Source: Bacteroidales bacterium (GTDB taxonomy: Bacteria; Bacteroidota; Bacteroidia; Bacteroidales; UBA932). From it: a stretch of DNA of 64,000 nucleotides. The DNA lies in NCBI GenBank assembly GCA_017938925.1, contig JAGBAO010000013.1:351037-415036 (forward strand). The letters run 5' to 3'. Below, piece by piece: positions 1-64,000 of the stretch (the first letter of the stretch is position 1; every line of letters begins with the position of its first letter). The notes under the pieces are model-generated. The model saw only the letters and a list, made by a program, of their open reading frames with translations. It was not told where the DNA came from and made no database searches. The translations under genes were made by a program, and so were the position numbers.

Positions 1-2
1 AG

Positions 3-1160
3 AGCGGACTGGCGTCACACTGGTCATATAAGGGGATCCGTCATGAGGCGACCCTGGACAAATGGCTTACTGCGGTGCGAAGGGCTCTGGAAAGTCCTCT
101 CGGGTCGGACGGGGATCCTATGTCGGCATATTACGAAGACGAGATCAGGGATATCCCTACAAAGGACGTGTTCGTATTCACTCCGGCAGGAGAGCTGCGC
201 AAGCTTCAGGCAGGTGCTACCGTGCTGGACTTTGCCTTTGACATACACACGAACCTCGGTCTCAAGTGCATGGGAGGAAAGGTCAACGGCAAGGCTGTCA
301 GAATCAATGAGAAGCTCAAGACGGGAGATGTGGTGGAGATCATGGCTGGAAAGAACCAGAAGCCATCTTCCGACTGGCTCAACATAGTGGTCACGACCAA
401 GGCACGCAACAAGATCCGCCAGAAGCTGAGCGAGGCGGAGTTCCAGAAAGCCGCCGACGGCAAGGAACTTCTGGGAAGACGTCTGAAGAACTGGAAGATG
501 GAGCTGGAAGACGAGACCATGGCTGCCATGCTGAAGAAGCTGCAGTTCAAGACGGTCAATGCGTTTTATGCCGCCATCGGCAAGGAGGAGCTGGATGTAG
601 CCGAGGTGAAGAACATGATTCTGGAAATCACTCAGGGCGTCCAGGAGCAGCAGGCCGAGCAGGAGAAGAAGCCGGTCAGGGCAGTAGTCCAGGAAAAAGG
701 AAGCGACGACATACTTGTGATAGACGCCAAGAATGTGCGAGGCATTGACTATCGGATGGCAAAGTGCTGCAATCCGGTCTTCGGCGATGATGTGTTCGGA
801 TTCGTGACAAGGACCGAAGGAATCAAGATCCACCGTATGTCATGCCCTAACGCCGCCAGGCTCATGGACATGTATCCTTACAGGATCCAGAAGGTCAGAT
901 GGAGTTCGAACCCAAGCAGCGGGAACTTCCAGACCGGTCTGAGGGTGACTGCCGCGCTGGAGCCGTCGGTGGTCAACGAGATCATGGACATCGTGAATTC
1001 ATTCAGGGCATCCTTGAGGATGTTCAACGTGACCGAGAACGACCGCCAGGGAACATACGAGATCACGATGAAGATCGCCGTGCCGAGCAATCTTGAGCTG
1101 GACAAGGTGACCTCACAGATACGTAACCTTAAGAATGTCTTGAAGATAAGCAGAATATGA
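3..1160 (+). CDS. RelA/SpoT-family (p)ppGpp synthetase/hydrolase, C-terminal part (5' end outside window)
   Basis: This is the regulatory C-terminal half of a RelA/SpoT homologue, which makes or degrades the stringent-response alarmone (p)ppGpp. The frame is open from base 3 and begins with a match to the conserved HW.YKG region that follows the synthetase domain, so the GTG at 75 is internal and the true start lies upstream. Next come a TGS domain (from KDVFVFTPAGEL, with VLDFAFDIHTNLG), a helical segment, the Cys-rich RIS region (YRMAKCCNPVFGDDVFGFVT, then IHRMSCPNA) and a C-terminal ACT domain. The stop overlaps the next start by 4 nt (ATGA), which suggests translational coupling. RelA-like and SpoT-like members cannot be separated without the N-terminal half. 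Confidence 0.95.
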   Translation, partial: SGLASHWSYKGIRHEATLDKWLTAVRRALESPLGSDGDPMSAYYEDEIRDIPTKDVFVFTPAGELRKLQAGATVLDFAFDIHTNLGLKCMGGKVNGKAVRINEKLKTGDVVEIMAGKNQKPSSDWLNIVVTTKARNKIRQKLSEAEFQKAADGKELLGRRLKNWKMELEDETMAAMLKKLQFKTVNAFYAAIGKEELDVAEVKNMILEITQGVQEQQAEQEKKPVRAVVQEKGSDDILVIDAKNVRGIDYRMAKCCNPVFGDDVFGFVTRTEGIKIHRMSCPNAARLMDMYPYRIQKVRWSSNPSSGNFQTGLRVTAALEPSVVNEIMDIVNSFRASLRMFNVTENDRQGTYEITMKIAVPSNLELDKVTSQIRNLKNVLKISRI

Positions 1161-1672
1161 TTATGAATATAGAGGAAAGGGTGGCGAAAGCAAGGAGACT
1201 CTTCAAGGAAGAGGGATATAACTGCTGCCAGGCTGTGGTTCTGGCCTATAACGACCTGTTCGGGGTGGATGACAGCACGGCGGCCGCCATGGCATCCGGA
1301 TTCGGAGGCGGAATGGGACGTATGAGGGAGGTGTGCGGAAGCGTCAGCGGGATGGTCATGCTGGCCGGGCTCATCGCTCCTGCATGTGACCCGTCCGTCA
1401 AGGTGGACAGGACCCGGAACTATGCCCTTGTGCAGGAGGTGGCCGGCGAGTTCAAGGCTCTGAACGGCTCCATCGTGTGCAGGGAGCTGCTGGGACTGGT
1501 GCCTATGGGGTCTTCGGAGAATGCTCCTGCCGAATCACCGGAGCCGTCGGACAGGACTGCGGAATATTACAAGAAGAGGCCGTGCGAGGAACTGGTGGGG
1601 ATTTCTGCCAGGATCATTGGAGAAAAGATCCTTCGCTTCGCTCAGGATGACAGAGGTAGGTGCTCAAAATGA
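1157..1672 (+). CDS. C_GCAxxG_C_C family (putative redox-active) protein with repeat-derived C-terminus
   Basis: The protein belongs to the C_GCAxxG_C_C family, small proteins with conserved Cys residues and presumed redox or metal roles; the exact function is not known. The N-terminal part shows NCCQAVVLAY, then SGFGGGMGRMREVCGSVSGM, then a late Cys pair (IVCRELL and KRPCEEL), as expected. Length is 171 aa. The last 15 or so residues (EKILRFAQDDRG) are encoded by a copy of a dispersed Bacteroidota repeat, so the native stop was probably lost and the frame now reads through the repeat. The start overlaps the preceding stop by 4 nt. A second in-frame ATG lies 6 nt downstream. Confidence 0.85.
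   Translation: MIMNIEERVAKARRLFKEEGYNCCQAVVLAYNDLFGVDDSTAAAMASGFGGGMGRMREVCGSVSGMVMLAGLIAPACDPSVKVDRTRNYALVQEVAGEFKALNGSIVCRELLGLVPMGSSENAPAESPEPSDRTAEYYKKRPCEELVGISARIIGEKILRFAQDDRGRCSK
1626..1652 (+). repeat. Dispersed GTCAT..GA-type repeat inside the 3' end of the C_GCAxxG gene
   Basis: The sequence contains CTTCGCTTCGCTCAGGATGA, the complement of the well-known dispersed form GTCATTCTGAGCGAAGCGAAG seen across Bacteroidota genomes. Related copies in this window lie at 4729-4771 and 20658-20682. Here the copy is translated and supplies the last residues of the upstream protein. Confidence 0.7.
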
Positions 1673-1705
1673 CGGAGGGAGTAGCTCTGGATTAGAAATA
1701 ATTAT

Positions 1706-1713
1706 TAAATTTG
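1706..1713 (+). promoter_or_regulatory. Putative -7 box for ppa
   Basis: TAAATTTG matches the Bacteroidota -7 consensus TAnnTTTG and sits 19 nt before the ppa ATG. No clear TTTG is present at the expected -33 position, so the call rests on one box. Confidence 0.45.
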
Positions 1714-1732
1714 CACGTTCAAAACTATTCAG

Positions 1733-2356
1733 ATGGATTATCATAAAGCTCACAAAGCCCACCCATGGCATGGAATCAGCCTTGGCAAAAATGTGCCGGA
1801 TGAAGTAAGGGCCTTCATAGAAATCGTACCGACTGACACTGTAAAATACGAAGTGGACAAGGAGTCAGGTTACCTCTGCCTCGACCGTCCTCAGAAATTC
1901 TCGAATATTGTTCCGTCACTTTACGGATTTCTCCCTAAGACTTATTGCGGTCCGAAGATGGCTGAGCTGACCAACAAGGCTCTGGTGCGTCTTGACGTGG
2001 AAGGTGACGGCGACCCGCTCGATATCTGTGTCCTGACCGAGAAGGATGTGACCCATGGAGACGTGATCGTGAACGCCCGTCCTATCGGAGGTCTGAGGCT
2101 TCTGGACCACAACCAGGCAGACGACAAGATCATCGCAGTTCTCAAGAGCGACGCCGTGTACGGAATGATGACCGACATCGAGCAGGTCCCTGTGGACATC
2201 ATCCGCCGTCTGATCCACTATTTCAGCACATACAAGGACATCCCCGGCGAACACACAAGCCGAATGCAGTTCATCAGCATCTACGGCCCGGACGTAGCCA
2301 AAGACGTGATCCAGCGTTCCATGGAAGACTATCAGGATCTGATCGCCAGCAAATAA
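1733..2356 (+). CDS. ppa: Inorganic pyrophosphatase (soluble, family I)
   Basis: The enzyme hydrolyses pyrophosphate to two phosphates in the cytoplasm and so drives biosynthetic reactions. The 207-aa product fits the family length and carries the signature DVEGDGDPLDICVL with its metal-binding Asp residues, preceded by the substrate-site region YGFLPKTYCGP. ADDKIIAVLKSDAVYG supplies the later conserved Asp and Lys. The start at 1733 gives MDYHKAHKAHPWHGI, the usual beginning in Bacteroidales. It is likely transcribed alone: a promoter box precedes it and hairpins follow the stop. Confidence 0.96.
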   Translation: MDYHKAHKAHPWHGISLGKNVPDEVRAFIEIVPTDTVKYEVDKESGYLCLDRPQKFSNIVPSLYGFLPKTYCGPKMAELTNKALVRLDVEGDGDPLDICVLTEKDVTHGDVIVNARPIGGLRLLDHNQADDKIIAVLKSDAVYGMMTDIEQVPVDIIRRLIHYFSTYKDIPGEHTSRMQFISIYGPDVAKDVIQRSMEDYQDLIASK

Positions 2357-2369
2357 ATTCCGGAGATAA

Positions 2370-2409
2370 CATCGTCGCAGAGAAATAAGCCTGAATGTCT
2401 GCAACGATG
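2370..2409 (+). terminator. Hairpin after ppa (possible terminator or repeat element)
   Basis: CATCGTCGCAGA pairs with TCTGCAACGATG, 12 bp with one G-U pair and a loop of 16 nt. There is no T tract. It shares its stem core with the next hairpin. Confidence 0.4.
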
Positions 2410-2438
2410 GCCCAAATCCGAGTTACAACCCGCAAAAC

Positions 2439-2484
2439 AACAATCGTCGCAGAAGAATCATTGGATTTTTCTGCGACGATTGTT
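2439..2484 (+). terminator. 16-bp perfect hairpin downstream of ppa
   Basis: AACAATCGTCGCAGAA at 2439-2454 pairs perfectly with 2469-2484 around a 14-nt loop and is followed by a short T-rich stretch. It may end ppa transcription. Confidence 0.5.
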
Positions 2485-2529
2485 TTCACACTGACTTCCC
2501 AAAACAGAGGCCGAATTCCCCTTTATCAT

Positions 2530-2718
2530 CCGGGAATATGCCTATTTTCCCGGATAAGTCAGTTGAAATGTGAGTTTCGTCCGGTGATATGCCTATTTTC
2601 CCGGATAAGTCAGTTGAAATGTGAGTTTCGTCCGGTGATAGGCCGGTTTTCCCGGACAAGTCGGCTCAATTTTGTGTTTCGTCCGGTGATAGGCCGGTTT
2701 TCCCGGACAAGTACGTTG
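2530..2718. repeat. 51-bp intergenic tandem repeat, about 3.7 copies
   Basis: Units start at 2530, 2581, 2632 and 2683 (the last incomplete). Units 1 and 2 differ by only a few bases. Units 3 and 4 share a variant core (GATAGGCCGGTTTTCCCGGA). Each unit holds an inverted TCCGG..CCGGA core able to form a small hairpin. Confidence 0.9.
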
Positions 2719-2722
2719 ATAC

Positions 2723-2753
2723 AAAAAGCAGCCGGCCCCAAAGGGTCGGCTGC
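2723..2753 (-). terminator. Rho-independent terminator of fba
   Basis: On the minus strand GCAGCCGACCC, a TTT loop and GGGGCCGGCTGC are followed by TTTTT. It lies 24 nt after the fba stop. Confidence 0.85.
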
Positions 2754-2776
2754 CTGAGATGCTGGTGAGGTCCGGA

Positions 2777-3778
2777 TTACTCCGCCTTGCCGTTTGAACC
2801 GAGAACGTTTACGATCTTGTGGATGTAAAGCTTCTTCATGTTGTCACGAGCAGGACCGAGGTACTTACGTGGGTCGAACTCTGCCGGCTTGTTAGCGAAC
2901 ACCTCACGGATTGCAGCTGTCATGGCGAGACGTGAGTCTGAGTCGATGTTGATCTTGCAAACTGCAGACTCAGCTGCCTTGCGGAGCCATGGCTCAGGAA
3001 TACCGATAGCTGCCTTGAGAGCACCGCCGTACTTGTTGATTGTAGCGACCTCGTCCTGTGGAACTGAAGATGATCCGTGGAGAACGATAGGGAATCCTGG
3101 GAGCTCCTTCTCTACACCCTCGAGAACGTCGAAAGCGAGCATTGGAGGTACAAGGAGACCTGTCTCAGGGTCAACTGTGCACTGCTCAGGAGTGAACTTG
3201 TATGCACCGTGTGAAGTTCCGATAGAGATGGCGAGAGAGTCGCAGCCTGTGCGTGACACGAAGTCAACAACCTCCTCCGGCTTTGTGTATGTATGGTGGT
3301 CTGAGCTTACCTCATCCTCAACACCTGCGAGGACTCCGAGCTCACCCTCAACTGTTACGTCGAACTGGTGTGCGTAATCAACAACCTTCTTTGTGAGAGC
3401 AACGTTCTCCTCATATGGGAGGTGTGAACCGTCGATCATAACTGAAGAGAAGCCCATGTCGATACAGCTCTTGCAAGTCTCGAAAGAGTCACCGTGGTCG
3501 AGGTGAAGAACAATCTGAGGGTTCTCCCAACCAAGCTCCTTAGCATACTCTACAGCACCCTCTGCCATGTAGCGGAGAAGAGTCTGGTTTGCATACTGAC
3601 GAGCACCCTTTGAAACCTGAAGGATCACTGGAGACTTTGTCTCAGCAGCAGCTGAGATGATAGCCTGGAGCTGCTCCATGTTGTTGAAGTTGAATGCTGG
3701 GATGGCATAGCCACCTTCGATAGCCTTAGCGAACATCTCCTTGGTGTTCACGAGGCCGAGTTCCTTGTAAGAAATCAT
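2777..3778 (-). CDS. fba: Fructose-bisphosphate aldolase, class II
   Basis: The enzyme cleaves fructose 1,6-bisphosphate into dihydroxyacetone phosphate and glyceraldehyde 3-phosphate in glycolysis and runs in reverse in gluconeogenesis. The 333-aa protein has class II zinc-enzyme motifs: LHLDHGD (about residues 91-97), GFSSVMIDGSHLPYEEN, VEGELGVLAG, LAISIGTSHGAYKF and VLHGSSSVPQD. Codon use is strongly biased toward a few codons, which suggests high expression. It has a strong terminator and is divergent from gmk with an 88-bp gap. Confidence 0.96.
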   Translation of the reverse strand: MISYKELGLVNTKEMFAKAIEGGYAIPAFNFNNMEQLQAIISAAAETKSPVILQVSKGARQYANQTLLRYMAEGAVEYAKELGWENPQIVLHLDHGDSFETCKSCIDMGFSSVMIDGSHLPYEENVALTKKVVDYAHQFDVTVEGELGVLAGVEDEVSSDHHTYTKPEEVVDFVSRTGCDSLAISIGTSHGAYKFTPEQCTVDPETGLLVPPMLAFDVLEGVEKELPGFPIVLHGSSSVPQDEVATINKYGGALKAAIGIPEPWLRKAAESAVCKINIDSDSRLAMTAAIREVFANKPAEFDPRKYLGPARDNMKKLYIHKIVNVLGSNGKAE

Positions 3779-3835
3779 AATCGTATAATTTTTTAAAAAT
3801 CGTTTTCGTTAACTCAAAATCTTGGCAAATTTAGT

Positions 3836-3843
3836 TATTTTTG
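3836..3843 (+). promoter_or_regulatory. Putative -7 box for gmk
   Basis: TATTTTTG fits TAnnTTTG and ends 23 nt before the gmk ATG, the same geometry as other boxes in this window. No -33 TTTG is seen at the usual distance. Confidence 0.4.
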
Positions 3844-3866
3844 CGGAATATTAAAAGAAATAATCA

Positions 3867-4448
3867 ATGAACAATAAGGTCATCATCTTCTCGGCACCTT
3901 CAGGTGCTGGAAAAAGCACAATCGTCAATCATATCCTCGAGCTGCATCCGGAAATCGAATTCTCCATTTCCGCCACCTCTCGTGCACCACGCGGCGAGGA
4001 GAAGCATGGGGTCGAGTACTATTTCTTTACAGCCGACGAATTCAGGCAGATGATCGCCGAGGACAAGTTCGTTGAGCACGAGGAAGTCTATCCCGGTTCA
4101 TTCTACGGCACATTGAAGTCGGAAGTGGAGAGAATCTGGGCAAAGGGGCATGTGATCATATTCGACATCGACGTCCAGGGAGGAGTGAACCTCAAGAGGA
4201 TCTTCGGAGATCAGGCATTGTCGGTGTTCATCCAGGCACCGTCTGTGGAGGTATTGCGCCAGAGGCTTATTGGTCGCGGAACCGACACACAGGAGGCGAT
4301 CGAGAGAAGGGTGGCAAAGGCACAGTCCGAGATGGAGTTCGCTGCCGGAAAGTTCGACTACGTTCTGGTGAACGATGACCTTGCAACTGCTTATGCTGAA
4401 GTGGAGCAGGTGGTAAACGATTTTATAAGCAATCACACAAGTTGCTGA
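3867..4448 (+). CDS. gmk: Guanylate kinase
   Basis: The enzyme phosphorylates GMP (and dGMP) to the diphosphate with ATP in the cytoplasm. The 193-aa product has the P-loop SAPSGAGKST at residues 9-18 and the GMP-binding stretch SATSRAPRGEEKHGVEYYF. The lid region with its Arg residues follows (RQRLIGRGTDTQEAIERRV). Length is normal. nadD follows after 71 nt, so the two may share a transcript; gmk-nadD adjacency is common in Bacteroidales. Confidence 0.97.
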   Translation: MNNKVIIFSAPSGAGKSTIVNHILELHPEIEFSISATSRAPRGEEKHGVEYYFFTADEFRQMIAEDKFVEHEEVYPGSFYGTLKSEVERIWAKGHVIIFDIDVQGGVNLKRIFGDQALSVFIQAPSVEVLRQRLIGRGTDTQEAIERRVAKAQSEMEFAAGKFDYVLVNDDLATAYAEVEQVVNDFISNHTSC

Positions 4449-4519
4449 CACTCAACAATATAACCCATCGTCCTGACGTCCAAAGGTAGCAGGTCACTCT
4501 TATTAATACTTGATAGTCA

Positions 4520-5284
4520 GTGAGTTACGGATCACAGAACATAGCAGTATACAGCGGGTCTTTCAACCCCTTGCATATCGGTCATCTTGCGATCATCAGA
4601 CACATGATCGAGGTGGCCGGTTTCGATATGGTATATCTGATCGTCTCACCGAAGAATCCCCTCAAGGACGGAATCAGCAGCGACAGCGGAAGGGAAAGGT
4701 ATAAGGCCGCTGTGGAGGCGGTGGAGAGGAGATTTCTCCATTCCGGCCTGCCGGCATCCGGTCGAAATGACAACAAGGAATCACATTCAGCCTACGGTCG
4801 AAATGACAACAAGGAATCACTTTCGGCCTACGGTCGAAATGACAACAAGGAATCACTTTCGGCCTACGGTCGAAATGACAACAAGGAATCACATTCAGCC
4901 TACGGTCGAAATGACAGCAAGGCAGTAGAGGCAAAGGTAAAGGTGGATGACATAGAACTGAATATGCCGGAGCCGCACTATACCATAAGGACACTCGACG
5001 CATTGAAAGAACGCGAGCCGGACAACAGGTTCACTCTTGTCATGGGAGCAGACAATCTGGCCGACATCCGCCGCTGGCGCGACTACACACGCATCCTGAA
5101 GGAATTCGGAGTGGCAGTCTTCCCGCGCGAGGGCCACGACCTGACAGAAATAAAACAGGACCTCCTGAAAGAAGATCCTGCATATAAGATTCAGATTCTT
5201 GATGCCGAAATGGTGGACATTTCCTCAACTCAGATCCGCGAAGCCATCGCCCGTGGCGAAGACATCTCACACTGCCTGATGTAA
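4520..5284 (+). CDS. nadD: Nicotinate-nucleotide adenylyltransferase with in-frame repeat insertion
   Basis: NadD joins nicotinate mononucleotide and ATP to make deamido-NAD. The N-terminal GSFNPLHIGH nucleotidyltransferase motif and the C-terminal ISSTQIREAI motif are intact. The GTG at 4520 is chosen because it places the catalytic motif at the usual distance from the N-terminus. The protein is 254 aa, about 60 longer than usual. The excess is residues 71-134, encoded by a dispersed repeat plus a 36-bp unit (GRNDNKESHSAY or GRNDNKESLSAY) in tandem. The insert falls between the helix after the active site and the LPRP.YT-like segment (here MPEPHYTIRTLDAL). All repeat copies stay in frame, so the enzyme is probably made and tolerates a flexible hydrophilic loop. 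NadD is normally essential unless NAD is salvaged otherwise. Confidence 0.9.
   Translation: MSYGSQNIAVYSGSFNPLHIGHLAIIRHMIEVAGFDMVYLIVSPKNPLKDGISSDSGRERYKAAVEAVERRFLHSGLPASGRNDNKESHSAYGRNDNKESLSAYGRNDNKESLSAYGRNDNKESHSAYGRNDSKAVEAKVKVDDIELNMPEPHYTIRTLDALKEREPDNRFTLVMGADNLADIRRWRDYTRILKEFGVAVFPREGHDLTEIKQDLLKEDPAYKIQILDAEMVDISSTQIREAIARGEDISHCLM
4729..4921 (+). repeat. Dispersed repeat plus 36-bp tandem repeat inside nadD
   Basis: Bases 4729-4771 (GAGATTTCTCC..GTCGAAATGAC) resemble the dispersed Bacteroidota repeat GTCATTTCGACCG..GGAGAAATCTC read from the other strand. From 4760 a 36-bp unit repeats at 4760, 4796, 4832 and 4868, with a partial fifth copy at 4904. The unit starts with the end of the dispersed repeat, so the array probably grew by duplication of that end and its flank. 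There is no spacer between units. Confidence 0.9.
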
Positions 5285-5322
5285 TCCCCACATCAGCCTA
5301 ACTACCAGTAGTTTAATCAAAT

Positions 5323-5348
5323 AGACCTGCGTCAATTGACGCAGGTCT
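5323..5348. terminator. Perfect palindrome between convergent nadD and SulP genes
   Basis: AGACCTGCGTC and its exact complement flank AATT, giving an 11-bp stem. It lies in the 72-bp gap between two convergent genes and is probably a bidirectional terminator, although T tracts are weak. Confidence 0.6.
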
Positions 5349-5356
5349 GCAATATG

Positions 5357-7069
5357 CTATTTCACCAGTTCCCTGGCCTTCTCGAGGGCTGGAACGATGT
5401 GCGGGAAGATATGATCCGGACCGATCTCAAGGTCCACTCCGAACTTCACCAGGGAATTATGCACCTTTTCAGTCACACCTGAAAGGATCACCGTCACTCC
5501 CCTCTTATGGGTACGCTCACAAAGGTTGCGAAGGTTGTTGATTCCTGTCGAATCGATGAACGGCACCTTTCTCATACGGATGATTCGAACCTTTGTTCCA
5601 GGCTTCTTCATCTGCTCAAGCTCCTCGAAACGGCTGGCAAGTCCGAAGAAGAACGGTCCGTCGATCTCATAGACCTCGACTCCTGCCGGAATATCCAGAC
5701 GGTCGGTATCTTCCATAGCGGCCTTCTCTGGATCCTCAGTTGCAGCAACGAAGTCCTCCTGAAGCATCTTCACCTGAGATGTCTCCATCACACGACGCAC
5801 GAAGAGCACGATCGCAAGCACTACGCCTACTTCGATAGCCACGGTAAGGTCAACGATCACAGTGAGGAAGAATGTGAGCAGCAGCACTGCCACGTCAGAC
5901 TTGTCACCGCGAAGGAGATATTTGAATGTCCTCCACTCACTCATGTTGTATGCAACCTGAACGAGGATCGCCGCAAGGCATGAAAGAGGGATATACACAG
6001 CATACGGCATGAGGAAAAGGTAGATCAGCAGCAGAACCACAGCATGGATGATTCCGGTCACAGGGCTCTTTCCGCCGTTGTTGATGCTGGCCATGGTCCT
6101 TGCAAGGGCTCCTGTCGCAGGAATACCTCCGAAAAGCGGAGTCACGATATTTGCGATACCCTGGCCTATGAGTTCGGTGTTCGCATGATGACGCTTTCCT
6201 GTCGCGCCGTCTGCGACCATTGCAGCAAGAAGAGACTCTATCGCGCAGAGGATTGCAATCGTGAATGCAGGCGAAACCAGTCCCTTGACGGTCTCATAGT
6301 CAAACTCCGGGGCAACCGGCTTAGGCATCGGAAGTCCGTTCGCGAGTTCAGGGAACTTGGATCCGATGGTGGCCAGTTCCACGCCGGCGAACTTGCTCAG
6401 AAGTACTGAAGCCACGGTGCCGACAATCAGGGCGATGAGTGATCCCGGAACCTTCTTGGTCACCTTGCCCCAGCTGAAGCAGATCGCAAGGCAGACGAGA
6501 CTCATCACGAGCTCCACCCAATCTATGTGCGAAACGTTCTGGAAATAGCATATCCACTGAGGGATGAATCCTGCCGGCACTTCAAGGTCAAGAGGAAGTC
6601 CGAAGAAATCCTTCATCTGGGTCGAGAAGATGGTCAGTGCGATACCGCTGGTGAATCCGACCACGATAGGATAAGGGATGAACTTGAAGATTACACCCAT
6701 CTTGAACACCCCCATCAGCACGAGGAAGACTCCTGCCATGATGGTGGCGATGATGAGTCCCTGCATCCCATACTGGCCCACAATTCCGGCAACGATGACG
6801 ATGAAGGCACCTGTAGGTCCGCCGATGAGGAAGTTCGATCCTCCGAAGAAGGAAATCAGGAAACCCGCTACAATTGCGGTGATGAGTCCCTGCTGAGGGG
6901 TCACTCCGCTGGCGATACCGAAGGCTATGGCCAGAGGGAGGGCGATGATTCCGACAATTATGCCGGCGATAAGGTCAGACGTAAAGGTCTTTCCGTCATA
7001 CTGACCTTTCTTGAACAGCCCGAAGAGCTTGGGCTGGAACACGTCTTTTACATTCAGGTTAAGTTTCAT
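5357..7069 (-). CDS. SulP family anion transporter with STAS domain
   Basis: This 570-aa inner-membrane protein belongs to the SulP/SLC26 family, which moves sulfate, bicarbonate or related anions. The first 420 or so residues hold hydrophobic helices beginning with TSDLIAGIIVGIIALPLAIAF and including the family stretch FLIGGPTGAFIVI. A STAS domain covers about residues 464-565 and has the DSTG motif (PFIDSTGINNLR) found in STAS and anti-sigma antagonist proteins. The anion cannot be assigned from sequence. It is the last gene of a likely operon that starts at 9039; it follows rsmD by 18 nt. Confidence 0.9.
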   Translation of the reverse strand: MKLNLNVKDVFQPKLFGLFKKGQYDGKTFTSDLIAGIIVGIIALPLAIAFGIASGVTPQQGLITAIVAGFLISFFGGSNFLIGGPTGAFIVIVAGIVGQYGMQGLIIATIMAGVFLVLMGVFKMGVIFKFIPYPIVVGFTSGIALTIFSTQMKDFFGLPLDLEVPAGFIPQWICYFQNVSHIDWVELVMSLVCLAICFSWGKVTKKVPGSLIALIVGTVASVLLSKFAGVELATIGSKFPELANGLPMPKPVAPEFDYETVKGLVSPAFTIAILCAIESLLAAMVADGATGKRHHANTELIGQGIANIVTPLFGGIPATGALARTMASINNGGKSPVTGIIHAVVLLLIYLFLMPYAVYIPLSCLAAILVQVAYNMSEWRTFKYLLRGDKSDVAVLLLTFFLTVIVDLTVAIEVGVVLAIVLFVRRVMETSQVKMLQEDFVAATEDPEKAAMEDTDRLDIPAGVEVYEIDGPFFFGLASRFEELEQMKKPGTKVRIIRMRKVPFIDSTGINNLRNLCERTHKRGVTVILSGVTEKVHNSLVKFGVDLEIGPDHIFPHIVPALEKARELVK

Positions 7070-7087
7070 AACTACTATAATTATACA

Positions 7088-7621
7088 CTACTTTTCAAAA
7101 AACGAGAAGTGGACATTGCCGTACTTCTTTTCCTTCAGGAACTTGGGATGGTTCTCGAAATTGTATTCCTCCGGATGTTCGAGGATGAGATAGGCCCCCG
7201 GGTGAAGGATGTCCTGAGCAAAGACCTTGTCAGGAATCGTAGCCAGGTCTTCCAGTGCATATGGAGGATCGGCAAAGATGATATCGAACTTCTCGCGGCA
7301 TATCTCAAGGAACTCGAAGACATTGTGACGGACGACAGTCAGATTGTCCATTCCGAACTTAGCCGCCTGGGACTTTATGAAGTTTGCATGCATGGGAAGC
7401 ATCTCCACGCAATACACCCTGGACGCACCACGCGAAGCAAACTCAAATGAAATGGCACCTGTGCCGCCGAAGAGGTCTAGCACCTGGAGTCCCTCCATCT
7501 CATATTCGTTGTTAAGGATGTTAAACAGGCCTTCCTTGGCAAAATCTGTCGTCGGACGAGCCTTATAGCCCTGAGGGGGAAGAATTGTCTTGCCTTTGAG
7601 ACGGCCTCCTATGATCCGCAT
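7088..7621 (-). CDS. rsmD: 16S rRNA (guanine(966)-N2)-methyltransferase
   Basis: RsmD methylates G966 of 16S rRNA using S-adenosylmethionine. The 177-aa protein starts with the family opening MRIIGGRLKGK, then RPTTDFAKEGLFNIL, the SAM-binding loop VLDLFGGTGAISFEFASRG and the catalytic DPPY motif (IIFADPPYAL). Length is normal. It lies 12 nt after the DUF3822 gene, an arrangement I recognise from other Bacteroidales. Confidence 0.93.
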   Translation of the reverse strand: MRIIGGRLKGKTILPPQGYKARPTTDFAKEGLFNILNNEYEMEGLQVLDLFGGTGAISFEFASRGASRVYCVEMLPMHANFIKSQAAKFGMDNLTVVRHNVFEFLEICREKFDIIFADPPYALEDLATIPDKVFAQDILHPGAYLILEHPEEYNFENHPKFLKEKKYGNVHFSFFEK

Positions 7622-7633
7622 ACCACACTTATA

Positions 7634-8320
7634 TTATATATATTCCACACTTCTGAAATATCTGTATACCGACATTTCCTGCTCCTCATCAAGTCTGGTC
7701 ATGAAGGTCAAGGTGGACATTTCAGGATTGAGCTGGAGTTTCTTCATTGCCAGGAATATGAAATACTGGGCTGTGGTGAAATCCGGAGCACGGAATGAAT
7801 TGCACAGAAGAAGGGTCTTGCCCTGTGCTATCACCAGATACAGCACCTCATCCTTATAGGCCGCCAGAATCCTGTTGTACTCGGAAAGACCATCAAGATT
7901 CCTGAGCATATAGTACATGACCGGAAGTGGATGTGCCTTGGTTCCGTCCGTACACAGCACCGTCTCAGCCAGGACTTTGGAAAGGGTCTCCCCTATACTG
8001 TTCGAGTACAGCAATACAGCATTATGTTGTGGAATCTCCACACAATCCACAGGTTCCTCATCCCCTACAGACGTAACATCCGTCAGAAGGCTACGCTTGT
8101 TTTCGGGAGAATAAAATTGAGATGGGACCAGCGCGAACTTGGGAGTGAACACCGCAATCTCGACCTCGTCGTAACGTTTCTGAAACTCGGGAGTCGTGAA
8201 CACGCGGTCCGAGCTCATCCATTCGGATGAACTGATTTGAGAGTCGGCCTCTATCCTAAAAGAATATCCACTCAAGCCGACTTGAATGGATATCCTGTCT
8301 GTATTTTGTTTCATAGTCAT
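7634..8320 (-). CDS. DUF3822 family protein
   Basis: The 228-aa cytoplasmic protein matches the DUF3822 family of Bacteroidota, usually next to rsmD. It has no signal peptide or membrane segment. The fold of this family is thought to resemble an actin/ASKHA-like ATPase, but I cannot show catalytic residues here, so the function stays unknown. Two ATG codons lie close together at the start (MTMKQN). Placement in the rsmD operon hints at a ribosome- or cell-growth-related role, which is inference only. Confidence 0.7.
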   Translation of the reverse strand: MTMKQNTDRISIQVGLSGYSFRIEADSQISSSEWMSSDRVFTTPEFQKRYDEVEIAVFTPKFALVPSQFYSPENKRSLLTDVTSVGDEEPVDCVEIPQHNAVLLYSNSIGETLSKVLAETVLCTDGTKAHPLPVMYYMLRNLDGLSEYNRILAAYKDEVLYLVIAQGKTLLLCNSFRAPDFTTAQYFIFLAMKKLQLNPEMSTLTFMTRLDEEQEMSVYRYFRSVEYI

Positions 8321-8349
8321 ATTGCGGTGCCTCTGACACCATTTTCAGA

Positions 8350-9039
8350 CTACTCCCAGTTACCGGCGTTGTTGTTAGGAGCCGAGATGCTACCCACCTG
8401 GAGTCCCTTGTACTTGCCCTGGTCCTCGCACTGAGCGTCAAGGTTGATTCTGAGCTGGTTGTTCAGGCCCTTGAGGAGTGATTTGTAAGGCATCGATGCC
8501 TCGAAGAGAGGGACATTCACACCTGACACCTTCTTCACTGTCGATGCCATGATGATCGAGTCTCCGCAGAAAGGAATGAATGCGAGAGAGTCCACGATGA
8601 AGTTCTCACGGTCATTGAACAGCGTATCCTTGACAGCGACCTCGTTCTCGATCTTGAACACGAGAGACTGTCCCTCGTTGTACAGCTTGAGCATCTCTTC
8701 CGGCTTGATTCTTGGCTTACGTCTCTTCAGTGCCTTTGTGTTAGCCACTGCAACAGAGTCATCCTGAGAACCGATCTGCATGACAACCTTCATCTTTCCG
8801 TCCTTGTAGAACATGATGAGGGAATCCACGTCAGCAGTATACTTTCCGTTCACGTTCTTGTATGCAACCTGAAGCTCACGGATGTCCTTGAGTCTCTGCA
8901 CCGCGATACCCTTGCGGTATTCTCTGTGCTTCTCAAAATGAACAGGTTCCATAATGCTGGCTACAAGTGCATAAGCAAGGCCTGCGATGCATGCAGGAAG
9001 AATCAGATAGGTAAGTACCTTTTTAAGAATTGAATTCAT
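8350..9039 (-). CDS. Conserved hypothetical protein with one N-terminal membrane helix
   Basis: I do not recognise a named family. The 229-aa product has an N-terminal membrane helix (about residues 7-28, LTYLILPACIAGLAYALVAS), then RLKDIRELQVAYKNVNGKYTA. The latter resembles the region after the helix in GspG-type pseudopilins, where a short peptide around KY.AD is common. No prepilin cleavage site is visible, so this may be chance. The rest is soluble and presumably periplasmic. It leads the operon with DUF3822, rsmD and the SulP transporter. Confidence 0.65.
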   Translation of the reverse strand: MNSILKKVLTYLILPACIAGLAYALVASIMEPVHFEKHREYRKGIAVQRLKDIRELQVAYKNVNGKYTADVDSLIMFYKDGKMKVVMQIGSQDDSVAVANTKALKRRKPRIKPEEMLKLYNEGQSLVFKIENEVAVKDTLFNDRENFIVDSLAFIPFCGDSIIMASTVKKVSGVNVPLFEASMPYKSLLKGLNNQLRINLDAQCEDQGKYKGLQVGSISAPNNNAGNWE

Positions 9040-9079
9040 TATCTTGAAATTTTATATTTGCGTTTCAATAAAATCCGGA

Positions 9080-9111
9080 CAAAGTTAGGTATTTCATTTA
9101 TGAAATGCAAT
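9080..9111 (-). promoter_or_regulatory. Putative promoter of the 9039-5357 operon
   Basis: On the minus strand TAACTTTG (9087-9080) matches TAnnTTTG, and ATTG lies 20 nt upstream (9111-9108). The predicted start is about 35 nt before the ATG at 9039. Confidence 0.5.
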
Positions 9112-9112
9112 A

Positions 9113-9128
9113 TAATTTTGTAATTTTG
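9113..9128 (+). promoter_or_regulatory. Putative -7 box(es) for nrnA
   Basis: Two overlapping-phase copies of TAATTTTG (9113-9120 and 9121-9128) fit TAnnTTTG. They overlap the upstream ATG at 9105, which supports translation from 9153 instead. Confidence 0.45.
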
Positions 9129-9152
9129 CGCCATCGAAAACATAGACAGACA

Positions 9153-10211
9153 ATGCAGGATATCACTCCAAATAACATAGACATGCTGGTCTCCCTCATC
9201 GGCAGGGCGGAACACATCACGGTAGTGAGCCATATGAAGCCGGATGGAGATGCACTGGGAAGCTGTCTGGGAATGTATCATTTCCTAGGGCTTTGCGGAA
9301 AGCAGGACAGGAAGGTAGTTCTGCCTCACAGAACTCCGTACTATCTGAATTTTCTGATTGGAAAGGAAGTGGCAGGAGATATTCTCTTCCATGAGGACAA
9401 GGCCGCAGCTGCAGAGGATGCCATCAGAAGAAGCGACCTTATCATCTGCCTTGATTTCAATGCGTTCCATCGAACAGACAAGCTTGAGCAGGTTCTGTCG
9501 GACTCGACGGCGGAAAAGATACTCATCGACCATCATCTCAGCCCCGACAGAGAGAAATTCACCCTCTCGTTTTCCGAAACAGAGATATCATCGGCATCCG
9601 AACTCACATATCAGATTCTCATGCAGACCCCTATGATCGGGAATGATGCTGGAAGACTGCCGGAGGGTTCCGCCCTCGCCCTCATGACGGGAATGACGAC
9701 AGACACCAACAACTTCTCCAATTCCGTATATCCGTCCACATTGAGGATGGCGTCTGACCTGATTGAAGCAGGAGTCGACAGGAACATGATATTGTCGAGT
9801 CTTTACAACCAGTACAGCGAGACGAGGATGAGGCTCATGGGACATGTCCTGAAAGACCTGATGACAATAACAAAGGACGGTGTGGCATACATAGTGCTGG
9901 ACAGGAAGACCTTGCAGGAATACTACATCGAGGAAGGTGATACTGAAGGCTTTGTGAACCTCCCTCTGAGCATCGCCAGAGTCAGGATGAGCCTGCTGCT
10001 GAAAGAGGACGGAGACAAGGTAAGGGTGTCCATAAGATCAAAGAAGGGCATATCCGCAAACAGATGTTCACGGCTTTATTTCAACGGCGGAGGACACGAA
10101 AATGCAGCCGGGGGAAGACTGTATATTCCGAAAGACATAGCCGGCATCAGTGAAGCTGCGGCATATATCGAAGAACACACACATAGATTCATGACAGATG
10201 AAAACATATAG
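9153..10211 (+). CDS. nrnA: DHH/DHHA1 phosphoesterase (NrnA-like oligoribonuclease / pAp phosphatase)
   Basis: NrnA-type enzymes degrade short RNA oligonucleotides and dephosphorylate pAp in the cytoplasm. The protein shows the N-terminal SHMKPDGDALGS motif (metal-binding Asp residues), LIICLDFNAFHR, the DHH motif (ILIDHHLSPD) and a C-terminal DHHA1 domain with the GGGHENAAGG signature. I use the ATG at 9153, not 9105, because the earlier one lies inside the promoter boxes and would add 16 residues without family similarity. The stop overlaps the next gene by 14 nt. Confidence 0.9.
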   Translation: MQDITPNNIDMLVSLIGRAEHITVVSHMKPDGDALGSCLGMYHFLGLCGKQDRKVVLPHRTPYYLNFLIGKEVAGDILFHEDKAAAAEDAIRRSDLIICLDFNAFHRTDKLEQVLSDSTAEKILIDHHLSPDREKFTLSFSETEISSASELTYQILMQTPMIGNDAGRLPEGSALALMTGMTTDTNNFSNSVYPSTLRMASDLIEAGVDRNMILSSLYNQYSETRMRLMGHVLKDLMTITKDGVAYIVLDRKTLQEYYIEEGDTEGFVNLPLSIARVRMSLLLKEDGDKVRVSIRSKKGISANRCSRLYFNGGGHENAAGGRLYIPKDIAGISEAAAYIEEHTHRFMTDENI

Positions 10212-10767
10212 AGCAATCACAATCGCAGTTCTTGTGACCGCATTGCTGGCGGGTATGTCATGCACGAAGAACCAGTTGGAAACCACCTACAACAAGCAGG
10301 AGGACCAGATCGACCAGTATATAACCAAGAACATGGTGGTAAAGACGGAAGACGGTGGCACAGACACTCTTCGCGTCGTGAGGAACGGCGGTTCCAACAG
10401 GCTGGTGCTCAAGGAGGGTACGGGAGACGAGCTTGCAGCTGACGGCTACGTGTCGTTCTACTATGCAGGTTATTCGTTTTCCGGAAGTGTCAGCGCGGCC
10501 AACATGTTCACGACCAACCGTCAGGCCAGTGCGGAAGAAGCCGGCTGGAATACGGAAGAGGGCGGATTCGAAATCTATGAAATCAACTTCAAGGACAGCG
10601 GATTCATCGAGGGTCTGCAGAAAGGACTCATAGGAGTGAGAGCCGGGGAGGAATGCGAGATCCTGTTCAGCGCAAAATACGGCTTCGGCAACAAGGCGCT
10701 TGGCATAATTCCTGCAAAGACTGCCCTGCTCTACAGAATCTGGGTCGTCGGAGTCACCAACGATTAA
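10198..10767 (+). CDS. FKBP-type peptidyl-prolyl isomerase, putative lipoprotein
   Basis: The 189-aa protein has a signal peptide ending in a Cys (LLAGMSC, C22), consistent with a lipoprotein, although the residues before the Cys are not the strict lipobox. An FKBP domain follows: DGYVSFYYAGYSFSG, then FIEGLQKGLIGVRAGEECEILFSAKYGFG and IPAKTALLYRIWVV, the family's strands and active-site region. FKBPs assist folding by proline isomerisation; this one should act in the periplasm or outer membrane. It overlaps the end of nrnA and precedes a second FKBP gene. Confidence 0.85.
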   Translation: MKTYRAITIAVLVTALLAGMSCTKNQLETTYNKQEDQIDQYITKNMVVKTEDGGTDTLRVVRNGGSNRLVLKEGTGDELAADGYVSFYYAGYSFSGSVSAANMFTTNRQASAEEAGWNTEEGGFEIYEINFKDSGFIEGLQKGLIGVRAGEECEILFSAKYGFGNKALGIIPAKTALLYRIWVVGVTND

Positions 10768-10776
10768 GTTTTTTAT

Positions 10777-10784
10777 TATCTTTG
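10777..10784 (+). promoter_or_regulatory. Putative -7 box for the double-FKBP gene
   Basis: TATCTTTG matches TAnnTTTG and ends 23 nt before the ATG at 10808. The 40-bp gap after the previous stop leaves room for it. A -33 box is not evident. Confidence 0.4.
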
Positions 10785-10807
10785 TCGGTTAAATTTTTGG
10801 TAGGAGA

Positions 10808-11854
10808 ATGAAGAATACCTTTAAAACACTCATATATGCCTTCATGGCAGTCGCGGCAGCAGGATGTGCAAAGACAGTTCAACCTGGCGTAAACGATGCC
10901 AACAAGAGATTTCTGGATGCATGGCTTTCCGTAAACCATCCGGATGTGGAGCCTTCAGGACTCGGAATATATGTCCTTGAAGAGACTGAAGGAACCGGCG
11001 CAGCCGTGGAGAAAGACGGCTTTGCCATCGTGAATTATACGATCAGGGACCTCGACGGAAACATATCCTCATACACCGGCAAGGAGACAGCAAAACAGCT
11101 GGGCAAGTACGATACCACCTTCTATTACGGGCCAAAGGTGTGGACTACGACCGACGAGACCATTCAGGCAGGAGTTTCTGATGCCATAGTGGGCATGAAG
11201 GCAGGTGGCCACAAGAAGGTGATCATCCCCGGATGGCTTCTTTCGTACAAGGTCTATGACAGTGCAGAGGACTATCTGAACCCGCCGAAAGACAAGAAAA
11301 AGAAGGACGAAGACAACACGACTGTGACCTATGACCATGCCATATACGACATCGAGGTCGTTGATTTCGCGGAAAATGTATATGAGTGGGAGGTCAGGAA
11401 TATCGGTGATTATCTTGCTGCTGAGCCGTCTCTCGGACTGTCTGTTGCAGACTCTCTCCAATACGGTTTCTACTACAGGCAGCTCACTGCGCCTACAGAC
11501 ACCACGTCTTTCCCTAAGGACACTACAATCTACATAAACTATACAGGAAAGCTGCTCAGCGGCCTTGTCTTCGACACCACCGACGAGAGGACTGCAAAAG
11601 ACAACGGAATATACTCATCTTCAAAGGAATACAAGCCTGTTTCAGTTTCATGGGGAGAGTCATACTCTGACATAAAGATGGGAAGTTCCAGCATAATAGG
11701 AGGTTTCGGTCTCACCCTATGGCAGATGAGAGCCTTCGAGAAGGGAGTCGGAATATTCTATTCGCCGCTCGGCTACTCATATTCAGGAAGCGGATCCAGC
11801 ATCCCGGGATATGCACCTCTGATCTTTGAGATCGAAATAGTGAAAAAGCCGTAA
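10808..11854 (+). CDS. Lipoprotein with two FKBP-type domains
   Basis: The 348-aa product has a signal peptide with a good lipobox (VAAAGC, C20). Two divergent FKBP-like domains follow. The first covers about residues 60-200 (AIVNYTIRDLDG, then VSDAIVGMKAGGHKKVIIPGWL) and the second about residues 220-345 (IYINYTGKLLSGLVFDTT, then LWQMRAFEKGVGIFYSPLGYSY). Between them is a Lys/Asp-rich stretch (PPKDKKKKDED). It is probably a periplasmic or outer-membrane folding helper. Some FKBP active-site residues look altered, so it may be more chaperone than isomerase. MATE follows after 5 nt. Confidence 0.82.
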   Translation: MKNTFKTLIYAFMAVAAAGCAKTVQPGVNDANKRFLDAWLSVNHPDVEPSGLGIYVLEETEGTGAAVEKDGFAIVNYTIRDLDGNISSYTGKETAKQLGKYDTTFYYGPKVWTTTDETIQAGVSDAIVGMKAGGHKKVIIPGWLLSYKVYDSAEDYLNPPKDKKKKDEDNTTVTYDHAIYDIEVVDFAENVYEWEVRNIGDYLAAEPSLGLSVADSLQYGFYYRQLTAPTDTTSFPKDTTIYINYTGKLLSGLVFDTTDERTAKDNGIYSSSKEYKPVSVSWGESYSDIKMGSSSIIGGFGLTLWQMRAFEKGVGIFYSPLGYSYSGSGSSIPGYAPLIFEIEIVKKP

Positions 11855-11859
11855 CCGAC

Positions 11860-13251
11860 ATGGCAGACAAGAGCAAAGCCATCCCCACCGAACTCGGGAC
11901 GGAGAAGATAGGAAAGCTGCTGAAGCAATATGCCCTCCCGGCAATCATTGCCCAGACAGCTTCCTCTTTGTATAATATGGTGGACAGCATCTTCATCGGA
12001 CAGGGTGTGGGGCCACTCGCCATCTCAGGTCTCGCGGTGACCTTCCCGCTGATGAACCTCTCTACGGCATTCGGAACCCTGGTGGGAGCCGGAGCTGCCA
12101 CCATGCTTTCGGTCCTTCTCGGGCAGAAGAACTACAAGGCGGCCAACAAGGTGCTTGGCAACGTGGTCAGCCTGAACATCATCATCGGTCTGATATTCAT
12201 GGCTGTCGCCCTGATATTCATAGACCCCATCCTCTATTTCTTCGGAGCCAGCGAGAACACGCTGCCCTATGCAAAGGAATATATGAAGATCATCCTCTAC
12301 GGAAATATCATCACCCACCTGTACTTCGGTCTGAATGCGGCCATGCGTTCGTCGGGCAGTCCTAAGAAGGCGATGGGGCTGACCATATTCACTGTAATCT
12401 TCAACACCATCCTCGACCCGATATTCATCTTCGTGTTCGACATGGGAATCGCAGGAGCCGCATGGGCGACCGTGCTGGCCCAGACCATTGCCATGCTGGT
12501 GGTGCTTCACCATTTCAGCGACAGGTCAAGGCCGTTCCACTTCGAGAAGGGAATAGTAAGCCTGGACATGAGGGTGGCAAAGGACTCGCTCGCCATCGGA
12601 ATGGGGCCGTTCCTGATGAACTCCGCAGCCTGTCTCGTGACACTCTTCATCAACCAGCAGCTTCGTCAGTACAGCGGCGACCTGGGCATCGGAGCATATG
12701 GAATCACCAACCGGTTCGGCTTCATGTTCATCATGATATGCATGGGACTGAACCAGGGAATGCAGCCTATCGCAGGATATAATTATGGTGCAAGACAGTA
12801 CTCACGCGTCAAGGAGGTGTTCTGGAAGACGGCAAGGCTTGCGGTTCTGGTCACCACCATATGCTTTGTCATCGGGGTCTTCTTTCCGCAGCTTGCAGTG
12901 GGAATCTTCACACGCGACCCGGAGTTGAGTTCGCTTTCATCAAGAGCCCTGAGAATCACGATGCTGGTATTCCCTATCGTCGGATTCCAGATGATATCCA
13001 CAAATTTCTTCCAGAGTCTTGGGATGGTGAAGAAGTCTGTGATCCTCTCACTCTCAAGGCAGATTCTCTTCCTGCTTCCGCTCCTCTACGCACTGCCGAA
13101 ATGGTACGGAGCTGACGGTGTGTGGGCAAGTTTCCCGATATCAGACGTGCTTGCGACTCTCCTGTCGATATATATGCTGGGAAGGCTTTTCAGAAAATTC
13201 AACAGGCTCAAGGACGGTGACGATCCGTCAGGACTCGGAGGCCAGATTTAA
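11860..13251 (+). CDS. MATE family efflux transporter
   Basis: MATE proteins export drugs or cations across the inner membrane in exchange for Na+ or H+. The 463-aa sequence has about 12 membrane helices in two homologous halves. The typical openings are ALPAIIAQTASSLYNMVDSIFIGQG in half one and GMGPFLMNSAACLVTLFINQQL in half two. The conserved MNQGMQP-like loop appears as GLNQGMQPIAGYNYGA. The substrate cannot be predicted. It is in a run of four closely spaced plus-strand genes (gaps of 3-5 nt). Confidence 0.93.
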   Translation: MADKSKAIPTELGTEKIGKLLKQYALPAIIAQTASSLYNMVDSIFIGQGVGPLAISGLAVTFPLMNLSTAFGTLVGAGAATMLSVLLGQKNYKAANKVLGNVVSLNIIIGLIFMAVALIFIDPILYFFGASENTLPYAKEYMKIILYGNIITHLYFGLNAAMRSSGSPKKAMGLTIFTVIFNTILDPIFIFVFDMGIAGAAWATVLAQTIAMLVVLHHFSDRSRPFHFEKGIVSLDMRVAKDSLAIGMGPFLMNSAACLVTLFINQQLRQYSGDLGIGAYGITNRFGFMFIMICMGLNQGMQPIAGYNYGARQYSRVKEVFWKTARLAVLVTTICFVIGVFFPQLAVGIFTRDPELSSLSSRALRITMLVFPIVGFQMISTNFFQSLGMVKKSVILSLSRQILFLLPLLYALPKWYGADGVWASFPISDVLATLLSIYMLGRLFRKFNRLKDGDDPSGLGGQI

Positions 13252-13256
13252 GATAG

Positions 13257-13874
13257 TTGACCATGAAAAAGGACATCATCATAACCATCGGACGACAGTT
13301 CGGCAGCGGAGGAAAATGCGTTGCCGAAGTGCTGGGAAGAAAGCTCGGCATTCCTGTGTATGACCAGGAACTCATCATGAAGGCAGCTCAGGAAAGCGGG
13401 TTCAGTGCCGAATTCTTCGAGCAGAGTGACGAGAAGAGACGTTTCTTTTCCCTGTCATCCATCTTTGCGACAGCCTACAGTTCCGAGACCGAAAACTACA
13501 TGAGTGACAAGGGTCTGTTCCGCATCCAGTGCGAGACCATCCGGAACATTGCCGCACAGGGCTCGGCTGTCATCGTGGGCAGATGCTCGGACTATGTCCT
13601 CAGAGACATGGAGAACAAGCTTGACGTATTCCTCACCTCGCCGTTGGAAAAGCGTGCGGCAAGAGTTGCAGAGCGACAGGGAATCGACTATGCCAAGGCT
13701 ATGGAAACCGTGGAAAGAGAGGACAGGAACCGCGAGGAATACTACAACTACTACACCTTCGGCAACTGGGGAGTCGCCTCCAACTATGATCTCTGCATCG
13801 ATTCCGACAAGCTTGGTGATGAAGGAACAGCAGACATGATAATCGAATTTGCCCGCAGGGCAGGACTTCTTTAG
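13257..13874 (+). CDS. Cytidylate kinase-like family protein
   Basis: The 205-aa protein fits the cytidylate-kinase-2 family (AAA26-like P-loop kinases). Motifs are the P-loop GRQFGSGGKCVAE (residues 12-24), the PVYDQELIMKAA segment and VIVGRCSDYVL, followed by the Arg-rich lid (REDRNREEYYNYYTFGNWG). It differs from the housekeeping Cmk, and its substrate has not been clearly assigned. A second ATG two codons in (13263) has better spacing from the upstream AAGATAG stretch and could be the real start. Confidence 0.87.
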   Translation: MTMKKDIIITIGRQFGSGGKCVAEVLGRKLGIPVYDQELIMKAAQESGFSAEFFEQSDEKRRFFSLSSIFATAYSSETENYMSDKGLFRIQCETIRNIAAQGSAVIVGRCSDYVLRDMENKLDVFLTSPLEKRAARVAERQGIDYAKAMETVEREDRNREEYYNYYTFGNWGVASNYDLCIDSDKLGDEGTADMIIEFARRAGLL

Positions 13875-13877
13875 GGC

Positions 13878-15158
13878 ATGAACAGAAAAGTTGTCCTCAT
13901 CATAGCTTCATTTCTGGCAGTATCAGCCATTGTCACCGCCATCGTGGCAGGGGGACGGCATGAGAGTATTGCACCAACTGAGGAAGAAAAGGTGTTCAGG
14001 CTCAACGACACCCTGACCAACGAAATGTCCGACATACCTGCGCTTGAAGGTCTTGACAGAAAAATCAGGACATACCTGCGCAAATGGCATATGAAGGGAG
14101 CATCCCTTGCTATAACCCGCGGAGATTCGCTCGTCTATGCAAAGGGATACGGCTGGGCAGACGAGGAGAACGGGATAGAGATGTCCCCACGCAATATCCT
14201 CAGGATGGCTTCTGTTTCTAAGCTCATCACAGCGGCAGGAATAATGGTCCTTCACGACAGAGGGGATCTCAACATTCAGGACACTGTCTTCGGTCCGTCA
14301 GGCATCCTGAACGACTCGATATTCAACTCTCTTATCAAAGACAGGAACTATCACAAGATCACCGTAGAGCATCTGATGAGGCATCAGGGAGGTTTCCGCA
14401 GGGATCCGCTGTTCTCATCACGCGATGTCAAGCACCAGCTGAGGCTGGATCATGCACCCGAGGCGGAGGATTTCTATAGAGTCGTCCTGAACAGACGTCT
14501 GAAGTTCGCTCCTGGGAGCTGGCAGAGTTACTCAAATTTCGGGTATCTGCTTCTATCCCAGATCATCGAGAAGGTGAGCGGCATGCCATACGAGGACTTC
14601 ATCAGAAACGAAGTGCTCAGACCGGCCGGCTGCTATGACATGCATATAGCAGGGACTTACTATGAGGACAGAAGGGATAATGAGGTGCGTTACTACACCC
14701 ATGAGGGGGATGGGAAATACATAGAGGAATACACCGACAGCGGAATCATGGTGGAAAGGTGCTATGGCGGGAACAATATTCCATTGCTTTCTGGAGCAGG
14801 TGCCTGGTGCGGCTCCCCTGCCGAGATCGCCCGTTTCGTTGCATCCATCGACGGCCGCCCGGAAGTTCCTGACATCATCACTCCCGAAAGCGTGGAACTG
14901 ATGACCGGGTACTACGACAAGGACACCTTCTCGCTCGGATGGAATGACACTCATCCCGCCAAGGGCTGGAGTCGCAGCGGAACGCTTTCAGGAACCACAG
15001 CCCTCGTGAAACTCTTCCCTGACGGGGAGTGCTGGGTCTTCATCAGCAACACCAGCACATGGAAAGGCCCGCGGCAGGCGAAATACACTGACGCACTGTT
15101 CCGCCAGTGCCGCGAGCTCTTCAGCGACAAGCTTCCTTGCCGGAATCTTTTCGAATAG
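13878..15158 (+). CDS. Serine hydrolase, beta-lactamase/PBP class C fold
   Basis: The 426-aa protein starts with one hydrophobic segment (about residues 4-24) that is a membrane anchor or uncleaved signal, so the catalytic domain is periplasmic. The domain has the SxxK motif (SVSK, S112-K115), the YxN motif (SYSNFGYLLLSQIIEKVSG) and a late HxG-like region. It belongs to the broad class C beta-lactamase-related group, which includes D-amino-acid peptidases and esterases. A peptidoglycan role is likely but not proven, and resistance cannot be inferred. Confidence 0.88.
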   Translation: MNRKVVLIIASFLAVSAIVTAIVAGGRHESIAPTEEEKVFRLNDTLTNEMSDIPALEGLDRKIRTYLRKWHMKGASLAITRGDSLVYAKGYGWADEENGIEMSPRNILRMASVSKLITAAGIMVLHDRGDLNIQDTVFGPSGILNDSIFNSLIKDRNYHKITVEHLMRHQGGFRRDPLFSSRDVKHQLRLDHAPEAEDFYRVVLNRRLKFAPGSWQSYSNFGYLLLSQIIEKVSGMPYEDFIRNEVLRPAGCYDMHIAGTYYEDRRDNEVRYYTHEGDGKYIEEYTDSGIMVERCYGGNNIPLLSGAGAWCGSPAEIARFVASIDGRPEVPDIITPESVELMTGYYDKDTFSLGWNDTHPAKGWSRSGTLSGTTALVKLFPDGECWVFISNTSTWKGPRQAKYTDALFRQCRELFSDKLPCRNLFE

Positions 15159-15179
15159 TTTTCCCCATTAAACTGGCTA

Positions 15180-15266
15180 TCAAATCCTCAAAACAGGCGC
15201 TTTTCAAGGATTTGAGCAGGGATTTTAGCGTCAAATCCTCAAAACAGGCGCTATGCAAGGATTTGA
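15180..15266. repeat. Two 36-bp palindromic direct repeats spaced 51 bp apart
   Basis: Copies at 15180-15215 and 15231-15266 differ at only two bases. Each begins TCAAATCCT and ends AGGATTTGA, so each can fold by itself. The period (51 bp) equals that of the repeat at 2530-2718, although the sequences differ. Confidence 0.85.
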
Positions 15267-15274
15267 AGTCTATA

Positions 15275-15326
15275 TATGCTAATAGAGGATGGTCACAAAA
15301 TGATGTGACCATCCTCTATTAGCATA
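15275..15326. terminator. 23-bp perfect hairpin between convergent genes
   Basis: Bases 15275-15297 pair perfectly with 15304-15326 around a 6-nt loop. It sits between the serine hydrolase gene and the minus-strand pectin locus and probably ends transcription from both sides. Confidence 0.65.
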
Positions 15327-15339
15327 ATACTGTATCAGA

Positions 15340-18300
15340 TCAGAGTGAGTGGAACTCGATCTTGTAGAAAATCAAGCCTCCTGTCGGATATATCTTCACA
15401 ACTCCAGGAGTTACATCAAAGTCAAGCTTTACTGGTCCTTCAGATTTCTTAGACGCTCCAAATTTTTCAACAGGAGCAGAATCCCCTACCTTCACAGCAA
15501 CATTACGATTTTCCAGGTTATCATTTGTTCCAGATGAATGGACAGATAAAGTACCTGCCACATCTGCGGTAAACTCGAAATATCTCTTTGTTTCAGAACC
15601 CGCACCTCCAATCTGCCAATAGTAATATTCTACGTCATCGACTTTAGTAGTACTCCATTTAATACTTCCTCCTCCAGAAACCATCTTAAGACCATCAATA
15701 TCAATATTCCAATTGGTATCATCAGTATTCTTGGTTACTGCGTTCATAGCGGATTTCCACAAATCTGCCGAGAAATCCCAGACCTTGTCAACCTTAGCAG
15801 GAGCTGCTGGCACAGGGTCGTATCCCACTGCGTATGTATTACAATTAGCAAGTGTATAGATGTACACCACAGCTGCCTCTGTAATACCAGCAAGCATATC
15901 AGCAGTTACTTCTGTCTTCACCGGTTCAGCATCACTTGATGTCGGTGAATACTCCTGATAGAGAACTCTCACGTTCTTTGTACCAGCCACATTTGTCACG
16001 AGCGCAACAGCATATGCTCTATCTGTAGCTGAACTACTTCCAGAAATCACCTTGTGAGAAATCGTACCCGCCCGGGTAATCTTGAAAGACACATATCTAT
16101 TTGTCGGGATGTTATCTGATCCAAGCTCACTCGCACCTCCATGCTTATAACGCTTGCCATCAAGCTCTGCCCTATCACCGAATGTGAGTTTATCAATTGT
16201 TACAGCACCACTGTTCTCTGCGAACTTCTGTGCAGCAAATCCACCTGCCTCAGTGAGTTCCACAAAATATGTTTCTGTGATTGCAGACGGATCAACGATC
16301 TCTCCTGTATCCTCCACAGGAACATCATTCACATGGAATGAAAGTTCATATGGAGCAGACTCCTGACGGATGTAGTCATCTTCGGCAGGGACGGCTGTAA
16401 CCTCGATCTTGAAGTCACCGCCTTCTTCCTCCACAGAATATCCAGCTGTTGCGAAAGGATATGTTGTCTCTGTCACATTGTTCACCTTGCCGTCAATTGT
16501 CACATTGTAAGAAGCGGCAAAGTCAACAGGCTCCCATGTGAGGGTGATATTGCCCTCTGCACGCTCGTCAACGACTGTCTTGTCGATTGAGACAACAGGG
16601 GTTGCGAGAACCTTGTCAAGCACCTGAACATCTGATGTCCACTGGAGGAAGGTGAGGGTTGCAGGGTGGCAGCCATAGATATAGATCATCTTCTCCTCGC
16701 TGATGTTAGCGAATGTCACCTTCTGATACTCCGCACCTGCAGGTACTGAAGCAGAAACCTTTCCGTCAAGGCTTACAGTGAGGCTTGAATGACCGAGGGC
16801 CTCAGCAACAGAGAGGACAACTGAACCCGGCTGGTTCACCTTGATTCCGATCGCTCCGTCCACAGGAAGGCCCTCCTTGTCGAATGAAGCCTCTGCTGTG
16901 AATTCGAATCCGGTCTTACCGAAGTTGATAGGAGTGTTCTTCACATAGAAACGGATGCCGTCACGAACCATATCCTTGTCAGCAAGCTTCTTGAATGTCA
17001 AAGCATCTGTCAGGTCCCAAACTTTTCCTGTAGGAGTTACCTCCTGGGTGAGGTCCTCCGGAATCTCGACATAAGTCGCATACCACCTTGGGTCACCGGC
17101 ATTGGCAGCAATGACTTCCTTGTTGATTACATTGAACTTGTCACGGCCGCTGTCAACGCAAGGGTCTGAATCGAGTTCAAAGCTGTCACCTACAAGGATT
17201 CTTGCCCTTCCCTCTTCTGCCGCTTTCTTAAGTTCATCACCAGCAAGGGCCGAACCATCTTTCTGAGGGATGAAGAACCTGTCGTAGCAGTTGTAGTAGA
17301 AGTTGTCTGAGAGCTCGGTAGGGAACGCGGAAGTAGAGTTCTTTGCAACGAGGCAGCATCTCTTGTTGGCATCATTCATGTTAAGGAACACGTTGTGTGT
17401 CAGCACGAACTTCGGAGCAGCACCGGCTGCATTGAGAGCCCTGATATTGAAGATACCGTTGTTGTTGCCGTTATTGGCAAAGCAAAGGTTGTTGAATGTA
17501 CAATGAGTAAGAGAGATGGACTCAAGCTTGGTGTTCGCATCTAAACGGAAGTAAGTACGTCCTCCTACATTGAAGGTACAGTTTTCAAATGAGATATCTC
17601 CAACAACTGCAGCTCCACGGAAGTCAAAGCAGTCACCGCCGTCTCCACCTACATTATTCACGGCCACTCCCTCATAACTGATCGATGTCACCTTAGGAGC
17701 CTTGCTGTTCTCATAAAGCATACCGCGCAGGTAATTGTTGAGATTACAGTTCAGCACTGTGATGCTTTCCACTGTCGCTGCAGCATCGAACGTAAGGTGA
17801 TGAGGATAATCAGCCAGAGACATTCCATCGAATGTGAGGGCCTCGCAATGAATGCTTGTCACGTCAGCTCCGATCTTGAGTCCTCCCTGGATGACAGGCT
17901 GTGCGCCTTCAGGAGTTCCGTCTCCATAAAGTTTCACCGACTTGGTGAGCGCAACGCTTCCAATCTGATATGGAGTCTCTGAGTAAGCCACCTTGATCAC
18001 AGCTGCACCGTCAGCTATAGCCTGTTTGAGGGCCTCGACTGTAGCAACCTCTGTCGCGCCTTCGATTGAAGGACGTGTCCAGGCGATCACCTGACCTCGG
18101 TCTGCACTCTTGAAATAAACTCCGAGAGTGTAGTTCACAGAAGGATTAAGTCCTGTCACCTCAGCCTGGCCAGCCTCGACATCTTCTTTCGTGAGGTCAA
18201 AGCGAGTGTAGTCCTCATCTGCATTGAGAGCAGGAGTGATGCGTACGTGATCCACTTCAGGGTCCTTGGTCCACTTGATGGTGATGGAAGTCTCCGACCT

Positions 18301-18744
18301 GTCCACAAGTTCAGGATTAAGGGATGACTTGACAGCATAGGTCTCAAGAGCGCGGTCGTAAACGGCCCACTCGGAGTCCGCGATCACGCCTTCTCCATTG
18401 ACAGCCTTGACACGGGCATAGTAGGTCATGTCGGCTTCAAGATCCACCTTGTATGGCAGTTCATCAGCAAGGATGGTGTAGCTCTGCACAAGAGCTGTCA
18501 TCTCCTCGTCAGAATACAGTTCGAGAACGAACTCAGTTGCTCCCTTGGATTTTGTCCACGAGAATTCGATGAACTCACCGTCAATGATCTTGGCAGAGAG
18601 CTCTGTAGGAGTCATGCAACGTCCGAGAGTGATCTCGTCATTGATGTCCACAATCTCCTCGGCGCAGCCTGTGAGGGCTGCTCCGAAAGCGATCATGGAT
18701 ACTCCGAGTATTATAGCTGAAAATAATCTTTTCATAATCGTCAT
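15340..18744 (-). CDS. Large surface lipoprotein, FN3 plus DUF4957/DUF5123-type domains (SusE/F position)
   Basis: The 1134-aa protein has a lipoprotein signal (AALTGC, C27 from the first Met). Two FN3-like domains cover about residues 45-130 and 140-230. A beta-helix-like region follows, as in DUF4957/DUF5123 proteins of pectin loci (about 240-580, with repeated short turns such as SITVLNCNLNNY and ISFENCTFNV). Further beta modules follow. It probably binds pectin fragments at the cell surface beside SusCD. It follows SusD by 3 nt. The fourth codon is also Met (18735) and gives better spacing from the SusD stop. Base composition shifts by eye from GC-rich at the gene start to more AT-rich near its end, which may mean module shuffling. 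Confidence 0.85.
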   Translation of the reverse strand: MTIMKRLFSAIILGVSMIAFGAALTGCAEEIVDINDEITLGRCMTPTELSAKIIDGEFIEFSWTKSKGATEFVLELYSDEEMTALVQSYTILADELPYKVDLEADMTYYARVKAVNGEGVIADSEWAVYDRALETYAVKSSLNPELVDRSETSITIKWTKDPEVDHVRITPALNADEDYTRFDLTKEDVEAGQAEVTGLNPSVNYTLGVYFKSADRGQVIAWTRPSIEGATEVATVEALKQAIADGAAVIKVAYSETPYQIGSVALTKSVKLYGDGTPEGAQPVIQGGLKIGADVTSIHCEALTFDGMSLADYPHHLTFDAAATVESITVLNCNLNNYLRGMLYENSKAPKVTSISYEGVAVNNVGGDGGDCFDFRGAAVVGDISFENCTFNVGGRTYFRLDANTKLESISLTHCTFNNLCFANNGNNNGIFNIRALNAAGAAPKFVLTHNVFLNMNDANKRCCLVAKNSTSAFPTELSDNFYYNCYDRFFIPQKDGSALAGDELKKAAEEGRARILVGDSFELDSDPCVDSGRDKFNVINKEVIAANAGDPRWYATYVEIPEDLTQEVTPTGKVWDLTDALTFKKLADKDMVRDGIRFYVKNTPINFGKTGFEFTAEASFDKEGLPVDGAIGIKVNQPGSVVLSVAEALGHSSLTVSLDGKVSASVPAGAEYQKVTFANISEEKMIYIYGCHPATLTFLQWTSDVQVLDKVLATPVVSIDKTVVDERAEGNITLTWEPVDFAASYNVTIDGKVNNVTETTYPFATAGYSVEEEGGDFKIEVTAVPAEDDYIRQESAPYELSFHVNDVPVEDTGEIVDPSAITETYFVELTEAGGFAAQKFAENSGAVTIDKLTFGDRAELDGKRYKHGGASELGSDNIPTNRYVSFKITRAGTISHKVISGSSSATDRAYAVALVTNVAGTKNVRVLYQEYSPTSSDAEPVKTEVTADMLAGITEAAVVYIYTLANCNTYAVGYDPVPAAPAKVDKVWDFSADLWKSAMNAVTKNTDDTNWNIDIDGLKMVSGGGSIKWSTTKVDDVEYYYWQIGGAGSETKRYFEFTADVAGTLSVHSSGTNDNLENRNVAVKVGDSAPVEKFGASKKSEGPVKLDFDVTPGVVKIYPTGGLIFYKIEFHSL

Positions 18745-18747
18745 ATA

Positions 18748-20637
18748 TTAAAATCCATAGTCATTGAAGAGAGTTCCCTGGCTGTTCACGAGGGTTGCCT
18801 CAGGTATAGGCCACCACTGACGTGTGTCAGGATCAATGTCATAGAATGAATCAAGCTTCTCCTGTGCTGAAGCGCTCTGAACTTCGGCACCTGTTTCCTT
18901 GTCCTCTGAAGTGAACTTGAAATAGGTGGAGACAACACCCTTGGAGTCTTTGTAGCACTCCCATCCTTCACCCTCAGGTGCAGCGGAGGTAGTGATCTTT
19001 TCATGGTATCCATAAGTCTCAAGAGAGCCGTCTGCTGCATATCTGTACCATACTGCAGGACCGAAATCGTTGCCAGCATTGTCCATCCATGCCTTGAGTT
19101 CAGCCTTGGACTCGTCCATCTTGGTCTTGAGAAGATTCCAGCGGATGAGGTCCTGCTTGCGGAGCATCTCGCCTACGAACTCGAACGCACGCTCGTCAAC
19201 GATGGCATTGAAGACAGCCTCCTGGCCGCTGAGGCCGTTCACATATGCTGTAGCCATGCCTTCATTGCCCTTATATGCCCTCTGGCGCACCTTGAGGAGG
19301 CAATCCTTTGCAAACTGCTCGTCACGTGCACCGCATGCAGGGTCGTTTGCAATCTCGGCTGCCATAAGGAGGATGTCTGCATACCTCATATATATAGGCT
19401 TGATTCCGTCATCGTTACCTCCGTTATAAGGAACCTTTGTCTGCCACTCGAGGCGGAACTTTCCGAAATACCAGTCATTCGGTCCGGCAAGAGCCTGGAC
19501 GTTCTTCTTTCCGTCAGGTCCGAGAACCCATTTCCAGTTCACGCAGCTGAGGTCACGACGGACATCTTCCTTTTCATATTTCCAGTAGAGGGTCGGAACA
19601 GGACCGGCTGTACCTCCGCGAGAAGAAGTAGGGCCTGAAGTCCATTCAGGATTTCCATCTGTCCTGATGGCGAATGTGTAGTTCCAGCGGCCGCGTGTGT
19701 CTGATGAAGGGATGACATAGATCACTTCCTTTCCGGCAGCAATGTCCATGTTGTTGAACTCCTTCCAGAGCTGCTCGTAGTCCATAAGTGAAAGACCTGA
19801 GTTCTCGATCACATCCTTGAGAGCTGCAAGAGCCTTCGGATAGAGGACTTCCTTCTGGAGGTCAGGATCGTTCGAGAGTCTCACTGTACCTGCATTGCCG
19901 GTTCCCACTGTTCCTTCGTCAGGACGGAGGGAATAGCCGGAGGCCATGAGGCAGAGACGTGCGTAGAGTCCCTTTGCAAAAGCAAGGCTCGGACGGTCAG
20001 TTGTGGCGGTCACAGCGCTCTTGCCTGGCCATGCCATATATCCGAATGCCTCTTCGAGATCTGCGAGGAGCTGCTTGTAGATGACGTCCTTGTCAGACTT
20101 GTTGATGTAGATTGTCTCGGCAGAAATAGGCTCGAAACGTGCAGGGACTTCGCCGTAAGCCTTGAGGAGCTCGGTGTAGAGAAGTGCACGAGCGCAGAGA
20201 GCCTCGCCAAGGAGAGCCGCCATGTCTGCATTCTCGGCCGGATTACCGTAATCGCGGATTCCCTGGATAGCGAGGTTGGCCCTCTCGATTCCGCCCATGA
20301 GCTCGTTGTACGGACCGTTGGCCAGGTTGAGCTGGCCGTTGGTAGCTGTCGACGAATACCTTGCTATGCTTGACTTTTCGTCAGCCTTTGTGCTGTTATA
20401 AAGCTCGATATCGGTGTTGAAGCCGTACCAAGGGAGGTAGCGTCCACGATGGCAGTTCGTGTGACCGAACACCTCGTAGATTCCGAATACGTTGTATTCT
20501 GCAAGAGTGTAGTTGGCGAACACCTTCTCAGCATCGAAAGATGACTGCACAGGTGTCGTGAGGCCGTCTTCGCACGAAGTCAGTGCCGCAGCCGCAATCA
20601 TTCCTGCACCAATCAGTATTTTATTTAAAAGTTTCAT
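18748..20637 (-). CDS. SusD/RagB family outer-membrane lipoprotein (pectin locus)
   Basis: SusD-like proteins cap the SusC channel and capture oligosaccharides at the cell surface. I start at 20637 (MKLLNKILIGAG..), not ten codons earlier, because this gives a normal signal peptide ending in AALTSC. The mature protein shows the family's helical TPR-like pattern, for example LLGEALCARALLYTELLKAYGEVP, PIYMRYADILLMAAEIAND and VDERAFEFVGEMLRKQDLIRW near the C-terminus. Length is about 629 aa. It lies downstream of SusC; the 75-bp gap holds a dispersed repeat. Confidence 0.94.
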   Translation of the reverse strand: MKLLNKILIGAGMIAAAALTSCEDGLTTPVQSSFDAEKVFANYTLAEYNVFGIYEVFGHTNCHRGRYLPWYGFNTDIELYNSTKADEKSSIARYSSTATNGQLNLANGPYNELMGGIERANLAIQGIRDYGNPAENADMAALLGEALCARALLYTELLKAYGEVPARFEPISAETIYINKSDKDVIYKQLLADLEEAFGYMAWPGKSAVTATTDRPSLAFAKGLYARLCLMASGYSLRPDEGTVGTGNAGTVRLSNDPDLQKEVLYPKALAALKDVIENSGLSLMDYEQLWKEFNNMDIAAGKEVIYVIPSSDTRGRWNYTFAIRTDGNPEWTSGPTSSRGGTAGPVPTLYWKYEKEDVRRDLSCVNWKWVLGPDGKKNVQALAGPNDWYFGKFRLEWQTKVPYNGGNDDGIKPIYMRYADILLMAAEIANDPACGARDEQFAKDCLLKVRQRAYKGNEGMATAYVNGLSGQEAVFNAIVDERAFEFVGEMLRKQDLIRWNLLKTKMDESKAELKAWMDNAGNDFGPAVWYRYAADGSLETYGYHEKITTSAAPEGEGWECYKDSKGVVSTYFKFTSEDKETGAEVQSASAQEKLDSFYDIDPDTRQWWPIPEATLVNSQGTLFNDYGF

Positions 20638-20657
20638 ATTTTTCCTTTTTATATAAA

Positions 20658-20682
20658 GATTCTTCACTTCGTTCAGAATGAC
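20658..20682 (-). repeat. Dispersed GTCATTCTGA-type repeat between susC and susD
   Basis: On the minus strand GTCATTCTGAACGAAGTGAAG fits the dispersed Bacteroidota repeat also found at 1626-1652. It lies between the SusC stop and SusD start and could form a small hairpin in the mRNA. Confidence 0.75.
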
Positions 20683-20712
20683 CTCGGGTCGTTCTGATTG
20701 ACATGTAAGGAA

Positions 20713-23700
20713 TTAGAATGTGACATTGACACCGACTACATATCCGATGCTCTTAGGATAAGCCGAGCAGTCCACACCTGGAGTAAGAGGAGTCTTACGT
20801 CTTGTATCGACCTCAGGGTCATAGCCGGAATACTTGGTGAGGCAGAAGAGGTTTGTTCCGGTAACATAGAAACGGAGCTTCTGCATCTTGATCTTCATTG
20901 TCCACTTCTGAGGAAGAGTGTAACCGATGGTTGCAGACTGGAGGCGGAGGAATGATCCGTCCTCGACAGCCCAGTCAGAGAAGATCGCCTTGTTTGCACC
21001 AGGGTTCCACATTGTGGTTCCTGCGTTCACCTCGTTCAGACGGTCAGGATCCGTGATCTCTTCTCCTGTTTCCCAGTCGATGTTGGTCCAGCGGTTGCCA
21101 ACATTCATCGAAGTGAGAAGGTTGCGGTTCGAGTACTTGCGTGAGTGGCTGAACTCGATCTTGTTGGCGTTGTAGATGTCGTTGCCGAACACATAGCTGA
21201 AGTTAGCCGAGAAGTCGAAGCCGTAGAGGTATCCTGAGAGATTGAAACCGCCGACACCAAGAGGCTGGGCGTTTCCGATCACCACCTTGTCATCCACAGT
21301 GATCTTTCCGTCACCGTTCTGGTCCTTGATCTTCATGGCTCCCGGACGGAAGAACTCTGATCCGAGGATGTCGGATGCATCCACTGTGCCTTCATTTGCC
21401 ACCCACGTCTTTCCGTCGTGCGTGAACTCGTCAACCGAGTAGCGTCCGTCAGACTCATAACCGTACATGTTTCCGAGAGGACGGCCGACTGTAACCACAT
21501 AGTCAGGACCGATCTCTGTCGATGCCCACTCTGATGTAGCCTCGATCTTCTCAAGACCTCCGAGACTGGTCACCTTGTTCTCGTTCAAGCTGATGTTGCC
21601 GCCGAGAGTGAGGCCGAAGTTCTTCTTCTCGACGATCACGAAATTGACTGAAGCCTCGAAACCGCGGTTCTGAACCGAACCAAGATTGCGGTACTGGTAG
21701 TCATAGCCGGATCCTGCAACAGGGAACTGGATGAGGAGGTCGTTGGTAGTGTTGTGATATACTTCGAACGATCCGCTGATCCTGCTTCCGAGGAATGCAT
21801 AGTCGAGACCTATGTTATGAGACACCGTAGTCTCCCAGGTGAGATCTGGATTAGGCATGATCGACTTTCCGCCGACTGTTGTTGCACCCCACCATGTGTT
21901 GCCCATGGAGATCCACTGAGTGTTGTTCGCCTGGAAAAGAAGGCTGGAGATATTAGAAGGAATGTTGTTGTTACCTGCAGTACCGTAGCTGTAGCGGAGC
22001 TTCAGGTTGTCAAGCCATGATGCATCCTTGAGGAAGCCCTCGTTAGAGATTGTCCAAGATGCGGCTGCTGACGGGAATATACCCCACTGGTTGCCCTGGG
22101 TGAACTTTGAAGAACCGTCGGCACGGACTGTAGCTGACACTGCATATCTGCCGCCGTATTCGTAGTTCGCTCTTCCGAAGAATGAAAGGAGCTGCTCGTT
22201 AGGGTTGTAGAAGTTGTTGGAAGCCACCGGAGTACCTGAGGCCATGAAGTTCCACGCCTTCTGGGAATCAAAGAATACAGGGAAGCCCTCGATGGTCGAA
22301 GACAGGGTGTTAGACTTCGTGAGGATATACTCCTGACCGAGGAGGACGTCGAGCTTGTGGTTGTCGTTCTTGAGAACCTCGGCGAAGTTGTAGTTGATTG
22401 TGTTGGTTGTACGGTACTTTGTGCGGAACGCATTCTTATACTGTGTGGCAGGCTGGTTCTTTATGGTTGCAGTGTTGCCCGCATAGTATGTTGTAAGACC
22501 GTAGAAACGGTTGTCCTCCTGAGAGTAGTCATCAATACCTCCCTCGACCTTGAGGTTCAGGTTCTTGATGATATGCCAGGTCACGGCACCGTTGAGTGTC
22601 CAGTTCTTACGGATCCTCTTGTTGTCGTTGTCAGCGACAGAAAGGAGAGGCGGAGCATTGTCGCCATAGTCCTCCGCAAGGTCTGAATCAGTCGCTACAC
22701 CTGTGATAGGGAACGGAGTATATTGAACAGCATGCTTCAGACGTCCGTTGCTTGATGTAGAACCGCCGTCATTGAGGGAGTTGGCACCTGCGCCCATTAC
22801 CTCTGTGCGTGAATATCTTGCATTGATATCGACAGTGATCTGCCTGATAGGCTTGTACTGGGTCTTGAAGTTGAGGTTGTCCCTCTTGTAGTCCGAGTTC
22901 ATCATGATGGCCTTGTCACCCACATGAGCGTAGCTGGCAGTCCACTTCACCTTATCTGTAGCTCCGGAAACGGAGATATTCTGGTTGAATGTTCTTCCTG
23001 TGTTTCCGAATACCTTCTTCACCCAGTCGTTCTTTGCGACATCCTTGTAAAGATCCATATCCACAAAATCGCCGAACACCTTGATGTAGTCATCATCAAG
23101 CTTGTCCCTGAGGAGCGCGAACTCATACTGGTTCTGGACGAAGTCATATGGAGAACCTGTCTGGATGGCATCGGCATTGGCCATCTTCTTCTGTCCCCAA
23201 TATGCGTTGTAGTTGACTGAGATCTTGCCGGAGGTACCGGACTTCGTGGTCACGAGCACAACGCCGTTGGCACCGCGGGAACCGTAGATCGCTGTCGAGA
23301 ATGCATCCTTCAGCACGTCGATCGACTGAATGTCGGATGCAGGAATGTCAGAAATGCTTTCCACAGGGAAACCGTCAACGATGTAGAGAGGAGAGGCATC
23401 CTGAGTGATGGAACCGCCACCACGTACACGGATCTTGATCTCCGCATCAGGATCACCCTCAGTTGTGGTGACCTGGACACCGGCCATCTTACCTGTGAGA
23501 GCCTCACCCACGGTTGCCACCGGCACCTGCTGGAGAGTCTCGTTTCCGACAGATGTCACCGAACCCATCAGGTCACGACGCCTAACGGTCGCATAACCGA
23601 TGACCACGGTTTCATCAAGGAAGTTCGAATCATCTTCGAGGACAACATTGATGGTGGTCTTGTCACCGATGACCACTTCCTTTGTTGCCAGTCCGATCAT

Positions 23701-23928
23701 TGAGAAGACGAGAGTCTTTCCCTTTGCGGAAGGGACATTGATGGCATAATCGCCATCGACACCCGTCGAAACACCTAAAGTTGTGCCGTCCACGAAAACA
23801 GACACGCCTATCAGAGGCTGACCGTTGACGTCTGACACGACACCCTTGATCTCCTGCGCACTTGCCGCAAAGACTGTGGCAAAGAGTCCGAAGATCAGCA
23901 GAGAAATCCTGTAAGTCAGATTTTTCAT
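20713..23928 (-). CDS. SusC/RagA family TonB-dependent transporter (pectin locus)
   Basis: This outer-membrane transporter should import pectin oligosaccharides with energy from TonB. The 1071-aa protein has a signal peptide ending in ASA, a carboxypeptidase-regulatory-like domain (GVVSDVNGQPLIGVSVFVDG), the SusC motif before the plug (LDETVVIGYATVRRRDLMGS), the plug region with PLYIVDGFPV and AIYGSRGANGVVLVTTK, and a long beta-barrel ending in an aromatic residue (GVNVTF). There is no N-terminal STN extension, so it is not a sigma/anti-sigma-type transducer. Regulation is presumably by the HTCS at 28417-32640. Confidence 0.96.
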   Translation of the reverse strand: MKNLTYRISLLIFGLFATVFAASAQEIKGVVSDVNGQPLIGVSVFVDGTTLGVSTGVDGDYAINVPSAKGKTLVFSMIGLATKEVVIGDKTTINVVLEDDSNFLDETVVIGYATVRRRDLMGSVTSVGNETLQQVPVATVGEALTGKMAGVQVTTTEGDPDAEIKIRVRGGGSITQDASPLYIVDGFPVESISDIPASDIQSIDVLKDAFSTAIYGSRGANGVVLVTTKSGTSGKISVNYNAYWGQKKMANADAIQTGSPYDFVQNQYEFALLRDKLDDDYIKVFGDFVDMDLYKDVAKNDWVKKVFGNTGRTFNQNISVSGATDKVKWTASYAHVGDKAIMMNSDYKRDNLNFKTQYKPIRQITVDINARYSRTEVMGAGANSLNDGGSTSSNGRLKHAVQYTPFPITGVATDSDLAEDYGDNAPPLLSVADNDNKRIRKNWTLNGAVTWHIIKNLNLKVEGGIDDYSQEDNRFYGLTTYYAGNTATIKNQPATQYKNAFRTKYRTTNTINYNFAEVLKNDNHKLDVLLGQEYILTKSNTLSSTIEGFPVFFDSQKAWNFMASGTPVASNNFYNPNEQLLSFFGRANYEYGGRYAVSATVRADGSSKFTQGNQWGIFPSAAASWTISNEGFLKDASWLDNLKLRYSYGTAGNNNIPSNISSLLFQANNTQWISMGNTWWGATTVGGKSIMPNPDLTWETTVSHNIGLDYAFLGSRISGSFEVYHNTTNDLLIQFPVAGSGYDYQYRNLGSVQNRGFEASVNFVIVEKKNFGLTLGGNISLNENKVTSLGGLEKIEATSEWASTEIGPDYVVTVGRPLGNMYGYESDGRYSVDEFTHDGKTWVANEGTVDASDILGSEFFRPGAMKIKDQNGDGKITVDDKVVIGNAQPLGVGGFNLSGYLYGFDFSANFSYVFGNDIYNANKIEFSHSRKYSNRNLLTSMNVGNRWTNIDWETGEEITDPDRLNEVNAGTTMWNPGANKAIFSDWAVEDGSFLRLQSATIGYTLPQKWTMKIKMQKLRFYVTGTNLFCLTKYSGYDPEVDTRRKTPLTPGVDCSAYPKSIGYVVGVNVTF

Positions 23929-23968
23929 AATTGAACTTTTTTGGTTATTGTTTAGTAGTTAGTGAATT

Positions 23969-23991
23969 TTCGATATTGCGAATTTATCGAA
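23969..23991 (-). promoter_or_regulatory. Inverted repeat upstream of pectin susC (possible regulator site)
   Basis: TTCGATA and TATCGAA flank 9 nt, about 40 bp before the SusC ATG. A weak -7-like TAAATTCG overlaps it. It may be a regulator or sigma site, but no second copy is seen elsewhere in the locus. Confidence 0.3.
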
Positions 23992-24055
23992 TCAGCAAAA
24001 AGTCTTCAGGGAGTTTTTATCGCATTGCTTGTACTTTTTAACAGCAGTGCCCCTG

Positions 24056-26017
24056 TCATGATATTTTTTCATAAACGCCGCCTTCGTTCTGCGCCTCTAC
24101 AATATCCCTCACGAGGTAGTGCAGATACATTTCCAGGTTTGTGTAACGGAAATATGAATCAAGCGTCTTTGCGTTTCCGTCAGATGCATCTGACTTGTTC
24201 AGGCCGAACTGATCCTCGAACCAGTCCGGCATTCCGTCCCCGTCCGAATCCTTGACCGCAGCCAGTTCCGAAGAATCAGCCGAATATGCCGGCCAGCCTC
24301 CGACAGCAGTCTGGGAGTCGATCAAGCCGTTCTTTGATCCGTTGCCTCCGTCCGTGAAAGTAGCACTGCCAGACTTAGCGTCACGGCAGGCACGCTCATC
24401 GACTGCATCACGCGAAAGAGAGGCACCTGCCCGGTCGCATATGCGCGCAAATGCGTCCGCAGCAACATGGGTGGTGGTATATACCGCCTGTGAGGACGGT
24501 CCTGTTATCTTGTGCGGAGTCGAAATAAGGGCCTGATAGTTTGCATATGAGGCTCCGTTATGCCAATATATGGCAGCGGCGTCATTGGAAGCTGTTATAT
24601 CCTGGTGCTTCACATGCACATTGCCTGAGAGATACAGCTCCGGATACCTGTCCGCATAGACGGTTGCATCTTTTATATATGAGGCATATGCATCGACAAA
24701 GTATTTCCTGTCGGAGGAAGCGGGACCCGGCTTGTAATAATTATTGACAATGTTGAACCAGCCATTTTCGCCTCCATATGTGCTGTTCGAGCCCCAGTTA
24801 TATACCGCATTGTTGCGATAATCGACATTTCCACGATGGGTTGTGACATGATCACCATATATCTGAGGATGGTCTATACGAGGGTTACGGCTGTCGTGGT
24901 TTGCGAGCAGGTTGTGATGGAAGGACGCATTCCTGCCACCCCAGATTCCGCCATATCCATGCGTTCCCTTTCCATGAACGGATTTCCTCAAGCTCTCGGT
25001 CAATATGCACCACTGCATGGTGAAGTTGATGTTGGCATAGAATGACGAGCACTCATCCACTGACCAGGACATCGAGCAGTGGTCAAGGATTATGTTCCTG
25101 TTGTACCGTCCCCATATCGCATCGCTTTCCTGATTCTTTTCATCTCCCATGCGGAAACGCACGAAGCGGATGATTACATTGTCGGTCTTGACCTGAGTGG
25201 CGAAGCCCTTTATGCAGATTCCATCACCGGGAGCAGTCTGACCTGCAATGGTTACATCCCCGCGGGCTATATCCAGCTGTGATTTCAGGTCTATCAGACC
25301 AGCGACATCAAAGACGATTGTCCTGGGACCGGACTCGTTCAAAGCCGCACGCAGAGAGCCCGTTCCGGAATCGGCAAGCGTGGTCACATGGATGACCTTG
25401 CCGCCACGGCCTCCCGTGGTGTACATTCCACCACCCTCTGCACCGGGGAAGGCAAGAGCCTTGGCGTGTGCATCCTCATGGGCAGGGATCTTGAACCGGG
25501 CATAATAATCGTTAGGGACAGGAGTCGGAGCCGGGCCGTCACCAGGGTCGGTACCCGGATCGGTGCCGGGATCGCTACCGGGGTCACTGCCAGGATCGGT
25601 GCCAGGGTCGGTGCCAGGGTCGGTGCCGGGGTCAGGTCCTACAGGAGGCTGAGGCTCCTCGCCTTCGGCAAGTGTCGCCGCACTGAGAGTCTCGGAATAA
25701 GGGGAATTCACATCACCGGAGGCTGCCCTCACCTTGAAGGCATATTCAGTTCCGGCAGTGAGCCCCTCATAAGTGATCACAGGCTCCTTCACTGACTTCT
25801 GTCCGGACGGAATCAGAGCCCCGTCTGCGGTTTCGAGTCTTCCCACATAATAGTCTGCTCCTTCGACCTTGGTCCAGGTGAAAGTGATCGATGTCTGGTC
25901 GACATAATAGACCCTCACGCCTGTCGGTGCCGCTACCTCTTCCGGTGGAGTGAGGTCATCCGGCTGACATGCCGCAAACAAGGCCAGAAACGCGATGAAC
26001 GGTATTATCTTCTTCAT
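24056..26017 (-). CDS. Pectate lyase (PL1 family) lipoprotein with FN3 domain and DPGT linker
   Basis: The 653-aa protein has a lipobox (FAAC, C17), an FN3 domain (about 30-115), a flexible linker of eight DPG(T/S) units (129-160) and a PL1 beta-helix domain (about 185-640). PL1 signs are PGAEGGGMYTTGGRGG, the region DHCSMSWSVDECSSFY, the conserved GYGGIWGGRNASFHHNLL and SRNPRIDHP with the catalytic/substrate Arg. PL1 enzymes cleave polygalacturonate by beta-elimination, leaving an unsaturated end. The lipid anchor and long linker suggest it works at the cell surface, starting pectin breakdown. It is the last gene of the GH28 operon. Confidence 0.9.
   Translation of the reverse strand: MKKIIPFIAFLALFAACQPDDLTPPEEVAAPTGVRVYYVDQTSITFTWTKVEGADYYVGRLETADGALIPSGQKSVKEPVITYEGLTAGTEYAFKVRAASGDVNSPYSETLSAATLAEGEEPQPPVGPDPGTDPGTDPGTDPGSDPGSDPGTDPGTDPGDGPAPTPVPNDYYARFKIPAHEDAHAKALAFPGAEGGGMYTTGGRGGKVIHVTTLADSGTGSLRAALNESGPRTIVFDVAGLIDLKSQLDIARGDVTIAGQTAPGDGICIKGFATQVKTDNVIIRFVRFRMGDEKNQESDAIWGRYNRNIILDHCSMSWSVDECSSFYANINFTMQWCILTESLRKSVHGKGTHGYGGIWGGRNASFHHNLLANHDSRNPRIDHPQIYGDHVTTHRGNVDYRNNAVYNWGSNSTYGGENGWFNIVNNYYKPGPASSDRKYFVDAYASYIKDATVYADRYPELYLSGNVHVKHQDITASNDAAAIYWHNGASYANYQALISTPHKITGPSSQAVYTTTHVAADAFARICDRAGASLSRDAVDERACRDAKSGSATFTDGGNGSKNGLIDSQTAVGGWPAYSADSSELAAVKDSDGDGMPDWFEDQFGLNKSDASDGNAKTLDSYFRYTNLEMYLHYLVRDIVEAQNEGGVYEKIS
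25538..25633 (-). repeat. 12-bp tandem repeat encoding the DPG(T/S) linker
   Basis: Eight 12-bp units code for residues 129-160 of the PL1 lipoprotein. Units differ mainly at third positions, so the protein repeat is better conserved than the DNA. Copy number could vary between strains. Confidence 0.85.
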
Positions 26018-26036
26018 TGTCAGATGCTTTTAAAGA

Positions 26037-28406
26037 CTATTTCGTGATATGAATGTCAGATTCGGAGTCTATAAGCCCCGGAAGGCCCGTCACCGAGCCG
26101 GAGAACCGTGCAGAGCCCTTCTTCACTTCCCTGACGATGCGTTTGTCTACGGAATCGCGCCTGAGCGAAGCACCTGCATGCTTAAGGACCGCCTTATATG
26201 CGTCATCAGCGTCCTGGGCATCAGTCGCAACTGATATCGGGAAAGGTTCATCCACAGAAACCTTCTCATATTCTTCCTGATGATGCGCAATCTTTCCCTG
26301 ATCCGGAAGTCTGCCGTCAAGGCCTCCACGTCTTACTGCCGAGACATCATAGACATTGTCATCAATGTAGAAGCTGCCCGGAATCATGGATGTGGTCTGC
26401 GACGTGCTTATGTCAAGCCACTCCCCGTCAAGATTACGTGTGGCCGGTCCCGGACGGAACCAGTTGTCCTGCACATTGAACCAGCCTTCCTCACCTCCAT
26501 AGATAGCCTTCATGCCCCAGTTATAGACCACATTGTTCTGGAAATCGACCGTGCCTCTGAAATGGAGGAGATCGTTGTTCCAATAGAGTCTCGGATGGTC
26601 GAAACGCGGATTACGGCTGCTGTTGTGGGCGAAGAGGTTATGATGGAAGGTGATGTTCCTGCCTCCCCAGATTCCGCCGTATCCATGATTTCCTTTATGA
26701 TGGACCGAAGCATTGAGGGCCTCCGATATGATGCACCACTGGATGGTGGCATCCCTGAAATTATAGAACGAGGCATTCTCATCAGTTCCCCAGCTCAGAG
26801 AACAGTGGTCAATGATTATATTGCTGCAATGCCTTGCTCCGATGGCATCCGCCTCGACAGAAGCCGCAGTTCCCAGACGTACACGCAGATACCTGAGTAT
26901 CACCTGGTCTGCTGTTATGAACACGTTGTGGTCTCTGAGGGTGATTCCCCTGCCGGGAGCAGTCTGGCCAAGGACGGACAGATAGGGATTCCTTATGTTC
27001 AGAGGGCCGGCAAGGTGGATGTCACCCTCAACTGCGAAGGTCACGATCCTCGGGCCCTCAGCCTCCACGGCATGACGAAGAGTCCCTTCCGATCCGTCAT
27101 CAGCCAGCGAGGTGACGACATATTCCTTTCCGCCACGGCCTCCGACAGTGTATTTTCCACAGCCCTCGGCACCTTCAAAAGCGACAGCGGAGCCGTTTCT
27201 GTCCGGATGCCAGTCGATGTTGTGCATCGCTTCCCATTCAAGAGACGCCCAGATGAAAGGTCCCGTTCCCTTGCAGTCGTTTTCGATTATCGGCTCGCTC
27301 AGATAGTATTCAAAGTCGCCTTTACGCATCTGCTTGCCTCCGAGGCCTCCCACCGAGCAGCATGATGTCATGGAAATGGTGCCGTCTTCGTTCTCCCTCA
27401 TGAAGGTGTCGATGAATTTAGGATACAGGCCAAGGATATAGTCCTGATGCCTGCGGTCTATATATCCCAGCCTCAATCCCTTGAGGAATGCATAGGTGAA
27501 CATTATCGAGCAGGTCGCCTCCTGATAGTTGCCTTCGCGTTCAGGGCAGTCCAGCACCTGATACCACATTCCGGTCTTCGGGTCCGCCCACTTCGGCAGG
27601 ACTTCAAGGAAGTAGTTCAGCTGGGCGATCAGCTCCTCCCTTCCCGGATGATTCTTTGGAAGATAATCCAGGACCTCTACCAGCGCGACTGCATACCACC
27701 CGTTGGCACGTCCCCATGCATGCTCGGAAAGTCCGGTCTCAGGGTCGCACCAGAACATCGACCTGGACTCGTCCCACGCATGTCGGAACAGGCCTGTCTT
27801 CTTGTCCAGGGTATTTGCAGCACCTGCCGAGAACTGATGGACGATGTCGGCAAACAGGGAGTCCTTCTGTTCCTTCGGAGCATATCTCTTCGTGTATTCG
27901 GCATAGAACGGCAGAGCCATATAGAAGCCGTCAAGCCACACCTGATGCGGATATATCTGCTTGTGCCAGAACTCCCCGGATTTCGTGCGCGGCTGGTCGT
28001 CAATCTGCTTGCGGATCATCCTCGTCACCCTGCGGTACCTCTTGTCCTGATCTCCGAACATGTCATGCAGGTCGAAATAGATCCTGGCAGGGCAGATATG
28101 GTCCACATTGAAGTTGGACATCTTGTACTTATACACCTTTCCGTCCTCTGTGGCCATCGTATCAGCCCAGGCACGGACATAATCCACCACTTCCGGAAGG
28201 TCATAACGCTTTGCCGCGTCCATGAAGGACTTGAGCTCCAGACCGGTCGTATAGTTCCATTTCCTTTCACCGTTGCGTCCGTCAAGATAAGTGGCATCAG
28301 GATTCCTTTTCATTTCAGACCTGATCATCCTCACCGAATAGGGTTCCTGCGCCATCACAGAGATTGTGACAGCAGCCACGGACAGTAACATCAAAAGCCT
28401 TTTCAT
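26037..28406 (-). CDS. GH105 unsaturated uronyl hydrolase fused to PL1 pectate lyase
   Basis: The 789-aa protein has a signal peptide (to about residue 19, MAQ) and two catalytic domains. Residues 25-400 are GH105 (related to YteR/YesR): PHQVWLDGFYMALPFYAE holds the catalytic Asp region, and SEHAWGRANGWYAVALVEVLDYLP and GNYQEATCSIMFTYAFLKG are typical. GH105 removes the unsaturated uronic acid left by lyases. Residues 405-789 are PL1: AFEGAEGCGKYTVGGRGGK, HCSLSWGTDENASFY, GYGGIWGGRNITFHHNLF and SRNPRFDHP. One protein thus has the lyase and the enzyme that acts on its product. No frameshift or stop is present at the junction. It is probably periplasmic. It lies 10 nt after the HTCS gene. Confidence 0.9.
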   Translation of the reverse strand: MKRLLMLLSVAAVTISVMAQEPYSVRMIRSEMKRNPDATYLDGRNGERKWNYTTGLELKSFMDAAKRYDLPEVVDYVRAWADTMATEDGKVYKYKMSNFNVDHICPARIYFDLHDMFGDQDKRYRRVTRMIRKQIDDQPRTKSGEFWHKQIYPHQVWLDGFYMALPFYAEYTKRYAPKEQKDSLFADIVHQFSAGAANTLDKKTGLFRHAWDESRSMFWCDPETGLSEHAWGRANGWYAVALVEVLDYLPKNHPGREELIAQLNYFLEVLPKWADPKTGMWYQVLDCPEREGNYQEATCSIMFTYAFLKGLRLGYIDRRHQDYILGLYPKFIDTFMRENEDGTISMTSCCSVGGLGGKQMRKGDFEYYLSEPIIENDCKGTGPFIWASLEWEAMHNIDWHPDRNGSAVAFEGAEGCGKYTVGGRGGKEYVVTSLADDGSEGTLRHAVEAEGPRIVTFAVEGDIHLAGPLNIRNPYLSVLGQTAPGRGITLRDHNVFITADQVILRYLRVRLGTAASVEADAIGARHCSNIIIDHCSLSWGTDENASFYNFRDATIQWCIISEALNASVHHKGNHGYGGIWGGRNITFHHNLFAHNSSRNPRFDHPRLYWNNDLLHFRGTVDFQNNVVYNWGMKAIYGGEEGWFNVQDNWFRPGPATRNLDGEWLDISTSQTTSMIPGSFYIDDNVYDVSAVRRGGLDGRLPDQGKIAHHQEEYEKVSVDEPFPISVATDAQDADDAYKAVLKHAGASLRRDSVDKRIVREVKKGSARFSGSVTGLPGLIDSESDIHITK

Positions 28407-28416
28407 AACGATATAA

Positions 28417-31400
28417 TCAGTTGTTTTTACTCTGTTTGATATAATCTGCCGGAGAGACTCCGAAATGCTTCTTGAAACAGCGGCTGAAATAGCCCGGATC
28501 GGAGAATCCCACCTTGTAGGAAGTCTCTGAGACCGAATACTGGCCGCTCTTGAGGTAGAACTTGGCCTTTTCCATCCTGAACTCCTGGATGAGCTCCACA
28601 GGAGCCTTGCCGGTCAGGCCCTTGATCTTGTTGTACATGGATGTGCGGCCCATTCCCACATGAGTGGCAAGCTGATCTATGGTGATGTCCGGATCGGCGA
28701 CATTCTCTTCCATCCATGCCATCACCTTCCTTATCAGCTGTTCGTCCCTGTCCGTGATGACGATTTCCTCCGGAGACACGTCGATCCTGCCTGACTTCTT
28801 CATCAGGCGCATCCTGCGTTCGAAGATATTGTCGATACGTGCCTCAAGCAGAGCCATGGAAAACGGTTTGGCAATATATCCGTCCGCTCCATATTTCATG
28901 GCCCGCACATGAGTGTCATCCTCATGCCTGGCAGTTATCATCACTATAGGAATATGACTTGTGTTGAAATCATCACGCAGAGCCCCGATGAGTTCCATGC
29001 CGTCCATCTGAGGCATCATCAGGTCAGTGATGACCATATCAGGAATCCAGCCCTCTGCAATGACCTGCAGGGCCTCCTTGCCGTTTCCGGCATCACGTAC
29101 ATTGTATCTTGCTGAAAGACTGTTATAGATGTATATGCGCAGCTCCGCATTATCTTCGACCACCAGCACCTTCTGAGCATCCTCAGGACAGGTCGGTTCT
29201 ACCTTATATTTGCTCAGCCCATGAGCTTCGCTCTGATGTCCCTTACCGACAGGAAGACGTACGAAGAATTTAGAACCTGCCCCCTTATCGCTTTCTACCC
29301 AGATCTCTCCTCCATGGATCTCTGCAATCTCCTTGCAGAAAGACAGACCGATTCCGCTGCTGGACATTCCTCTGAAGGCCGAGGCATTGCCCTTATTGAA
29401 TGGCTCAAATATGGATTTCTGATATTCCTTGGCGACACCTATTCCGTTATCTTTCACCATGATACGGAATTCTTCATCTCCTTCCCTATACAGCACCCCG
29501 ACCTCGATCTTGCCTCCGTCCGAGGTGTATTTGAAGGCATTGGAAAGAAGGTTATACACCAGAGCCTCCAGTCTGATGGCATCTCCCCAGACCATGAGAC
29601 TGTCCACAGACTTGATTATACGCAGTTCCATCTGCCTCTCCACGGACATGTCGCGGAAGTCATCGTAAATATCCTGGACAAGCCTGACCACATCGAACAT
29701 GGTGACATTCAGGCGCATATGCCCGTCTGCCATCGACCTGGTGTCAAGGAGCTGATTCACAAGGGTCAGCATCCTTCTGGCATTCTTCTTCACCACATTG
29801 ACGCTGTACTCGTTTCTGGACCCGGTCTCTGTGTTCCTCTCAACCTCCTCGATTCCTCCGAGAATCAGGGTCAGCGGGGTCCGGAGTTCATGCGAAACAT
29901 TTGTGAAGAATCTCATCTTTATGTCGCTGAGTCCCTGTTCGAGCTTCATGTCGGTCCTGAGTTTCATCGAGATGAAGACCAGACGGAATACCACGACGAC
30001 AAGTCCCAGTGCCAGAAGCACGTATATGACTATGGCATAAACTGAATTCCAGACTGACGGTTTCACCTTCACCCTCACACTGGTGACATTTGCAGCGGAA
30101 GGGTCGTCAGGGTAGGTCTCCATGACCTTGAACAAATAGTTTCCAGGAGGTATGCGTGAATAGGTCACCCTGTTGACTCCCGAACTTGAAATCCAGGTCT
30201 TGTCATAGCCCTCAAGCATATATGAAAGGGAAAGGTCGCTCTGTCCGCCGAAATCAAGCGATGCGAAATCCACCCTGAAGAAGGAGCAGTCGTGAGGGAT
30301 GACCATTTCGTCATCGAAAGGTACTCTCCTGCCGTCAATATAGAGTCCAGAAACGACGATTCTGGAATCAGGATCCGAGTCGGCGAACCGGCCAGGCACT
30401 ACCTTATATATATTGTCATATGTTCCGAAAAGCACAGAACCGTCTTCCATGCAGGTGCATGTAGCCTCGCTGTATGAGGTGGACGGAACTCCGTCATAGC
30501 TTGTGTAGTTGCGCAGTTTGGAGTTCGACGGGTCGTATGAAGACAGGCCTGCTTCAGTTGCAATCCAGATCATACCCTCACTGTCATCCACTGCAGAATG
30601 AACGATATTGCTGACCAGGCCTTCCTCAGTGCTTATGACGTCAAACCTCGGCACTTCTTCTTCAAAATAAATCCTGTTCAGGCCGCCTCCGAAGGTGCAT
30701 AACCATGTATTTCCTCCGCGGTCCGTGAACATATGGATGACATCATTGTTTCCGAGTGACTTCCTGTCTCCCGGAATCTTCTGCACAAGGTCGAAGGTAG
30801 TAAGTTCCGGATTATCCACTGGTCTGAAGGTTATCAGGCCCCCGACTGTAGCCACCAGCATCAGCCCGTCCGGCATGCAGTGCAGATATCTCACCCTGTC
30901 ACCAACCTCCTGAGGATAGGCCGGGAAACTGTTGTCCACCGTTATGAACTCCCTGCTGTCCGCGTCCGGAAGCATGGACAGGGCACCGCCATATGTTCCG
31001 ACCCAGATGCGTCCGTCCATATCCTGTTCTATCGAATAGATATTGTCTGAACTGATTGAAGTCTGGACTGACGGATCCCTGCGGTAGCGCGTCCACTCAT
31101 AGTCATTTCCATCCGGTCTCATGCGCAGAAGTCCGTCGCCCTTGGTGCCGAGCCATATATTTCCATCCCTGTCCTCGAAGATGGAGTATATGACACCTAT
31201 ATCTCCGCTTCTTCTGTCAGGGAAACGTCTGCACTCCTTCATGTCGGACGAATACCTGTACAGTTCACGGCTCTTGGTCGCCACCCAGACATATCCCCTG
31301 CTGTCCCTCAGCATCGCCCTCACCTCACTTGACGACTTCGGATCGGGAGAACGGGTCGGCGGGACTATGACATCAATATTCGGAGATATGACGGTCACAC

Positions 31401-32640
31401 GTTCCAGTCCCCTGCCCACCGTCGACATCCACAGAACTCCGGAAGCATCAATGTCATAGCATGCCACTCCGTTCATGAACCTGCAGTCCTGCTGCTCGCG
31501 GACATTGCTAAGAGGCACTATCTGATCGGAGTCACGGTCATAATATCCGAAACCGTAGTTGTTCATCTTGATCCACAGACGGTCGCCGGAATTCCGGACA
31601 CAGGCAAGAGTGTCCACATAATATGACATCACGTTGCTCGAGTGCTCGTAGTGTCTGAACCTGTTCTTCGAGCTGTCGTATGAATAAATTCCGGTGCGCT
31701 CAGTGGCTATCCACAGAAGGCCCTCCGGATCCGGGAACAGATATCTTACACGTCCCATGTCATTCCTGCGCAGGGACAGGCTCATGGTCTGAGCGTCCAG
31801 GGATGCCACGGCATTGTCACGGAAACCCACATATATGGTCTGCGATTTTCCGGTCTTGACCATGGATGTCGCCTCAGAGACGCCCAGTCTGGCGAAATCC
31901 ACCCTTGTCTGCTCCCGTGAGGTCATATCCACCCTGAGCAGATGATCTGAGCAGGCAAAGAAGAGTGAGCCGTCCTTCTCGACAAAGGCCACAACATCGG
32001 AATCACGTGAGAGAAGGGACACCTTGCCGTCCCTGACCATGGATATTCCCATGTCGGAGACCGCATAGACGGTCCCTTGCGAATCCTCGAAGATGGAGGA
32101 TATATCCTTCCCTATTCTGCCGAAGTAATGTTCATAGGTCAGATCGGGACGAACCTTGAGCAGACCGGTGCCGTTTATGCTGAGCCACATGTTTCCGGCT
32201 GAATCCGGCATCACGTCACCCACCTGTATTCCCGACACAGGAAAGTCCTCCAGTTCGCCCGGAACTGCGACAAATTCCTCGGTCCGGACATCGAAACGAT
32301 ACAGATGATAGTCATAGGTGGTGACCCAGAGATAACCGGCAGCATCCTCCCTGACAGACAGTATCCTGTTATGGGAGAGGTTCGAATAATCTCCCGGAAG
32401 CATCGTGTAGTTCACGAAGCCGTTTCCGTCATATCTGCTCAGGCCGTACCAGGTGCAGAGCCACAGATAGCCTCGTGAGTCCTGATGTATGTCGCAGATG
32501 GAATTATGAGGCAGTCCGTCATCCGAAGAATAGTGTTCGAACATGAACTCCAGAGGTTCTGCCTGGGCCACATGCATACGAGCGGTCCACGCTGCAGCAA
32601 GAACCGTCACCAGCACATATATGATCTTACGGATATTCAT
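28417..32640 (-). CDS. Hybrid two-component system (HTCS) regulator of the pectin locus
   Basis: The 1407-aa protein joins sensor, kinase and transcription factor. In order: signal/membrane segment; periplasmic two-component-propeller repeats (for example GYLWLCTWYGLSRYDG, GNIWLGTKGDGLLRM); Y_Y_Y domain (GYDKTWISSSGVNRVTYSRI); a membrane helix (YAIVIYVLLALGLVVVVFRL); HisKA with the phospho-acceptor His in SHELRTPLTLIL; HATPase with NAFKYTSDGG and GIGLSFCKE; a receiver with phospho-acceptor Asp in VITDLMMPQMDG; and an AraC-type HTH (about 1286-1407, VGFSDPGYFSRCFKKHFG). HTCS proteins sense imported oligosaccharides and induce their own locus. It is embedded in the middle of the enzyme operon, which should give autoinduction. 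Confidence 0.95.
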   Translation of the reverse strand: MNIRKIIYVLVTVLAAAWTARMHVAQAEPLEFMFEHYSSDDGLPHNSICDIHQDSRGYLWLCTWYGLSRYDGNGFVNYTMLPGDYSNLSHNRILSVREDAAGYLWVTTYDYHLYRFDVRTEEFVAVPGELEDFPVSGIQVGDVMPDSAGNMWLSINGTGLLKVRPDLTYEHYFGRIGKDISSIFEDSQGTVYAVSDMGISMVRDGKVSLLSRDSDVVAFVEKDGSLFFACSDHLLRVDMTSREQTRVDFARLGVSEATSMVKTGKSQTIYVGFRDNAVASLDAQTMSLSLRRNDMGRVRYLFPDPEGLLWIATERTGIYSYDSSKNRFRHYEHSSNVMSYYVDTLACVRNSGDRLWIKMNNYGFGYYDRDSDQIVPLSNVREQQDCRFMNGVACYDIDASGVLWMSTVGRGLERVTVISPNIDVIVPPTRSPDPKSSSEVRAMLRDSRGYVWVATKSRELYRYSSDMKECRRFPDRRSGDIGVIYSIFEDRDGNIWLGTKGDGLLRMRPDGNDYEWTRYRRDPSVQTSISSDNIYSIEQDMDGRIWVGTYGGALSMLPDADSREFITVDNSFPAYPQEVGDRVRYLHCMPDGLMLVATVGGLITFRPVDNPELTTFDLVQKIPGDRKSLGNNDVIHMFTDRGGNTWLCTFGGGLNRIYFEEEVPRFDVISTEEGLVSNIVHSAVDDSEGMIWIATEAGLSSYDPSNSKLRNYTSYDGVPSTSYSEATCTCMEDGSVLFGTYDNIYKVVPGRFADSDPDSRIVVSGLYIDGRRVPFDDEMVIPHDCSFFRVDFASLDFGGQSDLSLSYMLEGYDKTWISSSGVNRVTYSRIPPGNYLFKVMETYPDDPSAANVTSVRVKVKPSVWNSVYAIVIYVLLALGLVVVVFRLVFISMKLRTDMKLEQGLSDIKMRFFTNVSHELRTPLTLILGGIEEVERNTETGSRNEYSVNVVKKNARRMLTLVNQLLDTRSMADGHMRLNVTMFDVVRLVQDIYDDFRDMSVERQMELRIIKSVDSLMVWGDAIRLEALVYNLLSNAFKYTSDGGKIEVGVLYREGDEEFRIMVKDNGIGVAKEYQKSIFEPFNKGNASAFRGMSSSGIGLSFCKEIAEIHGGEIWVESDKGAGSKFFVRLPVGKGHQSEAHGLSKYKVEPTCPEDAQKVLVVEDNAELRIYIYNSLSARYNVRDAGNGKEALQVIAEGWIPDMVITDLMMPQMDGMELIGALRDDFNTSHIPIVMITARHEDDTHVRAMKYGADGYIAKPFSMALLEARIDNIFERRMRLMKKSGRIDVSPEEIVITDRDEQLIRKVMAWMEENVADPDITIDQLATHVGMGRTSMYNKIKGLTGKAPVELIQEFRMEKAKFYLKSGQYSVSETSYKVGFSDPGYFSRCFKKHFGVSPADYIKQSKNN

Positions 32641-32643
32641 CTG

Positions 32644-34335
32644 TTAGAAGACCTTGAAATACCACTCGACCTTCACATCCACACCATGCTTGTCGATTTC
32701 GGAGCCGGCCTTGAGCACATTTACCGGCGTATATTTCCTGACATCCTTATCCTTCAGGGCATGACTCCACTTCACTCTGTCCGACTGAGGTGCCGCTCCA
32801 GGGCCCTTGCTGCCGTATTCTGCATAGAAGGTGGTCTTTTCCGCATACGGCTTGTTCCAGTTGTGCCAGCCTTCCTTCAGGATATGGTCTCCCAGTTCGC
32901 AGTCGATGAAGACTGTCTTGGCAAAAGGTCTCCATGGGCGGCCAAGATAGACCTTACGGGTATTCTCATCGCTTATCAGACGGCAGTTCCTGAAGACATA
33001 TCCGAATTCCGTTCCCTCAGGAGTAGAGGCGGCAGTTACATAACTGTCCTTCTTGCTGAGGATGGTGCAGTCCTCGAACCAGCAGGTGGAGGCTCCGAAA
33101 ATGAAGTCTGTGGTGCCTTCTATCCAGCATCCCCTGTAGTACTGCCTCTTTCCCTTGCCGTAAGTGTATATCGTATCCTGATTTGCCACGAAGCGGCAGT
33201 TCACGAAAGCCACACGGTCTCCGTCAACGGTGATGGCGCATGCCTGTCCTATATCCTTTCCTTCGCCCGAAGCATTTTCGATGGTAATGTTCTCTGCAAG
33301 GAAGTCATCTGCATAGAGAAAGACTGTGGAGGTAGCGGAAGTTCCCATCTCATATCCAGTAGGACCGATCTTTTTGGCGTAGTCGCTCCAGGTGATCACC
33401 GTCCCTTCCGCTGACTGCCCTATAAGATGCAGGCGCTGCTTGTTTGCAGGAATGGTGACCTTCTCCCGGTATCTTCCGTCCTTGACGTATATGGTGGTCT
33501 CATCCTGCTTGCAGTAGTCCGGAGCGGCATCGACAGCTTCCTGGACTGTGAAGAAGTCTCCGCTTCCGTCCTTGGCTACGACGAAATCATACTCAACCAC
33601 GTGCGAGGCGAGTTCAGGTATGACCTTGACTATTTCCGGCAGGAGGAGATTCACGATCTTGCGTGCTCCTGCGACATTTGTGTGGGTGTTGTCCACCTTG
33701 CCGTCCGGATGCTTCGGGTTGGTGCCCTTCTCCACCCACATGTAATACTTGCGCGAAGGTTCATCTCCGAGTTCCTTGAGCCATTCCTGGGTCACTGCAT
33801 TCGCGTCGATCAGAGGAAGTCCGTACTCCTGAGCCACCTGTTTCACGGCAGCAGGATAGTCCCCATGGCAATCGGTCTTGAGATTGCCTTCGCTGTCGAA
33901 CCAGCGGCGGGACACCGGAGTGAAAAGTACCGGTTTTGCTCCCACACCCAGGGCATGGTCGATGAAAAGTCTCAGATTTGTCTGGTAGGCACCGAACGGA
34001 GCGGCATATCTTATGGTGTCGGACTCCTTTGAGTCGTTATGACCGAACTGGATGAAGAGGTATTCGCCCGCCTTGAGGTCCTTCTTCACCCGGTCCCAGA
34101 TTCCGAGGGTCTGCACGCTCTTGGTGCTGCGTCCGTTCTGGGCATAATTCGCAACAATGACATTGGTGTCCACATGGGATTTCAGACGCTGTCCCCAGCC
34201 CCTTTCGGGATTCTCATAGGAGAGGTCCTTGTCGGCCATGGTGGAATCCCCCATCAGACGGAGGACTATCTTATCCTGTGCCGCCATCGAAAATGAAAGC
34301 AGCACGGAACACGCAAGCAGGGTTATCTTCTTCAT
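32644..34335 (-). CDS. CE12-type acetylesterase fused to CE8 pectin methylesterase
   Basis: The 563-aa protein has a signal peptide (MAAQ at 17-20) and two esterase domains. Residues 22-235 are an SGNH hydrolase of the CE12 type (rhamnogalacturonan acetylesterase-like): GDSTMAD with nucleophile S31, FIQFGHNDSK and VDNTHTNVAGA with catalytic Asp and His. Residues 255-560 are CE8 pectin methylesterase: GSGDFFTVQEAVDAAP, ANQDTIYTYGKG, GTTDFIFGASTCWFEDC and YLGRPWRPFAKT. It removes acetyl and methyl groups so that PL1 and GH28 can cut. It lies 2 nt after GH28 and 3 nt before the HTCS. Confidence 0.93.
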   Translation of the reverse strand: MKKITLLACSVLLSFSMAAQDKIVLRLMGDSTMADKDLSYENPERGWGQRLKSHVDTNVIVANYAQNGRSTKSVQTLGIWDRVKKDLKAGEYLFIQFGHNDSKESDTIRYAAPFGAYQTNLRLFIDHALGVGAKPVLFTPVSRRWFDSEGNLKTDCHGDYPAAVKQVAQEYGLPLIDANAVTQEWLKELGDEPSRKYYMWVEKGTNPKHPDGKVDNTHTNVAGARKIVNLLLPEIVKVIPELASHVVEYDFVVAKDGSGDFFTVQEAVDAAPDYCKQDETTIYVKDGRYREKVTIPANKQRLHLIGQSAEGTVITWSDYAKKIGPTGYEMGTSATSTVFLYADDFLAENITIENASGEGKDIGQACAITVDGDRVAFVNCRFVANQDTIYTYGKGKRQYYRGCWIEGTTDFIFGASTCWFEDCTILSKKDSYVTAASTPEGTEFGYVFRNCRLISDENTRKVYLGRPWRPFAKTVFIDCELGDHILKEGWHNWNKPYAEKTTFYAEYGSKGPGAAPQSDRVKWSHALKDKDVRKYTPVNVLKAGSEIDKHGVDVKVEWYFKVF

Positions 34336-34337
34336 GA

Positions 34338-35948
34338 CTAATCTATCCTTACTTCAGAATTATGGGTGAATACCTCCGGCCTTTCTGATGAAGAGGCATC
34401 GGTGCAGCCTTCGATGGTCACATTGCGGCAGTTGGCCAGGCTGTAGCCCAGGCCTTCCGACTGAGTTATGTCTATATTCTTGAGTACCACGCCGTTGGAA
34501 TACCTCAGATCAGCTCCCTTCGTAGAGACAATCTGGCAGTCCTCGACCACGATGTTCTCGATGTTCTTCTCTGGGATTCCGTTGAAATACATAGCTCTTG
34601 CAGCGCCGCTGCAGACCACGTCCCTGATGTAGATATCCCTGAACTGAGGAGTGGTTTCGTCGGCCTCGACATATGGTACATCGAAAGGAGAAGCACCTTC
34701 CGCAGCTGCCTCGACAGCGGACTTTCCACCGTAGTGGAGGTCGAACAGAAGAGGTTCGGTAGGGATGTTCATCATGACTATGTCTTCGATGAAGATATTT
34801 CTGACCACGCCGCCACGACCACGGCAGCTCTTGAAGCGCAGGCCCACATCGGTGCCGAGAAAACGGCAGTTGGAGACCTTGATGTTCTCTACACCGCCGG
34901 ACATCTCGCTTCCCACCACGAAACCGCCATGTCCATGGAACACGATGCAGTTGTCCACGATGAGATTGCGGCAAGGTCTGCCTCTGCGGCGTCCGTCAGC
35001 ATCCTTTCCTGACTTTATGCAGATAGCGTCATCTCCTACGTCGAAACTTGAATTGATGACAAGGACATCCTCGCATGAATCCACATCAAGTCCGTCACCG
35101 TTCTGGGAGTACCACGGATTACGGACGGTTATATTATTGATGATCACATTCTTACACATGAGAGGATGAATGTTCCAGCATGGAGAATTCTGGAACAGGC
35201 AGTCTTCCAGAAGGACATTCTCACAGTTCTTAAGACCGATAAGGACCGGGCGCAGATAGGTCTTCACGCTGTTCCACTCCTTCTCGGTGGTCAGTCCCTG
35301 AGGAACATTGAATGCATCGCTCACGACAGATCCCCTGAACGAACTTGAATCCGGATACCACAGGTCACCCTTGGCATTGGTGAAGCCTCCGCTCTTGAGA
35401 AGGGCCTTCCACTGGGAAGGAGCTATCTTGGATTTCTTGACCTGACGCCATGAATCACCGTTTCCGTCGATGGTACCTCCTCCTGTTATGGCTATGTTCT
35501 TCGCTCCGTCAGCATTGATCGGAGCCAGACATCTCTTCGTGTCAAGACCTTCGAACACCGTCTCCACAATCGGATAGAGATCCCTGTCTGTAGAAAACAG
35601 AAGGACTGCATCAGGGCGGATGTGAAGGTCTATGTTATCCTTCAGCGTCACCGGACCTGTAAGCCAGATGCCGGTCGGAACAACCAGCCTTCCTCCTCCG
35701 GCCTCATACAGGGCGTCAATTGCGGAAGCAAAGGCCTCGGTGTTCAGGAACACTCCGTCACCGACTCCTCCGAAATCCTTGATATTGACCTCACGTGAGG
35801 GAATCTGAGGACGGCGGACCTCCTCCATTTCAAACGGAAGATCCTCATAGAGATATGCAAACTCGTAATCTGAGCGGCAGGCAAGCAGCGAAACGCCTGC
35901 AAGGATGACTGCTGTCAAACGGATCAGTCTAGTGTTGAATGTGGTCAT
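34338..35948 (-). CDS. GH28 polygalacturonase, lipoprotein
   Basis: GH28 enzymes hydrolyse alpha-1,4-galacturonosyl bonds of homogalacturonan (or related linkages in rhamnogalacturonan). The 536-aa protein has a lipobox (LLAC, C24), the N-terminal GDGVFLNTEAFASAIDALYEAGGG segment common to the family, and active-site motifs SQNGDGLDVDSCEDV, VGDDAICIKSG and FHGHGGFVVGSEMSGGV. Hence catalytic Asp and His residues are present. It is the first gene of the five-gene operon 35948-24056, with a promoter and inverted repeat upstream. Endo or exo action cannot be told from sequence alone. Confidence 0.93.
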   Translation of the reverse strand: MTTFNTRLIRLTAVILAGVSLLACRSDYEFAYLYEDLPFEMEEVRRPQIPSREVNIKDFGGVGDGVFLNTEAFASAIDALYEAGGGRLVVPTGIWLTGPVTLKDNIDLHIRPDAVLLFSTDRDLYPIVETVFEGLDTKRCLAPINADGAKNIAITGGGTIDGNGDSWRQVKKSKIAPSQWKALLKSGGFTNAKGDLWYPDSSSFRGSVVSDAFNVPQGLTTEKEWNSVKTYLRPVLIGLKNCENVLLEDCLFQNSPCWNIHPLMCKNVIINNITVRNPWYSQNGDGLDVDSCEDVLVINSSFDVGDDAICIKSGKDADGRRRGRPCRNLIVDNCIVFHGHGGFVVGSEMSGGVENIKVSNCRFLGTDVGLRFKSCRGRGGVVRNIFIEDIVMMNIPTEPLLFDLHYGGKSAVEAAAEGASPFDVPYVEADETTPQFRDIYIRDVVCSGAARAMYFNGIPEKNIENIVVEDCQIVSTKGADLRYSNGVVLKNIDITQSEGLGYSLANCRNVTIEGCTDASSSERPEVFTHNSEVRID

Positions 35949-35954
35949 AAAGAA

Positions 35955-35995
35955 AGTCTGTTAGTGATTAACGCAAATATAATCATTAACAGACT
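35955..35995 (-). promoter_or_regulatory. Promoter of the GH28-HTCS operon inside a 13-bp inverted repeat
   Basis: The minus-strand box TATATTTG (35981-35974) fits TAnnTTTG and lies about 25 nt before the GH28 ATG. It is flanked by AGTCTGTTAGTGA (35955-35967) and its near-complement (35983-35995), 13-bp arms with one G-T mismatch and a 15-nt centre. The arms could be an operator where a regulator such as the HTCS controls entry of polymerase. Confidence 0.5.
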
Positions 35996-36047
35996 TAAAT
36001 CATGTGAATTTTTATCACGAAACGCAGACTAATTGTCAAATATTCAC

Positions 36048-38576
36048 TTAATACGTTGATATCATGCCCCAGGTCTGAGGACCGCCCTCAATCGTGAGAT
36101 ATACTCCAACCTCCCTCTCCAGGCCTTCCATGCTGCCAGGACCTTTGAACGGTATGACGATTTCATGATCAGGGCTCTTGACCTTCTCATTCAGATCCAG
36201 ATGGCCAAGCCACTGAGGTCCGGACTTGAATTCCAGTTTAGTAAGTCTGACGTTGTGCCCGCGTGCATTGCTGATTCTGAGTCCTTTCATATCTGCAAAA
36301 TCCGCTGCAGGAATCGTAAAATACAGACGGTGCCCGGACTTCCCGGCGAAGTCCTGAGGACACCAGTAAGCAGCTTCATTCTCTGGTGAATACGGATTGA
36401 ACTCTCTGTCATCATAATCCACTGAGGAGTACTTCTTGACCAGTTCGCAGGCTGCTGCCAACGGATCCTGATATGGGCTTCCGGATGACAGCTTTCCACA
36501 ATGGAAACGTCCGTCGAACTCAACCATGTCCGCAACTTCGCCATCGACAGCCTTCCCGAAATAGTAGTCAAGCCTAGGCACATAATAGTCACGTATGAGT
36601 CCTGACCAGACGCGGGCCGAATAGTCTTTAAGGGAAGGGCCTGACCATACGGACACCAGACGTTTCAGTTCCTTTTCAAATGTTTCCTTCTCCTGCACGT
36701 TCGTAGCAGCTGCATCAGCCATGTCAAGCCATCTCTGAATTCTCAGTATCGGATGAGACTCAAGCAGACGGTCCATTTCCAGAAGCATCTCATGAAGCTG
36801 GTTCTTAAGCTGGACTGCCCTTTCCGTATCTCTGACCACAATGGCCCAATTGGCGGCCTTCAGCACATACACTGCCTTGGCAGCCATATAGAGCGCGGCA
36901 TATTGAATTGCATCCGTCACATAAAGTTCATTATCCTTGTAGTCATCGGCAACTGAGATGAATGCTTCTATACCTTTGAAATAATGCTCATTTATGTTCA
37001 TTGTCTCACATCTGTGATATGCCGGACGAAGCTGCCAGAGGAAACGGGCATTATTTGTAAAATTGCAATATGCAGACTGCCTCATTTCGTTCCAGAACAC
37101 TTCAAAGGCAGGGTCTTCCTTCCCGTAACGGGCCTTGCTGTATGACTTCAGGAAATCATCCAGATCGGTCTTTTGTGAGCTCCAGCCTGCCGCTGATATC
37201 AGTTCGTACAGGATTTCATTGTTCTCGACGCCCTCAGGAGAGGTTCCGAAACCGGTGAGACGGCCTTTATTCCCCGAAGACAGAGCCTCCAGATGTCCGT
37301 TGAGATAGAAATCGAGGGGCCCCTTCAGGGCGGTCCTGCCACCGAAATTAGGAGTTGTGCTCCATATCCAAGGCTTATTGTAGAATCCGCTCAGATTGTC
37401 CCAGCTGTTTCCATTCCTCCACACATAATGATTGAAGTCCACAGCAAGGTCTATCACCATCATACGATCATCTGGAGCACCACTCAGAAGAGCCTCAACG
37501 CTCTGAGGATCCCATATATCTCTCTGATATCCGAACATCCATCCCTGCATGACCCACACTGCATCCGGGTTGGCAGCAGCAAGTGACTCATATATGGTCC
37601 TGCTATAATGCTGAAGCCTGTCATGACGTTCCTGCGAGCCCTTTTCACCGAACGGGATATCCAGTTCGTTAAAGCTGTCGATAAGGTAATATTTCCCCTT
37701 TCCAAACTCCTTCTCCCACTCCCTGATGAATTCCGTGCCGATCACGCTGAACAGGGAATCCAGAGGCGACAACATATAGCTTTCGTGCCCGGACCATCGG
37801 GTGGTCATCATATCCACCTCAGGATAGTGCTCCTTCAAAGCCTTAGGGACGAAACCGGCAAATCCTTGATATACAGGCGTCATTCCCAGTGCGAGCATCC
37901 TGTCGTTGATCTTATGCTGGAGCTCTATCTGAGCATCGTGCCACTCCTGCGACATCCCGCCATCAACAGCTGTCATATTTCCCATACGCATCCACGGGAG
38001 GTGCGCCGGGCCTGTGAAATATGCGTCGATTTCCTCCTGGCTCAGACCCAGTCTCGACCACACTCTTGCAAGAATCGCCTCACCCGCAACCGGAGCCAAC
38101 GGCATGCTGAACCCGTGAAGGGCAATCCAGTCAATTTCCCTTTCCCATTCCTTCCATCCCCAGAACGGAGTGGTGTATCCGAACGTACATACATTATAGT
38201 AAAGCCTGTCCCGGAACGGAGAGGTGACGACCTTTCTTGGCTGAGGCTCAAGCTGTCGTGGGAAATCCAGACGGTTTCCGGTCCAGCTTGCCAAGCCATA
38301 ACCGTTTGAGACTATGTAGTCATAAAATCCCTTGGTCAATGCCACCACTGATGTTCCCTCGACTGTGAGGACATTCTCATCCACTGTTATGGCATATGTA
38401 TCAAGACTGTCAGTCTTGTCCAGGACCACAAATTCCACATTGCCCGGCACACTGCCGAATGTTCTGGATATGACCTTCTCGGCTTCCCTTACCGGAGCCG
38501 GCCTGCAGCCGCATGACAGGAGCAGGGCAAAAAGGCAGGTGGAAAAAGTGGTGGCGCTGAAATAAAATTTCTTCAT
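36048..38576 (-). CDS. GH89 alpha-N-acetylglucosaminidase, lipoprotein
   Basis: GH89 enzymes release terminal alpha-linked N-acetylglucosamine (as human NAGLU does from heparan sulfate, and clostridial enzymes from gastric mucin). I start at 38576 (MKKFYFSAT..), since the upstream 29 codons lack a signal and this start gives a lipobox (LLLSC, C22). An N-terminal small domain (EKVISRTFG to GFYDYI) precedes the barrel. Markers include YNVCTFGYTTPFWGWKEWEREIDW, YLIDSFNELDIPFG with a likely catalytic Glu, GWMFGYQ and GFGTSPEGVENNEILYEL with the second Glu. The C-terminal 150 or so residues form an extra beta-rich domain. It is the last gene of the second locus. Confidence 0.93.
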   Translation of the reverse strand: MKKFYFSATTFSTCLFALLLSCGCRPAPVREAEKVISRTFGSVPGNVEFVVLDKTDSLDTYAITVDENVLTVEGTSVVALTKGFYDYIVSNGYGLASWTGNRLDFPRQLEPQPRKVVTSPFRDRLYYNVCTFGYTTPFWGWKEWEREIDWIALHGFSMPLAPVAGEAILARVWSRLGLSQEEIDAYFTGPAHLPWMRMGNMTAVDGGMSQEWHDAQIELQHKINDRMLALGMTPVYQGFAGFVPKALKEHYPEVDMMTTRWSGHESYMLSPLDSLFSVIGTEFIREWEKEFGKGKYYLIDSFNELDIPFGEKGSQERHDRLQHYSRTIYESLAAANPDAVWVMQGWMFGYQRDIWDPQSVEALLSGAPDDRMMVIDLAVDFNHYVWRNGNSWDNLSGFYNKPWIWSTTPNFGGRTALKGPLDFYLNGHLEALSSGNKGRLTGFGTSPEGVENNEILYELISAAGWSSQKTDLDDFLKSYSKARYGKEDPAFEVFWNEMRQSAYCNFTNNARFLWQLRPAYHRCETMNINEHYFKGIEAFISVADDYKDNELYVTDAIQYAALYMAAKAVYVLKAANWAIVVRDTERAVQLKNQLHEMLLEMDRLLESHPILRIQRWLDMADAAATNVQEKETFEKELKRLVSVWSGPSLKDYSARVWSGLIRDYYVPRLDYYFGKAVDGEVADMVEFDGRFHCGKLSSGSPYQDPLAAACELVKKYSSVDYDDREFNPYSPENEAAYWCPQDFAGKSGHRLYFTIPAADFADMKGLRISNARGHNVRLTKLEFKSGPQWLGHLDLNEKVKSPDHEIVIPFKGPGSMEGLEREVGVYLTIEGGPQTWGMISTY

Positions 38577-38595
38577 AACTCTTAGAATCAAGATA

Positions 38596-41500
38596 TTACA
38601 ATTCAAGAATAGCCGTAATAGGATCATGATCGGAAAGATATGGGCACGGAACATCCGTATCAAAAATCACAAAGTTTCCCGTGCCTATATAGGTTCTTTC
38701 GTTTACTGTCCTGTATCGGTTGACTTCGAATCCGCAGCAGAAGATGTGATCTATGATCTTGTTTCCGGTACCGTCCCAGTTGGTATATGTGGCTTCATTA
38801 TCTGTCTGAGCCGCAACTTCCCTTGCATTGTCGAATCTTCCGATGAACGGATCGAAGACGAAGTTGTCCGACATGGTGTTGAAGTCACCTGAGATGACGA
38901 CAGGCAGTCCGTCTTTATTGATTTCATCCAATTTTCTCAGGATCATTCGGATGGAATTCTTTCTGGCTTCGAATCCTGAATTATCCAGGTGGGTATTGAG
39001 GAAAATGAATCTCTTTCCCGTCAGGTTCACACTGAACTCCGCCCAGGAGGCTATACGCACATACTTGGCGTCCCAGCCGACTTCTCCTACGGTCCCCTTT
39101 GGATTAAGCCAGAATGTTCCCTTGTTTTCTGACATTGTCACCTGGGATGCATCGTAGAAGATCGGGCACATCTCTCCACTGTCCACATCGGTACCTCCAG
39201 TCGCACGGCCGACTCCGTAAGAGCCATAGCCGAAGGCGGCTATTTCCGAGAACTGAACGGAGGTCGCCTCCTGCATTCCGATCACAGCCGGCTTTTCCGT
39301 TGAAAGCATCGACTTTATGGCATGACGGCGCACAGTCCAGTTTTTCGGATCAGTATCATTCCAGTTGATGTTGTCATCGGTCGAATTGCTGACGTTGAAG
39401 GACATGAATTTCAGCTCTGTCGTCGTCTCGTTGTATCTGCTGACACAGATATCGTCGATGAACCAACGTGAGAACAATGCATCGGACGGACTGCCGAAAC
39501 GGATTCTTGTGTCAGGACCGGCACCTTTGACCACCAGCCTGAAAGTCCTGAATCCGTCCGCAGGGAGTCCCTCGACAGTGACAGACTCCTTGCCGTCGAT
39601 CGTTCCCCCGTTCAGAACCGTTACAACAACTGACCTGACATCAGGATTGACGGCATCCAGCAATGTGTTCCTGTAGTCCGGCCTTCTGGCTGCAGCTGTA
39701 AGATACGCCATGGCCTTGAATTCCAGAAGCAATGTACCTTCTGCGTTCAATGCCGGAGTAGTCAGTGTTCCTGGATTGTTGACGAACTTGTCGATGGCCT
39801 GATAGGAATTCACCCAGCCGATCTGAGCATAGCCATGTCTCTGTCTGACATTGACGCAGTCCATGCCTTCATTCCCGGACAGTTCATCCCCGCAATAGTT
39901 CAGCATCGATGCGATTCTTTCACCCCAAAGGTAATCCGAGCCTCCAACAAGACCGTCGAACGGTTCGAAATATACGGCTTCCGAAGGAGACGCCGTCGTT
40001 CCCTGAGGCGTTTCCCATATGCACAGTGCCCCGCTGAATCCGGAGTTGGCATTCCAACCGTGAGTGGTCGCGGCAGTATCGGATGCCTTGCGCTTACCTG
40101 CTGGAACGAATTTAAGATATAAGGTCTCTCCAGAAAGGAAGCGGGAAGAAGGAGAAAGCGTGACTGTATAATGATGATGGTAATTTGGCTTGACCACATA
40201 CGAAGCAGCCAGTTCATAATCATCTCCATTTTTCGAAACATAGACATTCCAATCCGCTATGGCACCATTCGTTGCATACCATCCGAAGGACAGGTTGAAT
40301 GTCTGGGGAAGATCGGTCAGAAGCGGGACAGCAAACATATATCCTGTCTCTCCCGGATAATCTCCACTATATGTATTTGATACCGCGACTGATTCTTCCG
40401 TAACAAATGACTTGCAGACAAGGTAGTCGTTACCATCCTTGTTCGACCAATATTTATTGTCTGTATTGGTCATTTCCTCCTTCGTACTCGCGCAGCGTAC
40501 CAGCAATGATGCAGATACCTTATCGTCATAATAATATCTGTCACAGAACCTGGTGGAGCTGTCATAAGTATAATCTGCTGAAGTCAGGTACTTAAGAGAG
40601 TTTCCGGAGCCGGACTTGGCATAGAAGGAGAATATATACGGCAAGCCGGTAACTCCGCCGGTGGCATAGTTCTCTGCACTGATCTTTCCCATGCCGTAGA
40701 TGGTTCCCACCTTCAGTTCCACAGCTGATGTCGACTTACGTACATATGTCACCCCATCCACATCCGTCGCGGTCACGGTCAGTCCTGCCGAAAGAGTCTG
40801 CGGCATGACCACAAGATAATATCTGCCGGCCTCAAGACCGGAATCAAGCACAGCACCCGACGACTTTGAGAACCGGACCTCCGTATATGCAGATTTGTCT
40901 TCAAGGGATTTGTAGGTGGCATCCCACGAGGTCGTGGAGACGGCTCCGTCCTCGTTATATCTTATAAGGATGTCTCCGGCCAGCACTTCCTTGGAATTGC
41001 CCTTGACGGCAACCTTGACTATCCTTCCGTCCATTTCAGCCGGAATCTCAAATTCAAGCAGTGTCACGGCGTTTCTGAAAAGGACTGCCTTTGACAGATC
41101 GTCTGTCTTTGCCACAGCAAAGCCACGGCTTGCCTGATATGTTCCGACAGACGGAGTCTGATCGTCATCGATCCATGTCCTGACCTCCGATGTGGCGAGG
41201 CTGGCAATGAAATTGGTGTTCCATGGATATACAAGAAGATAGTTTCCCTCTGCAGATGGAGCCTCATATTCCTTGATGTTCTCCGGATCTTTACTATAAT
41301 AATTATACGAAAATCTGGAAGTACGCCCATATGTGGCTGCCTTGAACCTGTAGGCCAGGGTCCACCCTGCTTCCTTCAACTTGTCAGCCACGGAATAGTC
41401 TGAACGTTCTATCTGACTTCCGTCAAACAAGCCCACATTGTCTCCGGAAAGCCAGTCCACAGAGTAGTCTGACCTGAGGACTGTCTTCGTTCCAGGGTGG

Positions 41501-41619
41501 CCGTACTCCTCCCTTGTGGCCTCGAACAGATAAGTATCCGCAACGGTTTCAAGGATTTCCTTCTCAGCACAGGACAATAACATCGATGCTGAGATCAGGT
41601 ATAGTGACCATCTTTTCAT
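38596..41619 (-). CDS. Fimbrillin-like surface lipoprotein fused to an EEP (DNase I-like) domain
   Basis: The 1007-aa protein has a lipobox (MLLSC, C17). Residues 40-320 have a fimbrillin-like pattern (VDWLSGDNVGLFDG, AVTLLEFEIPAEMDGRIVKVAVKGN, GRYYLVVMPQ, VGTIYGMGKIS). The middle (about 320-735) contains FN3-like and jelly-roll-like beta modules (YFEPFDGLVG, RWFIDDICVSR). From about residue 736 comes an endonuclease/exonuclease/phosphatase domain with all core residues: FMSFNVS, GMQEA, LNTHLDNSG, VISGDFNTMSDN and LSDHDPI. EEP enzymes cut phosphodiesters (DNA, phospholipids, phosphoinositides); the substrate here is unknown. It lies 2 nt after another EEP gene. Confidence 0.82.
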   Translation of the reverse strand: MKRWSLYLISASMLLSCAEKEILETVADTYLFEATREEYGHPGTKTVLRSDYSVDWLSGDNVGLFDGSQIERSDYSVADKLKEAGWTLAYRFKAATYGRTSRFSYNYYSKDPENIKEYEAPSAEGNYLLVYPWNTNFIASLATSEVRTWIDDDQTPSVGTYQASRGFAVAKTDDLSKAVLFRNAVTLLEFEIPAEMDGRIVKVAVKGNSKEVLAGDILIRYNEDGAVSTTSWDATYKSLEDKSAYTEVRFSKSSGAVLDSGLEAGRYYLVVMPQTLSAGLTVTATDVDGVTYVRKSTSAVELKVGTIYGMGKISAENYATGGVTGLPYIFSFYAKSGSGNSLKYLTSADYTYDSSTRFCDRYYYDDKVSASLLVRCASTKEEMTNTDNKYWSNKDGNDYLVCKSFVTEESVAVSNTYSGDYPGETGYMFAVPLLTDLPQTFNLSFGWYATNGAIADWNVYVSKNGDDYELAASYVVKPNYHHHYTVTLSPSSRFLSGETLYLKFVPAGKRKASDTAATTHGWNANSGFSGALCIWETPQGTTASPSEAVYFEPFDGLVGGSDYLWGERIASMLNYCGDELSGNEGMDCVNVRQRHGYAQIGWVNSYQAIDKFVNNPGTLTTPALNAEGTLLLEFKAMAYLTAAARRPDYRNTLLDAVNPDVRSVVVTVLNGGTIDGKESVTVEGLPADGFRTFRLVVKGAGPDTRIRFGSPSDALFSRWFIDDICVSRYNETTTELKFMSFNVSNSTDDNINWNDTDPKNWTVRRHAIKSMLSTEKPAVIGMQEATSVQFSEIAAFGYGSYGVGRATGGTDVDSGEMCPIFYDASQVTMSENKGTFWLNPKGTVGEVGWDAKYVRIASWAEFSVNLTGKRFIFLNTHLDNSGFEARKNSIRMILRKLDEINKDGLPVVISGDFNTMSDNFVFDPFIGRFDNAREVAAQTDNEATYTNWDGTGNKIIDHIFCCGFEVNRYRTVNERTYIGTGNFVIFDTDVPCPYLSDHDPITAILEL

Positions 41620-41621
41620 AT

Positions 41622-42482
41622 TCAGAATTTCAGAATCGTATAAATAGGATAATGATCGGATATATAAGGAATATTCTTATATGTCTTGTCGATGACCCTG
41701 AACTGAGGGCAGGAGGAAAAGACGGTATAGTAGATATAATCCAGAATCTTGTCTCTGCCGTTTCCCCATCCGTTGTAGGAATTCTTCGTATCGGAATCCT
41801 CCGCAACATTTCTGGCACTGTCCATTTCCTTGTCCAGTTCGAGCAGACAAGGATTATCAGGAAGCATATTGAAGTCTCCCATGAGTATGAGCGGAAGATT
41901 CTCCGGATTCATGGCCGCTATCCTCTCCCTGACAAGGGCAAGGCCGTTCCTCTGAGCCTGCTGTCCCCTGTGATCCAGATGGGTGTTGACAATGAAGAAT
42001 TCTTTTCCGGAAGGTATATGCCTCATCTTTGCCCAAGTTGCTGTACGAGGATATGAAGCATCCCATCCTTTGGAAGGAATATCTGGAGTTTCCGAAAGCC
42101 AATAGGTCCCCCAGTCAAGAAGCTTTATTGTCTGCCTGTTGAACATTATGGCTGCATGTTCACCCTTGTTCCTGCCGTCGTCACGGCCGACACCAATCCT
42201 GCGGTACTTGGGAAAGGCCGCTTCCATATCATAAAGCTGATGAGGACGGGCCTCCTGCATTCCGCACACATCGGGTGCGATCTCCTTGAACATCGCATAT
42301 GAAGCCTCCTGACGGTAGCACCAGCTGTTGTCACCGTCAGAGAACTTGCCGTCTATGTCGGAGCGTATGTTGTAGCACAACACCTTCAGCTCGTCATCTG
42401 CCACTTTTGTCCTTGGCTCCTCCGCCAGCAAGGCTGCCGGAAGGAGCAGGACACCCGTAATCAAGGTAAATATTCTGTTCAT
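41622..42482 (-). CDS. Secreted endonuclease/exonuclease/phosphatase (EEP) family protein
   Basis: The 286-aa protein has a signal peptide (to about LLAEE, residues 18-22) and one EEP domain. Catalytic motifs are complete: LCYNIRSD, GMQEARPHQL, VNTHLDHRGQQA, ILMGDFNMLPDNP and ISDHYPI. Homologues occur in many Bacteroidota glycan loci without a proven role. The start overlaps the preceding stop by 4 nt (ATGA), so it is translationally coupled to the triple-module lipoprotein. It is similar to, but clearly different from, the EEP domain of the next gene, so this locus has two phosphodiesterase-like domains. Confidence 0.88.
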   Translation of the reverse strand: MNRIFTLITGVLLLPAALLAEEPRTKVADDELKVLCYNIRSDIDGKFSDGDNSWCYRQEASYAMFKEIAPDVCGMQEARPHQLYDMEAAFPKYRRIGVGRDDGRNKGEHAAIMFNRQTIKLLDWGTYWLSETPDIPSKGWDASYPRTATWAKMRHIPSGKEFFIVNTHLDHRGQQAQRNGLALVRERIAAMNPENLPLILMGDFNMLPDNPCLLELDKEMDSARNVAEDSDTKNSYNGWGNGRDKILDYIYYTVFSSCPQFRVIDKTYKNIPYISDHYPIYTILKF

Positions 42483-45400
42483 TGTATATCTGAAATTTCC
42501 AATATAGTTATGACGATCTCATCAATATACATTCTGTACTGACTTGAGCCCTTTCCTTTACCTGTTGTATCGAAGTCAGGACCTATCACGATTCTTGATG
42601 CGGCATCCGCCTCGAGTTCCACAGAGTATTGTTTCAGGTCTGGCGAAGAAATGTCCATCTTCATCTTGACATCATTGCGTCTATCAGGTACAAACACATG
42701 GTTTTCCCCCATAGTACCCTTCATGGCTGAAACCAGCACATTCTCTGCCTCATCTGCATCATATCTGGCTCCAAGGAACTCCACCTTCAGTCTTGCCTTC
42801 TTGCCTTCCGGTATGCATGAAAGTTCAGGGGTGACTATCTGAGGAGCATAAGAATATCCTCCCAGTTTCAGATATCCCACACGGGAGATCAAGGACTTCT
42901 GCGCATTGACCGCATCCGACGGTATCCTCATGCCCCATCCGGACAGACGGCTGTCTCCGACTGCGCCGCCCAGACCACCATCAGCATAGAACAACGGACA
43001 TTCGTCGCTGCTGTTTCCATACGTTCCGGAACTGCTGCAATCCCCGGAAGGAGAATTGAATCCGGACAGGTCTGAACTTCTCCAGCCTGCAGCTGTATTC
43101 AAGGCATCACCATTCCAGCACAGCATCGAGAAGTCCTCTGCCAGGATTACTGTTCCGACTCCTGCAGATGAGACATTGCCCGGTTCCACGACAGTGAAGG
43201 AATCAGTCGTAGCCGCCACCGTCCTGATGATATTGCCGGTTTCCGGATTGGTCGCATGGAAATAATAGGTTGTATTCTGTTCAAGTCCTCCGAATGTGAA
43301 GGCTGGACCAGATGATGGCCATATTGCTGATCCGGCCGGCACAGAGTGGCTGACAACAAGGTCTGTCAGGGCTTCGTCACGGTAAAGTGCGAATGTATAT
43401 CCATAATCCTTAGGCGCATTACCCTCTCCGAACTTGAATGTCAGTGTGGATGAAGATGCTGCCGTGTGCGAAGCATCCACTTTCCATATATCCTTGATTA
43501 TATCCACAACTGTCACCTTGACATCATCCAGGAACATTCTATGCTGTGATTTGCCACTTCCTTTACCAGAAGTCTCGAAATCAGGTCCGATGAGGATTCT
43601 CGCTCCCCGACGCACATTTTCGAACTCAAATGAATATGGACTCCAGCCTGCTGCTCCGGAAAGTTCAAATCTGACATCCTCCCGCGAAGTCACGGCAAAA
43701 GCATTGTCAGTCGATGTTCCTCCGACAGCGGACACGATCGAAGCAACCGGATCGCTGCCATAGCGTGAAGCCATGAAATCCACCCTTACCTTTGCAATAT
43801 AGTCCTCAGGCACCTGAAGTTCAGAGGTCACGATATTGGCGCACCAGGATCCGCCGCCAAGCTTGAGATGACCTGACTTCGCATATACGCGTCCCGCGTT
43901 GTCTTTACCCTGCCTCAATATGCTCCAGTCGGCCAGACGGCTGAGCAGGGAGGCATCCTTGAGAGTTCCTCCATAGAGCTGGTCCTCACTGTCCCTATTC
44001 TTGTATGTTCCTGACGGACAGTCTCCGGAAGGAGACACATATTCCGAAACATCCGAACTGATCCAGCCCACAGCGTTATGAAGGTAGTCGCCATGCCATG
44101 GAAGCACTGAGAAATCCTCTGCAAGGATTACTGTTCCTGGCTCCACCTGACCAACCGCCGTATTCACAAGAGTGAAGTCGGTCGTCGAGGCCTTCAGAGG
44201 AGTGTCCAAGGACTTGCCCGTCGTAGTGTTAGTCACAGAGAACCAGTATTCCGTGTTCCTTTCAAGACCGGCAAAGACGAAGGTCGGAGCATTTTTGTCA
44301 TACCACAATGTCGATCCTGCAGGAATGGAATGTCTGACAACAAGATCTGTCATGGCCTCATCCCTGTAAAGTCCGAACGAATATCCGTATGAACGCTTCT
44401 GCTCGTCGTCAATTCCTTCTCCGAACCTGAATATCAGAGTGGATGATGACGAGGCAATATGCTCTGCCTCCACCTTCATTCCATTGTCGTTCACTTCAAG
44501 GACTGTCACAACCACGTCGTCCAGGAACATTCGATGCTGGCTCTTGCCGTTGCCTGTCCCCGACTTTTCGAAATCGGGACCGATCAGGATGCGGGTATCA
44601 GGCTGTACCTTAGTAAGCTCGACAGAATACGGGTTCCAACCAGCCACCGGATTAAGGTCAAATCTCTTGCAGCTCAATGTATCTGTAAGTGCAAAGACAT
44701 TGTTCTCTTCGGAACCTTCCACAGCTGCCACAACCATGGCCTGGCTGTCAGACGAATAGCGCGAAGCGCGGAAGTCCACCTTGACCTTGGCCACCATGCC
44801 GGCCGGTATATCCGACAGTGCCGGAGTGACAAGATCGGAAGCATAGCTGTAGCCTCCCATCTTCAGATATCCAACCCTTGCAAACACCATCTTCTGACGG
44901 TTGTCTGCAGCACCTTTCTGCGGATAGGCACTCCATCCGGCAAGGCGGCTCTCCTGCACTGCCACACCGAAGCCGGTAGTGTCGAACAGCTGGCACTCAA
45001 AACCCTTGTTGCCGAAGCCGCCTTCCGGTCTTGTTCCTGAAGGAGCCACAAAAGATTCCACATTCCTGCTTCTGAAGCCGGCCGCCGCATTGAGTTCGTC
45101 ACCGTTCCAAGGTATCTCCGAGAAATCCTCCGCAAGAATTACACTTCCTGCTGCGACCGATCCGCTTCCCGTCTGCACGGGGGTGAAGGCGGTTGTGGAT
45201 AGCGACACCACATCGCTCGACTTGCATACTGCCAGGAAGGTCGAATCTGTCAGCGGAGTGACAGAAGATGTGTCCGAGACATGAAAATAATATCTTGTTC
45301 CGCTTTCAAGTCCTCCGAAAGTGAAGGCAGGAACCGCCTTGTTCCATATCGAGGAGCCTGCCGCCACATAATGACAGACTACGGTGTCAGTGAGAGCCTC

Positions 45401-45877
45401 GTCACGGAAGAGTCCGAAGATGTATGGACGGGCAATCATCTCCGCCGCTGTCTCACCTTCTCCAAAACGGAATGTAAGCGTCGATGAAGTACTGTCCACT
45501 TTTTCGACAAAAATCTCCGGTTCCCTGGTGAGGTCACCCTTCTGCACGACTTTCAGCTCCACCTTGCGGGTCTCCATGGTCAGGATGACCTTTCCTTCCC
45601 TGGTATCACCCTCATTATGTCCGAAGACGAGAGTCAGGCTGTCTGCTGATGTAACGAATTCGCTTTTTCCTGGGAACTCAGCCACACTCAGCCAGTCGGA
45701 CTCGACAGTACCTTCGTATTCTCCGTTCGTATATATCTTGAAGCCAAGAGACGCTGCTTCCGGTCCGGCCTCCTGAGTGCTTTCCGGACACCCAAGTTCG
45801 TACACGGTCACATGTTCGACCTCCTGGACGCATGCCGTCAGGATGACGGCTGCCAATATTGCATATAATCTGCGCAT
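42479..45877 (-). CDS. Lipoprotein with three tandem FN3/jelly-roll modules
   Basis: I do not recognise a named function. Start at 45877 gives MRRLYAILAAVILTACVQ with a lipobox (LTAC, C16); an in-frame GTG at 45886 is less likely because it overlaps the SusD stop. A BACON-like domain comes first (about residues 30-120, SDWLSVAEFPGKSEF, KVELKVVQKG). Then one 330-345-aa module occurs three times. Each begins with an FN3-like part (SSTLTFRFGEG, YRDEALTDLVV) and continues into a jelly-roll part (VILAEDFS, PSGDC, GYLKLGGYSY, RILIGPDFETSGKG, HRMFLDDV). It probably binds glycan in the SusE/F position. It follows SusD by 5 nt. Confidence 0.85.
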   Translation of the reverse strand: MRRLYAILAAVILTACVQEVEHVTVYELGCPESTQEAGPEAASLGFKIYTNGEYEGTVESDWLSVAEFPGKSEFVTSADSLTLVFGHNEGDTREGKVILTMETRKVELKVVQKGDLTREPEIFVEKVDSTSSTLTFRFGEGETAAEMIARPYIFGLFRDEALTDTVVCHYVAAGSSIWNKAVPAFTFGGLESGTRYYFHVSDTSSVTPLTDSTFLAVCKSSDVVSLSTTAFTPVQTGSGSVAAGSVILAEDFSEIPWNGDELNAAAGFRSRNVESFVAPSGTRPEGGFGNKGFECQLFDTTGFGVAVQESRLAGWSAYPQKGAADNRQKMVFARVGYLKMGGYSYASDLVTPALSDIPAGMVAKVKVDFRASRYSSDSQAMVVAAVEGSEENNVFALTDTLSCKRFDLNPVAGWNPYSVELTKVQPDTRILIGPDFEKSGTGNGKSQHRMFLDDVVVTVLEVNDNGMKVEAEHIASSSSTLIFRFGEGIDDEQKRSYGYSFGLYRDEAMTDLVVRHSIPAGSTLWYDKNAPTFVFAGLERNTEYWFSVTNTTTGKSLDTPLKASTTDFTLVNTAVGQVEPGTVILAEDFSVLPWHGDYLHNAVGWISSDVSEYVSPSGDCPSGTYKNRDSEDQLYGGTLKDASLLSRLADWSILRQGKDNAGRVYAKSGHLKLGGGSWCANIVTSELQVPEDYIAKVRVDFMASRYGSDPVASIVSAVGGTSTDNAFAVTSREDVRFELSGAAGWSPYSFEFENVRRGARILIGPDFETSGKGSGKSQHRMFLDDVKVTVVDIIKDIWKVDASHTAASSSTLTFKFGEGNAPKDYGYTFALYRDEALTDLVVSHSVPAGSAIWPSSGPAFTFGGLEQNTTYYFHATNPETGNIIRTVAATTDSFTVVEPGNVSSAGVGTVILAEDFSMLCWNGDALNTAAGWRSSDLSGFNSPSGDCSSSGTYGNSSDECPLFYADGGLGGAVGDSRLSGWGMRIPSDAVNAQKSLISRVGYLKLGGYSYAPQIVTPELSCIPEGKKARLKVEFLGARYDADEAENVLVSAMKGTMGENHVFVPDRRNDVKMKMDISSPDLKQYSVELEADAASRIVIGPDFDTTGKGKGSSQYRMYIDEIVITILEISDIQ
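42480..45510 (-). repeat. Three tandem protein modules of about 1 kb each
   Basis: Module boundaries are near 45510, 44475, 43485 and 42480. Shared strings include SSTL.F.FGEG, SGKGSGKSQHRMFLDDV and LAEDFS. Similarity is clear at protein level and partial at DNA level, so the duplication is not very recent. Confidence 0.8.
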
Positions 45878-45882
45878 ATATA

Positions 45883-47562
45883 TCACTCCATGTAATCGTT
45901 ATTGTTCAAAGCGCCATCGGAATAAGCCACCTGATCGGAAGGAACAGGATAATACTTGTGGTATGGCTTTATGTACAAAGGAAGATAGTAGCTGTTGTTG
46001 TATTGCAGCGTCCTTTCATACCATATTCCCCAGCGCACCAGATCGAACTTCCTCTGGAACTCTCCGAAAAGTTCGACGGCACACTCCTTTCTGATTTCCT
46101 CCATGATCAGGTCCGCATCATATGAAAAGGTGATAGGCTGCACAGGATCCAGTCCCGCCCTCACCTTGGTGATGCTCAGATATCTGCATGCCTCCTCAAG
46201 ATCACCGGTCATCAGCAGGGCTTCCGCCTTGTTAAGAAGGGCTCCGGCGAAACGGAACACCTTCTGATTGTTCGAATCACGGTTATAGTACATCGTCGGG
46301 CACCAGAACTTGTTGCCGAGCCATGGCCTGCTGCTGTATGATGTGCAACTGTTGAAGAACATGACGGTATCCCTTTCCTGATCAAGGTCCGACTCCGCCG
46401 AATATCCCTTCCAGCGCCATGCAAGATTACCGGATCCTCCACGAGGGACATCAGACTCCGTATATTCTCCAGCTCTGAGGTCCTTATTCCTTTCCTTCAT
46501 CAGAGTGCCATGGAAATATTTTGTCGGCCTTGCAGCCTTGTAGGTGCGGGCGTATGCACTCATCTCCGGTATGATTATGCCGTTGTAATTGTTCGAGACC
46601 ACAGACGCACTTTCATCTGTCTCATCATCATCCTCCTCAATTTCGATATTCGAGCGCGACGGAGTGCAGTAGCTTGCTATGGAAGAGTATTCCTGCTGAC
46701 CGAACTCCTCCACCTTGTTGGATATCTCGAATATGCTCTCAGGAGTCCATTTGTTTGAGAACGGAATGTCTGTCAGCGGATAGGTCTGTCCGAATTCCGA
46801 CGGGGCGTCAGCAAAATGGCCGTATATGTCTTCAAGGACCTCACAGGCGGTAATGGCATCTTCCCAGCGCTCGTTCCACATGCAGAACTTGACAGCCAGC
46901 ATGAGACCCAGGGACGCTCCTGCCCGATAATCCGTACCGCTTGCATAACTCCTGACAAGCGGCATATACTGCTTTCCGCCGCGGTCATAAGGAAGCAGGA
47001 TATCCAGCAGCTCGTTTGCAAGCGTATCCCTGATGATGGCTGCCGGAGTCCTTTCAAGATGAGCTATATCCTTCCTGTTGTCCTCAGTGACGGCCTCAAG
47101 ATAGAAAGGCACATCGCCGAAGACGGAAGTCAGGACGTAGTAATACATCGCGCGCATCACCGTGGCCTCTCCGTAGAGGACGGCATATTCATCTTCAGTG
47201 ATCTTTCCTTCCTCCAGGGTGCGGTTTATCACATTGCACAGTTCGTTCGTGCGCATGACGCCCAGATAGCCCTGTTTCCAGACTGTCTTTCCGTGGCATG
47301 GCTTGGCCGGAGAAATCACACAGTTGGCGTCAGGACGTGTGTAGGAGGACAGGAACATGACATCCGTAGCACACTCGGTCATCTGCAGCATGGCGGCAGA
47401 ATATATGGACCTCACCGGGTCATAGCAGCCGTTGAGACCGGTTACAATCCGCTCCGGACTGGTATAATAGTCGGAAGTCGCATAAGTCGTGTTCTTCTCA
47501 TCCAGAAACGAACATGAGGCGAGAAGTAACGGGAACAATATGTATAATATTCTCTTTTTCAT
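45883..47562 (-). CDS. SusD/RagB family outer-membrane lipoprotein (second locus)
   Basis: The 559-aa protein has a lipobox (LLASC, C16) and the family opening (SFLDEKNTTYATSDYYTSPERIVTGLNGCYD). Helical TPR-like stretches follow (YGEATVMRAMYYYVLTSVFGDVPFY, FAGALLNKAEALLMTGDLEEACRYL) and the late IRKECAVELFGEFQRKFDLVRWG. It should work with the SusC encoded 1 nt upstream as a lidded importer. A very acidic loop (EIEEDDDETDE) may bind calcium. The natural ligand cannot be read from sequence; neighbours suggest an N-acetylglucosamine-bearing glycan. Confidence 0.94.
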   Translation of the reverse strand: MKKRILYILFPLLLASCSFLDEKNTTYATSDYYTSPERIVTGLNGCYDPVRSIYSAAMLQMTECATDVMFLSSYTRPDANCVISPAKPCHGKTVWKQGYLGVMRTNELCNVINRTLEEGKITEDEYAVLYGEATVMRAMYYYVLTSVFGDVPFYLEAVTEDNRKDIAHLERTPAAIIRDTLANELLDILLPYDRGGKQYMPLVRSYASGTDYRAGASLGLMLAVKFCMWNERWEDAITACEVLEDIYGHFADAPSEFGQTYPLTDIPFSNKWTPESIFEISNKVEEFGQQEYSSIASYCTPSRSNIEIEEDDDETDESASVVSNNYNGIIIPEMSAYARTYKAARPTKYFHGTLMKERNKDLRAGEYTESDVPRGGSGNLAWRWKGYSAESDLDQERDTVMFFNSCTSYSSRPWLGNKFWCPTMYYNRDSNNQKVFRFAGALLNKAEALLMTGDLEEACRYLSITKVRAGLDPVQPITFSYDADLIMEEIRKECAVELFGEFQRKFDLVRWGIWYERTLQYNNSYYLPLYIKPYHKYYPVPSDQVAYSDGALNNNDYME

Positions 47563-47563
47563 A

Positions 47564-50500
47564 CTAAAATACCATTGAAATCTTTCCTATTACAGTGCGC
47601 GGACGCGGGAACGAGCCATTGTCCAGGCGATAGACTGCAGAGGACGTGTTGACATCAGGGTCAAAGCCGTTGTAGTTCTTCAGCAGCCAGAGATTATCTC
47701 CGGAGACGCCCACAATCAAGGACTTGATATATTTCATAGCCTGCTTTGGAAGAGGTATGTTGTACTCTATCGAAACCGTCTTCAGACGCAGATAAGAGGC
47801 GTCGTGAATGAATCGCGAACAGCCATAAAGGTCTTCACGATATGGAGCAGGGATGTCGGAGTCCGGATTGTCCGGAGTCCAGGCATCAAGCATATACCTG
47901 TACTTGTTGTAGGATGAAGAACCGGTTCCGAGCCAAAGCTCAGAAAGGTTGTACATCTTTCCTCCCAGCGAGTAGGCGAAATACACACCCAGCGTGAGTC
48001 GCTTGGCAATTGTGAAATCGTTTGAGATACCTCCATACACTATCGGATCAGAACAGCCCAGATATACGACATCCTCCTCATCGAGAAGTCCGTCATGGTT
48101 CACATCCACATATTTCGAGCGTCCGAGATTGCTTTCCACGCTTGTGGACATATATCCGGAAGTATAGGCATGGGTGCTGTTGTTGCGCTCAATCTCTTCC
48201 GCACTTTTCCACACACCTTCATACTGATAGCCCCAGAGCGCATTCACAGGATATCCTCTGCGATATCCGTAGAGATACTGGCCGCTGTTGCGAGGATTGA
48301 GATATGTCGGCACCACTGCATCCCCCTCGCCTATGTCCAGGGTCATCTGCCTGTTATGCGACACGGTAACAGCCGTGCTCCACTTGAAGTTCCTCCTGAC
48401 AAAATTCTTGGTCTTTACAGTCACTTCCACACCGATGTTTCGTGTGGAGCCGACGTTATTGAAATATGTTTCATATCCGGTGACCTGAGAATTCCTCATT
48501 GCGAGCAGAAGGTCATGTGTATATGAAAGATATCCGTCGGCCTCGATAGAAAGACGGCTTCTGAAGGCTTCGAAATTCAGGCCGACATTGTATGAATCCG
48601 TGGTCTCCCAGGTGAGATTGCTGTTCGCAAGCTTGTTGGGAGTGTATGCCACGGACCTGCTGTCTCCGAATGTCCAGTGAGTCTTTGCAGTGGAAAGAGT
48701 GGCAAGGGACATGTAGTTGGATATCGCATCGTTTCCGGAACGTCCCGCACTCAGCCTGAGCGAAAGGTCATTAAGCCAGTAGGCATTGTTGAACCACGAT
48801 TCATTGACGATTGACCACCTGAATGCAAGGGCCGGGAAATAGCCCCACTTCCTGTTCACCGCGAAGTTTGAAGCGGCATCGGTACGCATGGTCGCAGTGA
48901 GGTAATATCTTCTGTTCCATGAGTAATTCACCCTTCCGAAGAATGACATCTTGCTGTTTATGGTCTGGCTGCTCTTCGGCACAAGATTGCCGTAATCGAC
49001 TATGGCGTTCATATTGCCGTATCCGACATTATCGTCGAGATAGCCTGCTCCTGTCAGATTCTCACTGTCTATCTTCTTGTATTCCAATGACATTCCGAGC
49101 ATGGCCTCTATGGAGCTCTTCTTTATCTTGGTGCTGTAGTTCAGGGTGTTCTCATTCACGAAGGTCTGCTTCAGATAGGCTCCACGCGCAGCTGTACCTC
49201 CAAGATTGTTGTATGCAGCAGTCGGAAGGAATGAAGGAGAATAGCTGAAATTCCATGTATTGTTGCGCGCGTAGGAGAACTTGACATTGAGTTTAAGCCC
49301 CTTCACGATGTCAGCCTTGAGCCACGGAGCAAGAACTATCGTGTTGCGTCTGAGCCACTTTGTAGAATTCATCGCTGTAATGTACGGATTGTTGAATATG
49401 GCACCTCCGCTGCTTTCATCGTCTCCGTACAGGTTCCAGTCGTCCTTGACTGTAAGAAGAGGACTCAGGTATATGGCGGCACTTGAGCTGGTACCGGAAA
49501 TCTGTGCAGAGGTGAAGTCCGTGCGCGTATTGGTCAGCGATGAGCGTATTCCCGCCTGCATCCACGGCTTGAGCTTGACACTGTAGGAAATCACCGTGCT
49601 GATCTTCCTGTTTCCGGAACCGATGATGACTCCCTGCTCGTCGTTATATCCGAGAGAGGCCGAATAATTGGACTTTCCGGAGTTTCCGTTCAGGGAAACA
49701 TGGTAGTCCTGATAGACAGCATTACGGCTGAGGGTCTTGACCCAGTCGGTTCCGGTTCCCATGGCAGCGGGATCTGCATAAGGAGGATTCACGGCATCCT
49801 CAGACCAGAACTCGCGGGCATAATAGACCATGTTCCTCCACTGGGCAATCTCGCTTGCATCCATTATGTCGATGCTGTTCGCTATGGAAGACACGCCGGC
49901 CTTCGCGTTGAACTTTATCCTGAAGGAGCCCACCTGCTTCTCCTTGTCCTGGGAGGAAGCGGCTGTCGTCACCAGGATCACACCGTTTGCTCCGCGGGAA
50001 CCGTAGATTGCGGTGGAAGACACATCCTTGAGAATGGAGATTGAAACGATGTCGGAAGGGTTGATCTCAGAAAGGTCTTCCACAACATCCATCATTCCGT
50101 CCACGATTATCAGAGGTTCGTTTCCGGCAGAAATGGAGCGTGCCCCGCGAATCTGGATAGTGCCCGCCTCGCCTGGCGCTCCGGTCTGGGAAGAGAACTC
50201 GGCTCCGGCAATGCGACCTTGAAGTGCCTGGGCTACATTGGATGCAGCTGATGACTGCATGTCGTCCATGGATACCACTGAGACACTTCCGGTGAGGTCA
50301 CCTTTCTTGGATGTTCCGTATCCGATCACCACCACATCGTCGAGGGTGCTGGTCTTGGGAGACAGACGGACCTCAAGTTCCTTTCCTCCGGATTTCACCT
50401 GCTCGATCTTCGTGTCATAACCGATATAGGAGAACTCCAGAAAAGTATCTTCTGCAACATTGATGGAAAACCTTCCGTCAATGTCTGTCACAGTGCCGTT

Positions 50501-50659
50501 GGAAACATTGTTCTTGTCGATAACCCCGGCCCCGATCAGAGGCTCGCCGTTCTCGTCCAAAACCTTTCCGGTCACTGCCCTGTTCTGCGCAATGAGCGCC
50601 CCGCCACACAGCAGCAGGACACTCATCGTCGCAATCAATTTCCTGATTACAGATATCAT
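47564..50659 (-). CDS. SusC/RagA family TonB-dependent transporter (second locus)
   Basis: The 1031-aa outer-membrane transporter has a signal peptide (GGALIAQ), a carboxypeptidase-regulatory-like domain (GKVLDENGEPLIGAGVIDKN), the pre-plug SusC motif (LDDVVVIGYGTSKKGDLTGSV), a plug with EPLIIVDGMMDV and AIYGSRGANGVILVTT, and a beta-barrel ending IGKISMVF. It has no STN extension. An internal Met at residue 12 is an alternative start. It is clearly different in sequence from the pectin SusC. The upstream lipoprotein gene ends 12 nt before it, so the importer is the third gene of its operon, an unusual position since SusC generally leads. Confidence 0.95.
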   Translation of the reverse strand: MISVIRKLIATMSVLLLCGGALIAQNRAVTGKVLDENGEPLIGAGVIDKNNVSNGTVTDIDGRFSINVAEDTFLEFSYIGYDTKIEQVKSGGKELEVRLSPKTSTLDDVVVIGYGTSKKGDLTGSVSVVSMDDMQSSAASNVAQALQGRIAGAEFSSQTGAPGEAGTIQIRGARSISAGNEPLIIVDGMMDVVEDLSEINPSDIVSISILKDVSSTAIYGSRGANGVILVTTAASSQDKEKQVGSFRIKFNAKAGVSSIANSIDIMDASEIAQWRNMVYYAREFWSEDAVNPPYADPAAMGTGTDWVKTLSRNAVYQDYHVSLNGNSGKSNYSASLGYNDEQGVIIGSGNRKISTVISYSVKLKPWMQAGIRSSLTNTRTDFTSAQISGTSSSAAIYLSPLLTVKDDWNLYGDDESSGGAIFNNPYITAMNSTKWLRRNTIVLAPWLKADIVKGLKLNVKFSYARNNTWNFSYSPSFLPTAAYNNLGGTAARGAYLKQTFVNENTLNYSTKIKKSSIEAMLGMSLEYKKIDSENLTGAGYLDDNVGYGNMNAIVDYGNLVPKSSQTINSKMSFFGRVNYSWNRRYYLTATMRTDAASNFAVNRKWGYFPALAFRWSIVNESWFNNAYWLNDLSLRLSAGRSGNDAISNYMSLATLSTAKTHWTFGDSRSVAYTPNKLANSNLTWETTDSYNVGLNFEAFRSRLSIEADGYLSYTHDLLLAMRNSQVTGYETYFNNVGSTRNIGVEVTVKTKNFVRRNFKWSTAVTVSHNRQMTLDIGEGDAVVPTYLNPRNSGQYLYGYRRGYPVNALWGYQYEGVWKSAEEIERNNSTHAYTSGYMSTSVESNLGRSKYVDVNHDGLLDEEDVVYLGCSDPIVYGGISNDFTIAKRLTLGVYFAYSLGGKMYNLSELWLGTGSSSYNKYRYMLDAWTPDNPDSDIPAPYREDLYGCSRFIHDASYLRLKTVSIEYNIPLPKQAMKYIKSLIVGVSGDNLWLLKNYNGFDPDVNTSSAVYRLDNGSFPRPRTVIGKISMVF

Positions 50660-50671
50660 AGTTACGGATTA

Positions 50672-52657
50672 TTACTCAGCAACCGGTGTAAGAGCTTTGA
50701 CGGTTACTGTCACGTCGTTGATATAATGTACGGCTTTGCCGTTGGTGTATTTACCTGCAACAGGAGTTATATTGAGTCTGTCACCTTTTTCTACACCGTC
50801 TATCGTGAAAGTATATTTCTCCCACTTACCATAATTTGTCAACTGCTGAGAATCAGAAGTCCCGTTAATGGTAACATTATCCATATGCAGATCATCCTGA
50901 CGTGTGCCCGTCATACTCGACACAGCCATATGCAATTCGTTTTGTCTGTCATCTGCTCTGCGAGCCATAGTGACCTTGACTTCCAATGTTGCTGTGCTGC
51001 GATCAGGTATTGCAGTCAATTCAGGAGTTACAATGGATGTCGTATATGATCCTGAACCCAACTTAAAGTACCCACAGTGACCAAACATATATGTGGTGCC
51101 ATTATTCCTATAATACGCCCAGTCCTTCAGACGTGACGTAGCAGCCAATGCTGAACGGAATGTCTCATTTTTCGTAGAACCATTGGCATCACTGCTGAAT
51201 GCCCTATACACCAGATTGGCATCTACAGCTTCACATTCTCCTGTCATTGCCTCCATTGCAGATTTCTTAGTAGCACCGGCTGCCCCAGCTACGGTCTCAG
51301 CTCCTCCTACGATTTCTGCAAAATCTTCAGCAAGGATCACTTCTCCGACTTTCGCCTCAGAAGCAGGGACTGTCACATTTTCAAATGTAGTGGTAGTACA
51401 AGTCACTACATTGCTTATCAGATTATTGTTAATATCTGTCACCTTGAACTTATATGCTGTATTCTGTGCAAGACCTCCGAACACCCACTTAGGCTGCATA
51501 TCTTTCCACAGATCACTGACTTTACTATAATCATAATAATCATGCGGCACAAGATATGAAACCACCAGATTATCATCAGCATCATACAGATAGAGTTTGT
51601 AATCTCTTGCGACATCATCCTTCACACTTGTCCCGCAGGTCCATGTGAACGAAGCTGTAGATGATGTCGTTTCACATGCTGTTGCAGTCAGATGGGCATA
51701 GGCATCACTGATCGCACCCATATAATGAATGGTGTTCCTCTTGAATTCATATTCTCCGACCTTTGACCTCGTGTATATCTGGCCGTCAGTCATAGTCACA
51801 GTCACATTGACTTCTGAAACTTTGGTCGGAAGCACCGCAATATAATAATCTCCCTGCTCCATTCCATCTGCATCACTAAGCGTCACACTATATCTTGCAC
51901 TTGTGTTTCCATACTTCGCATGCCAAGCCTGAAGTACAGGTTCAGCAGAAGAGAAATCAACAAAGACATCACCGGCAATATGTTCCGTGCCATTTCCTGA
52001 TACGGCAATGGAAGCCACCTTTCCGGCGAACTCCTCCGGCACAGTGAATTTCAGAAGAGAAACGAGATTCTTGAAAGAAACATTCTCTTCAAGGCTGCTG
52101 GCCTTTGCAATTGCAGATCCGCGGTTCTTGTCGAAACTATTCTTTGTCGCCGTCTGACTCGGAGAGATATAAAATCTTGCAAAAGACTTCTCAACATTGC
52201 AATAGTATGTCTCCGAATAAGTGTAAAGCATGATATACTTGCCGGCAGCAGGATTGAACGAATCTTCGGATGCTCCCTTTTTGTCATCGGCTGTAATGGT
52301 AAAATCTGCTGTCAGGCCGGCCCCCTCGGTAGCAAATTTATATCCCTTATACCAGTTTCCCTCATCTGTAGGCAGATTGCTTCCAGTAACTATATTATTC
52401 TCATCGGATGCCTCAAAAACTATCACGGCATCTCCGCTCTTCCAATGCACCATACGGCCGTCAGTATCATCCGTATCGTTCGGATCCAGCTGAGACTTGG
52501 ATGATGGGGTGATATCACCGACATTCTCCCTGACAGCAGTGAACGAGAACTGTCCGAATTCGATCGCCTCATTCTCCTGCTGAGGATTTTCTTCCTTGAC
52601 ACATGAAACAGCAGCGGCAAGTGCAAGAATCAAAAGAATTGATTTAGTTGTCTTCAT
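50672..52657 (-). CDS. Fimbrillin-like surface lipoprotein with FN3 and jelly-roll module
   Basis: The 661-aa protein has a lipobox (AAVSC, C19). Residues 30-325 follow the fimbrillin-like pattern (VHWKSGDAVIVFEA, LVSLLKFTVPEEFAGKVASIAVSGNG, GDYYIAVLPTKV, RNTIHYMGAI). After this comes one copy of the FN3/jelly-roll module also found three times at 42480-45510 (SSTASFTWTCG, VGEVILAEDFAE, GYFKLGSGSY, TSIVTPELTAIP). It may be a surface adhesin or glycan-binding protein. A strong ribosome site (AGGAGGAAA, 52670-52662) lies before the ATG and overlaps the stop of the small upstream peptide. The gene looks more AT-rich than its neighbours by eye. Confidence 0.82.
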   Translation of the reverse strand: MKTTKSILLILALAAAVSCVKEENPQQENEAIEFGQFSFTAVRENVGDITPSSKSQLDPNDTDDTDGRMVHWKSGDAVIVFEASDENNIVTGSNLPTDEGNWYKGYKFATEGAGLTADFTITADDKKGASEDSFNPAAGKYIMLYTYSETYYCNVEKSFARFYISPSQTATKNSFDKNRGSAIAKASSLEENVSFKNLVSLLKFTVPEEFAGKVASIAVSGNGTEHIAGDVFVDFSSAEPVLQAWHAKYGNTSARYSVTLSDADGMEQGDYYIAVLPTKVSEVNVTVTMTDGQIYTRSKVGEYEFKRNTIHYMGAISDAYAHLTATACETTSSTASFTWTCGTSVKDDVARDYKLYLYDADDNLVVSYLVPHDYYDYSKVSDLWKDMQPKWVFGGLAQNTAYKFKVTDINNNLISNVVTCTTTTFENVTVPASEAKVGEVILAEDFAEIVGGAETVAGAAGATKKSAMEAMTGECEAVDANLVYRAFSSDANGSTKNETFRSALAATSRLKDWAYYRNNGTTYMFGHCGYFKLGSGSYTTSIVTPELTAIPDRSTATLEVKVTMARRADDRQNELHMAVSSMTGTRQDDLHMDNVTINGTSDSQQLTNYGKWEKYTFTIDGVEKGDRLNITPVAGKYTNGKAVHYINDVTVTVKALTPVAE

Positions 52658-52668
52658 AGTATTTCCTC

Positions 52669-52824
52669 CTATTCCCAGCTGAATTCCAGATAATTATACT
52701 GCTCAGTCTGCTGAGCACTGAAACAGATGACTCCTTCCGGAACCATTTCAAGGGTTCGAATCTGCGGAGCAGCGTACTCCACTGATTTCACGGATTTACT
52801 CCGATTAAAGTTTAAAGTGTACAT
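52669..52824 (-). CDS. 51-residue leader-type peptide at the head of the second locus
   Basis: A small frame (ATG at 52824, TAG at 52671-52669) encodes MYTLNFNRSKSVKSVEYAAP and then QIRTLEMVPEGVICFSAQQ, ending LEFSWE. Short Bacteroidota peptides with a Y.AP....LE....EG..C.S pattern are known to me as unassigned hypothetical proteins near surface lipoprotein genes, and this fits. It has no signal peptide. Its stop overlaps the ribosome site of the next gene, so the two are probably translationally coupled. It lies 52 nt after a promoter box. It is shorter than usual ORF cut-offs and easily missed. Function is unknown. Confidence 0.7.
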   Translation of the reverse strand: MYTLNFNRSKSVKSVEYAAPQIRTLEMVPEGVICFSAQQTEQYNYLEFSWE

Positions 52825-52875
52825 AAGTATGGATTGTTAATTGGTTGTCTTAAGGGTGACTGATTACGTCTGATG

Positions 52876-52905
52876 CAAAGTTAGCAAGTTGCCCCCCCCG
52901 ACGAA
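52876..52905 (-). promoter_or_regulatory. Putative promoter of the second locus with a G8 tract in its spacer
   Basis: On the minus strand TAACTTTG (52883-52876) matches TAnnTTTG. TTCG (52905-52902), a 3-of-4 match to TTTG, lies 18 nt upstream. The spacer holds eight consecutive G (52899-52892). A tract of nine G would give the 19-nt spacing seen at the toxin promoter (63394-63424). Confidence 0.5.
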
Positions 52906-52942
52906 CACTTCAGACCCATATCCAAGCCAACATCAAACCCCA

Positions 52943-52985
52943 TGAAAAATAAAAAATGCCTCAGACAAACGTCAAAAGGCATTTT
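52943..52985 (-). terminator. Rho-independent terminator after the DUF6377 gene
   Basis: Minus-strand AAAATGCCT (52985-52977) pairs with AGGCATTTT (52961-52953), 9 bp around a 15-nt loop, and is followed by a T-rich tail (TTATTTTTC). It separates the regulator from the second locus promoter. Confidence 0.65.
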
Positions 52986-53025
52986 GTAATATCTCCGTCA
53001 ACCTTAACATCAAACTTTATCAAGA

Positions 53026-54615
53026 CTATTCCAAAGGAATCTGCATTAGTCTTCGCTCAAATTCTTCCCTTGAATACTTGGATTTCTCGGCCGCGCGCGA
53101 ACGATATGTGTAAACCGTGGAAATCGTATAACTCATGAAACTGGCAATCTTCATGCTGTCCGTCATTCCCATCCTCATGATAGCCAGTACCCTGAGTTCT
53201 ACGGGCATCTGACCCGACTTGACTATACGGTATTCAGATCCTTCCTTCATCATCTCGTTGACCCGATCCACGAATGACGGGAACATGGAGAGGAAATTCT
53301 CATCGAACATAGCATAGAACCGCCTCTTGTCATCTTCAAAGCGGGACGGAAATTTGAGGACATCGTAAACCTTGTCTATCCCGTCTTTCTTGGCCATCTT
53401 TCTCAACTCCTTGTGATATTGATCGGCAGAATCGATGTAGCTTGCTGAACTGACCATGTATTCAAACAGGTAATTGTTCTTGATCATGTCTGCCTCACGG
53501 AGCCGGCGATAAGAGTCCTCCAGTCTGAGTCTGAGTTTGAAATTATAGATCAGTGCAAAGACAGAGATGACCAGAAGCATCGCAAGGACAATAAGAGATA
53601 CCAGCAATGCACGACGTGATGATTTCTCCTCCTTTGCAAGAAGATCCATTATTTTATTGGAAGCGCTCTGCGCATAACTCATTCGAGCCACCTGCTTATA
53701 CTTGAACGAGTTGGTCATGGCCAATGTGATGTAGTGGGATGCCTCCTCCAATTCCCCGCGCTTGCGAAGAGACCTTGCCAATGAAATGAGAGACAGGTTG
53801 TCAAGTGTCGGTTCTCTGAGATTATAGACAGAAGCCATGGCAAGGTGCACCAGCCTCTTGTCCGGTTCCTTCAGAAAGTCATACAGAACCGCATTATAGC
53901 GATGCCACGAAGCAAGCCGGCGATCGTTGTCTGCCATATGCTTCACGGACTTGAGCATTTCCAGAGCCTCTGCATATCTTTCTCCATCACGAAGTTCGGA
54001 GATTCTTATCTGATATGCCTTGAAACTTGTCGAATCTATATCAAGCGCCGCCTTCCTCAAGGCAGTCAGTTTGTCCCGATAATAAGAAGCCGGATGATTG
54101 AGGAACACATCTCCAGGAGCATTGAACGCACGGACAAACATTGAATAATATACGGACTCGGCCCTGTGATAATAGTGCAACAATCCGTCGTCTGAAAGTC
54201 CGGACACATCAAATTCTTCAATCCTGTTCAGCGCTCCAAGAAAATCCTCCTTCATCTGAGCGACTGTGGACAAAGCCATGACTGCATGCATCTGAGAATC
54301 CTTGTCTCCTACTTCTTCGGCGAGTGTAAGCATCTGCTCCGAGTACATCGCCAAAGTATCGACAGACAGATTCGCATAAAGATCCACAAGCTCTGAATAG
54401 AGATGGAGCTTTGAGTCCACATCGGCCGTGGACATCAGATCATCTTGCAAGCTCCTGATTCTTCGATAATGATCACTCATCGTCTGGGGAAACTTCTCTA
54501 TCTCCTTGTCAAGAAGCTCCAGAGCATCCTCCAGATCACTGTCCTGACTATCTCTGTCCGGCACGCATGAGAAGCAGGACAGAGCAATGAAAACGATGAG
54601 CAGCAGATACTTCAT
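53026..54615 (-). CDS. DUF6377 membrane protein with C-terminal HTH-like region, putative regulator
   Basis: The product of about 529 aa matches the DUF6377 family. It has a signal peptide with a lipobox-like end (FSC), a helical TPR-like region (about 30-320), one membrane helix (RRALLVSLIVLAMLLVISVF), a coiled-coil-like stretch (FKLRLRLEDSYRRLREAD) and a cytoplasmic part ending in a LuxR-like HTH (ELRVLAIMRMGMTDSMKIAS, then MSYTISTVYTYRSR). Such proteins may link a periplasmic signal to DNA binding. I use the ATG at 54615; the upstream in-frame TTG overlaps buk. It lies 5 nt after buk and just upstream of the second locus, which lacks any other visible regulator. Confidence 0.78.
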   Translation of the reverse strand: MKYLLLIVFIALSCFSCVPDRDSQDSDLEDALELLDKEIEKFPQTMSDHYRRIRSLQDDLMSTADVDSKLHLYSELVDLYANLSVDTLAMYSEQMLTLAEEVGDKDSQMHAVMALSTVAQMKEDFLGALNRIEEFDVSGLSDDGLLHYYHRAESVYYSMFVRAFNAPGDVFLNHPASYYRDKLTALRKAALDIDSTSFKAYQIRISELRDGERYAEALEMLKSVKHMADNDRRLASWHRYNAVLYDFLKEPDKRLVHLAMASVYNLREPTLDNLSLISLARSLRKRGELEEASHYITLAMTNSFKYKQVARMSYAQSASNKIMDLLAKEEKSSRRALLVSLIVLAMLLVISVFALIYNFKLRLRLEDSYRRLREADMIKNNYLFEYMVSSASYIDSADQYHKELRKMAKKDGIDKVYDVLKFPSRFEDDKRRFYAMFDENFLSMFPSFVDRVNEMMKEGSEYRIVKSGQMPVELRVLAIMRMGMTDSMKIASFMSYTISTVYTYRSRAAEKSKYSREEFERRLMQIPLE

Positions 54616-54620
54616 AGAGG

Positions 54621-55742
54621 TCAAGAGATTATCCTGTCCCTATTGTATTCCTTGATTTCGAACTCTCCCGCAAGGATTCCATAGCCGTTCTCCGCGAGGG
54701 ACTCGAGCTCGTTCTCACCGGCATAGACCTCAACCGGAGCGATGAAACTGACACGGTCGGTGATGTCCCTTACGATATCCTTGGCATGGGCTATTCCGCC
54801 GGTGAGGACTATGGCATCCACCTTTCCACCCACGACGGTAGCGAGAGAACCTATATATTTTGCAACTGAAACTGCAAATCCCTTGAGGAACCTGTCGCAC
54901 TCAGCGTCACCATCCTGGGCACGGGCTACGATCTCACGGATGTCGTTTGTTCCGAAATATGCGACAGCACCACCCTTGCCGACAAGTTTCTTCTTGACCT
55001 CGTCCTTGGTGTATTTTCCGCTGAAACACATCTCCACGAGCGGGAATCCGGGCACGGAGCCTGCTCTTTCCGGGCTTATCGGGCCGTCGCCTCCGAGGGC
55101 GTCGTTTGTGTCTATCACAAGGCCGTTCCTATGAAGCGACACAGACGAGCCACCACCCATATGGGCAACGATGACCGTCACATCCTTATTGGTCTTACCC
55201 ACGCTGCGGGCATATCTGCGGACCATGGCACGCGAGTTAAGAGCGTGGAAAAGAGTCCTTCTTTCGAATTCAGGGATACCGCCCACCTTCACCTCCGGAA
55301 GCATTTCGTCCGCCATAGGAGGATCTGCTATGAAAGCGCGGCATTTCTGAGTTATTCCCTTCTTCTGACGGGCCTCGTTCACTTCCTGTGCGATATCGTC
55401 AGCAATAAGGGCGCTCAGGTTGCAGGCATGCACTCCGTCCTTGCCGGACATCAGGGCATCGCGCATTTCCTGATTCACCTCATAGACTCCTGTCCTTATC
55501 GGAGTTATGAGGCCGCCTCTTGCCATGCATATGTCTATGGATTCCAATGCGATTCCCCTGTCTGAGAGAAAAGCCGTGATGGTGTCGCGGCGCATGGGGG
55601 TCTGGTCCATTACGGACGGATACAGCGCTACCTCTTCTGCGCTGTGTGTCAGATTCTGCTCGAAAAGTTTCTCTCCGGCATCATAGAATCCGATCTTTGT
55701 GGAGGTGGAGCCGGTGTTGATCACCAGTATTCTACCTTTCAT
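54621..55742 (-). CDS. buk: Butyrate kinase
   Basis: Buk converts butyryl phosphate and ADP to butyrate and ATP (some members prefer branched-chain acyl phosphates). The 373-aa protein of the ASKHA kinase fold shows ILVINTGSTSTKIGFYD, CMARGGLITPIRTGVYEV, VTVIVAHMGGGSSVSLHRNG, IDTNDALGGDGPISPERAG and DAIVLTGGIAHAKDIV. Length is slightly above the usual 355. It is the third gene of ackA-ptb-buk, 39 nt after ptb, so the operon carries both enzymes of the phosphotransbutyrylase route. Confidence 0.93.
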   Translation of the reverse strand: MKGRILVINTGSTSTKIGFYDAGEKLFEQNLTHSAEEVALYPSVMDQTPMRRDTITAFLSDRGIALESIDICMARGGLITPIRTGVYEVNQEMRDALMSGKDGVHACNLSALIADDIAQEVNEARQKKGITQKCRAFIADPPMADEMLPEVKVGGIPEFERRTLFHALNSRAMVRRYARSVGKTNKDVTVIVAHMGGGSSVSLHRNGLVIDTNDALGGDGPISPERAGSVPGFPLVEMCFSGKYTKDEVKKKLVGKGGAVAYFGTNDIREIVARAQDGDAECDRFLKGFAVSVAKYIGSLATVVGGKVDAIVLTGGIAHAKDIVRDITDRVSFIAPVEVYAGENELESLAENGYGILAGEFEIKEYNRDRIIS

Positions 55743-55781
55743 ATTATAGTGGTCGTTAGTTTTGGTTATTATGCGGTCTTG

Positions 55782-56690
55782 TCATCGCACAGCCATTGCA
55801 GCCATTGCGATGGAGTTGAGCTTGGTCCCGATGCTGTCAGCACGGCTTGAAAGGACGCATGGGACCTTTGCACCCACGAGCATTCCTGCCTGCTTCACTC
55901 CTGGAACGAGCTTCGAATTCGCCTTGTAAAAGACGTTTCCTGACTCTATGTTAGGGAAGAGGAGGCAGTCCGGATCGCCAGCTACTTCGCTCACCAGTCC
56001 CTTGATCTTCACTGACTCCATATCGATCGCCACATCAAGAGCCAACGGGCCGTCAGCTATGCAGCCCTTGATCTGTCCGCGGTCCACCATCTTTGCAAGG
56101 AGAGCGGCGTCAATGGAGGCCGGCTGGCTCGGAAGCACCTGCTCGGTTGCCGCGATGATGGCCACCTTAGGTTTTGCCACGCCCACTGCCTTTGCAGTCC
56201 TGACAAGACATTCCATGATCACCTGCTTCTGCTTGATGTCCGGAGCCGGGATCACAGCCACATCTCCCACAAACAGGAGCTTGTGATAACTCGGAATTTC
56301 GAGAGTGGTGCAGTGAGTCAGGGTGCCCTTAGGAGGAAGGAGTCCTGTCTCCTTGTTCAGGATAGCACGAAGGAACTTGTCTGTCGAGCAGAGTCCCTTC
56401 ATAAGGAAGTCACCCTCTCCGTCACGTATCATCTGGACAGCCTGAGCGATGGACTTCATCTCATCAGTATTATGGACAACCGTGAAGAGGTGCTCAGAAA
56501 CGCCCTCATCCGCGCATGCCTTGGAGATCATATCCTTGTCACCCACAAGGGTAACGTCTGCAATACCCTGCTTTACAGCCTCTGCCGCAGCAGCGATAGT
56601 GTGGCCGTCGACTCCCCAGGCAGCGACCATCCTCTTGCGGTCGGCGCTGCCATGGAGTGCGGCTATTATTTCTTCGAAACTTTTATACAT
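55782..56690 (-). CDS. ptb: Phosphate butyryltransferase
   Basis: Ptb exchanges CoA of butyryl-CoA for phosphate. The 302-aa protein fits the phosphate acetyl/butaryltransferase family: AAWGVDGHTIAAAAEAVKQG, LMKGLCSTDKFLRAILNKE, LTHCTTLEIPSYHKLLFVGD, DGPLALDVAIDMESVKIKG and PNIESGNVFYKANSKL. Length (about 300) suits Ptb better than the longer Pta of enteric bacteria. It lies 14 nt after ackA. Since no pta is in the window, this enzyme could also serve acetyl-CoA; that is inference. Confidence 0.92.
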   Translation of the reverse strand: MYKSFEEIIAALHGSADRKRMVAAWGVDGHTIAAAAEAVKQGIADVTLVGDKDMISKACADEGVSEHLFTVVHNTDEMKSIAQAVQMIRDGEGDFLMKGLCSTDKFLRAILNKETGLLPPKGTLTHCTTLEIPSYHKLLFVGDVAVIPAPDIKQKQVIMECLVRTAKAVGVAKPKVAIIAATEQVLPSQPASIDAALLAKMVDRGQIKGCIADGPLALDVAIDMESVKIKGLVSEVAGDPDCLLFPNIESGNVFYKANSKLVPGVKQAGMLVGAKVPCVLSSRADSIGTKLNSIAMAAMAVR

Positions 56691-56704
56691 GTGAATTTTG
56701 ACAA

Positions 56705-57916
56705 TTACTCTTCGTTCTGAACGATGTTCATAGTGTCACGGGCAATCATCAGCTCCTCGTTGGTCGTGATGAGGGCCACCTTGACCTTGGAATCAGGAAG
56801 GGTGAGCATCGTGTCCTCTCCCCTTGCAACGTTCGCGTCATAGTCGAACTTGACTCCGAGATATGTCAGGTTCTCGCAGACCCTGCGGCGAAGACGGCTG
56901 TTGTTCTCTCCGATACCGCCGGTGAAGACGATGAGGTCCACGCCGTTCATTGCCGCTGCATAAGCACCTATATACTTTGTGATTTCGTAGGTGAGCTTCT
57001 TGAGTGTGAGTTTTGCCTTTGCATCGCCTTCATTTGCTGCCGCGTCAAGGTCACGTGCGTCGGATGACACGCATGACAGACCGAGGAAACCGCTCTTCTT
57101 GTTGAGCACCTTGCTCATTTCTGCAGCGCTGAGACCTTCCTTCTCCTGGATATATGTAACCACATCAGGATCGACGCTTCCGCTTCGTGTTCCCATGAGA
57201 AGACCCTCAAGCGGAGTGAATCCCATGGTCGTATCAATGGACTTTCCGTTCACCACAGCCGCGATAGAACTTCCGTTACCGAGGTGACAGGTGATGATCT
57301 TCGAATATCCGAGGTCGAGACCTGCGAACTTCGCACCCTTTGCAGAGACATACTTATGGCTTGTTCCGTGGAAGCCGTAGCGACGGATACGGTACTTGTC
57401 GTAATATTCGTATGGAAGAGCATACATATAGGCGTATGCCGGCATTGTCTGGTGGAAGGCCGTATCAAATACACCGACCTGCGGAACAGACGGAAGCACT
57501 GCACTTACCGCTCTGATACCGAGGATGTTTGCAGGATTATGGAGAGGTGCGAACACAGAGCATTTCTCAAGCTGCGCGATAACCTCGTCCGTAATCAGCT
57601 GGCTGCACACGAAATCCTCCGCTCCATGAACGACACGATGACCTACAGCCTCGATATCCTCAAGAGTGTTGAGCACTCCGTATTCCTTGTCAAGAAGAGC
57701 ATCAATGACAGCCTGGATACCAACAGTGTGGTCTGCTATCGGCATTTCCTTCTCAAGTTTCTCCTTTCCGGTCGCCTGATGCTTGAGGCAGCCCACTTCC
57801 ATTCCGATTCTCTCGACGAGACCTTTCGCGAGCAGATCGTAAACCTCTTCGTTCTTCATATCAAGAAGCTGATACTTCAGAGAAGAACTTCCACAATTGA
57901 CTACTAAGATGATCAT
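56705..57916 (-). CDS. ackA: Acetate kinase
   Basis: AckA makes acetate and ATP from acetyl phosphate and ADP, the usual last step of acetate fermentation. The 403-aa protein has the family motifs VNCGSSSLKYQLL near the N-terminus, AVGHRVVHGAEDF, FDTAFHQTMP, RYGFHGTSHKYVS, CHLGNGSSIAAV, GLLMGTRSGSVDP and FTGGIGENNSRLRR. It leads the ackA-ptb-buk operon, with a promoter match about 70 nt upstream. Confidence 0.97.
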   Translation of the reverse strand: MIILVVNCGSSSLKYQLLDMKNEEVYDLLAKGLVERIGMEVGCLKHQATGKEKLEKEMPIADHTVGIQAVIDALLDKEYGVLNTLEDIEAVGHRVVHGAEDFVCSQLITDEVIAQLEKCSVFAPLHNPANILGIRAVSAVLPSVPQVGVFDTAFHQTMPAYAYMYALPYEYYDKYRIRRYGFHGTSHKYVSAKGAKFAGLDLGYSKIITCHLGNGSSIAAVVNGKSIDTTMGFTPLEGLLMGTRSGSVDPDVVTYIQEKEGLSAAEMSKVLNKKSGFLGLSCVSSDARDLDAAANEGDAKAKLTLKKLTYEITKYIGAYAAAMNGVDLIVFTGGIGENNSRLRRRVCENLTYLGVKFDYDANVARGEDTMLTLPDSKVKVALITTNEELMIARDTMNIVQNEE

Positions 57917-57984
57917 TTTATGTTAATTTTTAATTGTTGTTTGCTTTTCCGATTGAAAACTTAAAATTTAAAAGTCAATCCTTG

Positions 57985-58017
57985 CAAAGTTACAAAATTT
58001 ATCGCTACTTTAGCAAA
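57985..58017 (-). promoter_or_regulatory. Putative promoter of ackA-ptb-buk
   Basis: Minus-strand TTTG (58017-58014) lies 21 nt before TAACTTTG (57992-57985), both matching the Bacteroidota boxes. The ATG is about 70 nt downstream. Confidence 0.55.
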
Positions 58018-58040
58018 AAGAAACAGGAATTCTATAGCTT

Positions 58041-59168
58041 ATGGACGTGGAGAGAGAGATTGCAGGGATAGCACTGCCTTTTACCATCGGAGCTGTCATC
58101 ACGGTCTGCACCGTGAAATTCTTCTGCGCGGGAGGGTTTGTCGTTCATGAACTGGCCTTTGCCGCATGCTTTATGAGTCTGTGCGGGCTCCTGCTCAGAA
58201 AGAGGCTGAGCCTCGGTGATGGAGCCGTCCGGACTCTCCTGATCCTTTCCTTATGCAGTTGCGGGGCGCTTTCTGGAGCTGTTTCGGCATATCATATTCC
58301 TTTTGCTGATTGCAGTTCCGTTGAAGAATATGCCATAGGATTCGGAATCCGGATGCAGAATATCATCGACTCGATTCCGTTCAGTTCAGCCCAGACCAAT
58401 GCACTGTTGAAAGCCCTGCTCACAGGGGAAAGGAGCACTCTGCCTGCCGGACTCACCGAAGCCTTCCGTGACAGCGGGGCATCCCATATACTCGCCCTGT
58501 CAGGTCTCCATCTCGGCATCATTTACGGAATCTTCTCAAAAGTCCTCTTCTTTACGGGAAACAGCGTGGCCGGGAGACGCATGCGGTCTGCCGTCATCGT
58601 CATTCTTTGCGGATTCTACACCCTGGCCACCGGAGCCGTACCCTCGATAGTCCGGGCCTTCATATTCATATTTCTCGGAGAGGCTGCACGGATGACCGGA
58701 CGCCTGCACAGTCTCAGACAGTTGCTGATGGCCTCGCTTCTGATACAGGTCATCATCGATCCGCTCTCGGTCCGGTCCGTCAGTTTCCAGCTTTCATATG
58801 CAGCCATAGCCGGAATCGCATTCATATATCCTTGGCTCAGGGATTTCTGGCCGTCAGGGGAAGCCGGAGACGACTCGTGCGGAAGGGCACTGGTCAGGGC
58901 CATGCGGTGGATATGGAACTCAGCAGCTCTGTCCATATCCTGTCAGCTTGCCACGGGACCTCTCGCATATCTGTATTTCAGCACCTTCCCTCAGCACTTC
59001 CTGCTGACCAACCTCATATCCCTGCCACTGACCGGGTTCATCATCCCCTGCGCGCTGGCCTGCCTCGGCCTTTCAGGCCTCGGCTGCTGCCCGGCATTCA
59101 TGGTCTCTGTCACAGAATGGCTGGTCAGTCTCCTGACCTGGTCGCTGGAGGTCATCGCCTCGATGTAG
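58041..59168 (+). CDS. comEC: ComEC/Rec2-family membrane protein, short form
   Basis: ComEC forms the inner-membrane channel for DNA uptake in competent bacteria. The 375-aa protein contains the competence core: LKALLTGERSTLPAGLTEAFRDSGASHILALSGLHLGIIYG, of which the last part holds the LALSGLHLG signature, then VPSIVRAFIFIFLGEAARMTGR and hydrophobic helices. It is about half the usual Bacteroidales ComEC and lacks the C-terminal metallo-beta-lactamase-like domain and most of the N-terminal OB-fold region. It may be a core-only paralogue or a reduced gene. Its 3' end overlaps the convergent ApbE gene by 17 bp. Confidence 0.8.
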   Translation: MDVEREIAGIALPFTIGAVITVCTVKFFCAGGFVVHELAFAACFMSLCGLLLRKRLSLGDGAVRTLLILSLCSCGALSGAVSAYHIPFADCSSVEEYAIGFGIRMQNIIDSIPFSSAQTNALLKALLTGERSTLPAGLTEAFRDSGASHILALSGLHLGIIYGIFSKVLFFTGNSVAGRRMRSAVIVILCGFYTLATGAVPSIVRAFIFIFLGEAARMTGRLHSLRQLLMASLLIQVIIDPLSVRSVSFQLSYAAIAGIAFIYPWLRDFWPSGEAGDDSCGRALVRAMRWIWNSAALSISCQLATGPLAYLYFSTFPQHFLLTNLISLPLTGFIIPCALACLGLSGLGCCPAFMVSVTEWLVSLLTWSLEVIASM

Positions 59169-60264
59169 CGGCGGTTTCGAGAGAGAAGCCGGAAGAGCAC
59201 CATGTGGCGAAAGCCCCGTTGTCATCATAGATCAGGCAGGCCTCCAGATCAGGGTGCGACTCGATGAAAGCCCTCGCTGCATCCAGACCTATCACCATGC
59301 AGTACGTGGCATAGGCATCGGCCGTCATGGCATCAGAGGCGAGGACGGTCGCACTCAGAAGAGAATGGCTGACAGGATAACCGGTCTGAGGATCTATCGT
59401 ATGGGCATACTTCCGCCCGTCCCTGACATAGAACTTGCGGTAGTTGCCGGAAGTGACCACTCCATGAGGACCGGCAGGGACTCTGAATATCCCCTGGATG
59501 TCCGCTCCAAGCTCATTGTTTCCGTCCACCGGGCGGTCAATTCCGATGGTCCACCGCTGTCCAGAAGGATTGACGCCGTCGCAATATATCTCGCCTATAT
59601 CCACCATCATGTCCTTGACGCCCAGACTATATAGATATGCAGCCACAAGGTCACAGCTGTAGCCCTGGGCAATGGCATTATAGTTCAGTTTAGGAGCGAC
59701 TGCCGTTTCCGATAAGGAGGCGTTTCCGGAAAGTTCATCCAGCAGCAGGTCTGACGGCTCCAGAGTTCCGTCCTCACCGACTGCGGAACGGATATCTGCC
59801 CTGAGTCTCTTCATTCCAGACTCCTTCACAGTCCTGGTCACCATCTCGCCGGAAGGCATTTCGCCGCTCCTGAACCCGAAGCCCCAGAGGTCAAAAAGAG
59901 GAGCAGCTGCGGCATCCACAAGTCCGTCTGTTTCCTCCCAGAACTTATATGCATGCGAATATATATCCGCAAAGAGGGAATCCGGGGTCACGGTCTCTCC
60001 TGCATTGAAGCGGCTCAGAAGGGAATTCTTATTGTATCCCGAGAGCGAGAAATCGATCCGGTGGAGAATGGCCTCGACCGAGTCACGGATTTCCTCCGGC
60101 TTCTGAGAGACCCCGTCCATATTGAACTTGACGGCATAGGTACCGCCCTGAGCATATCCGGTGATGGTGACATAGCCCTTCCTCGGAGCGCATGAGCTGC
60201 AGCATAGCAGCAGAAGCACCACTGCCGCCTTGACAACAAACGGAATATTTCGATTTATATGCAT
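59152..60264 (-). CDS. apbE: FAD:protein FMN transferase, lipoprotein
   Basis: ApbE attaches FMN covalently to proteins such as NqrB/NqrC and RnfG in the periplasm. The protein of about 370 aa starts best at 60264 (MHINRNIPF..), which gives a lipoprotein signal (LLCCSSC). Motifs are TGYAQGGTYAVKF, FSLSGYNKNSLLSRFN, LNYNAIAQGYSCDLVAAYL, KDMMVDIGEIYCDG and YAHTIDPQTGYPVSHSLLSATV followed by DAMTADAYAT. The metal-binding Asp/Thr residues are present. The usual GGE motif reads DIGEIYC here. No flavinylation target is in the window. Confidence 0.92.
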   Translation of the reverse strand: MHINRNIPFVVKAAVVLLLLCCSSCAPRKGYVTITGYAQGGTYAVKFNMDGVSQKPEEIRDSVEAILHRIDFSLSGYNKNSLLSRFNAGETVTPDSLFADIYSHAYKFWEETDGLVDAAAAPLFDLWGFGFRSGEMPSGEMVTRTVKESGMKRLRADIRSAVGEDGTLEPSDLLLDELSGNASLSETAVAPKLNYNAIAQGYSCDLVAAYLYSLGVKDMMVDIGEIYCDGVNPSGQRWTIGIDRPVDGNNELGADIQGIFRVPAGPHGVVTSGNYRKFYVRDGRKYAHTIDPQTGYPVSHSLLSATVLASDAMTADAYATYCMVIGLDAARAFIESHPDLEACLIYDDNGAFATWCSSGFSLETAATSRR

Positions 60265-60307
60265 GATCGGATGATTGATGAGCCTTGTCGATGGCAAAGT
60301 ATTTGTA

Positions 60308-60315
60308 CAAAGGTA
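60308..60315 (-). promoter_or_regulatory. Putative -7 box for apbE
   Basis: Minus-strand TACCTTTG fits TAnnTTTG and lies 43 nt before the chosen ATG at 60264, supporting that start over the one at 60363. The -33 box is not clear. Confidence 0.4.
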
Positions 60316-60372
60316 GCGGTTTTTCAAATTAAAATGACCATATTTGCATGATTTAATCAACACGGACGAAAG

Positions 60373-61428
60373 ATGAATATCAGAAGACTGACTTCAATGA
60401 TCATAATCGCCGCCTCTGCTCTGGCGGCTCTCTCATGCAAGAAGGAGGAGGAAGAAGCGGAAGTGCTGCCGAGCCTGGAAGGCAATCTGTCTTTCCATGC
60501 ACCGCAGTTCATCGAGCCGGGACAGACTCTGACAATGACCCCGAAAGGACTTGTCCATCCTGAAGACAAAGGGATCGGATTCTATTGGAAGGTCACTCCT
60601 GCAATGACATCCAGCGACACGACCAGACTTGAGAACGGACTTTCTCCTGAGGGAGAAGAGTCGGACGGATCGTTCACATACACCTTCCCTGACTCTCTTG
60701 CGGTCTATACAGTGACTTGCTATGCCTTTGCAGAGGACTACACAGGAACATCATCAAGCAGGTATGTGACCACCGTGAAGCCTGGCCTCGAGGGTTCACT
60801 TACATCAACAGGAATACGTCCGTCAGATGCCCACATAACCGTGGACGGTCAGGACTACTACTACGCGAAGATCGGCAATCTCGAATGGTTCAGGAACAAT
60901 CTGGGAGTCCGAAAAGGAGGAGCACCTTACGGAAATGCAGACATAATGTCAGACGTGTTCGGAAGATTCTATAACCATGAGGACGCAATGGCTGCATGTC
61001 CTGAGGGCTGGAGACTTCCTACAGAAGAAGACTGGCTTGCCCTTGGAAAGGCAGCCGGAGCCGAGAGCGAGAAATATGAAGTGATCGAAGGCGTCGCTGC
61101 CAGACTCATGGCTGACGCCAAGTTCAACGGAGTCACCATGTGGGACTACTGGCCTGCTGTCGGCACCATCACTAATGAAAGCGGATTCTCAGCAATTCCT
61201 GCCGGCTACCTTAATCTCGGCACCAGAAACGAAACGGGAGAATATCCGGAATCCTCCTCTTACGGTGTCTATGAGTATGCCGCATTCTGGACTGCCGACT
61301 CTGTGGAAGGAGAGGAAGGAATGGCATATTACAGATATATGATGGCCACTCAGCCGGATCTTTTCATAAGCAAGGGCGACAAGGCCAATTTCGGTGCATC
61401 GGTAAGATGCGTACGCGACGCACAGTAA
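60373..61428 (+). CDS. Lipoprotein with C-terminal FISUMP domain
   Basis: The 351-aa protein has a lipobox (AALSC, C22). The N-terminal part is beta-rich with an Ig/PKD-like look (IEPGQTLTMTPKGLVHPEDKG, YTVTCYAFAEDYTGTSS). The C-terminal part from about residue 155 matches the FISUMP domain (named from Fibrobacter paralogues): DGQDYYYAKIGNLEWFRNNLG, GRFYNHEDAMAACPEGWRLP, EEDWLALGKAAG and VRCVRD at the end. The domain is related to C-type-lectin or formylglycine-enzyme-like folds and is common in surface lipoproteins of unknown role. Confidence 0.82.
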   Translation: MNIRRLTSMIIIAASALAALSCKKEEEEAEVLPSLEGNLSFHAPQFIEPGQTLTMTPKGLVHPEDKGIGFYWKVTPAMTSSDTTRLENGLSPEGEESDGSFTYTFPDSLAVYTVTCYAFAEDYTGTSSSRYVTTVKPGLEGSLTSTGIRPSDAHITVDGQDYYYAKIGNLEWFRNNLGVRKGGAPYGNADIMSDVFGRFYNHEDAMAACPEGWRLPTEEDWLALGKAAGAESEKYEVIEGVAARLMADAKFNGVTMWDYWPAVGTITNESGFSAIPAGYLNLGTRNETGEYPESSSYGVYEYAAFWTADSVEGEEGMAYYRYMMATQPDLFISKGDKANFGASVRCVRDAQ

Positions 61429-61447
61429 CAAACTGACTTAAAATATT

Positions 61448-62038
61448 ATGAAGAAAGGACTTATCATTGCCATCGTGGCGGCAGCTGTGCTGCTGGGTGG
61501 ATTCCTCTGGATCAAGGGAACATACAACAGAATGGTCACTGCTGACGAAGGTGTCAGCGCGGCATGGGCTCAGGTGGAGAACGTGTATCAGCGCAGGGCT
61601 GACCTCATCCCTAACCTGGTGGCTACGGTGAAGGGATATGCCGCACACGAGGCGACCACTCTCGAAGAAGTGACCGCCGCACGTGCAAGAGCGACTCAGG
61701 TGGTTGTGGATCCGAGCGACCTGGAACCGGAAGACATAGCACGTTTCAACAAGGCTCAGGGCGAGCTCTCTTCCGCCCTCGGACGCCTGCTCATGATCAC
61801 AGAAAACTATCCTGACCTCAAGGCCAACCAGAATTTCCGTGACCTTCAGGCACAGCTCGAAGGCACTGAGAACAGGATCGCAACTGAAAGGATGAAGTTC
61901 AACGAGGCAGCAAGAAGCTATAACACCCTCATCCGCAGATTCCCGGACAATATCATCGCTTCGATGTTCGACTTCGAGAAGAAGGGATATTTCGAAGCAC
62001 AGGAGGGAGCGGAGACAGCACCTAAGGTGGAATTCTGA
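61448..62038 (+). CDS. lemA: LemA family protein
   Basis: The 196-aa protein has one N-terminal membrane helix (about residues 5-24) and a helical domain with family motifs NRMVTADEGVSAAWAQVENVYQRRADLIPNLVATVKGYAAHE (split across residues 29-70), LLMITENYPDLKANQNF, QLEGTENRIATERMKFNEAARSYN and FPDNIIASMFDFEKKGYFEA. Function is not settled. LemA is very often paired with a TPM-domain protein, as here. Its stop shares a base with the next start. Confidence 0.93.
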   Translation: MKKGLIIAIVAAAVLLGGFLWIKGTYNRMVTADEGVSAAWAQVENVYQRRADLIPNLVATVKGYAAHEATTLEEVTAARARATQVVVDPSDLEPEDIARFNKAQGELSSALGRLLMITENYPDLKANQNFRDLQAQLEGTENRIATERMKFNEAARSYNTLIRRFPDNIIASMFDFEKKGYFEAQEGAETAPKVEF

Positions 62039-62835
62039 TGATGAAAAGGATTTCGACGATATACAGAACCGTGGCCCTGATGATAATCGGGGCCGCTTTC
62101 ATATTGGAGGCGGCAGCAACACCAGCACGTCCTGAGCCTCCACGTCTGGTCAACGACTTTGCCGGGCTGTTCAGCGACAGGCAGACTGCTTTGCTGGAGA
62201 ACGAACTCGTCGCTTTTGACGACACGACCTCAAACCAGATAACCGTGGTGACCGTCAAAAGTCTTGAAGGTTACGATGCAGCAGAATATGCGACAAGAAT
62301 AGGTCTGGAGTGGCAGGTCGGCTCTGAGAAATTCGATAACGGAGTCGTGATGCTGGTCAAGCCCAAGACAGCGTTCTCTGACGGAGAGATATTCATAGCT
62401 GTCGGCTATGGACTCGAAGGAGCCATCCCTGACGCATATGCAAAGCGGATAATCGAGGAGGTCATCATTCCCCATTTCAGAGAAGGAGACTACTTCGAAG
62501 GAGTTGCTGCCGGTTGCGACGTGCTGATGAAGCTTGCCAGCGGAGAGATCAGCGAACTGCGGGAGGATGACGACGAAGCGGGACTTATTGCCGGCATTGT
62601 GGCGATCAGCATCATCTGCATTCTTGTGTTCGTGATTCTCCTTGCCCATGAGAACGGCAAGGGAGGCGGCCACGGAGGAAACGGCGGAAGTGGCGGACGC
62701 GGGGTTTACACCGGCCCGATCATCATAGGACGTCCAGGCGGCGGATCGTTCGGTGGCGGCAGTTCCTTTGGAGGCGGCTTCGGAGGCTTCGGAGGAGGTT
62801 CCTTCGGAGGAGGTGGTGCCGGAGGCCGCTGGTAA
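62038..62835 (+). CDS. TPM domain membrane protein (YgcG-like)
   Basis: The 265-aa protein has a signal peptide (to about AAATPA), a TPM domain (about residues 38-170: VNDFAGLFSDRQTALLENEL, NQITVVTVKSLEGYDAAEYA, GVVMLVKPKTAFSDGEIFIAVGYGLEGAIPDAYAKRI), one membrane helix (LIAGIVAISIICILVFVILL) and a Gly-rich tail. TPM domains are thought to act as phosphatases or as helpers of membrane complexes. It is coupled to lemA and followed by a strong terminator. Confidence 0.9.
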   Translation: MMKRISTIYRTVALMIIGAAFILEAAATPARPEPPRLVNDFAGLFSDRQTALLENELVAFDDTTSNQITVVTVKSLEGYDAAEYATRIGLEWQVGSEKFDNGVVMLVKPKTAFSDGEIFIAVGYGLEGAIPDAYAKRIIEEVIIPHFREGDYFEGVAAGCDVLMKLASGEISELREDDDEAGLIAGIVAISIICILVFVILLAHENGKGGGHGGNGGSGGRGVYTGPIIIGRPGGGSFGGGSSFGGGFGGFGGGSFGGGGAGGRW

Positions 62836-62919
62836 GCCATTTCGCTGCTGAGTTGGCGCCTGCTGACGCCGGAAATCCATTCCGTGGCAGATTGCCCGAG
62901 GGAAATGAATTTAGTTTAT

Positions 62920-62969
62920 GCGGGTGCTACATGATTGTCGTTGTTTCATGTAGCACCCGCTCAATTTTT
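62920..62969 (+). terminator. Rho-independent terminator after lemA-TPM
   Basis: GCGGGTGCTACATGA (62920-62934) pairs perfectly with 62946-62960 around an 11-nt loop, followed by TCAATTTTT. Confidence 0.85.
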
Positions 62970-63159
62970 CGGCATTTTACCCCATTTTGCATGGCGGGTT
63001 GTACATAAAAACTCGGAATTCGTGTATCATGATGCGATTACAGCCCTCCCCTTCTACCCTGTCATGCATCTGTGCTGATCGTCTCAACACCATTTTCCAA
63101 AACATTGATACTCGTCAACCTGAACGCACAGTGTGTTGCATTTCAATTCTCTGTGACTA

Positions 63160-63307
63160 TGGAGGTGATTGCAGAGGACTCCGTTCGCTTCGCTCACTCC
63201 GGCCCCTCCCACAATCTACTTCGTCCCGCTATCGCGGAACTCGTATCTTGCGGGCCCCACCCCCTGCCCGTGTCCGAGGGTGGACACGCCTCTGCAATCA
63301 CCTCCAC
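63160..63307. mobile_element. 148-bp MITE-like element with perfect 18-bp inverted ends
   Basis: TGGAGGTGATTGCAGAGG at 63160-63177 is exactly complementary to 63290-63307. The interior is GC-rich, holds a smaller stem (GTCCGAGGGTGGAC) and encodes nothing. No clear target duplication is visible in the flanks, so a transposon-derived repeat, an invertible segment or a structured RNA are all possible. Confidence 0.45.
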
Positions 63308-63393
63308 AGCCCAGCCAACATAAGGCATAGTGCTCTGACCATAGCTTTTGTATATATCTTAACTTATAAATTAAGTTTTACTTACACTTTTTC

Positions 63394-63424
63394 TTTGTTG
63401 TTCAGAATATTATACATACTTTTG
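63394..63424 (+). promoter_or_regulatory. Promoter of the toxin-antitoxin-like operon
   Basis: TTTG (63394-63397), 19 nt and TACTTTTG (63417-63424) give a full match to the Bacteroidota promoter. The ATG at 63443 is 19 nt after the box, so the leader is short. Confidence 0.7.
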
Positions 63425-63442
63425 CAGAAAAAGAAGATAGAA

Positions 63443-63934
63443 ATGACAGAGGTGGAATTTGTGCCATTCAGACTGACAGAGGCCGCAGACGTATATACAA
63501 TACGAATTGATGGAAAGGAGAAGACTGAGTTTCATGAGTTTATGATGACTTTCAAGAATTCTGGTGACAACTATCTCGCCGATGATTTCCATCGGATACT
63601 GAATACTCTTAATATTCTTACTACCCAAGGAATCAAAGAGTACCACTTCCGTCCGGAGGGCAGGTTTTCCGATAGGGTATATGCACTTCCCCTTTACACC
63701 ATACAAAGAAACAGGAAGAAGCACGGGACTTTGAGACTTTACTGCATCAGAATATCAGACAAGTTCCTTATACTTGGAGGCGGAGGAGAAAAGAAGACTC
63801 AAACGTATGAAGAAGATCAAATGCTGTCCGACAAGGTCACTATACTACAACTCATAGATAGGGAACTAAAAAGGCTGGAAGAAGATGGGCTAGATGTTAA
63901 TTCGGTTATAAATAATCTGACAATCAACATATAA
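63443..63934 (+). CDS. Putative toxin component of a type II TA-like pair
   Basis: The ATG at 63443 gives a 163-aa protein (MTEVEFVPFRLTEAADVYTI..). The longer frame from 62987 is rejected because it crosses a promoter and a repeat element. The sequence has the pattern I know from Bacteroidota proteins paired with an HTH antitoxin: IDGKEKTEFHEFM, YHFRPEGRFSDRVYALPLY, GTLRLYCIRISDKFLILGGGGEKKT (in two blocks) and YEEDQMLSDKV. The GTLRLYC..DKFLILGGGG part resembles the RelE/HigB-like core. Toxicity is inferred, not shown. The next gene starts 4 nt after the stop. Confidence 0.65.
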   Translation: MTEVEFVPFRLTEAADVYTIRIDGKEKTEFHEFMMTFKNSGDNYLADDFHRILNTLNILTTQGIKEYHFRPEGRFSDRVYALPLYTIQRNRKKHGTLRLYCIRISDKFLILGGGGEKKTQTYEEDQMLSDKVTILQLIDRELKRLEEDGLDVNSVINNLTINI

Positions 63935-63938
63935 CGAT

Positions 63939-64000
63939 ATGGAAAAAGCGACAATATACTATTCTGACCCCTTGTTTGACGAATTGTTGGCTGACGTGCC
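63939..64000 (+). CDS. Probable HTH antitoxin, 5' fragment cut by the window end
   Basis: Only 20 complete codons are visible (MEKATIYYSDPLFDELLADV). The FDELLADVP string matches the start of XRE-type antitoxins that follow toxin-like genes of this kind in Bacteroidota. The HTH itself would lie beyond base 64000. Spacing of 4 nt from the previous stop supports an operon. Confidence 0.5.
   Translation, partial: MEKATIYYSDPLFDELLADV

Follow-up and report, generated by a model that had tools for sequence, protein, structure and literature searches.

Gene organization of the locus

The studied locus lies within a 64,000 nt stretch of a Bacteroidales genome (the window) and is comprised of seven genes, all on the minus strand (Table 1). 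They follow in the order lipoprotein, SusC, SusD, triple-repeat lipoprotein, stand-alone EEP-fold hydrolase (EEP1), lipoprotein with a fused EEP domain, and GH89. The SusCD pair and an alpha-N-acetylglucosaminidase as the sole glycosidase, both proposed in the first-pass annotation, are confirmed by profile matches, and nothing else among the seven genes matches a glycosidase.

Table 1. Features of the locus, listed from the upstream end, with the matches on which each assignment is based
Feature	Position	Strand	Evidence
SusR-like regulator with DUF6377 (probable)	53026..54624	-	PF19904 2.6e-43, over cut-off
51-codon ORF (possible leader gene)	52669..52824	-	translation only; 11 nt ahead of the 661-aa lipoprotein gene
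661-aa lipoprotein	50672..52657	-	fn3 0.00046 (below cut-off); match to triple repeats; lipoprotein Cys read by eye
SusC-type TonB-dependent transporter	47564..50659	-	TIGR04056 3.3e-224
SusD-type lipoprotein	45883..47562	-	PF07980 7.4e-23; alignment; tree
1135-aa triple-repeat lipoprotein	42479..45886	-	BACON 5.4e-05 (just under cut-off); internal repeats
EEP1, stand-alone EEP-fold hydrolase, 286 aa	41622..42482	-	PF03372 5.6e-10
1007-aa EEP-fusion lipoprotein	38596..41619	-	PF03372 at residues 739-998, 5.4e-12
GH89 alpha-N-acetylglucosaminidase	36048..38576	-	NAGLU 4.4e-118

The genes for the 661-aa lipoprotein and SusC are separated by 12 nt, and those for SusC and SusD by 1 nt. SusD and the triple-repeat gene overlap by 4 nt, or are 5 nt apart if ATG at 45877 is taken as the start, while the triple-repeat and EEP1 genes overlap by 4 nt. 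A gap of 2 nt follows between EEP1 and the EEP-fusion gene, and one of 19 nt between the latter and GH89, if GH89 starts with the ATG at 38576. As judged from the sequence, this spacing fits a single operon. Position 52824, at which the locus was previously taken to end, is the ATG of the 51-codon ORF, possibly a small leader gene of the operon. The SusR-like gene upstream, on the same strand, is probably the regulator of the operon. It stops 201 nt short of this ORF and may be a separate transcription unit. With the NCBIfam model SusR_regulator it scores 270 bits (4.5e-80), where the cut-off is 480.

The 1135-aa lipoprotein carries a BACON-like domain followed by three FN3/jelly-roll-type repeats (44489-45502, 43499-44455 and 42494-43459). 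Their mutual identity of 46-48% bears out the earlier description of a triple-module protein. The repeats also resemble the C-terminal region of the 661-aa protein, with 27-33% identity (E 9e-28 to 1.5e-29). In the latter, an N-terminal domain precedes FN3 and one jelly-roll-type repeat, and this domain (~320 aa, 32% identity) is shared with the EEP-fusion protein. Both the 661-aa and the 1135-aa lipoproteins are probably surface glycan-binding proteins; counterparts of the 1135-aa protein exist in the related loci L047/L051 and L052. The label “fimbrillin-like”, given to these proteins before, is not confirmed: no fimbrillin model was matched in Pfam, and a profile of the shared N-terminal domain matched no fimbrillin in PDB. 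A single repeat unit gave ten weak PDB matches (E 0.028 to 0.75), mostly to FN3 proteins.

The GH89 enzyme and the two EEP domains

All three NAGLU domains are present in the GH89 protein. Comparison with the human-type NAGLU structure 4xwh (3.2e-98) shows that both active-site Glu contexts are kept, SFNELD and SPEGVENNE being aligned with TFNEMQ and APEGISQNE, segments which we take to include the catalytic Glu positions. A C-terminal extension (about residues 716-871, numbered from the ORF opening at TTG 38663) recurs in L031, L032 and, in part, L033. The enzyme is closer to 4xwh than to CpGH89. Relative to the structure 2vc9, it is without 8 residues around the Trp at chain position 660, where a Met is aligned in a low-confidence stretch of the alignment. 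We assume that this Trp is Trp685 of CpGH89. An extra Trp-containing loop is described, in the part of PMC8225759 that we used, as a feature of CpGH89, a mucin-type GH89 acting on GlcNAc-alpha1,4-Gal, while Bt3590 is without it and works on heparosan. The missing loop speaks against a GlcNAc-alpha1,4-Gal mucin as the target.

The presence of two EEP domains, proposed before, is confirmed. In an alignment read by eye, the N.R or N.S, QE, NTHLD, GDFN, D.I and SDH blocks, presumably the motifs of an active EEP fold, are kept in each. Among solved structures, EEP1 is matched by 3mpr (4.6e-41) and by 4c1r (6.8e-41), deposited as “mannosyl-6-phosphatase”, and the EEP of the fusion protein by 3g6s (1.7e-28) and 4c1r (6.5e-25). 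The same four solved EEPs, 4c1r among them, were matched by both, while two xth-like EEPs of distant relatives gave no match to a solved structure at E 0.001 and resemble exodeoxyribonuclease III models below the cut-offs. We take 4c1r to be part of the Bacteroides thetaiotaomicron yeast mannan system. Its GVGRDDG..KGEH.AI block is retained in EEP1 and altered in the fusion protein. The N-terminus of EEP1 reads like a signal peptide, and the protein is likely a periplasmic sugar phosphatase or phosphodiesterase.

The 1007-aa protein is built of the shared N-terminal domain, a middle domain, a jelly-roll-type domain and the C-terminal EEP (about 38599-39417). Its middle part is common to the loci L026 and L039, and a weak match to T9SS_DNase_Rie covers residues 579-750 (3.8e-09; 36 bits, cut-off 260). 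This lipoprotein is likely a surface phosphoesterase.

Related loci and recurrence of GH89 with phosphoesterases

A relative from the same genus keeps the core of the locus, with identities of 71% for SusC, 66% for SusD and 65% for EEP1. The orthologous locus of this genus (L047/L051) has the order SusR-SusC-SusD-triple-EEP1, with a calcineurin-like phosphoesterase as its last gene; in L047 the SusR-like homologue (42%) is located directly 5' of SusC. In this relative (genome G041), the orthologous operon core is found on contig C31, with a phosphoesterase as the last gene seen, and the GH89 orthologue (L031) is unlinked, on C8, beside a different SusR-like gene. Two sibling SusCD pairs of the same genome are accompanied by a NAGPA phosphodiester glycosidase and an S1/P1 nuclease (L048), and by two EEPs and GH3 (L049). 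Compared with four relatives, the window SusC is 71, 52, 45 and 43% identical. In the tree, 27 SusDs form a clade around the window SusD. No EEP is nearby in 24 of them, leaving only the window, L047 and L074; neighbours in this clade include BNR, GDSL, GH2, NAGPA, S1/P1 and others. In the window genome, an EEP occurs within 10 kb at 6 of the 36 SusD places, the window included.

The GH89 search at the order level covered 393 genomes and 72 GH89 places; 44 loci were examined, together with 7 from the family search, leaving out the window locus. GH89 together with EEP and SusCD or SusD recurs in several Bacteroidales. Two or more EEPs accompany GH89 in six SusCD loci (L036, L037, L139, L144, L159 and L170), and one EEP in L038. 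Other phosphoesterases are found beside GH89 as well: Metallophos-GDPD, with GH31, in L032, and NAGPA with GDPD in L142. Furthermore, at least 3 out of 201 genomes from another family, belonging to two genera, encode an EEP-GH89 fusion, a lower bound since at most four candidates per genome were scored; L144 carries one. The EEPs beside GH89 elsewhere score low against the window EEPs and higher against each other.

To count neighbours, we used profiles built from few seeds and a simple method of calling ORFs. A neighbour was counted wherever in the fetched stretch it lay, so not always within the same operon; for selected neighbourhood proteins, Pfam confirmed the assignment. EEP was present in 7/22 SusD-bearing GH89 loci vs 2/30 control SusD loci (p 0.027), and at least one of five phosphoesterase profiles was matched in 10/22 vs 4/30 (p 0.013), the loci not being independent; restricted to loci of at least 14 kb, the p values rise to 0.061 and 0.051. 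With GH20 loci as the control, EEP was present in 1/40, vs 7/44 GH89 loci (p 0.060). SusD, detected by its own profile, was present in only 2/40 GH20 loci vs 16/44 GH89 loci, which makes GH20 loci a poor control, and the 30 SusD loci were therefore added. These controls are high-scoring SusD matches in 12 genomes; the window genome contributed four.

The earlier statement that the enzyme set fits no standard locus is too strong, since the combination of GH89, EEP and SusCD recurs and SusCD loci with phosphodiesterases have been published, with nucleic acids, lipid headgroups and organic phosphate as targets proposed in the parts of the two reports used here (PMC6499787, PMC8115612). A GH89-EEP locus appeared in no title or abstract opening found among open-licence papers, and the words phosphatase, endonuclease and phosphodiesterase are absent from the portion of PMC11992087 covered.

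Predicted function and comparison with known systems

We propose, with about an even chance of being right, that the locus serves SusCD-mediated uptake of a glycan or glycoconjugate in which alpha-linked GlcNAc occurs together with phosphate groups or phosphodiester bonds; one option is a teichoic-acid-like polymer. In the first-pass annotation such a glycan was a speculation. It gains support because the window EEPs resemble a deposited sugar phosphatase most closely, rather than the exodeoxyribonuclease III-like EEPs of distant relatives, because relatives of SusCD and of GH89 adjoin other phosphoesterases, and because EEP-GH89 fusions exist; no such gain extends to the identity of the polymer or its origin in other bacteria. 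The tight operon, the phosphoesterase ending L047/L051, those of the siblings L048 and L049, and the higher counts in GH89 loci than in control SusD loci also favour the proposal. It is weakened by the unlinked GH89 orthologue in G041, by weak statistics on mutually related loci (including the p values for long loci and against GH20), by the fact that EEPs are no rarity close to SusD in the window genome, by the poor scores between the window EEPs and those beside GH89 elsewhere, and by the 24 of 27 clade SusDs without an EEP nearby. EEP folds act on nucleic acids and lipids too.

On this proposal, the two FN3/jelly-roll lipoproteins would hold the polymer at the cell surface, and the EEP-fusion lipoprotein, also at the surface, would cut or trim phosphodiesters. 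SusC and SusD would then bring the fragments in, and periplasmic EEP1, as the deposited name of 4c1r suggests, would take phosphate off the sugar. A more specific version, which we consider very doubtful, has a Gram-positive cell-wall glycopolymer as the target, e.g. of the Clostridioides difficile lipoteichoic acid type. This polymer is described, in the part of PMC10642750 used, as units of alpha-GlcNAc-(1-3)-alpha-GlcNAc that are linked through 6-P-6 phosphodiesters and carry glyceric acid. Cleavage of the phosphodiester would fall to the surface EEP and import of the fragment to SusCD; EEP1 would strip the sugar 6-phosphate, and GH89 would free alpha-GlcNAc. GntP-type permeases of L038 and L144 could take up glycerate; none is encoded in the window operon.

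Among the alternatives, a host or fungal glycan holds up best, and we consider it unlikely. GH89 would act on heparosan or heparan, mucin-type alpha-GlcNAc or alpha-GlcNAc-capped fungal mannan, and the EEPs would be sugar phosphatases that strip occasional phosphates, such as mannose-6-phosphate of phosphomannan or lysosomal-type N-glycans, with no phosphodiester backbone. The deposited name of 4c1r is consistent with this, as is the resemblance of GH89 to 4xwh and, in its missing loop, to the heparosan-active Bt3590, although the lack of this loop at the same time speaks against the GlcNAc-alpha1,4-Gal variant. A Parabacteroides distasonis relative of EEP1 (34% identity, L133) has SusCD, an alkaline phosphatase, sulfatases and a GH76 gene in its vicinity, which also fits. 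Three clustered GH92 genes are present in the window genome, but only on contig C23, away from the locus, and no mannosidase, lyase, fucosidase or sulfatase was found among the seven genes with Pfam. Among plasmids, EEP1 gave 27 records, every one below 60% identity. Of three looked at more closely, a Bacteroides fragilis plasmid has SusC-SusD-EEP with no annotated glycosidase adjoining, and in two Parabacteroides distasonis records the EEP either adjoins rpoC or has the SusCD, sulfatase, alkaline phosphatase and GH76 surroundings described above. The DUF6377 regulator gave 14 plasmid records, none reaching 60% identity.

Scavenging of nucleic acids or other organic phosphate, with SusCD importing oligonucleotides or similar compounds and the EEPs as nucleases or phosphatases, seems to us improbable. 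In the wider SusD clade, EEPs are found in 55/83 loci vs 2/30 controls, a count from one clade that omits L051, a copy of L047, and in which the near-copies L053/L054/L102, L090/L091, L096/L097 and L050/L121 were kept. Many of these EEPs are xth-like and adjoin DUF5689 proteins, while some belong neither to this kind nor to that of 4c1r. A DUF5689/DUF5017 protein of Riemerella is among those reported essential for natural transformation in the section of PMC8459023 consulted, and in the comparable phosphate utilisation systems (Pus) of Flavobacterium, phosphatases and phosphodiesterases accompany SusCD-like transporters (PMC8115612, in part). The weak surface DNase match of the fusion protein points the same way. 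However, the xth-like query gives no score with the window EEPs, which are of the 4c1r kind by sequence closeness; this makes a purely nucleolytic role less likely. DUF5689 has no Pfam match up to E 0.1 among the window proteins, the upstream regulator is SusR-like, and GH89 would be left without a role, though its pairing with phosphoesterases recurs. Equally improbable is a passenger GH89: the genes from the 661-aa lipoprotein through the EEP fusion would form the operon proper, with a target of their own, and a rearrangement would have put GH89 at its end. The separate contigs and terminal phosphoesterase in G041 speak for this; the gap of 19 nt, if ATG 38576 is the start, and the GH89-EEP clusters and fusions elsewhere speak against it.

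If the phosphate-bearing alpha-GlcNAc glycan is the correct reading, the recurrent GH89-EEP pairing and the fused proteins offer a concrete, testable enzyme pair for phosphate-linked glycans; with a teichoic-type target, Bacteroidales would be feeding on the cell walls of nearby Gram-positive bacteria.

The locus shares adjacent SusC and SusD genes, extra lipoproteins, hydrolases including a co-located carbohydrate-active enzyme (GH89) and a SusR-like gene with SusCD polysaccharide utilisation loci of Bacteroidota, and differs in having one glycosidase only, the other hydrolases found being two EEP-fold proteins. Its SusCD-like pair with phosphoesterases (two EEP domains) is also the combination of Flavobacterium Pus, whose own enzymes, in the passages of PMC8115612 covered, are PF00149, PF16670 and PhoA1, induced by phosphate depletion, whereas the window has a SusR-like regulator together with GH89. 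The window also differs from loci with DUF5689 and xth-like EEPs in both features. EEP1 is a close relative of 4c1r, but the operon is without mannan enzymes (no GH76 or GH92 in the seven genes, unlike the yeast mannan locus), and its second EEP sits in a large lipoprotein. The catalytic domain and active-site Glu contexts of GH89 are like those of human NAGLU, CpGH89 and Bt3590, from which it differs in its C-terminal extension and gene neighbours. Other GH89-EEP loci differ in the EEP subtype, in the SusD clade (L036-L038) and in the GntP permease of two of them; as in the window, GH89 lies close to EEPs and to SusCD or SusD in all seven.

Organization of the locus and its proteins

The source genome of the window (2.67 Mb, fragmented into 34 contigs, ~ 92% complete) carries seven minus-strand genes with operon spacing, from a 661-aa lipoprotein through GH89. 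The SusCD pair, GH89 and two EEP domains recognized in the first-pass annotation were all placed by Pfam and NCBIfam models. The 51-codon ORF is a possible leader peptide gene. The GH28 gene looks, as read by eye, like part of a separate pectin-type cluster at 15340-35948, in which GH28 is identified by Pfam, and pectate lyase-like and pectin esterase-like genes, a hybrid two-component regulator and a second SusCD pair by eye.

Genes of the GH89-EEP locus and its neighbours in the window
Feature	Position	Strand	Basis or context
SusR-like regulator	53026-54624	-	201 nt beyond the 51-codon ORF
51-codon ORF	52669-52824	-	upstream, same strand, between regulator and first lipoprotein
661-aa lipoprotein	50672-52657	-	
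SusC	47564-50659	-	NCBIfam
SusD	45883-47562	-	Pfam
1135-aa lipoprotein	42479-45886	-	
EEP1 (stand-alone EEP protein)	41622-42482	-	Pfam
1007-aa lipoprotein, C-terminal EEP domain	38596-41619	-	Pfam for EEP
GH89, all three NAGLU domains	36048-38576	-	Pfam
GH28 protein	34338-35948		Pfam; neighbour on GH89 side of operon

The 1135-aa protein contains three repeats with mutual identity of 46-48%, to which the C-terminal unit of the 661-aa protein is related. Profile matches of the repeat unit to FN3 chains are weak, and we read its second half as a putative jelly-roll. One N-terminal domain is common to the 661-aa and 1007-aa proteins; the earlier label “fimbrillin-like” was not borne out, as this domain had no fimbrillin match in Pfam or in a PDB profile search. 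Inspection by eye of signal sequences and lipoprotein cysteines suggests that EEP1 is soluble and secreted and that the remaining operon proteins, SusC excepted, are lipoproteins.

EEP1 and the EEP domain of the 1007-aa protein (fusion domain) match the same four solved EEPs, including 4c1r, deposited as mannosyl-6-phosphatase (6.8e-41 for EEP1, 6.5e-25 for the fusion domain). By homology, both are assigned to the 4c1r kind, as is another EEP of the source genome (locus L026), although the GVGRDDG block is altered in the fusion domain. Two queries, EEP1 and an xth-like (exodeoxyribonuclease III-like) EEP, were scored against 89 EEP domains from the window and related loci: no domain exceeded 25 bits with both, and some belonged to neither kind. 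Matches of xth-like EEPs to NCBIfam xth models were below cut-offs, and two xth-like EEPs had no match among solved structures at E 0.001.

Relatives of the SusCD pair

In the same-genus genome G041, the orthologous locus (L047) shares SusR (42% identity), SusC (71%), SusD (66%), the triple-repeat lipoprotein (42%) and EEP1 (65%), followed up to the contig end by a 927-aa lipoprotein with no Pfam match and a calcineurin-like phosphoesterase. In isolate RUG13253 (L052, 9.3 kb), SusC-SusD is flanked on both sides by FN3/jelly-roll-type lipoproteins. In the SusD tree, the SusDs of L047 and L052 are sisters of the window SusD (support 100/100).

SusCD loci around these in the tree carry NAGPA phosphodiester glycosidase, S1/P1 nuclease, FAD oxidoreductase, BNR proteins, GDSL esterase or GH2. 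An EEP is nearby in just 3 of the 27 SusDs of the window's clade (window, L047 and L074). More distant loci, e.g. in Sphingobacterium and Dysgonomonas, are arranged as SusC-SusD-EEP-DUF5689-DUF5689-EEP. Throughout the whole SusD clade, EEPs are present in 55/83 loci compared with 2/30 other SusD loci, counts that are not independent since they come from a single clade including near-copies. In the source genome, an EEP lies within 10 kb of 6/36 SusD places, the window's included and contig C13, taken as a copy of C5, excluded.

The stretches at C5 ~ 274000-291500 and C13 ~ 13700-31000 (L026, L030) are apparently the same, with identical scores for every compared gene (EEP, SusD, lipoproteins), and look like a duplicated or mis-binned assembly piece. 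They hold an ECF/FecR-SusC-SusD-DUF5689-EEP locus and two large lipoproteins. Near the window's SusCD in relatedness are L048 (301-19552, contig C7 of the source genome), L059, L060, L062 and L069, with NAGPA and/or S1/P1 nuclease and in some cases FAD oxidoreductase; they are another candidate group for phosphodiester-linked glycans. In L079 (15899-20037), a protein with two EEP stretches adjoins a GH28 + histidine phosphatase protein (Pfam). A Bacteroides fragilis plasmid (NZ_CP043609.1, L131:6962-12873) carries a three-gene SusC-SusD-EEP cluster between two toprim-domain genes, with no annotated glycosidase adjoining.

Association of GH89 with phosphoesterases

The GH89 orthologue of G041 (67-72%) is unlinked to SusCD and adjoins a different SusR-like gene. 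The next relative, in G107 (L032, 59-61%), belongs to the order SusC-SusD-BACON-GH89-GH31-[Metallophos + GDPD]. GH89, EEPs and SusD occur in a single gene run in L036, L037, L038, L139, L144 and L170, and in L159 GH89 adjoins two EEPs with SusCD near. Other GH89 loci are without EEP, NAGPA or GDPD partners, e.g. L035 with GH123 genes. Contig C11 of G041 (L142:4015-11990) has a SusCD locus in which genes for NAGPA, GH89, a GDPD-DUF4855 fusion and GH20 follow one another.

With the window locus left out, EEPs were found in 7/22 SusD-bearing GH89 loci and 2/30 control SusD loci (p 0.027), and some phosphoesterase in 10/22 and 4/30 (p 0.013). In loci of at least 14 kb, these values are 7/21 vs 2/24 (p 0.061) and 10/21 vs 4/24 (p 0.051). 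EEPs occur in 2/29 GH89 loci lacking SusD, and in 7/44 GH89 vs 1/40 GH20 loci (p 0.060). On these counts, the association is modest. A stronger argument than neighbourhood counts is the EEP-GH89 fusion in L144, a single 952-aa chain whose Exo_endo_phos domain spans 28-244, followed by the NAGLU domains at 264-921. Using the G306 protein as a query, the fusion was found in at least 3 of 201 genomes of the family to which L144 belongs, in two genera (G306, G705, G642).

In two genomes, each from a different family, GntP-family permease genes adjoin GH89-EEP genes (L038:931-2193, L144:9998-11251), a hint of an organic acid part in the substrates of these two loci.

Putative substrate and known systems

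In the best reading of gene content and homology, FN3/jelly-roll lipoproteins would capture a polymer, the surface EEP would trim it, SusCD would import it, EEP1 would dephosphorylate it and GH89 would free alpha-GlcNAc, all at predicted cell locations. The window GH89 retains the active-site Glu contexts and scores higher with NAGLU (4xwh, 333 bits) than with CpGH89 (2vc9, 213 bits). In CpGH89, an extra Trp-containing loop is tied to recognition of GlcNAc-alpha1,4-Gal (PMC8225759). This loop seems absent from the window GH89, which in a low-confidence alignment stretch is 8 residues shorter and has Met at the Trp position. The apparent absence lowers the mucin reading, leaving heparosan-like or other alpha-GlcNAc targets.

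Both phosphate and alpha-GlcNAc are found in alpha-GlcNAc-decorated wall teichoic acids. Lipoteichoic acid of C. difficile, with the repeat [-6)-alpha-D-GlcpNAc-(1-3)-[-P-6]-alpha-D-GlcpNAc-(1-2)-D-GroA] (PMC10642750), is also among polymers having both features. The gene set of L032 would suit a glycosylated glycerophosphate polymer. An alternative target would be fungal phosphomannan of the kind capped with alpha-GlcNAc; three GH92 genes lie on a different contig of the source genome.

SusCD loci with phosphodiesterases are published as a class, with nucleic acids as one proposed target (PMC6499787), and SusCD-like phosphate utilization systems are reported in Flavobacterium (PMC8115612). 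Proteins reported to be essential for natural transformation in Riemerella include a DUF5689/DUF5017 protein (PMC8459023), a result bearing more on the DUF5689 branch of the SusD clade than on the window. No description of a GH89-EEP locus was found in the literature titles or abstract openings searched. We regard the window locus as a new variant of the SusCD utilization locus, for which we infer the substrate class.
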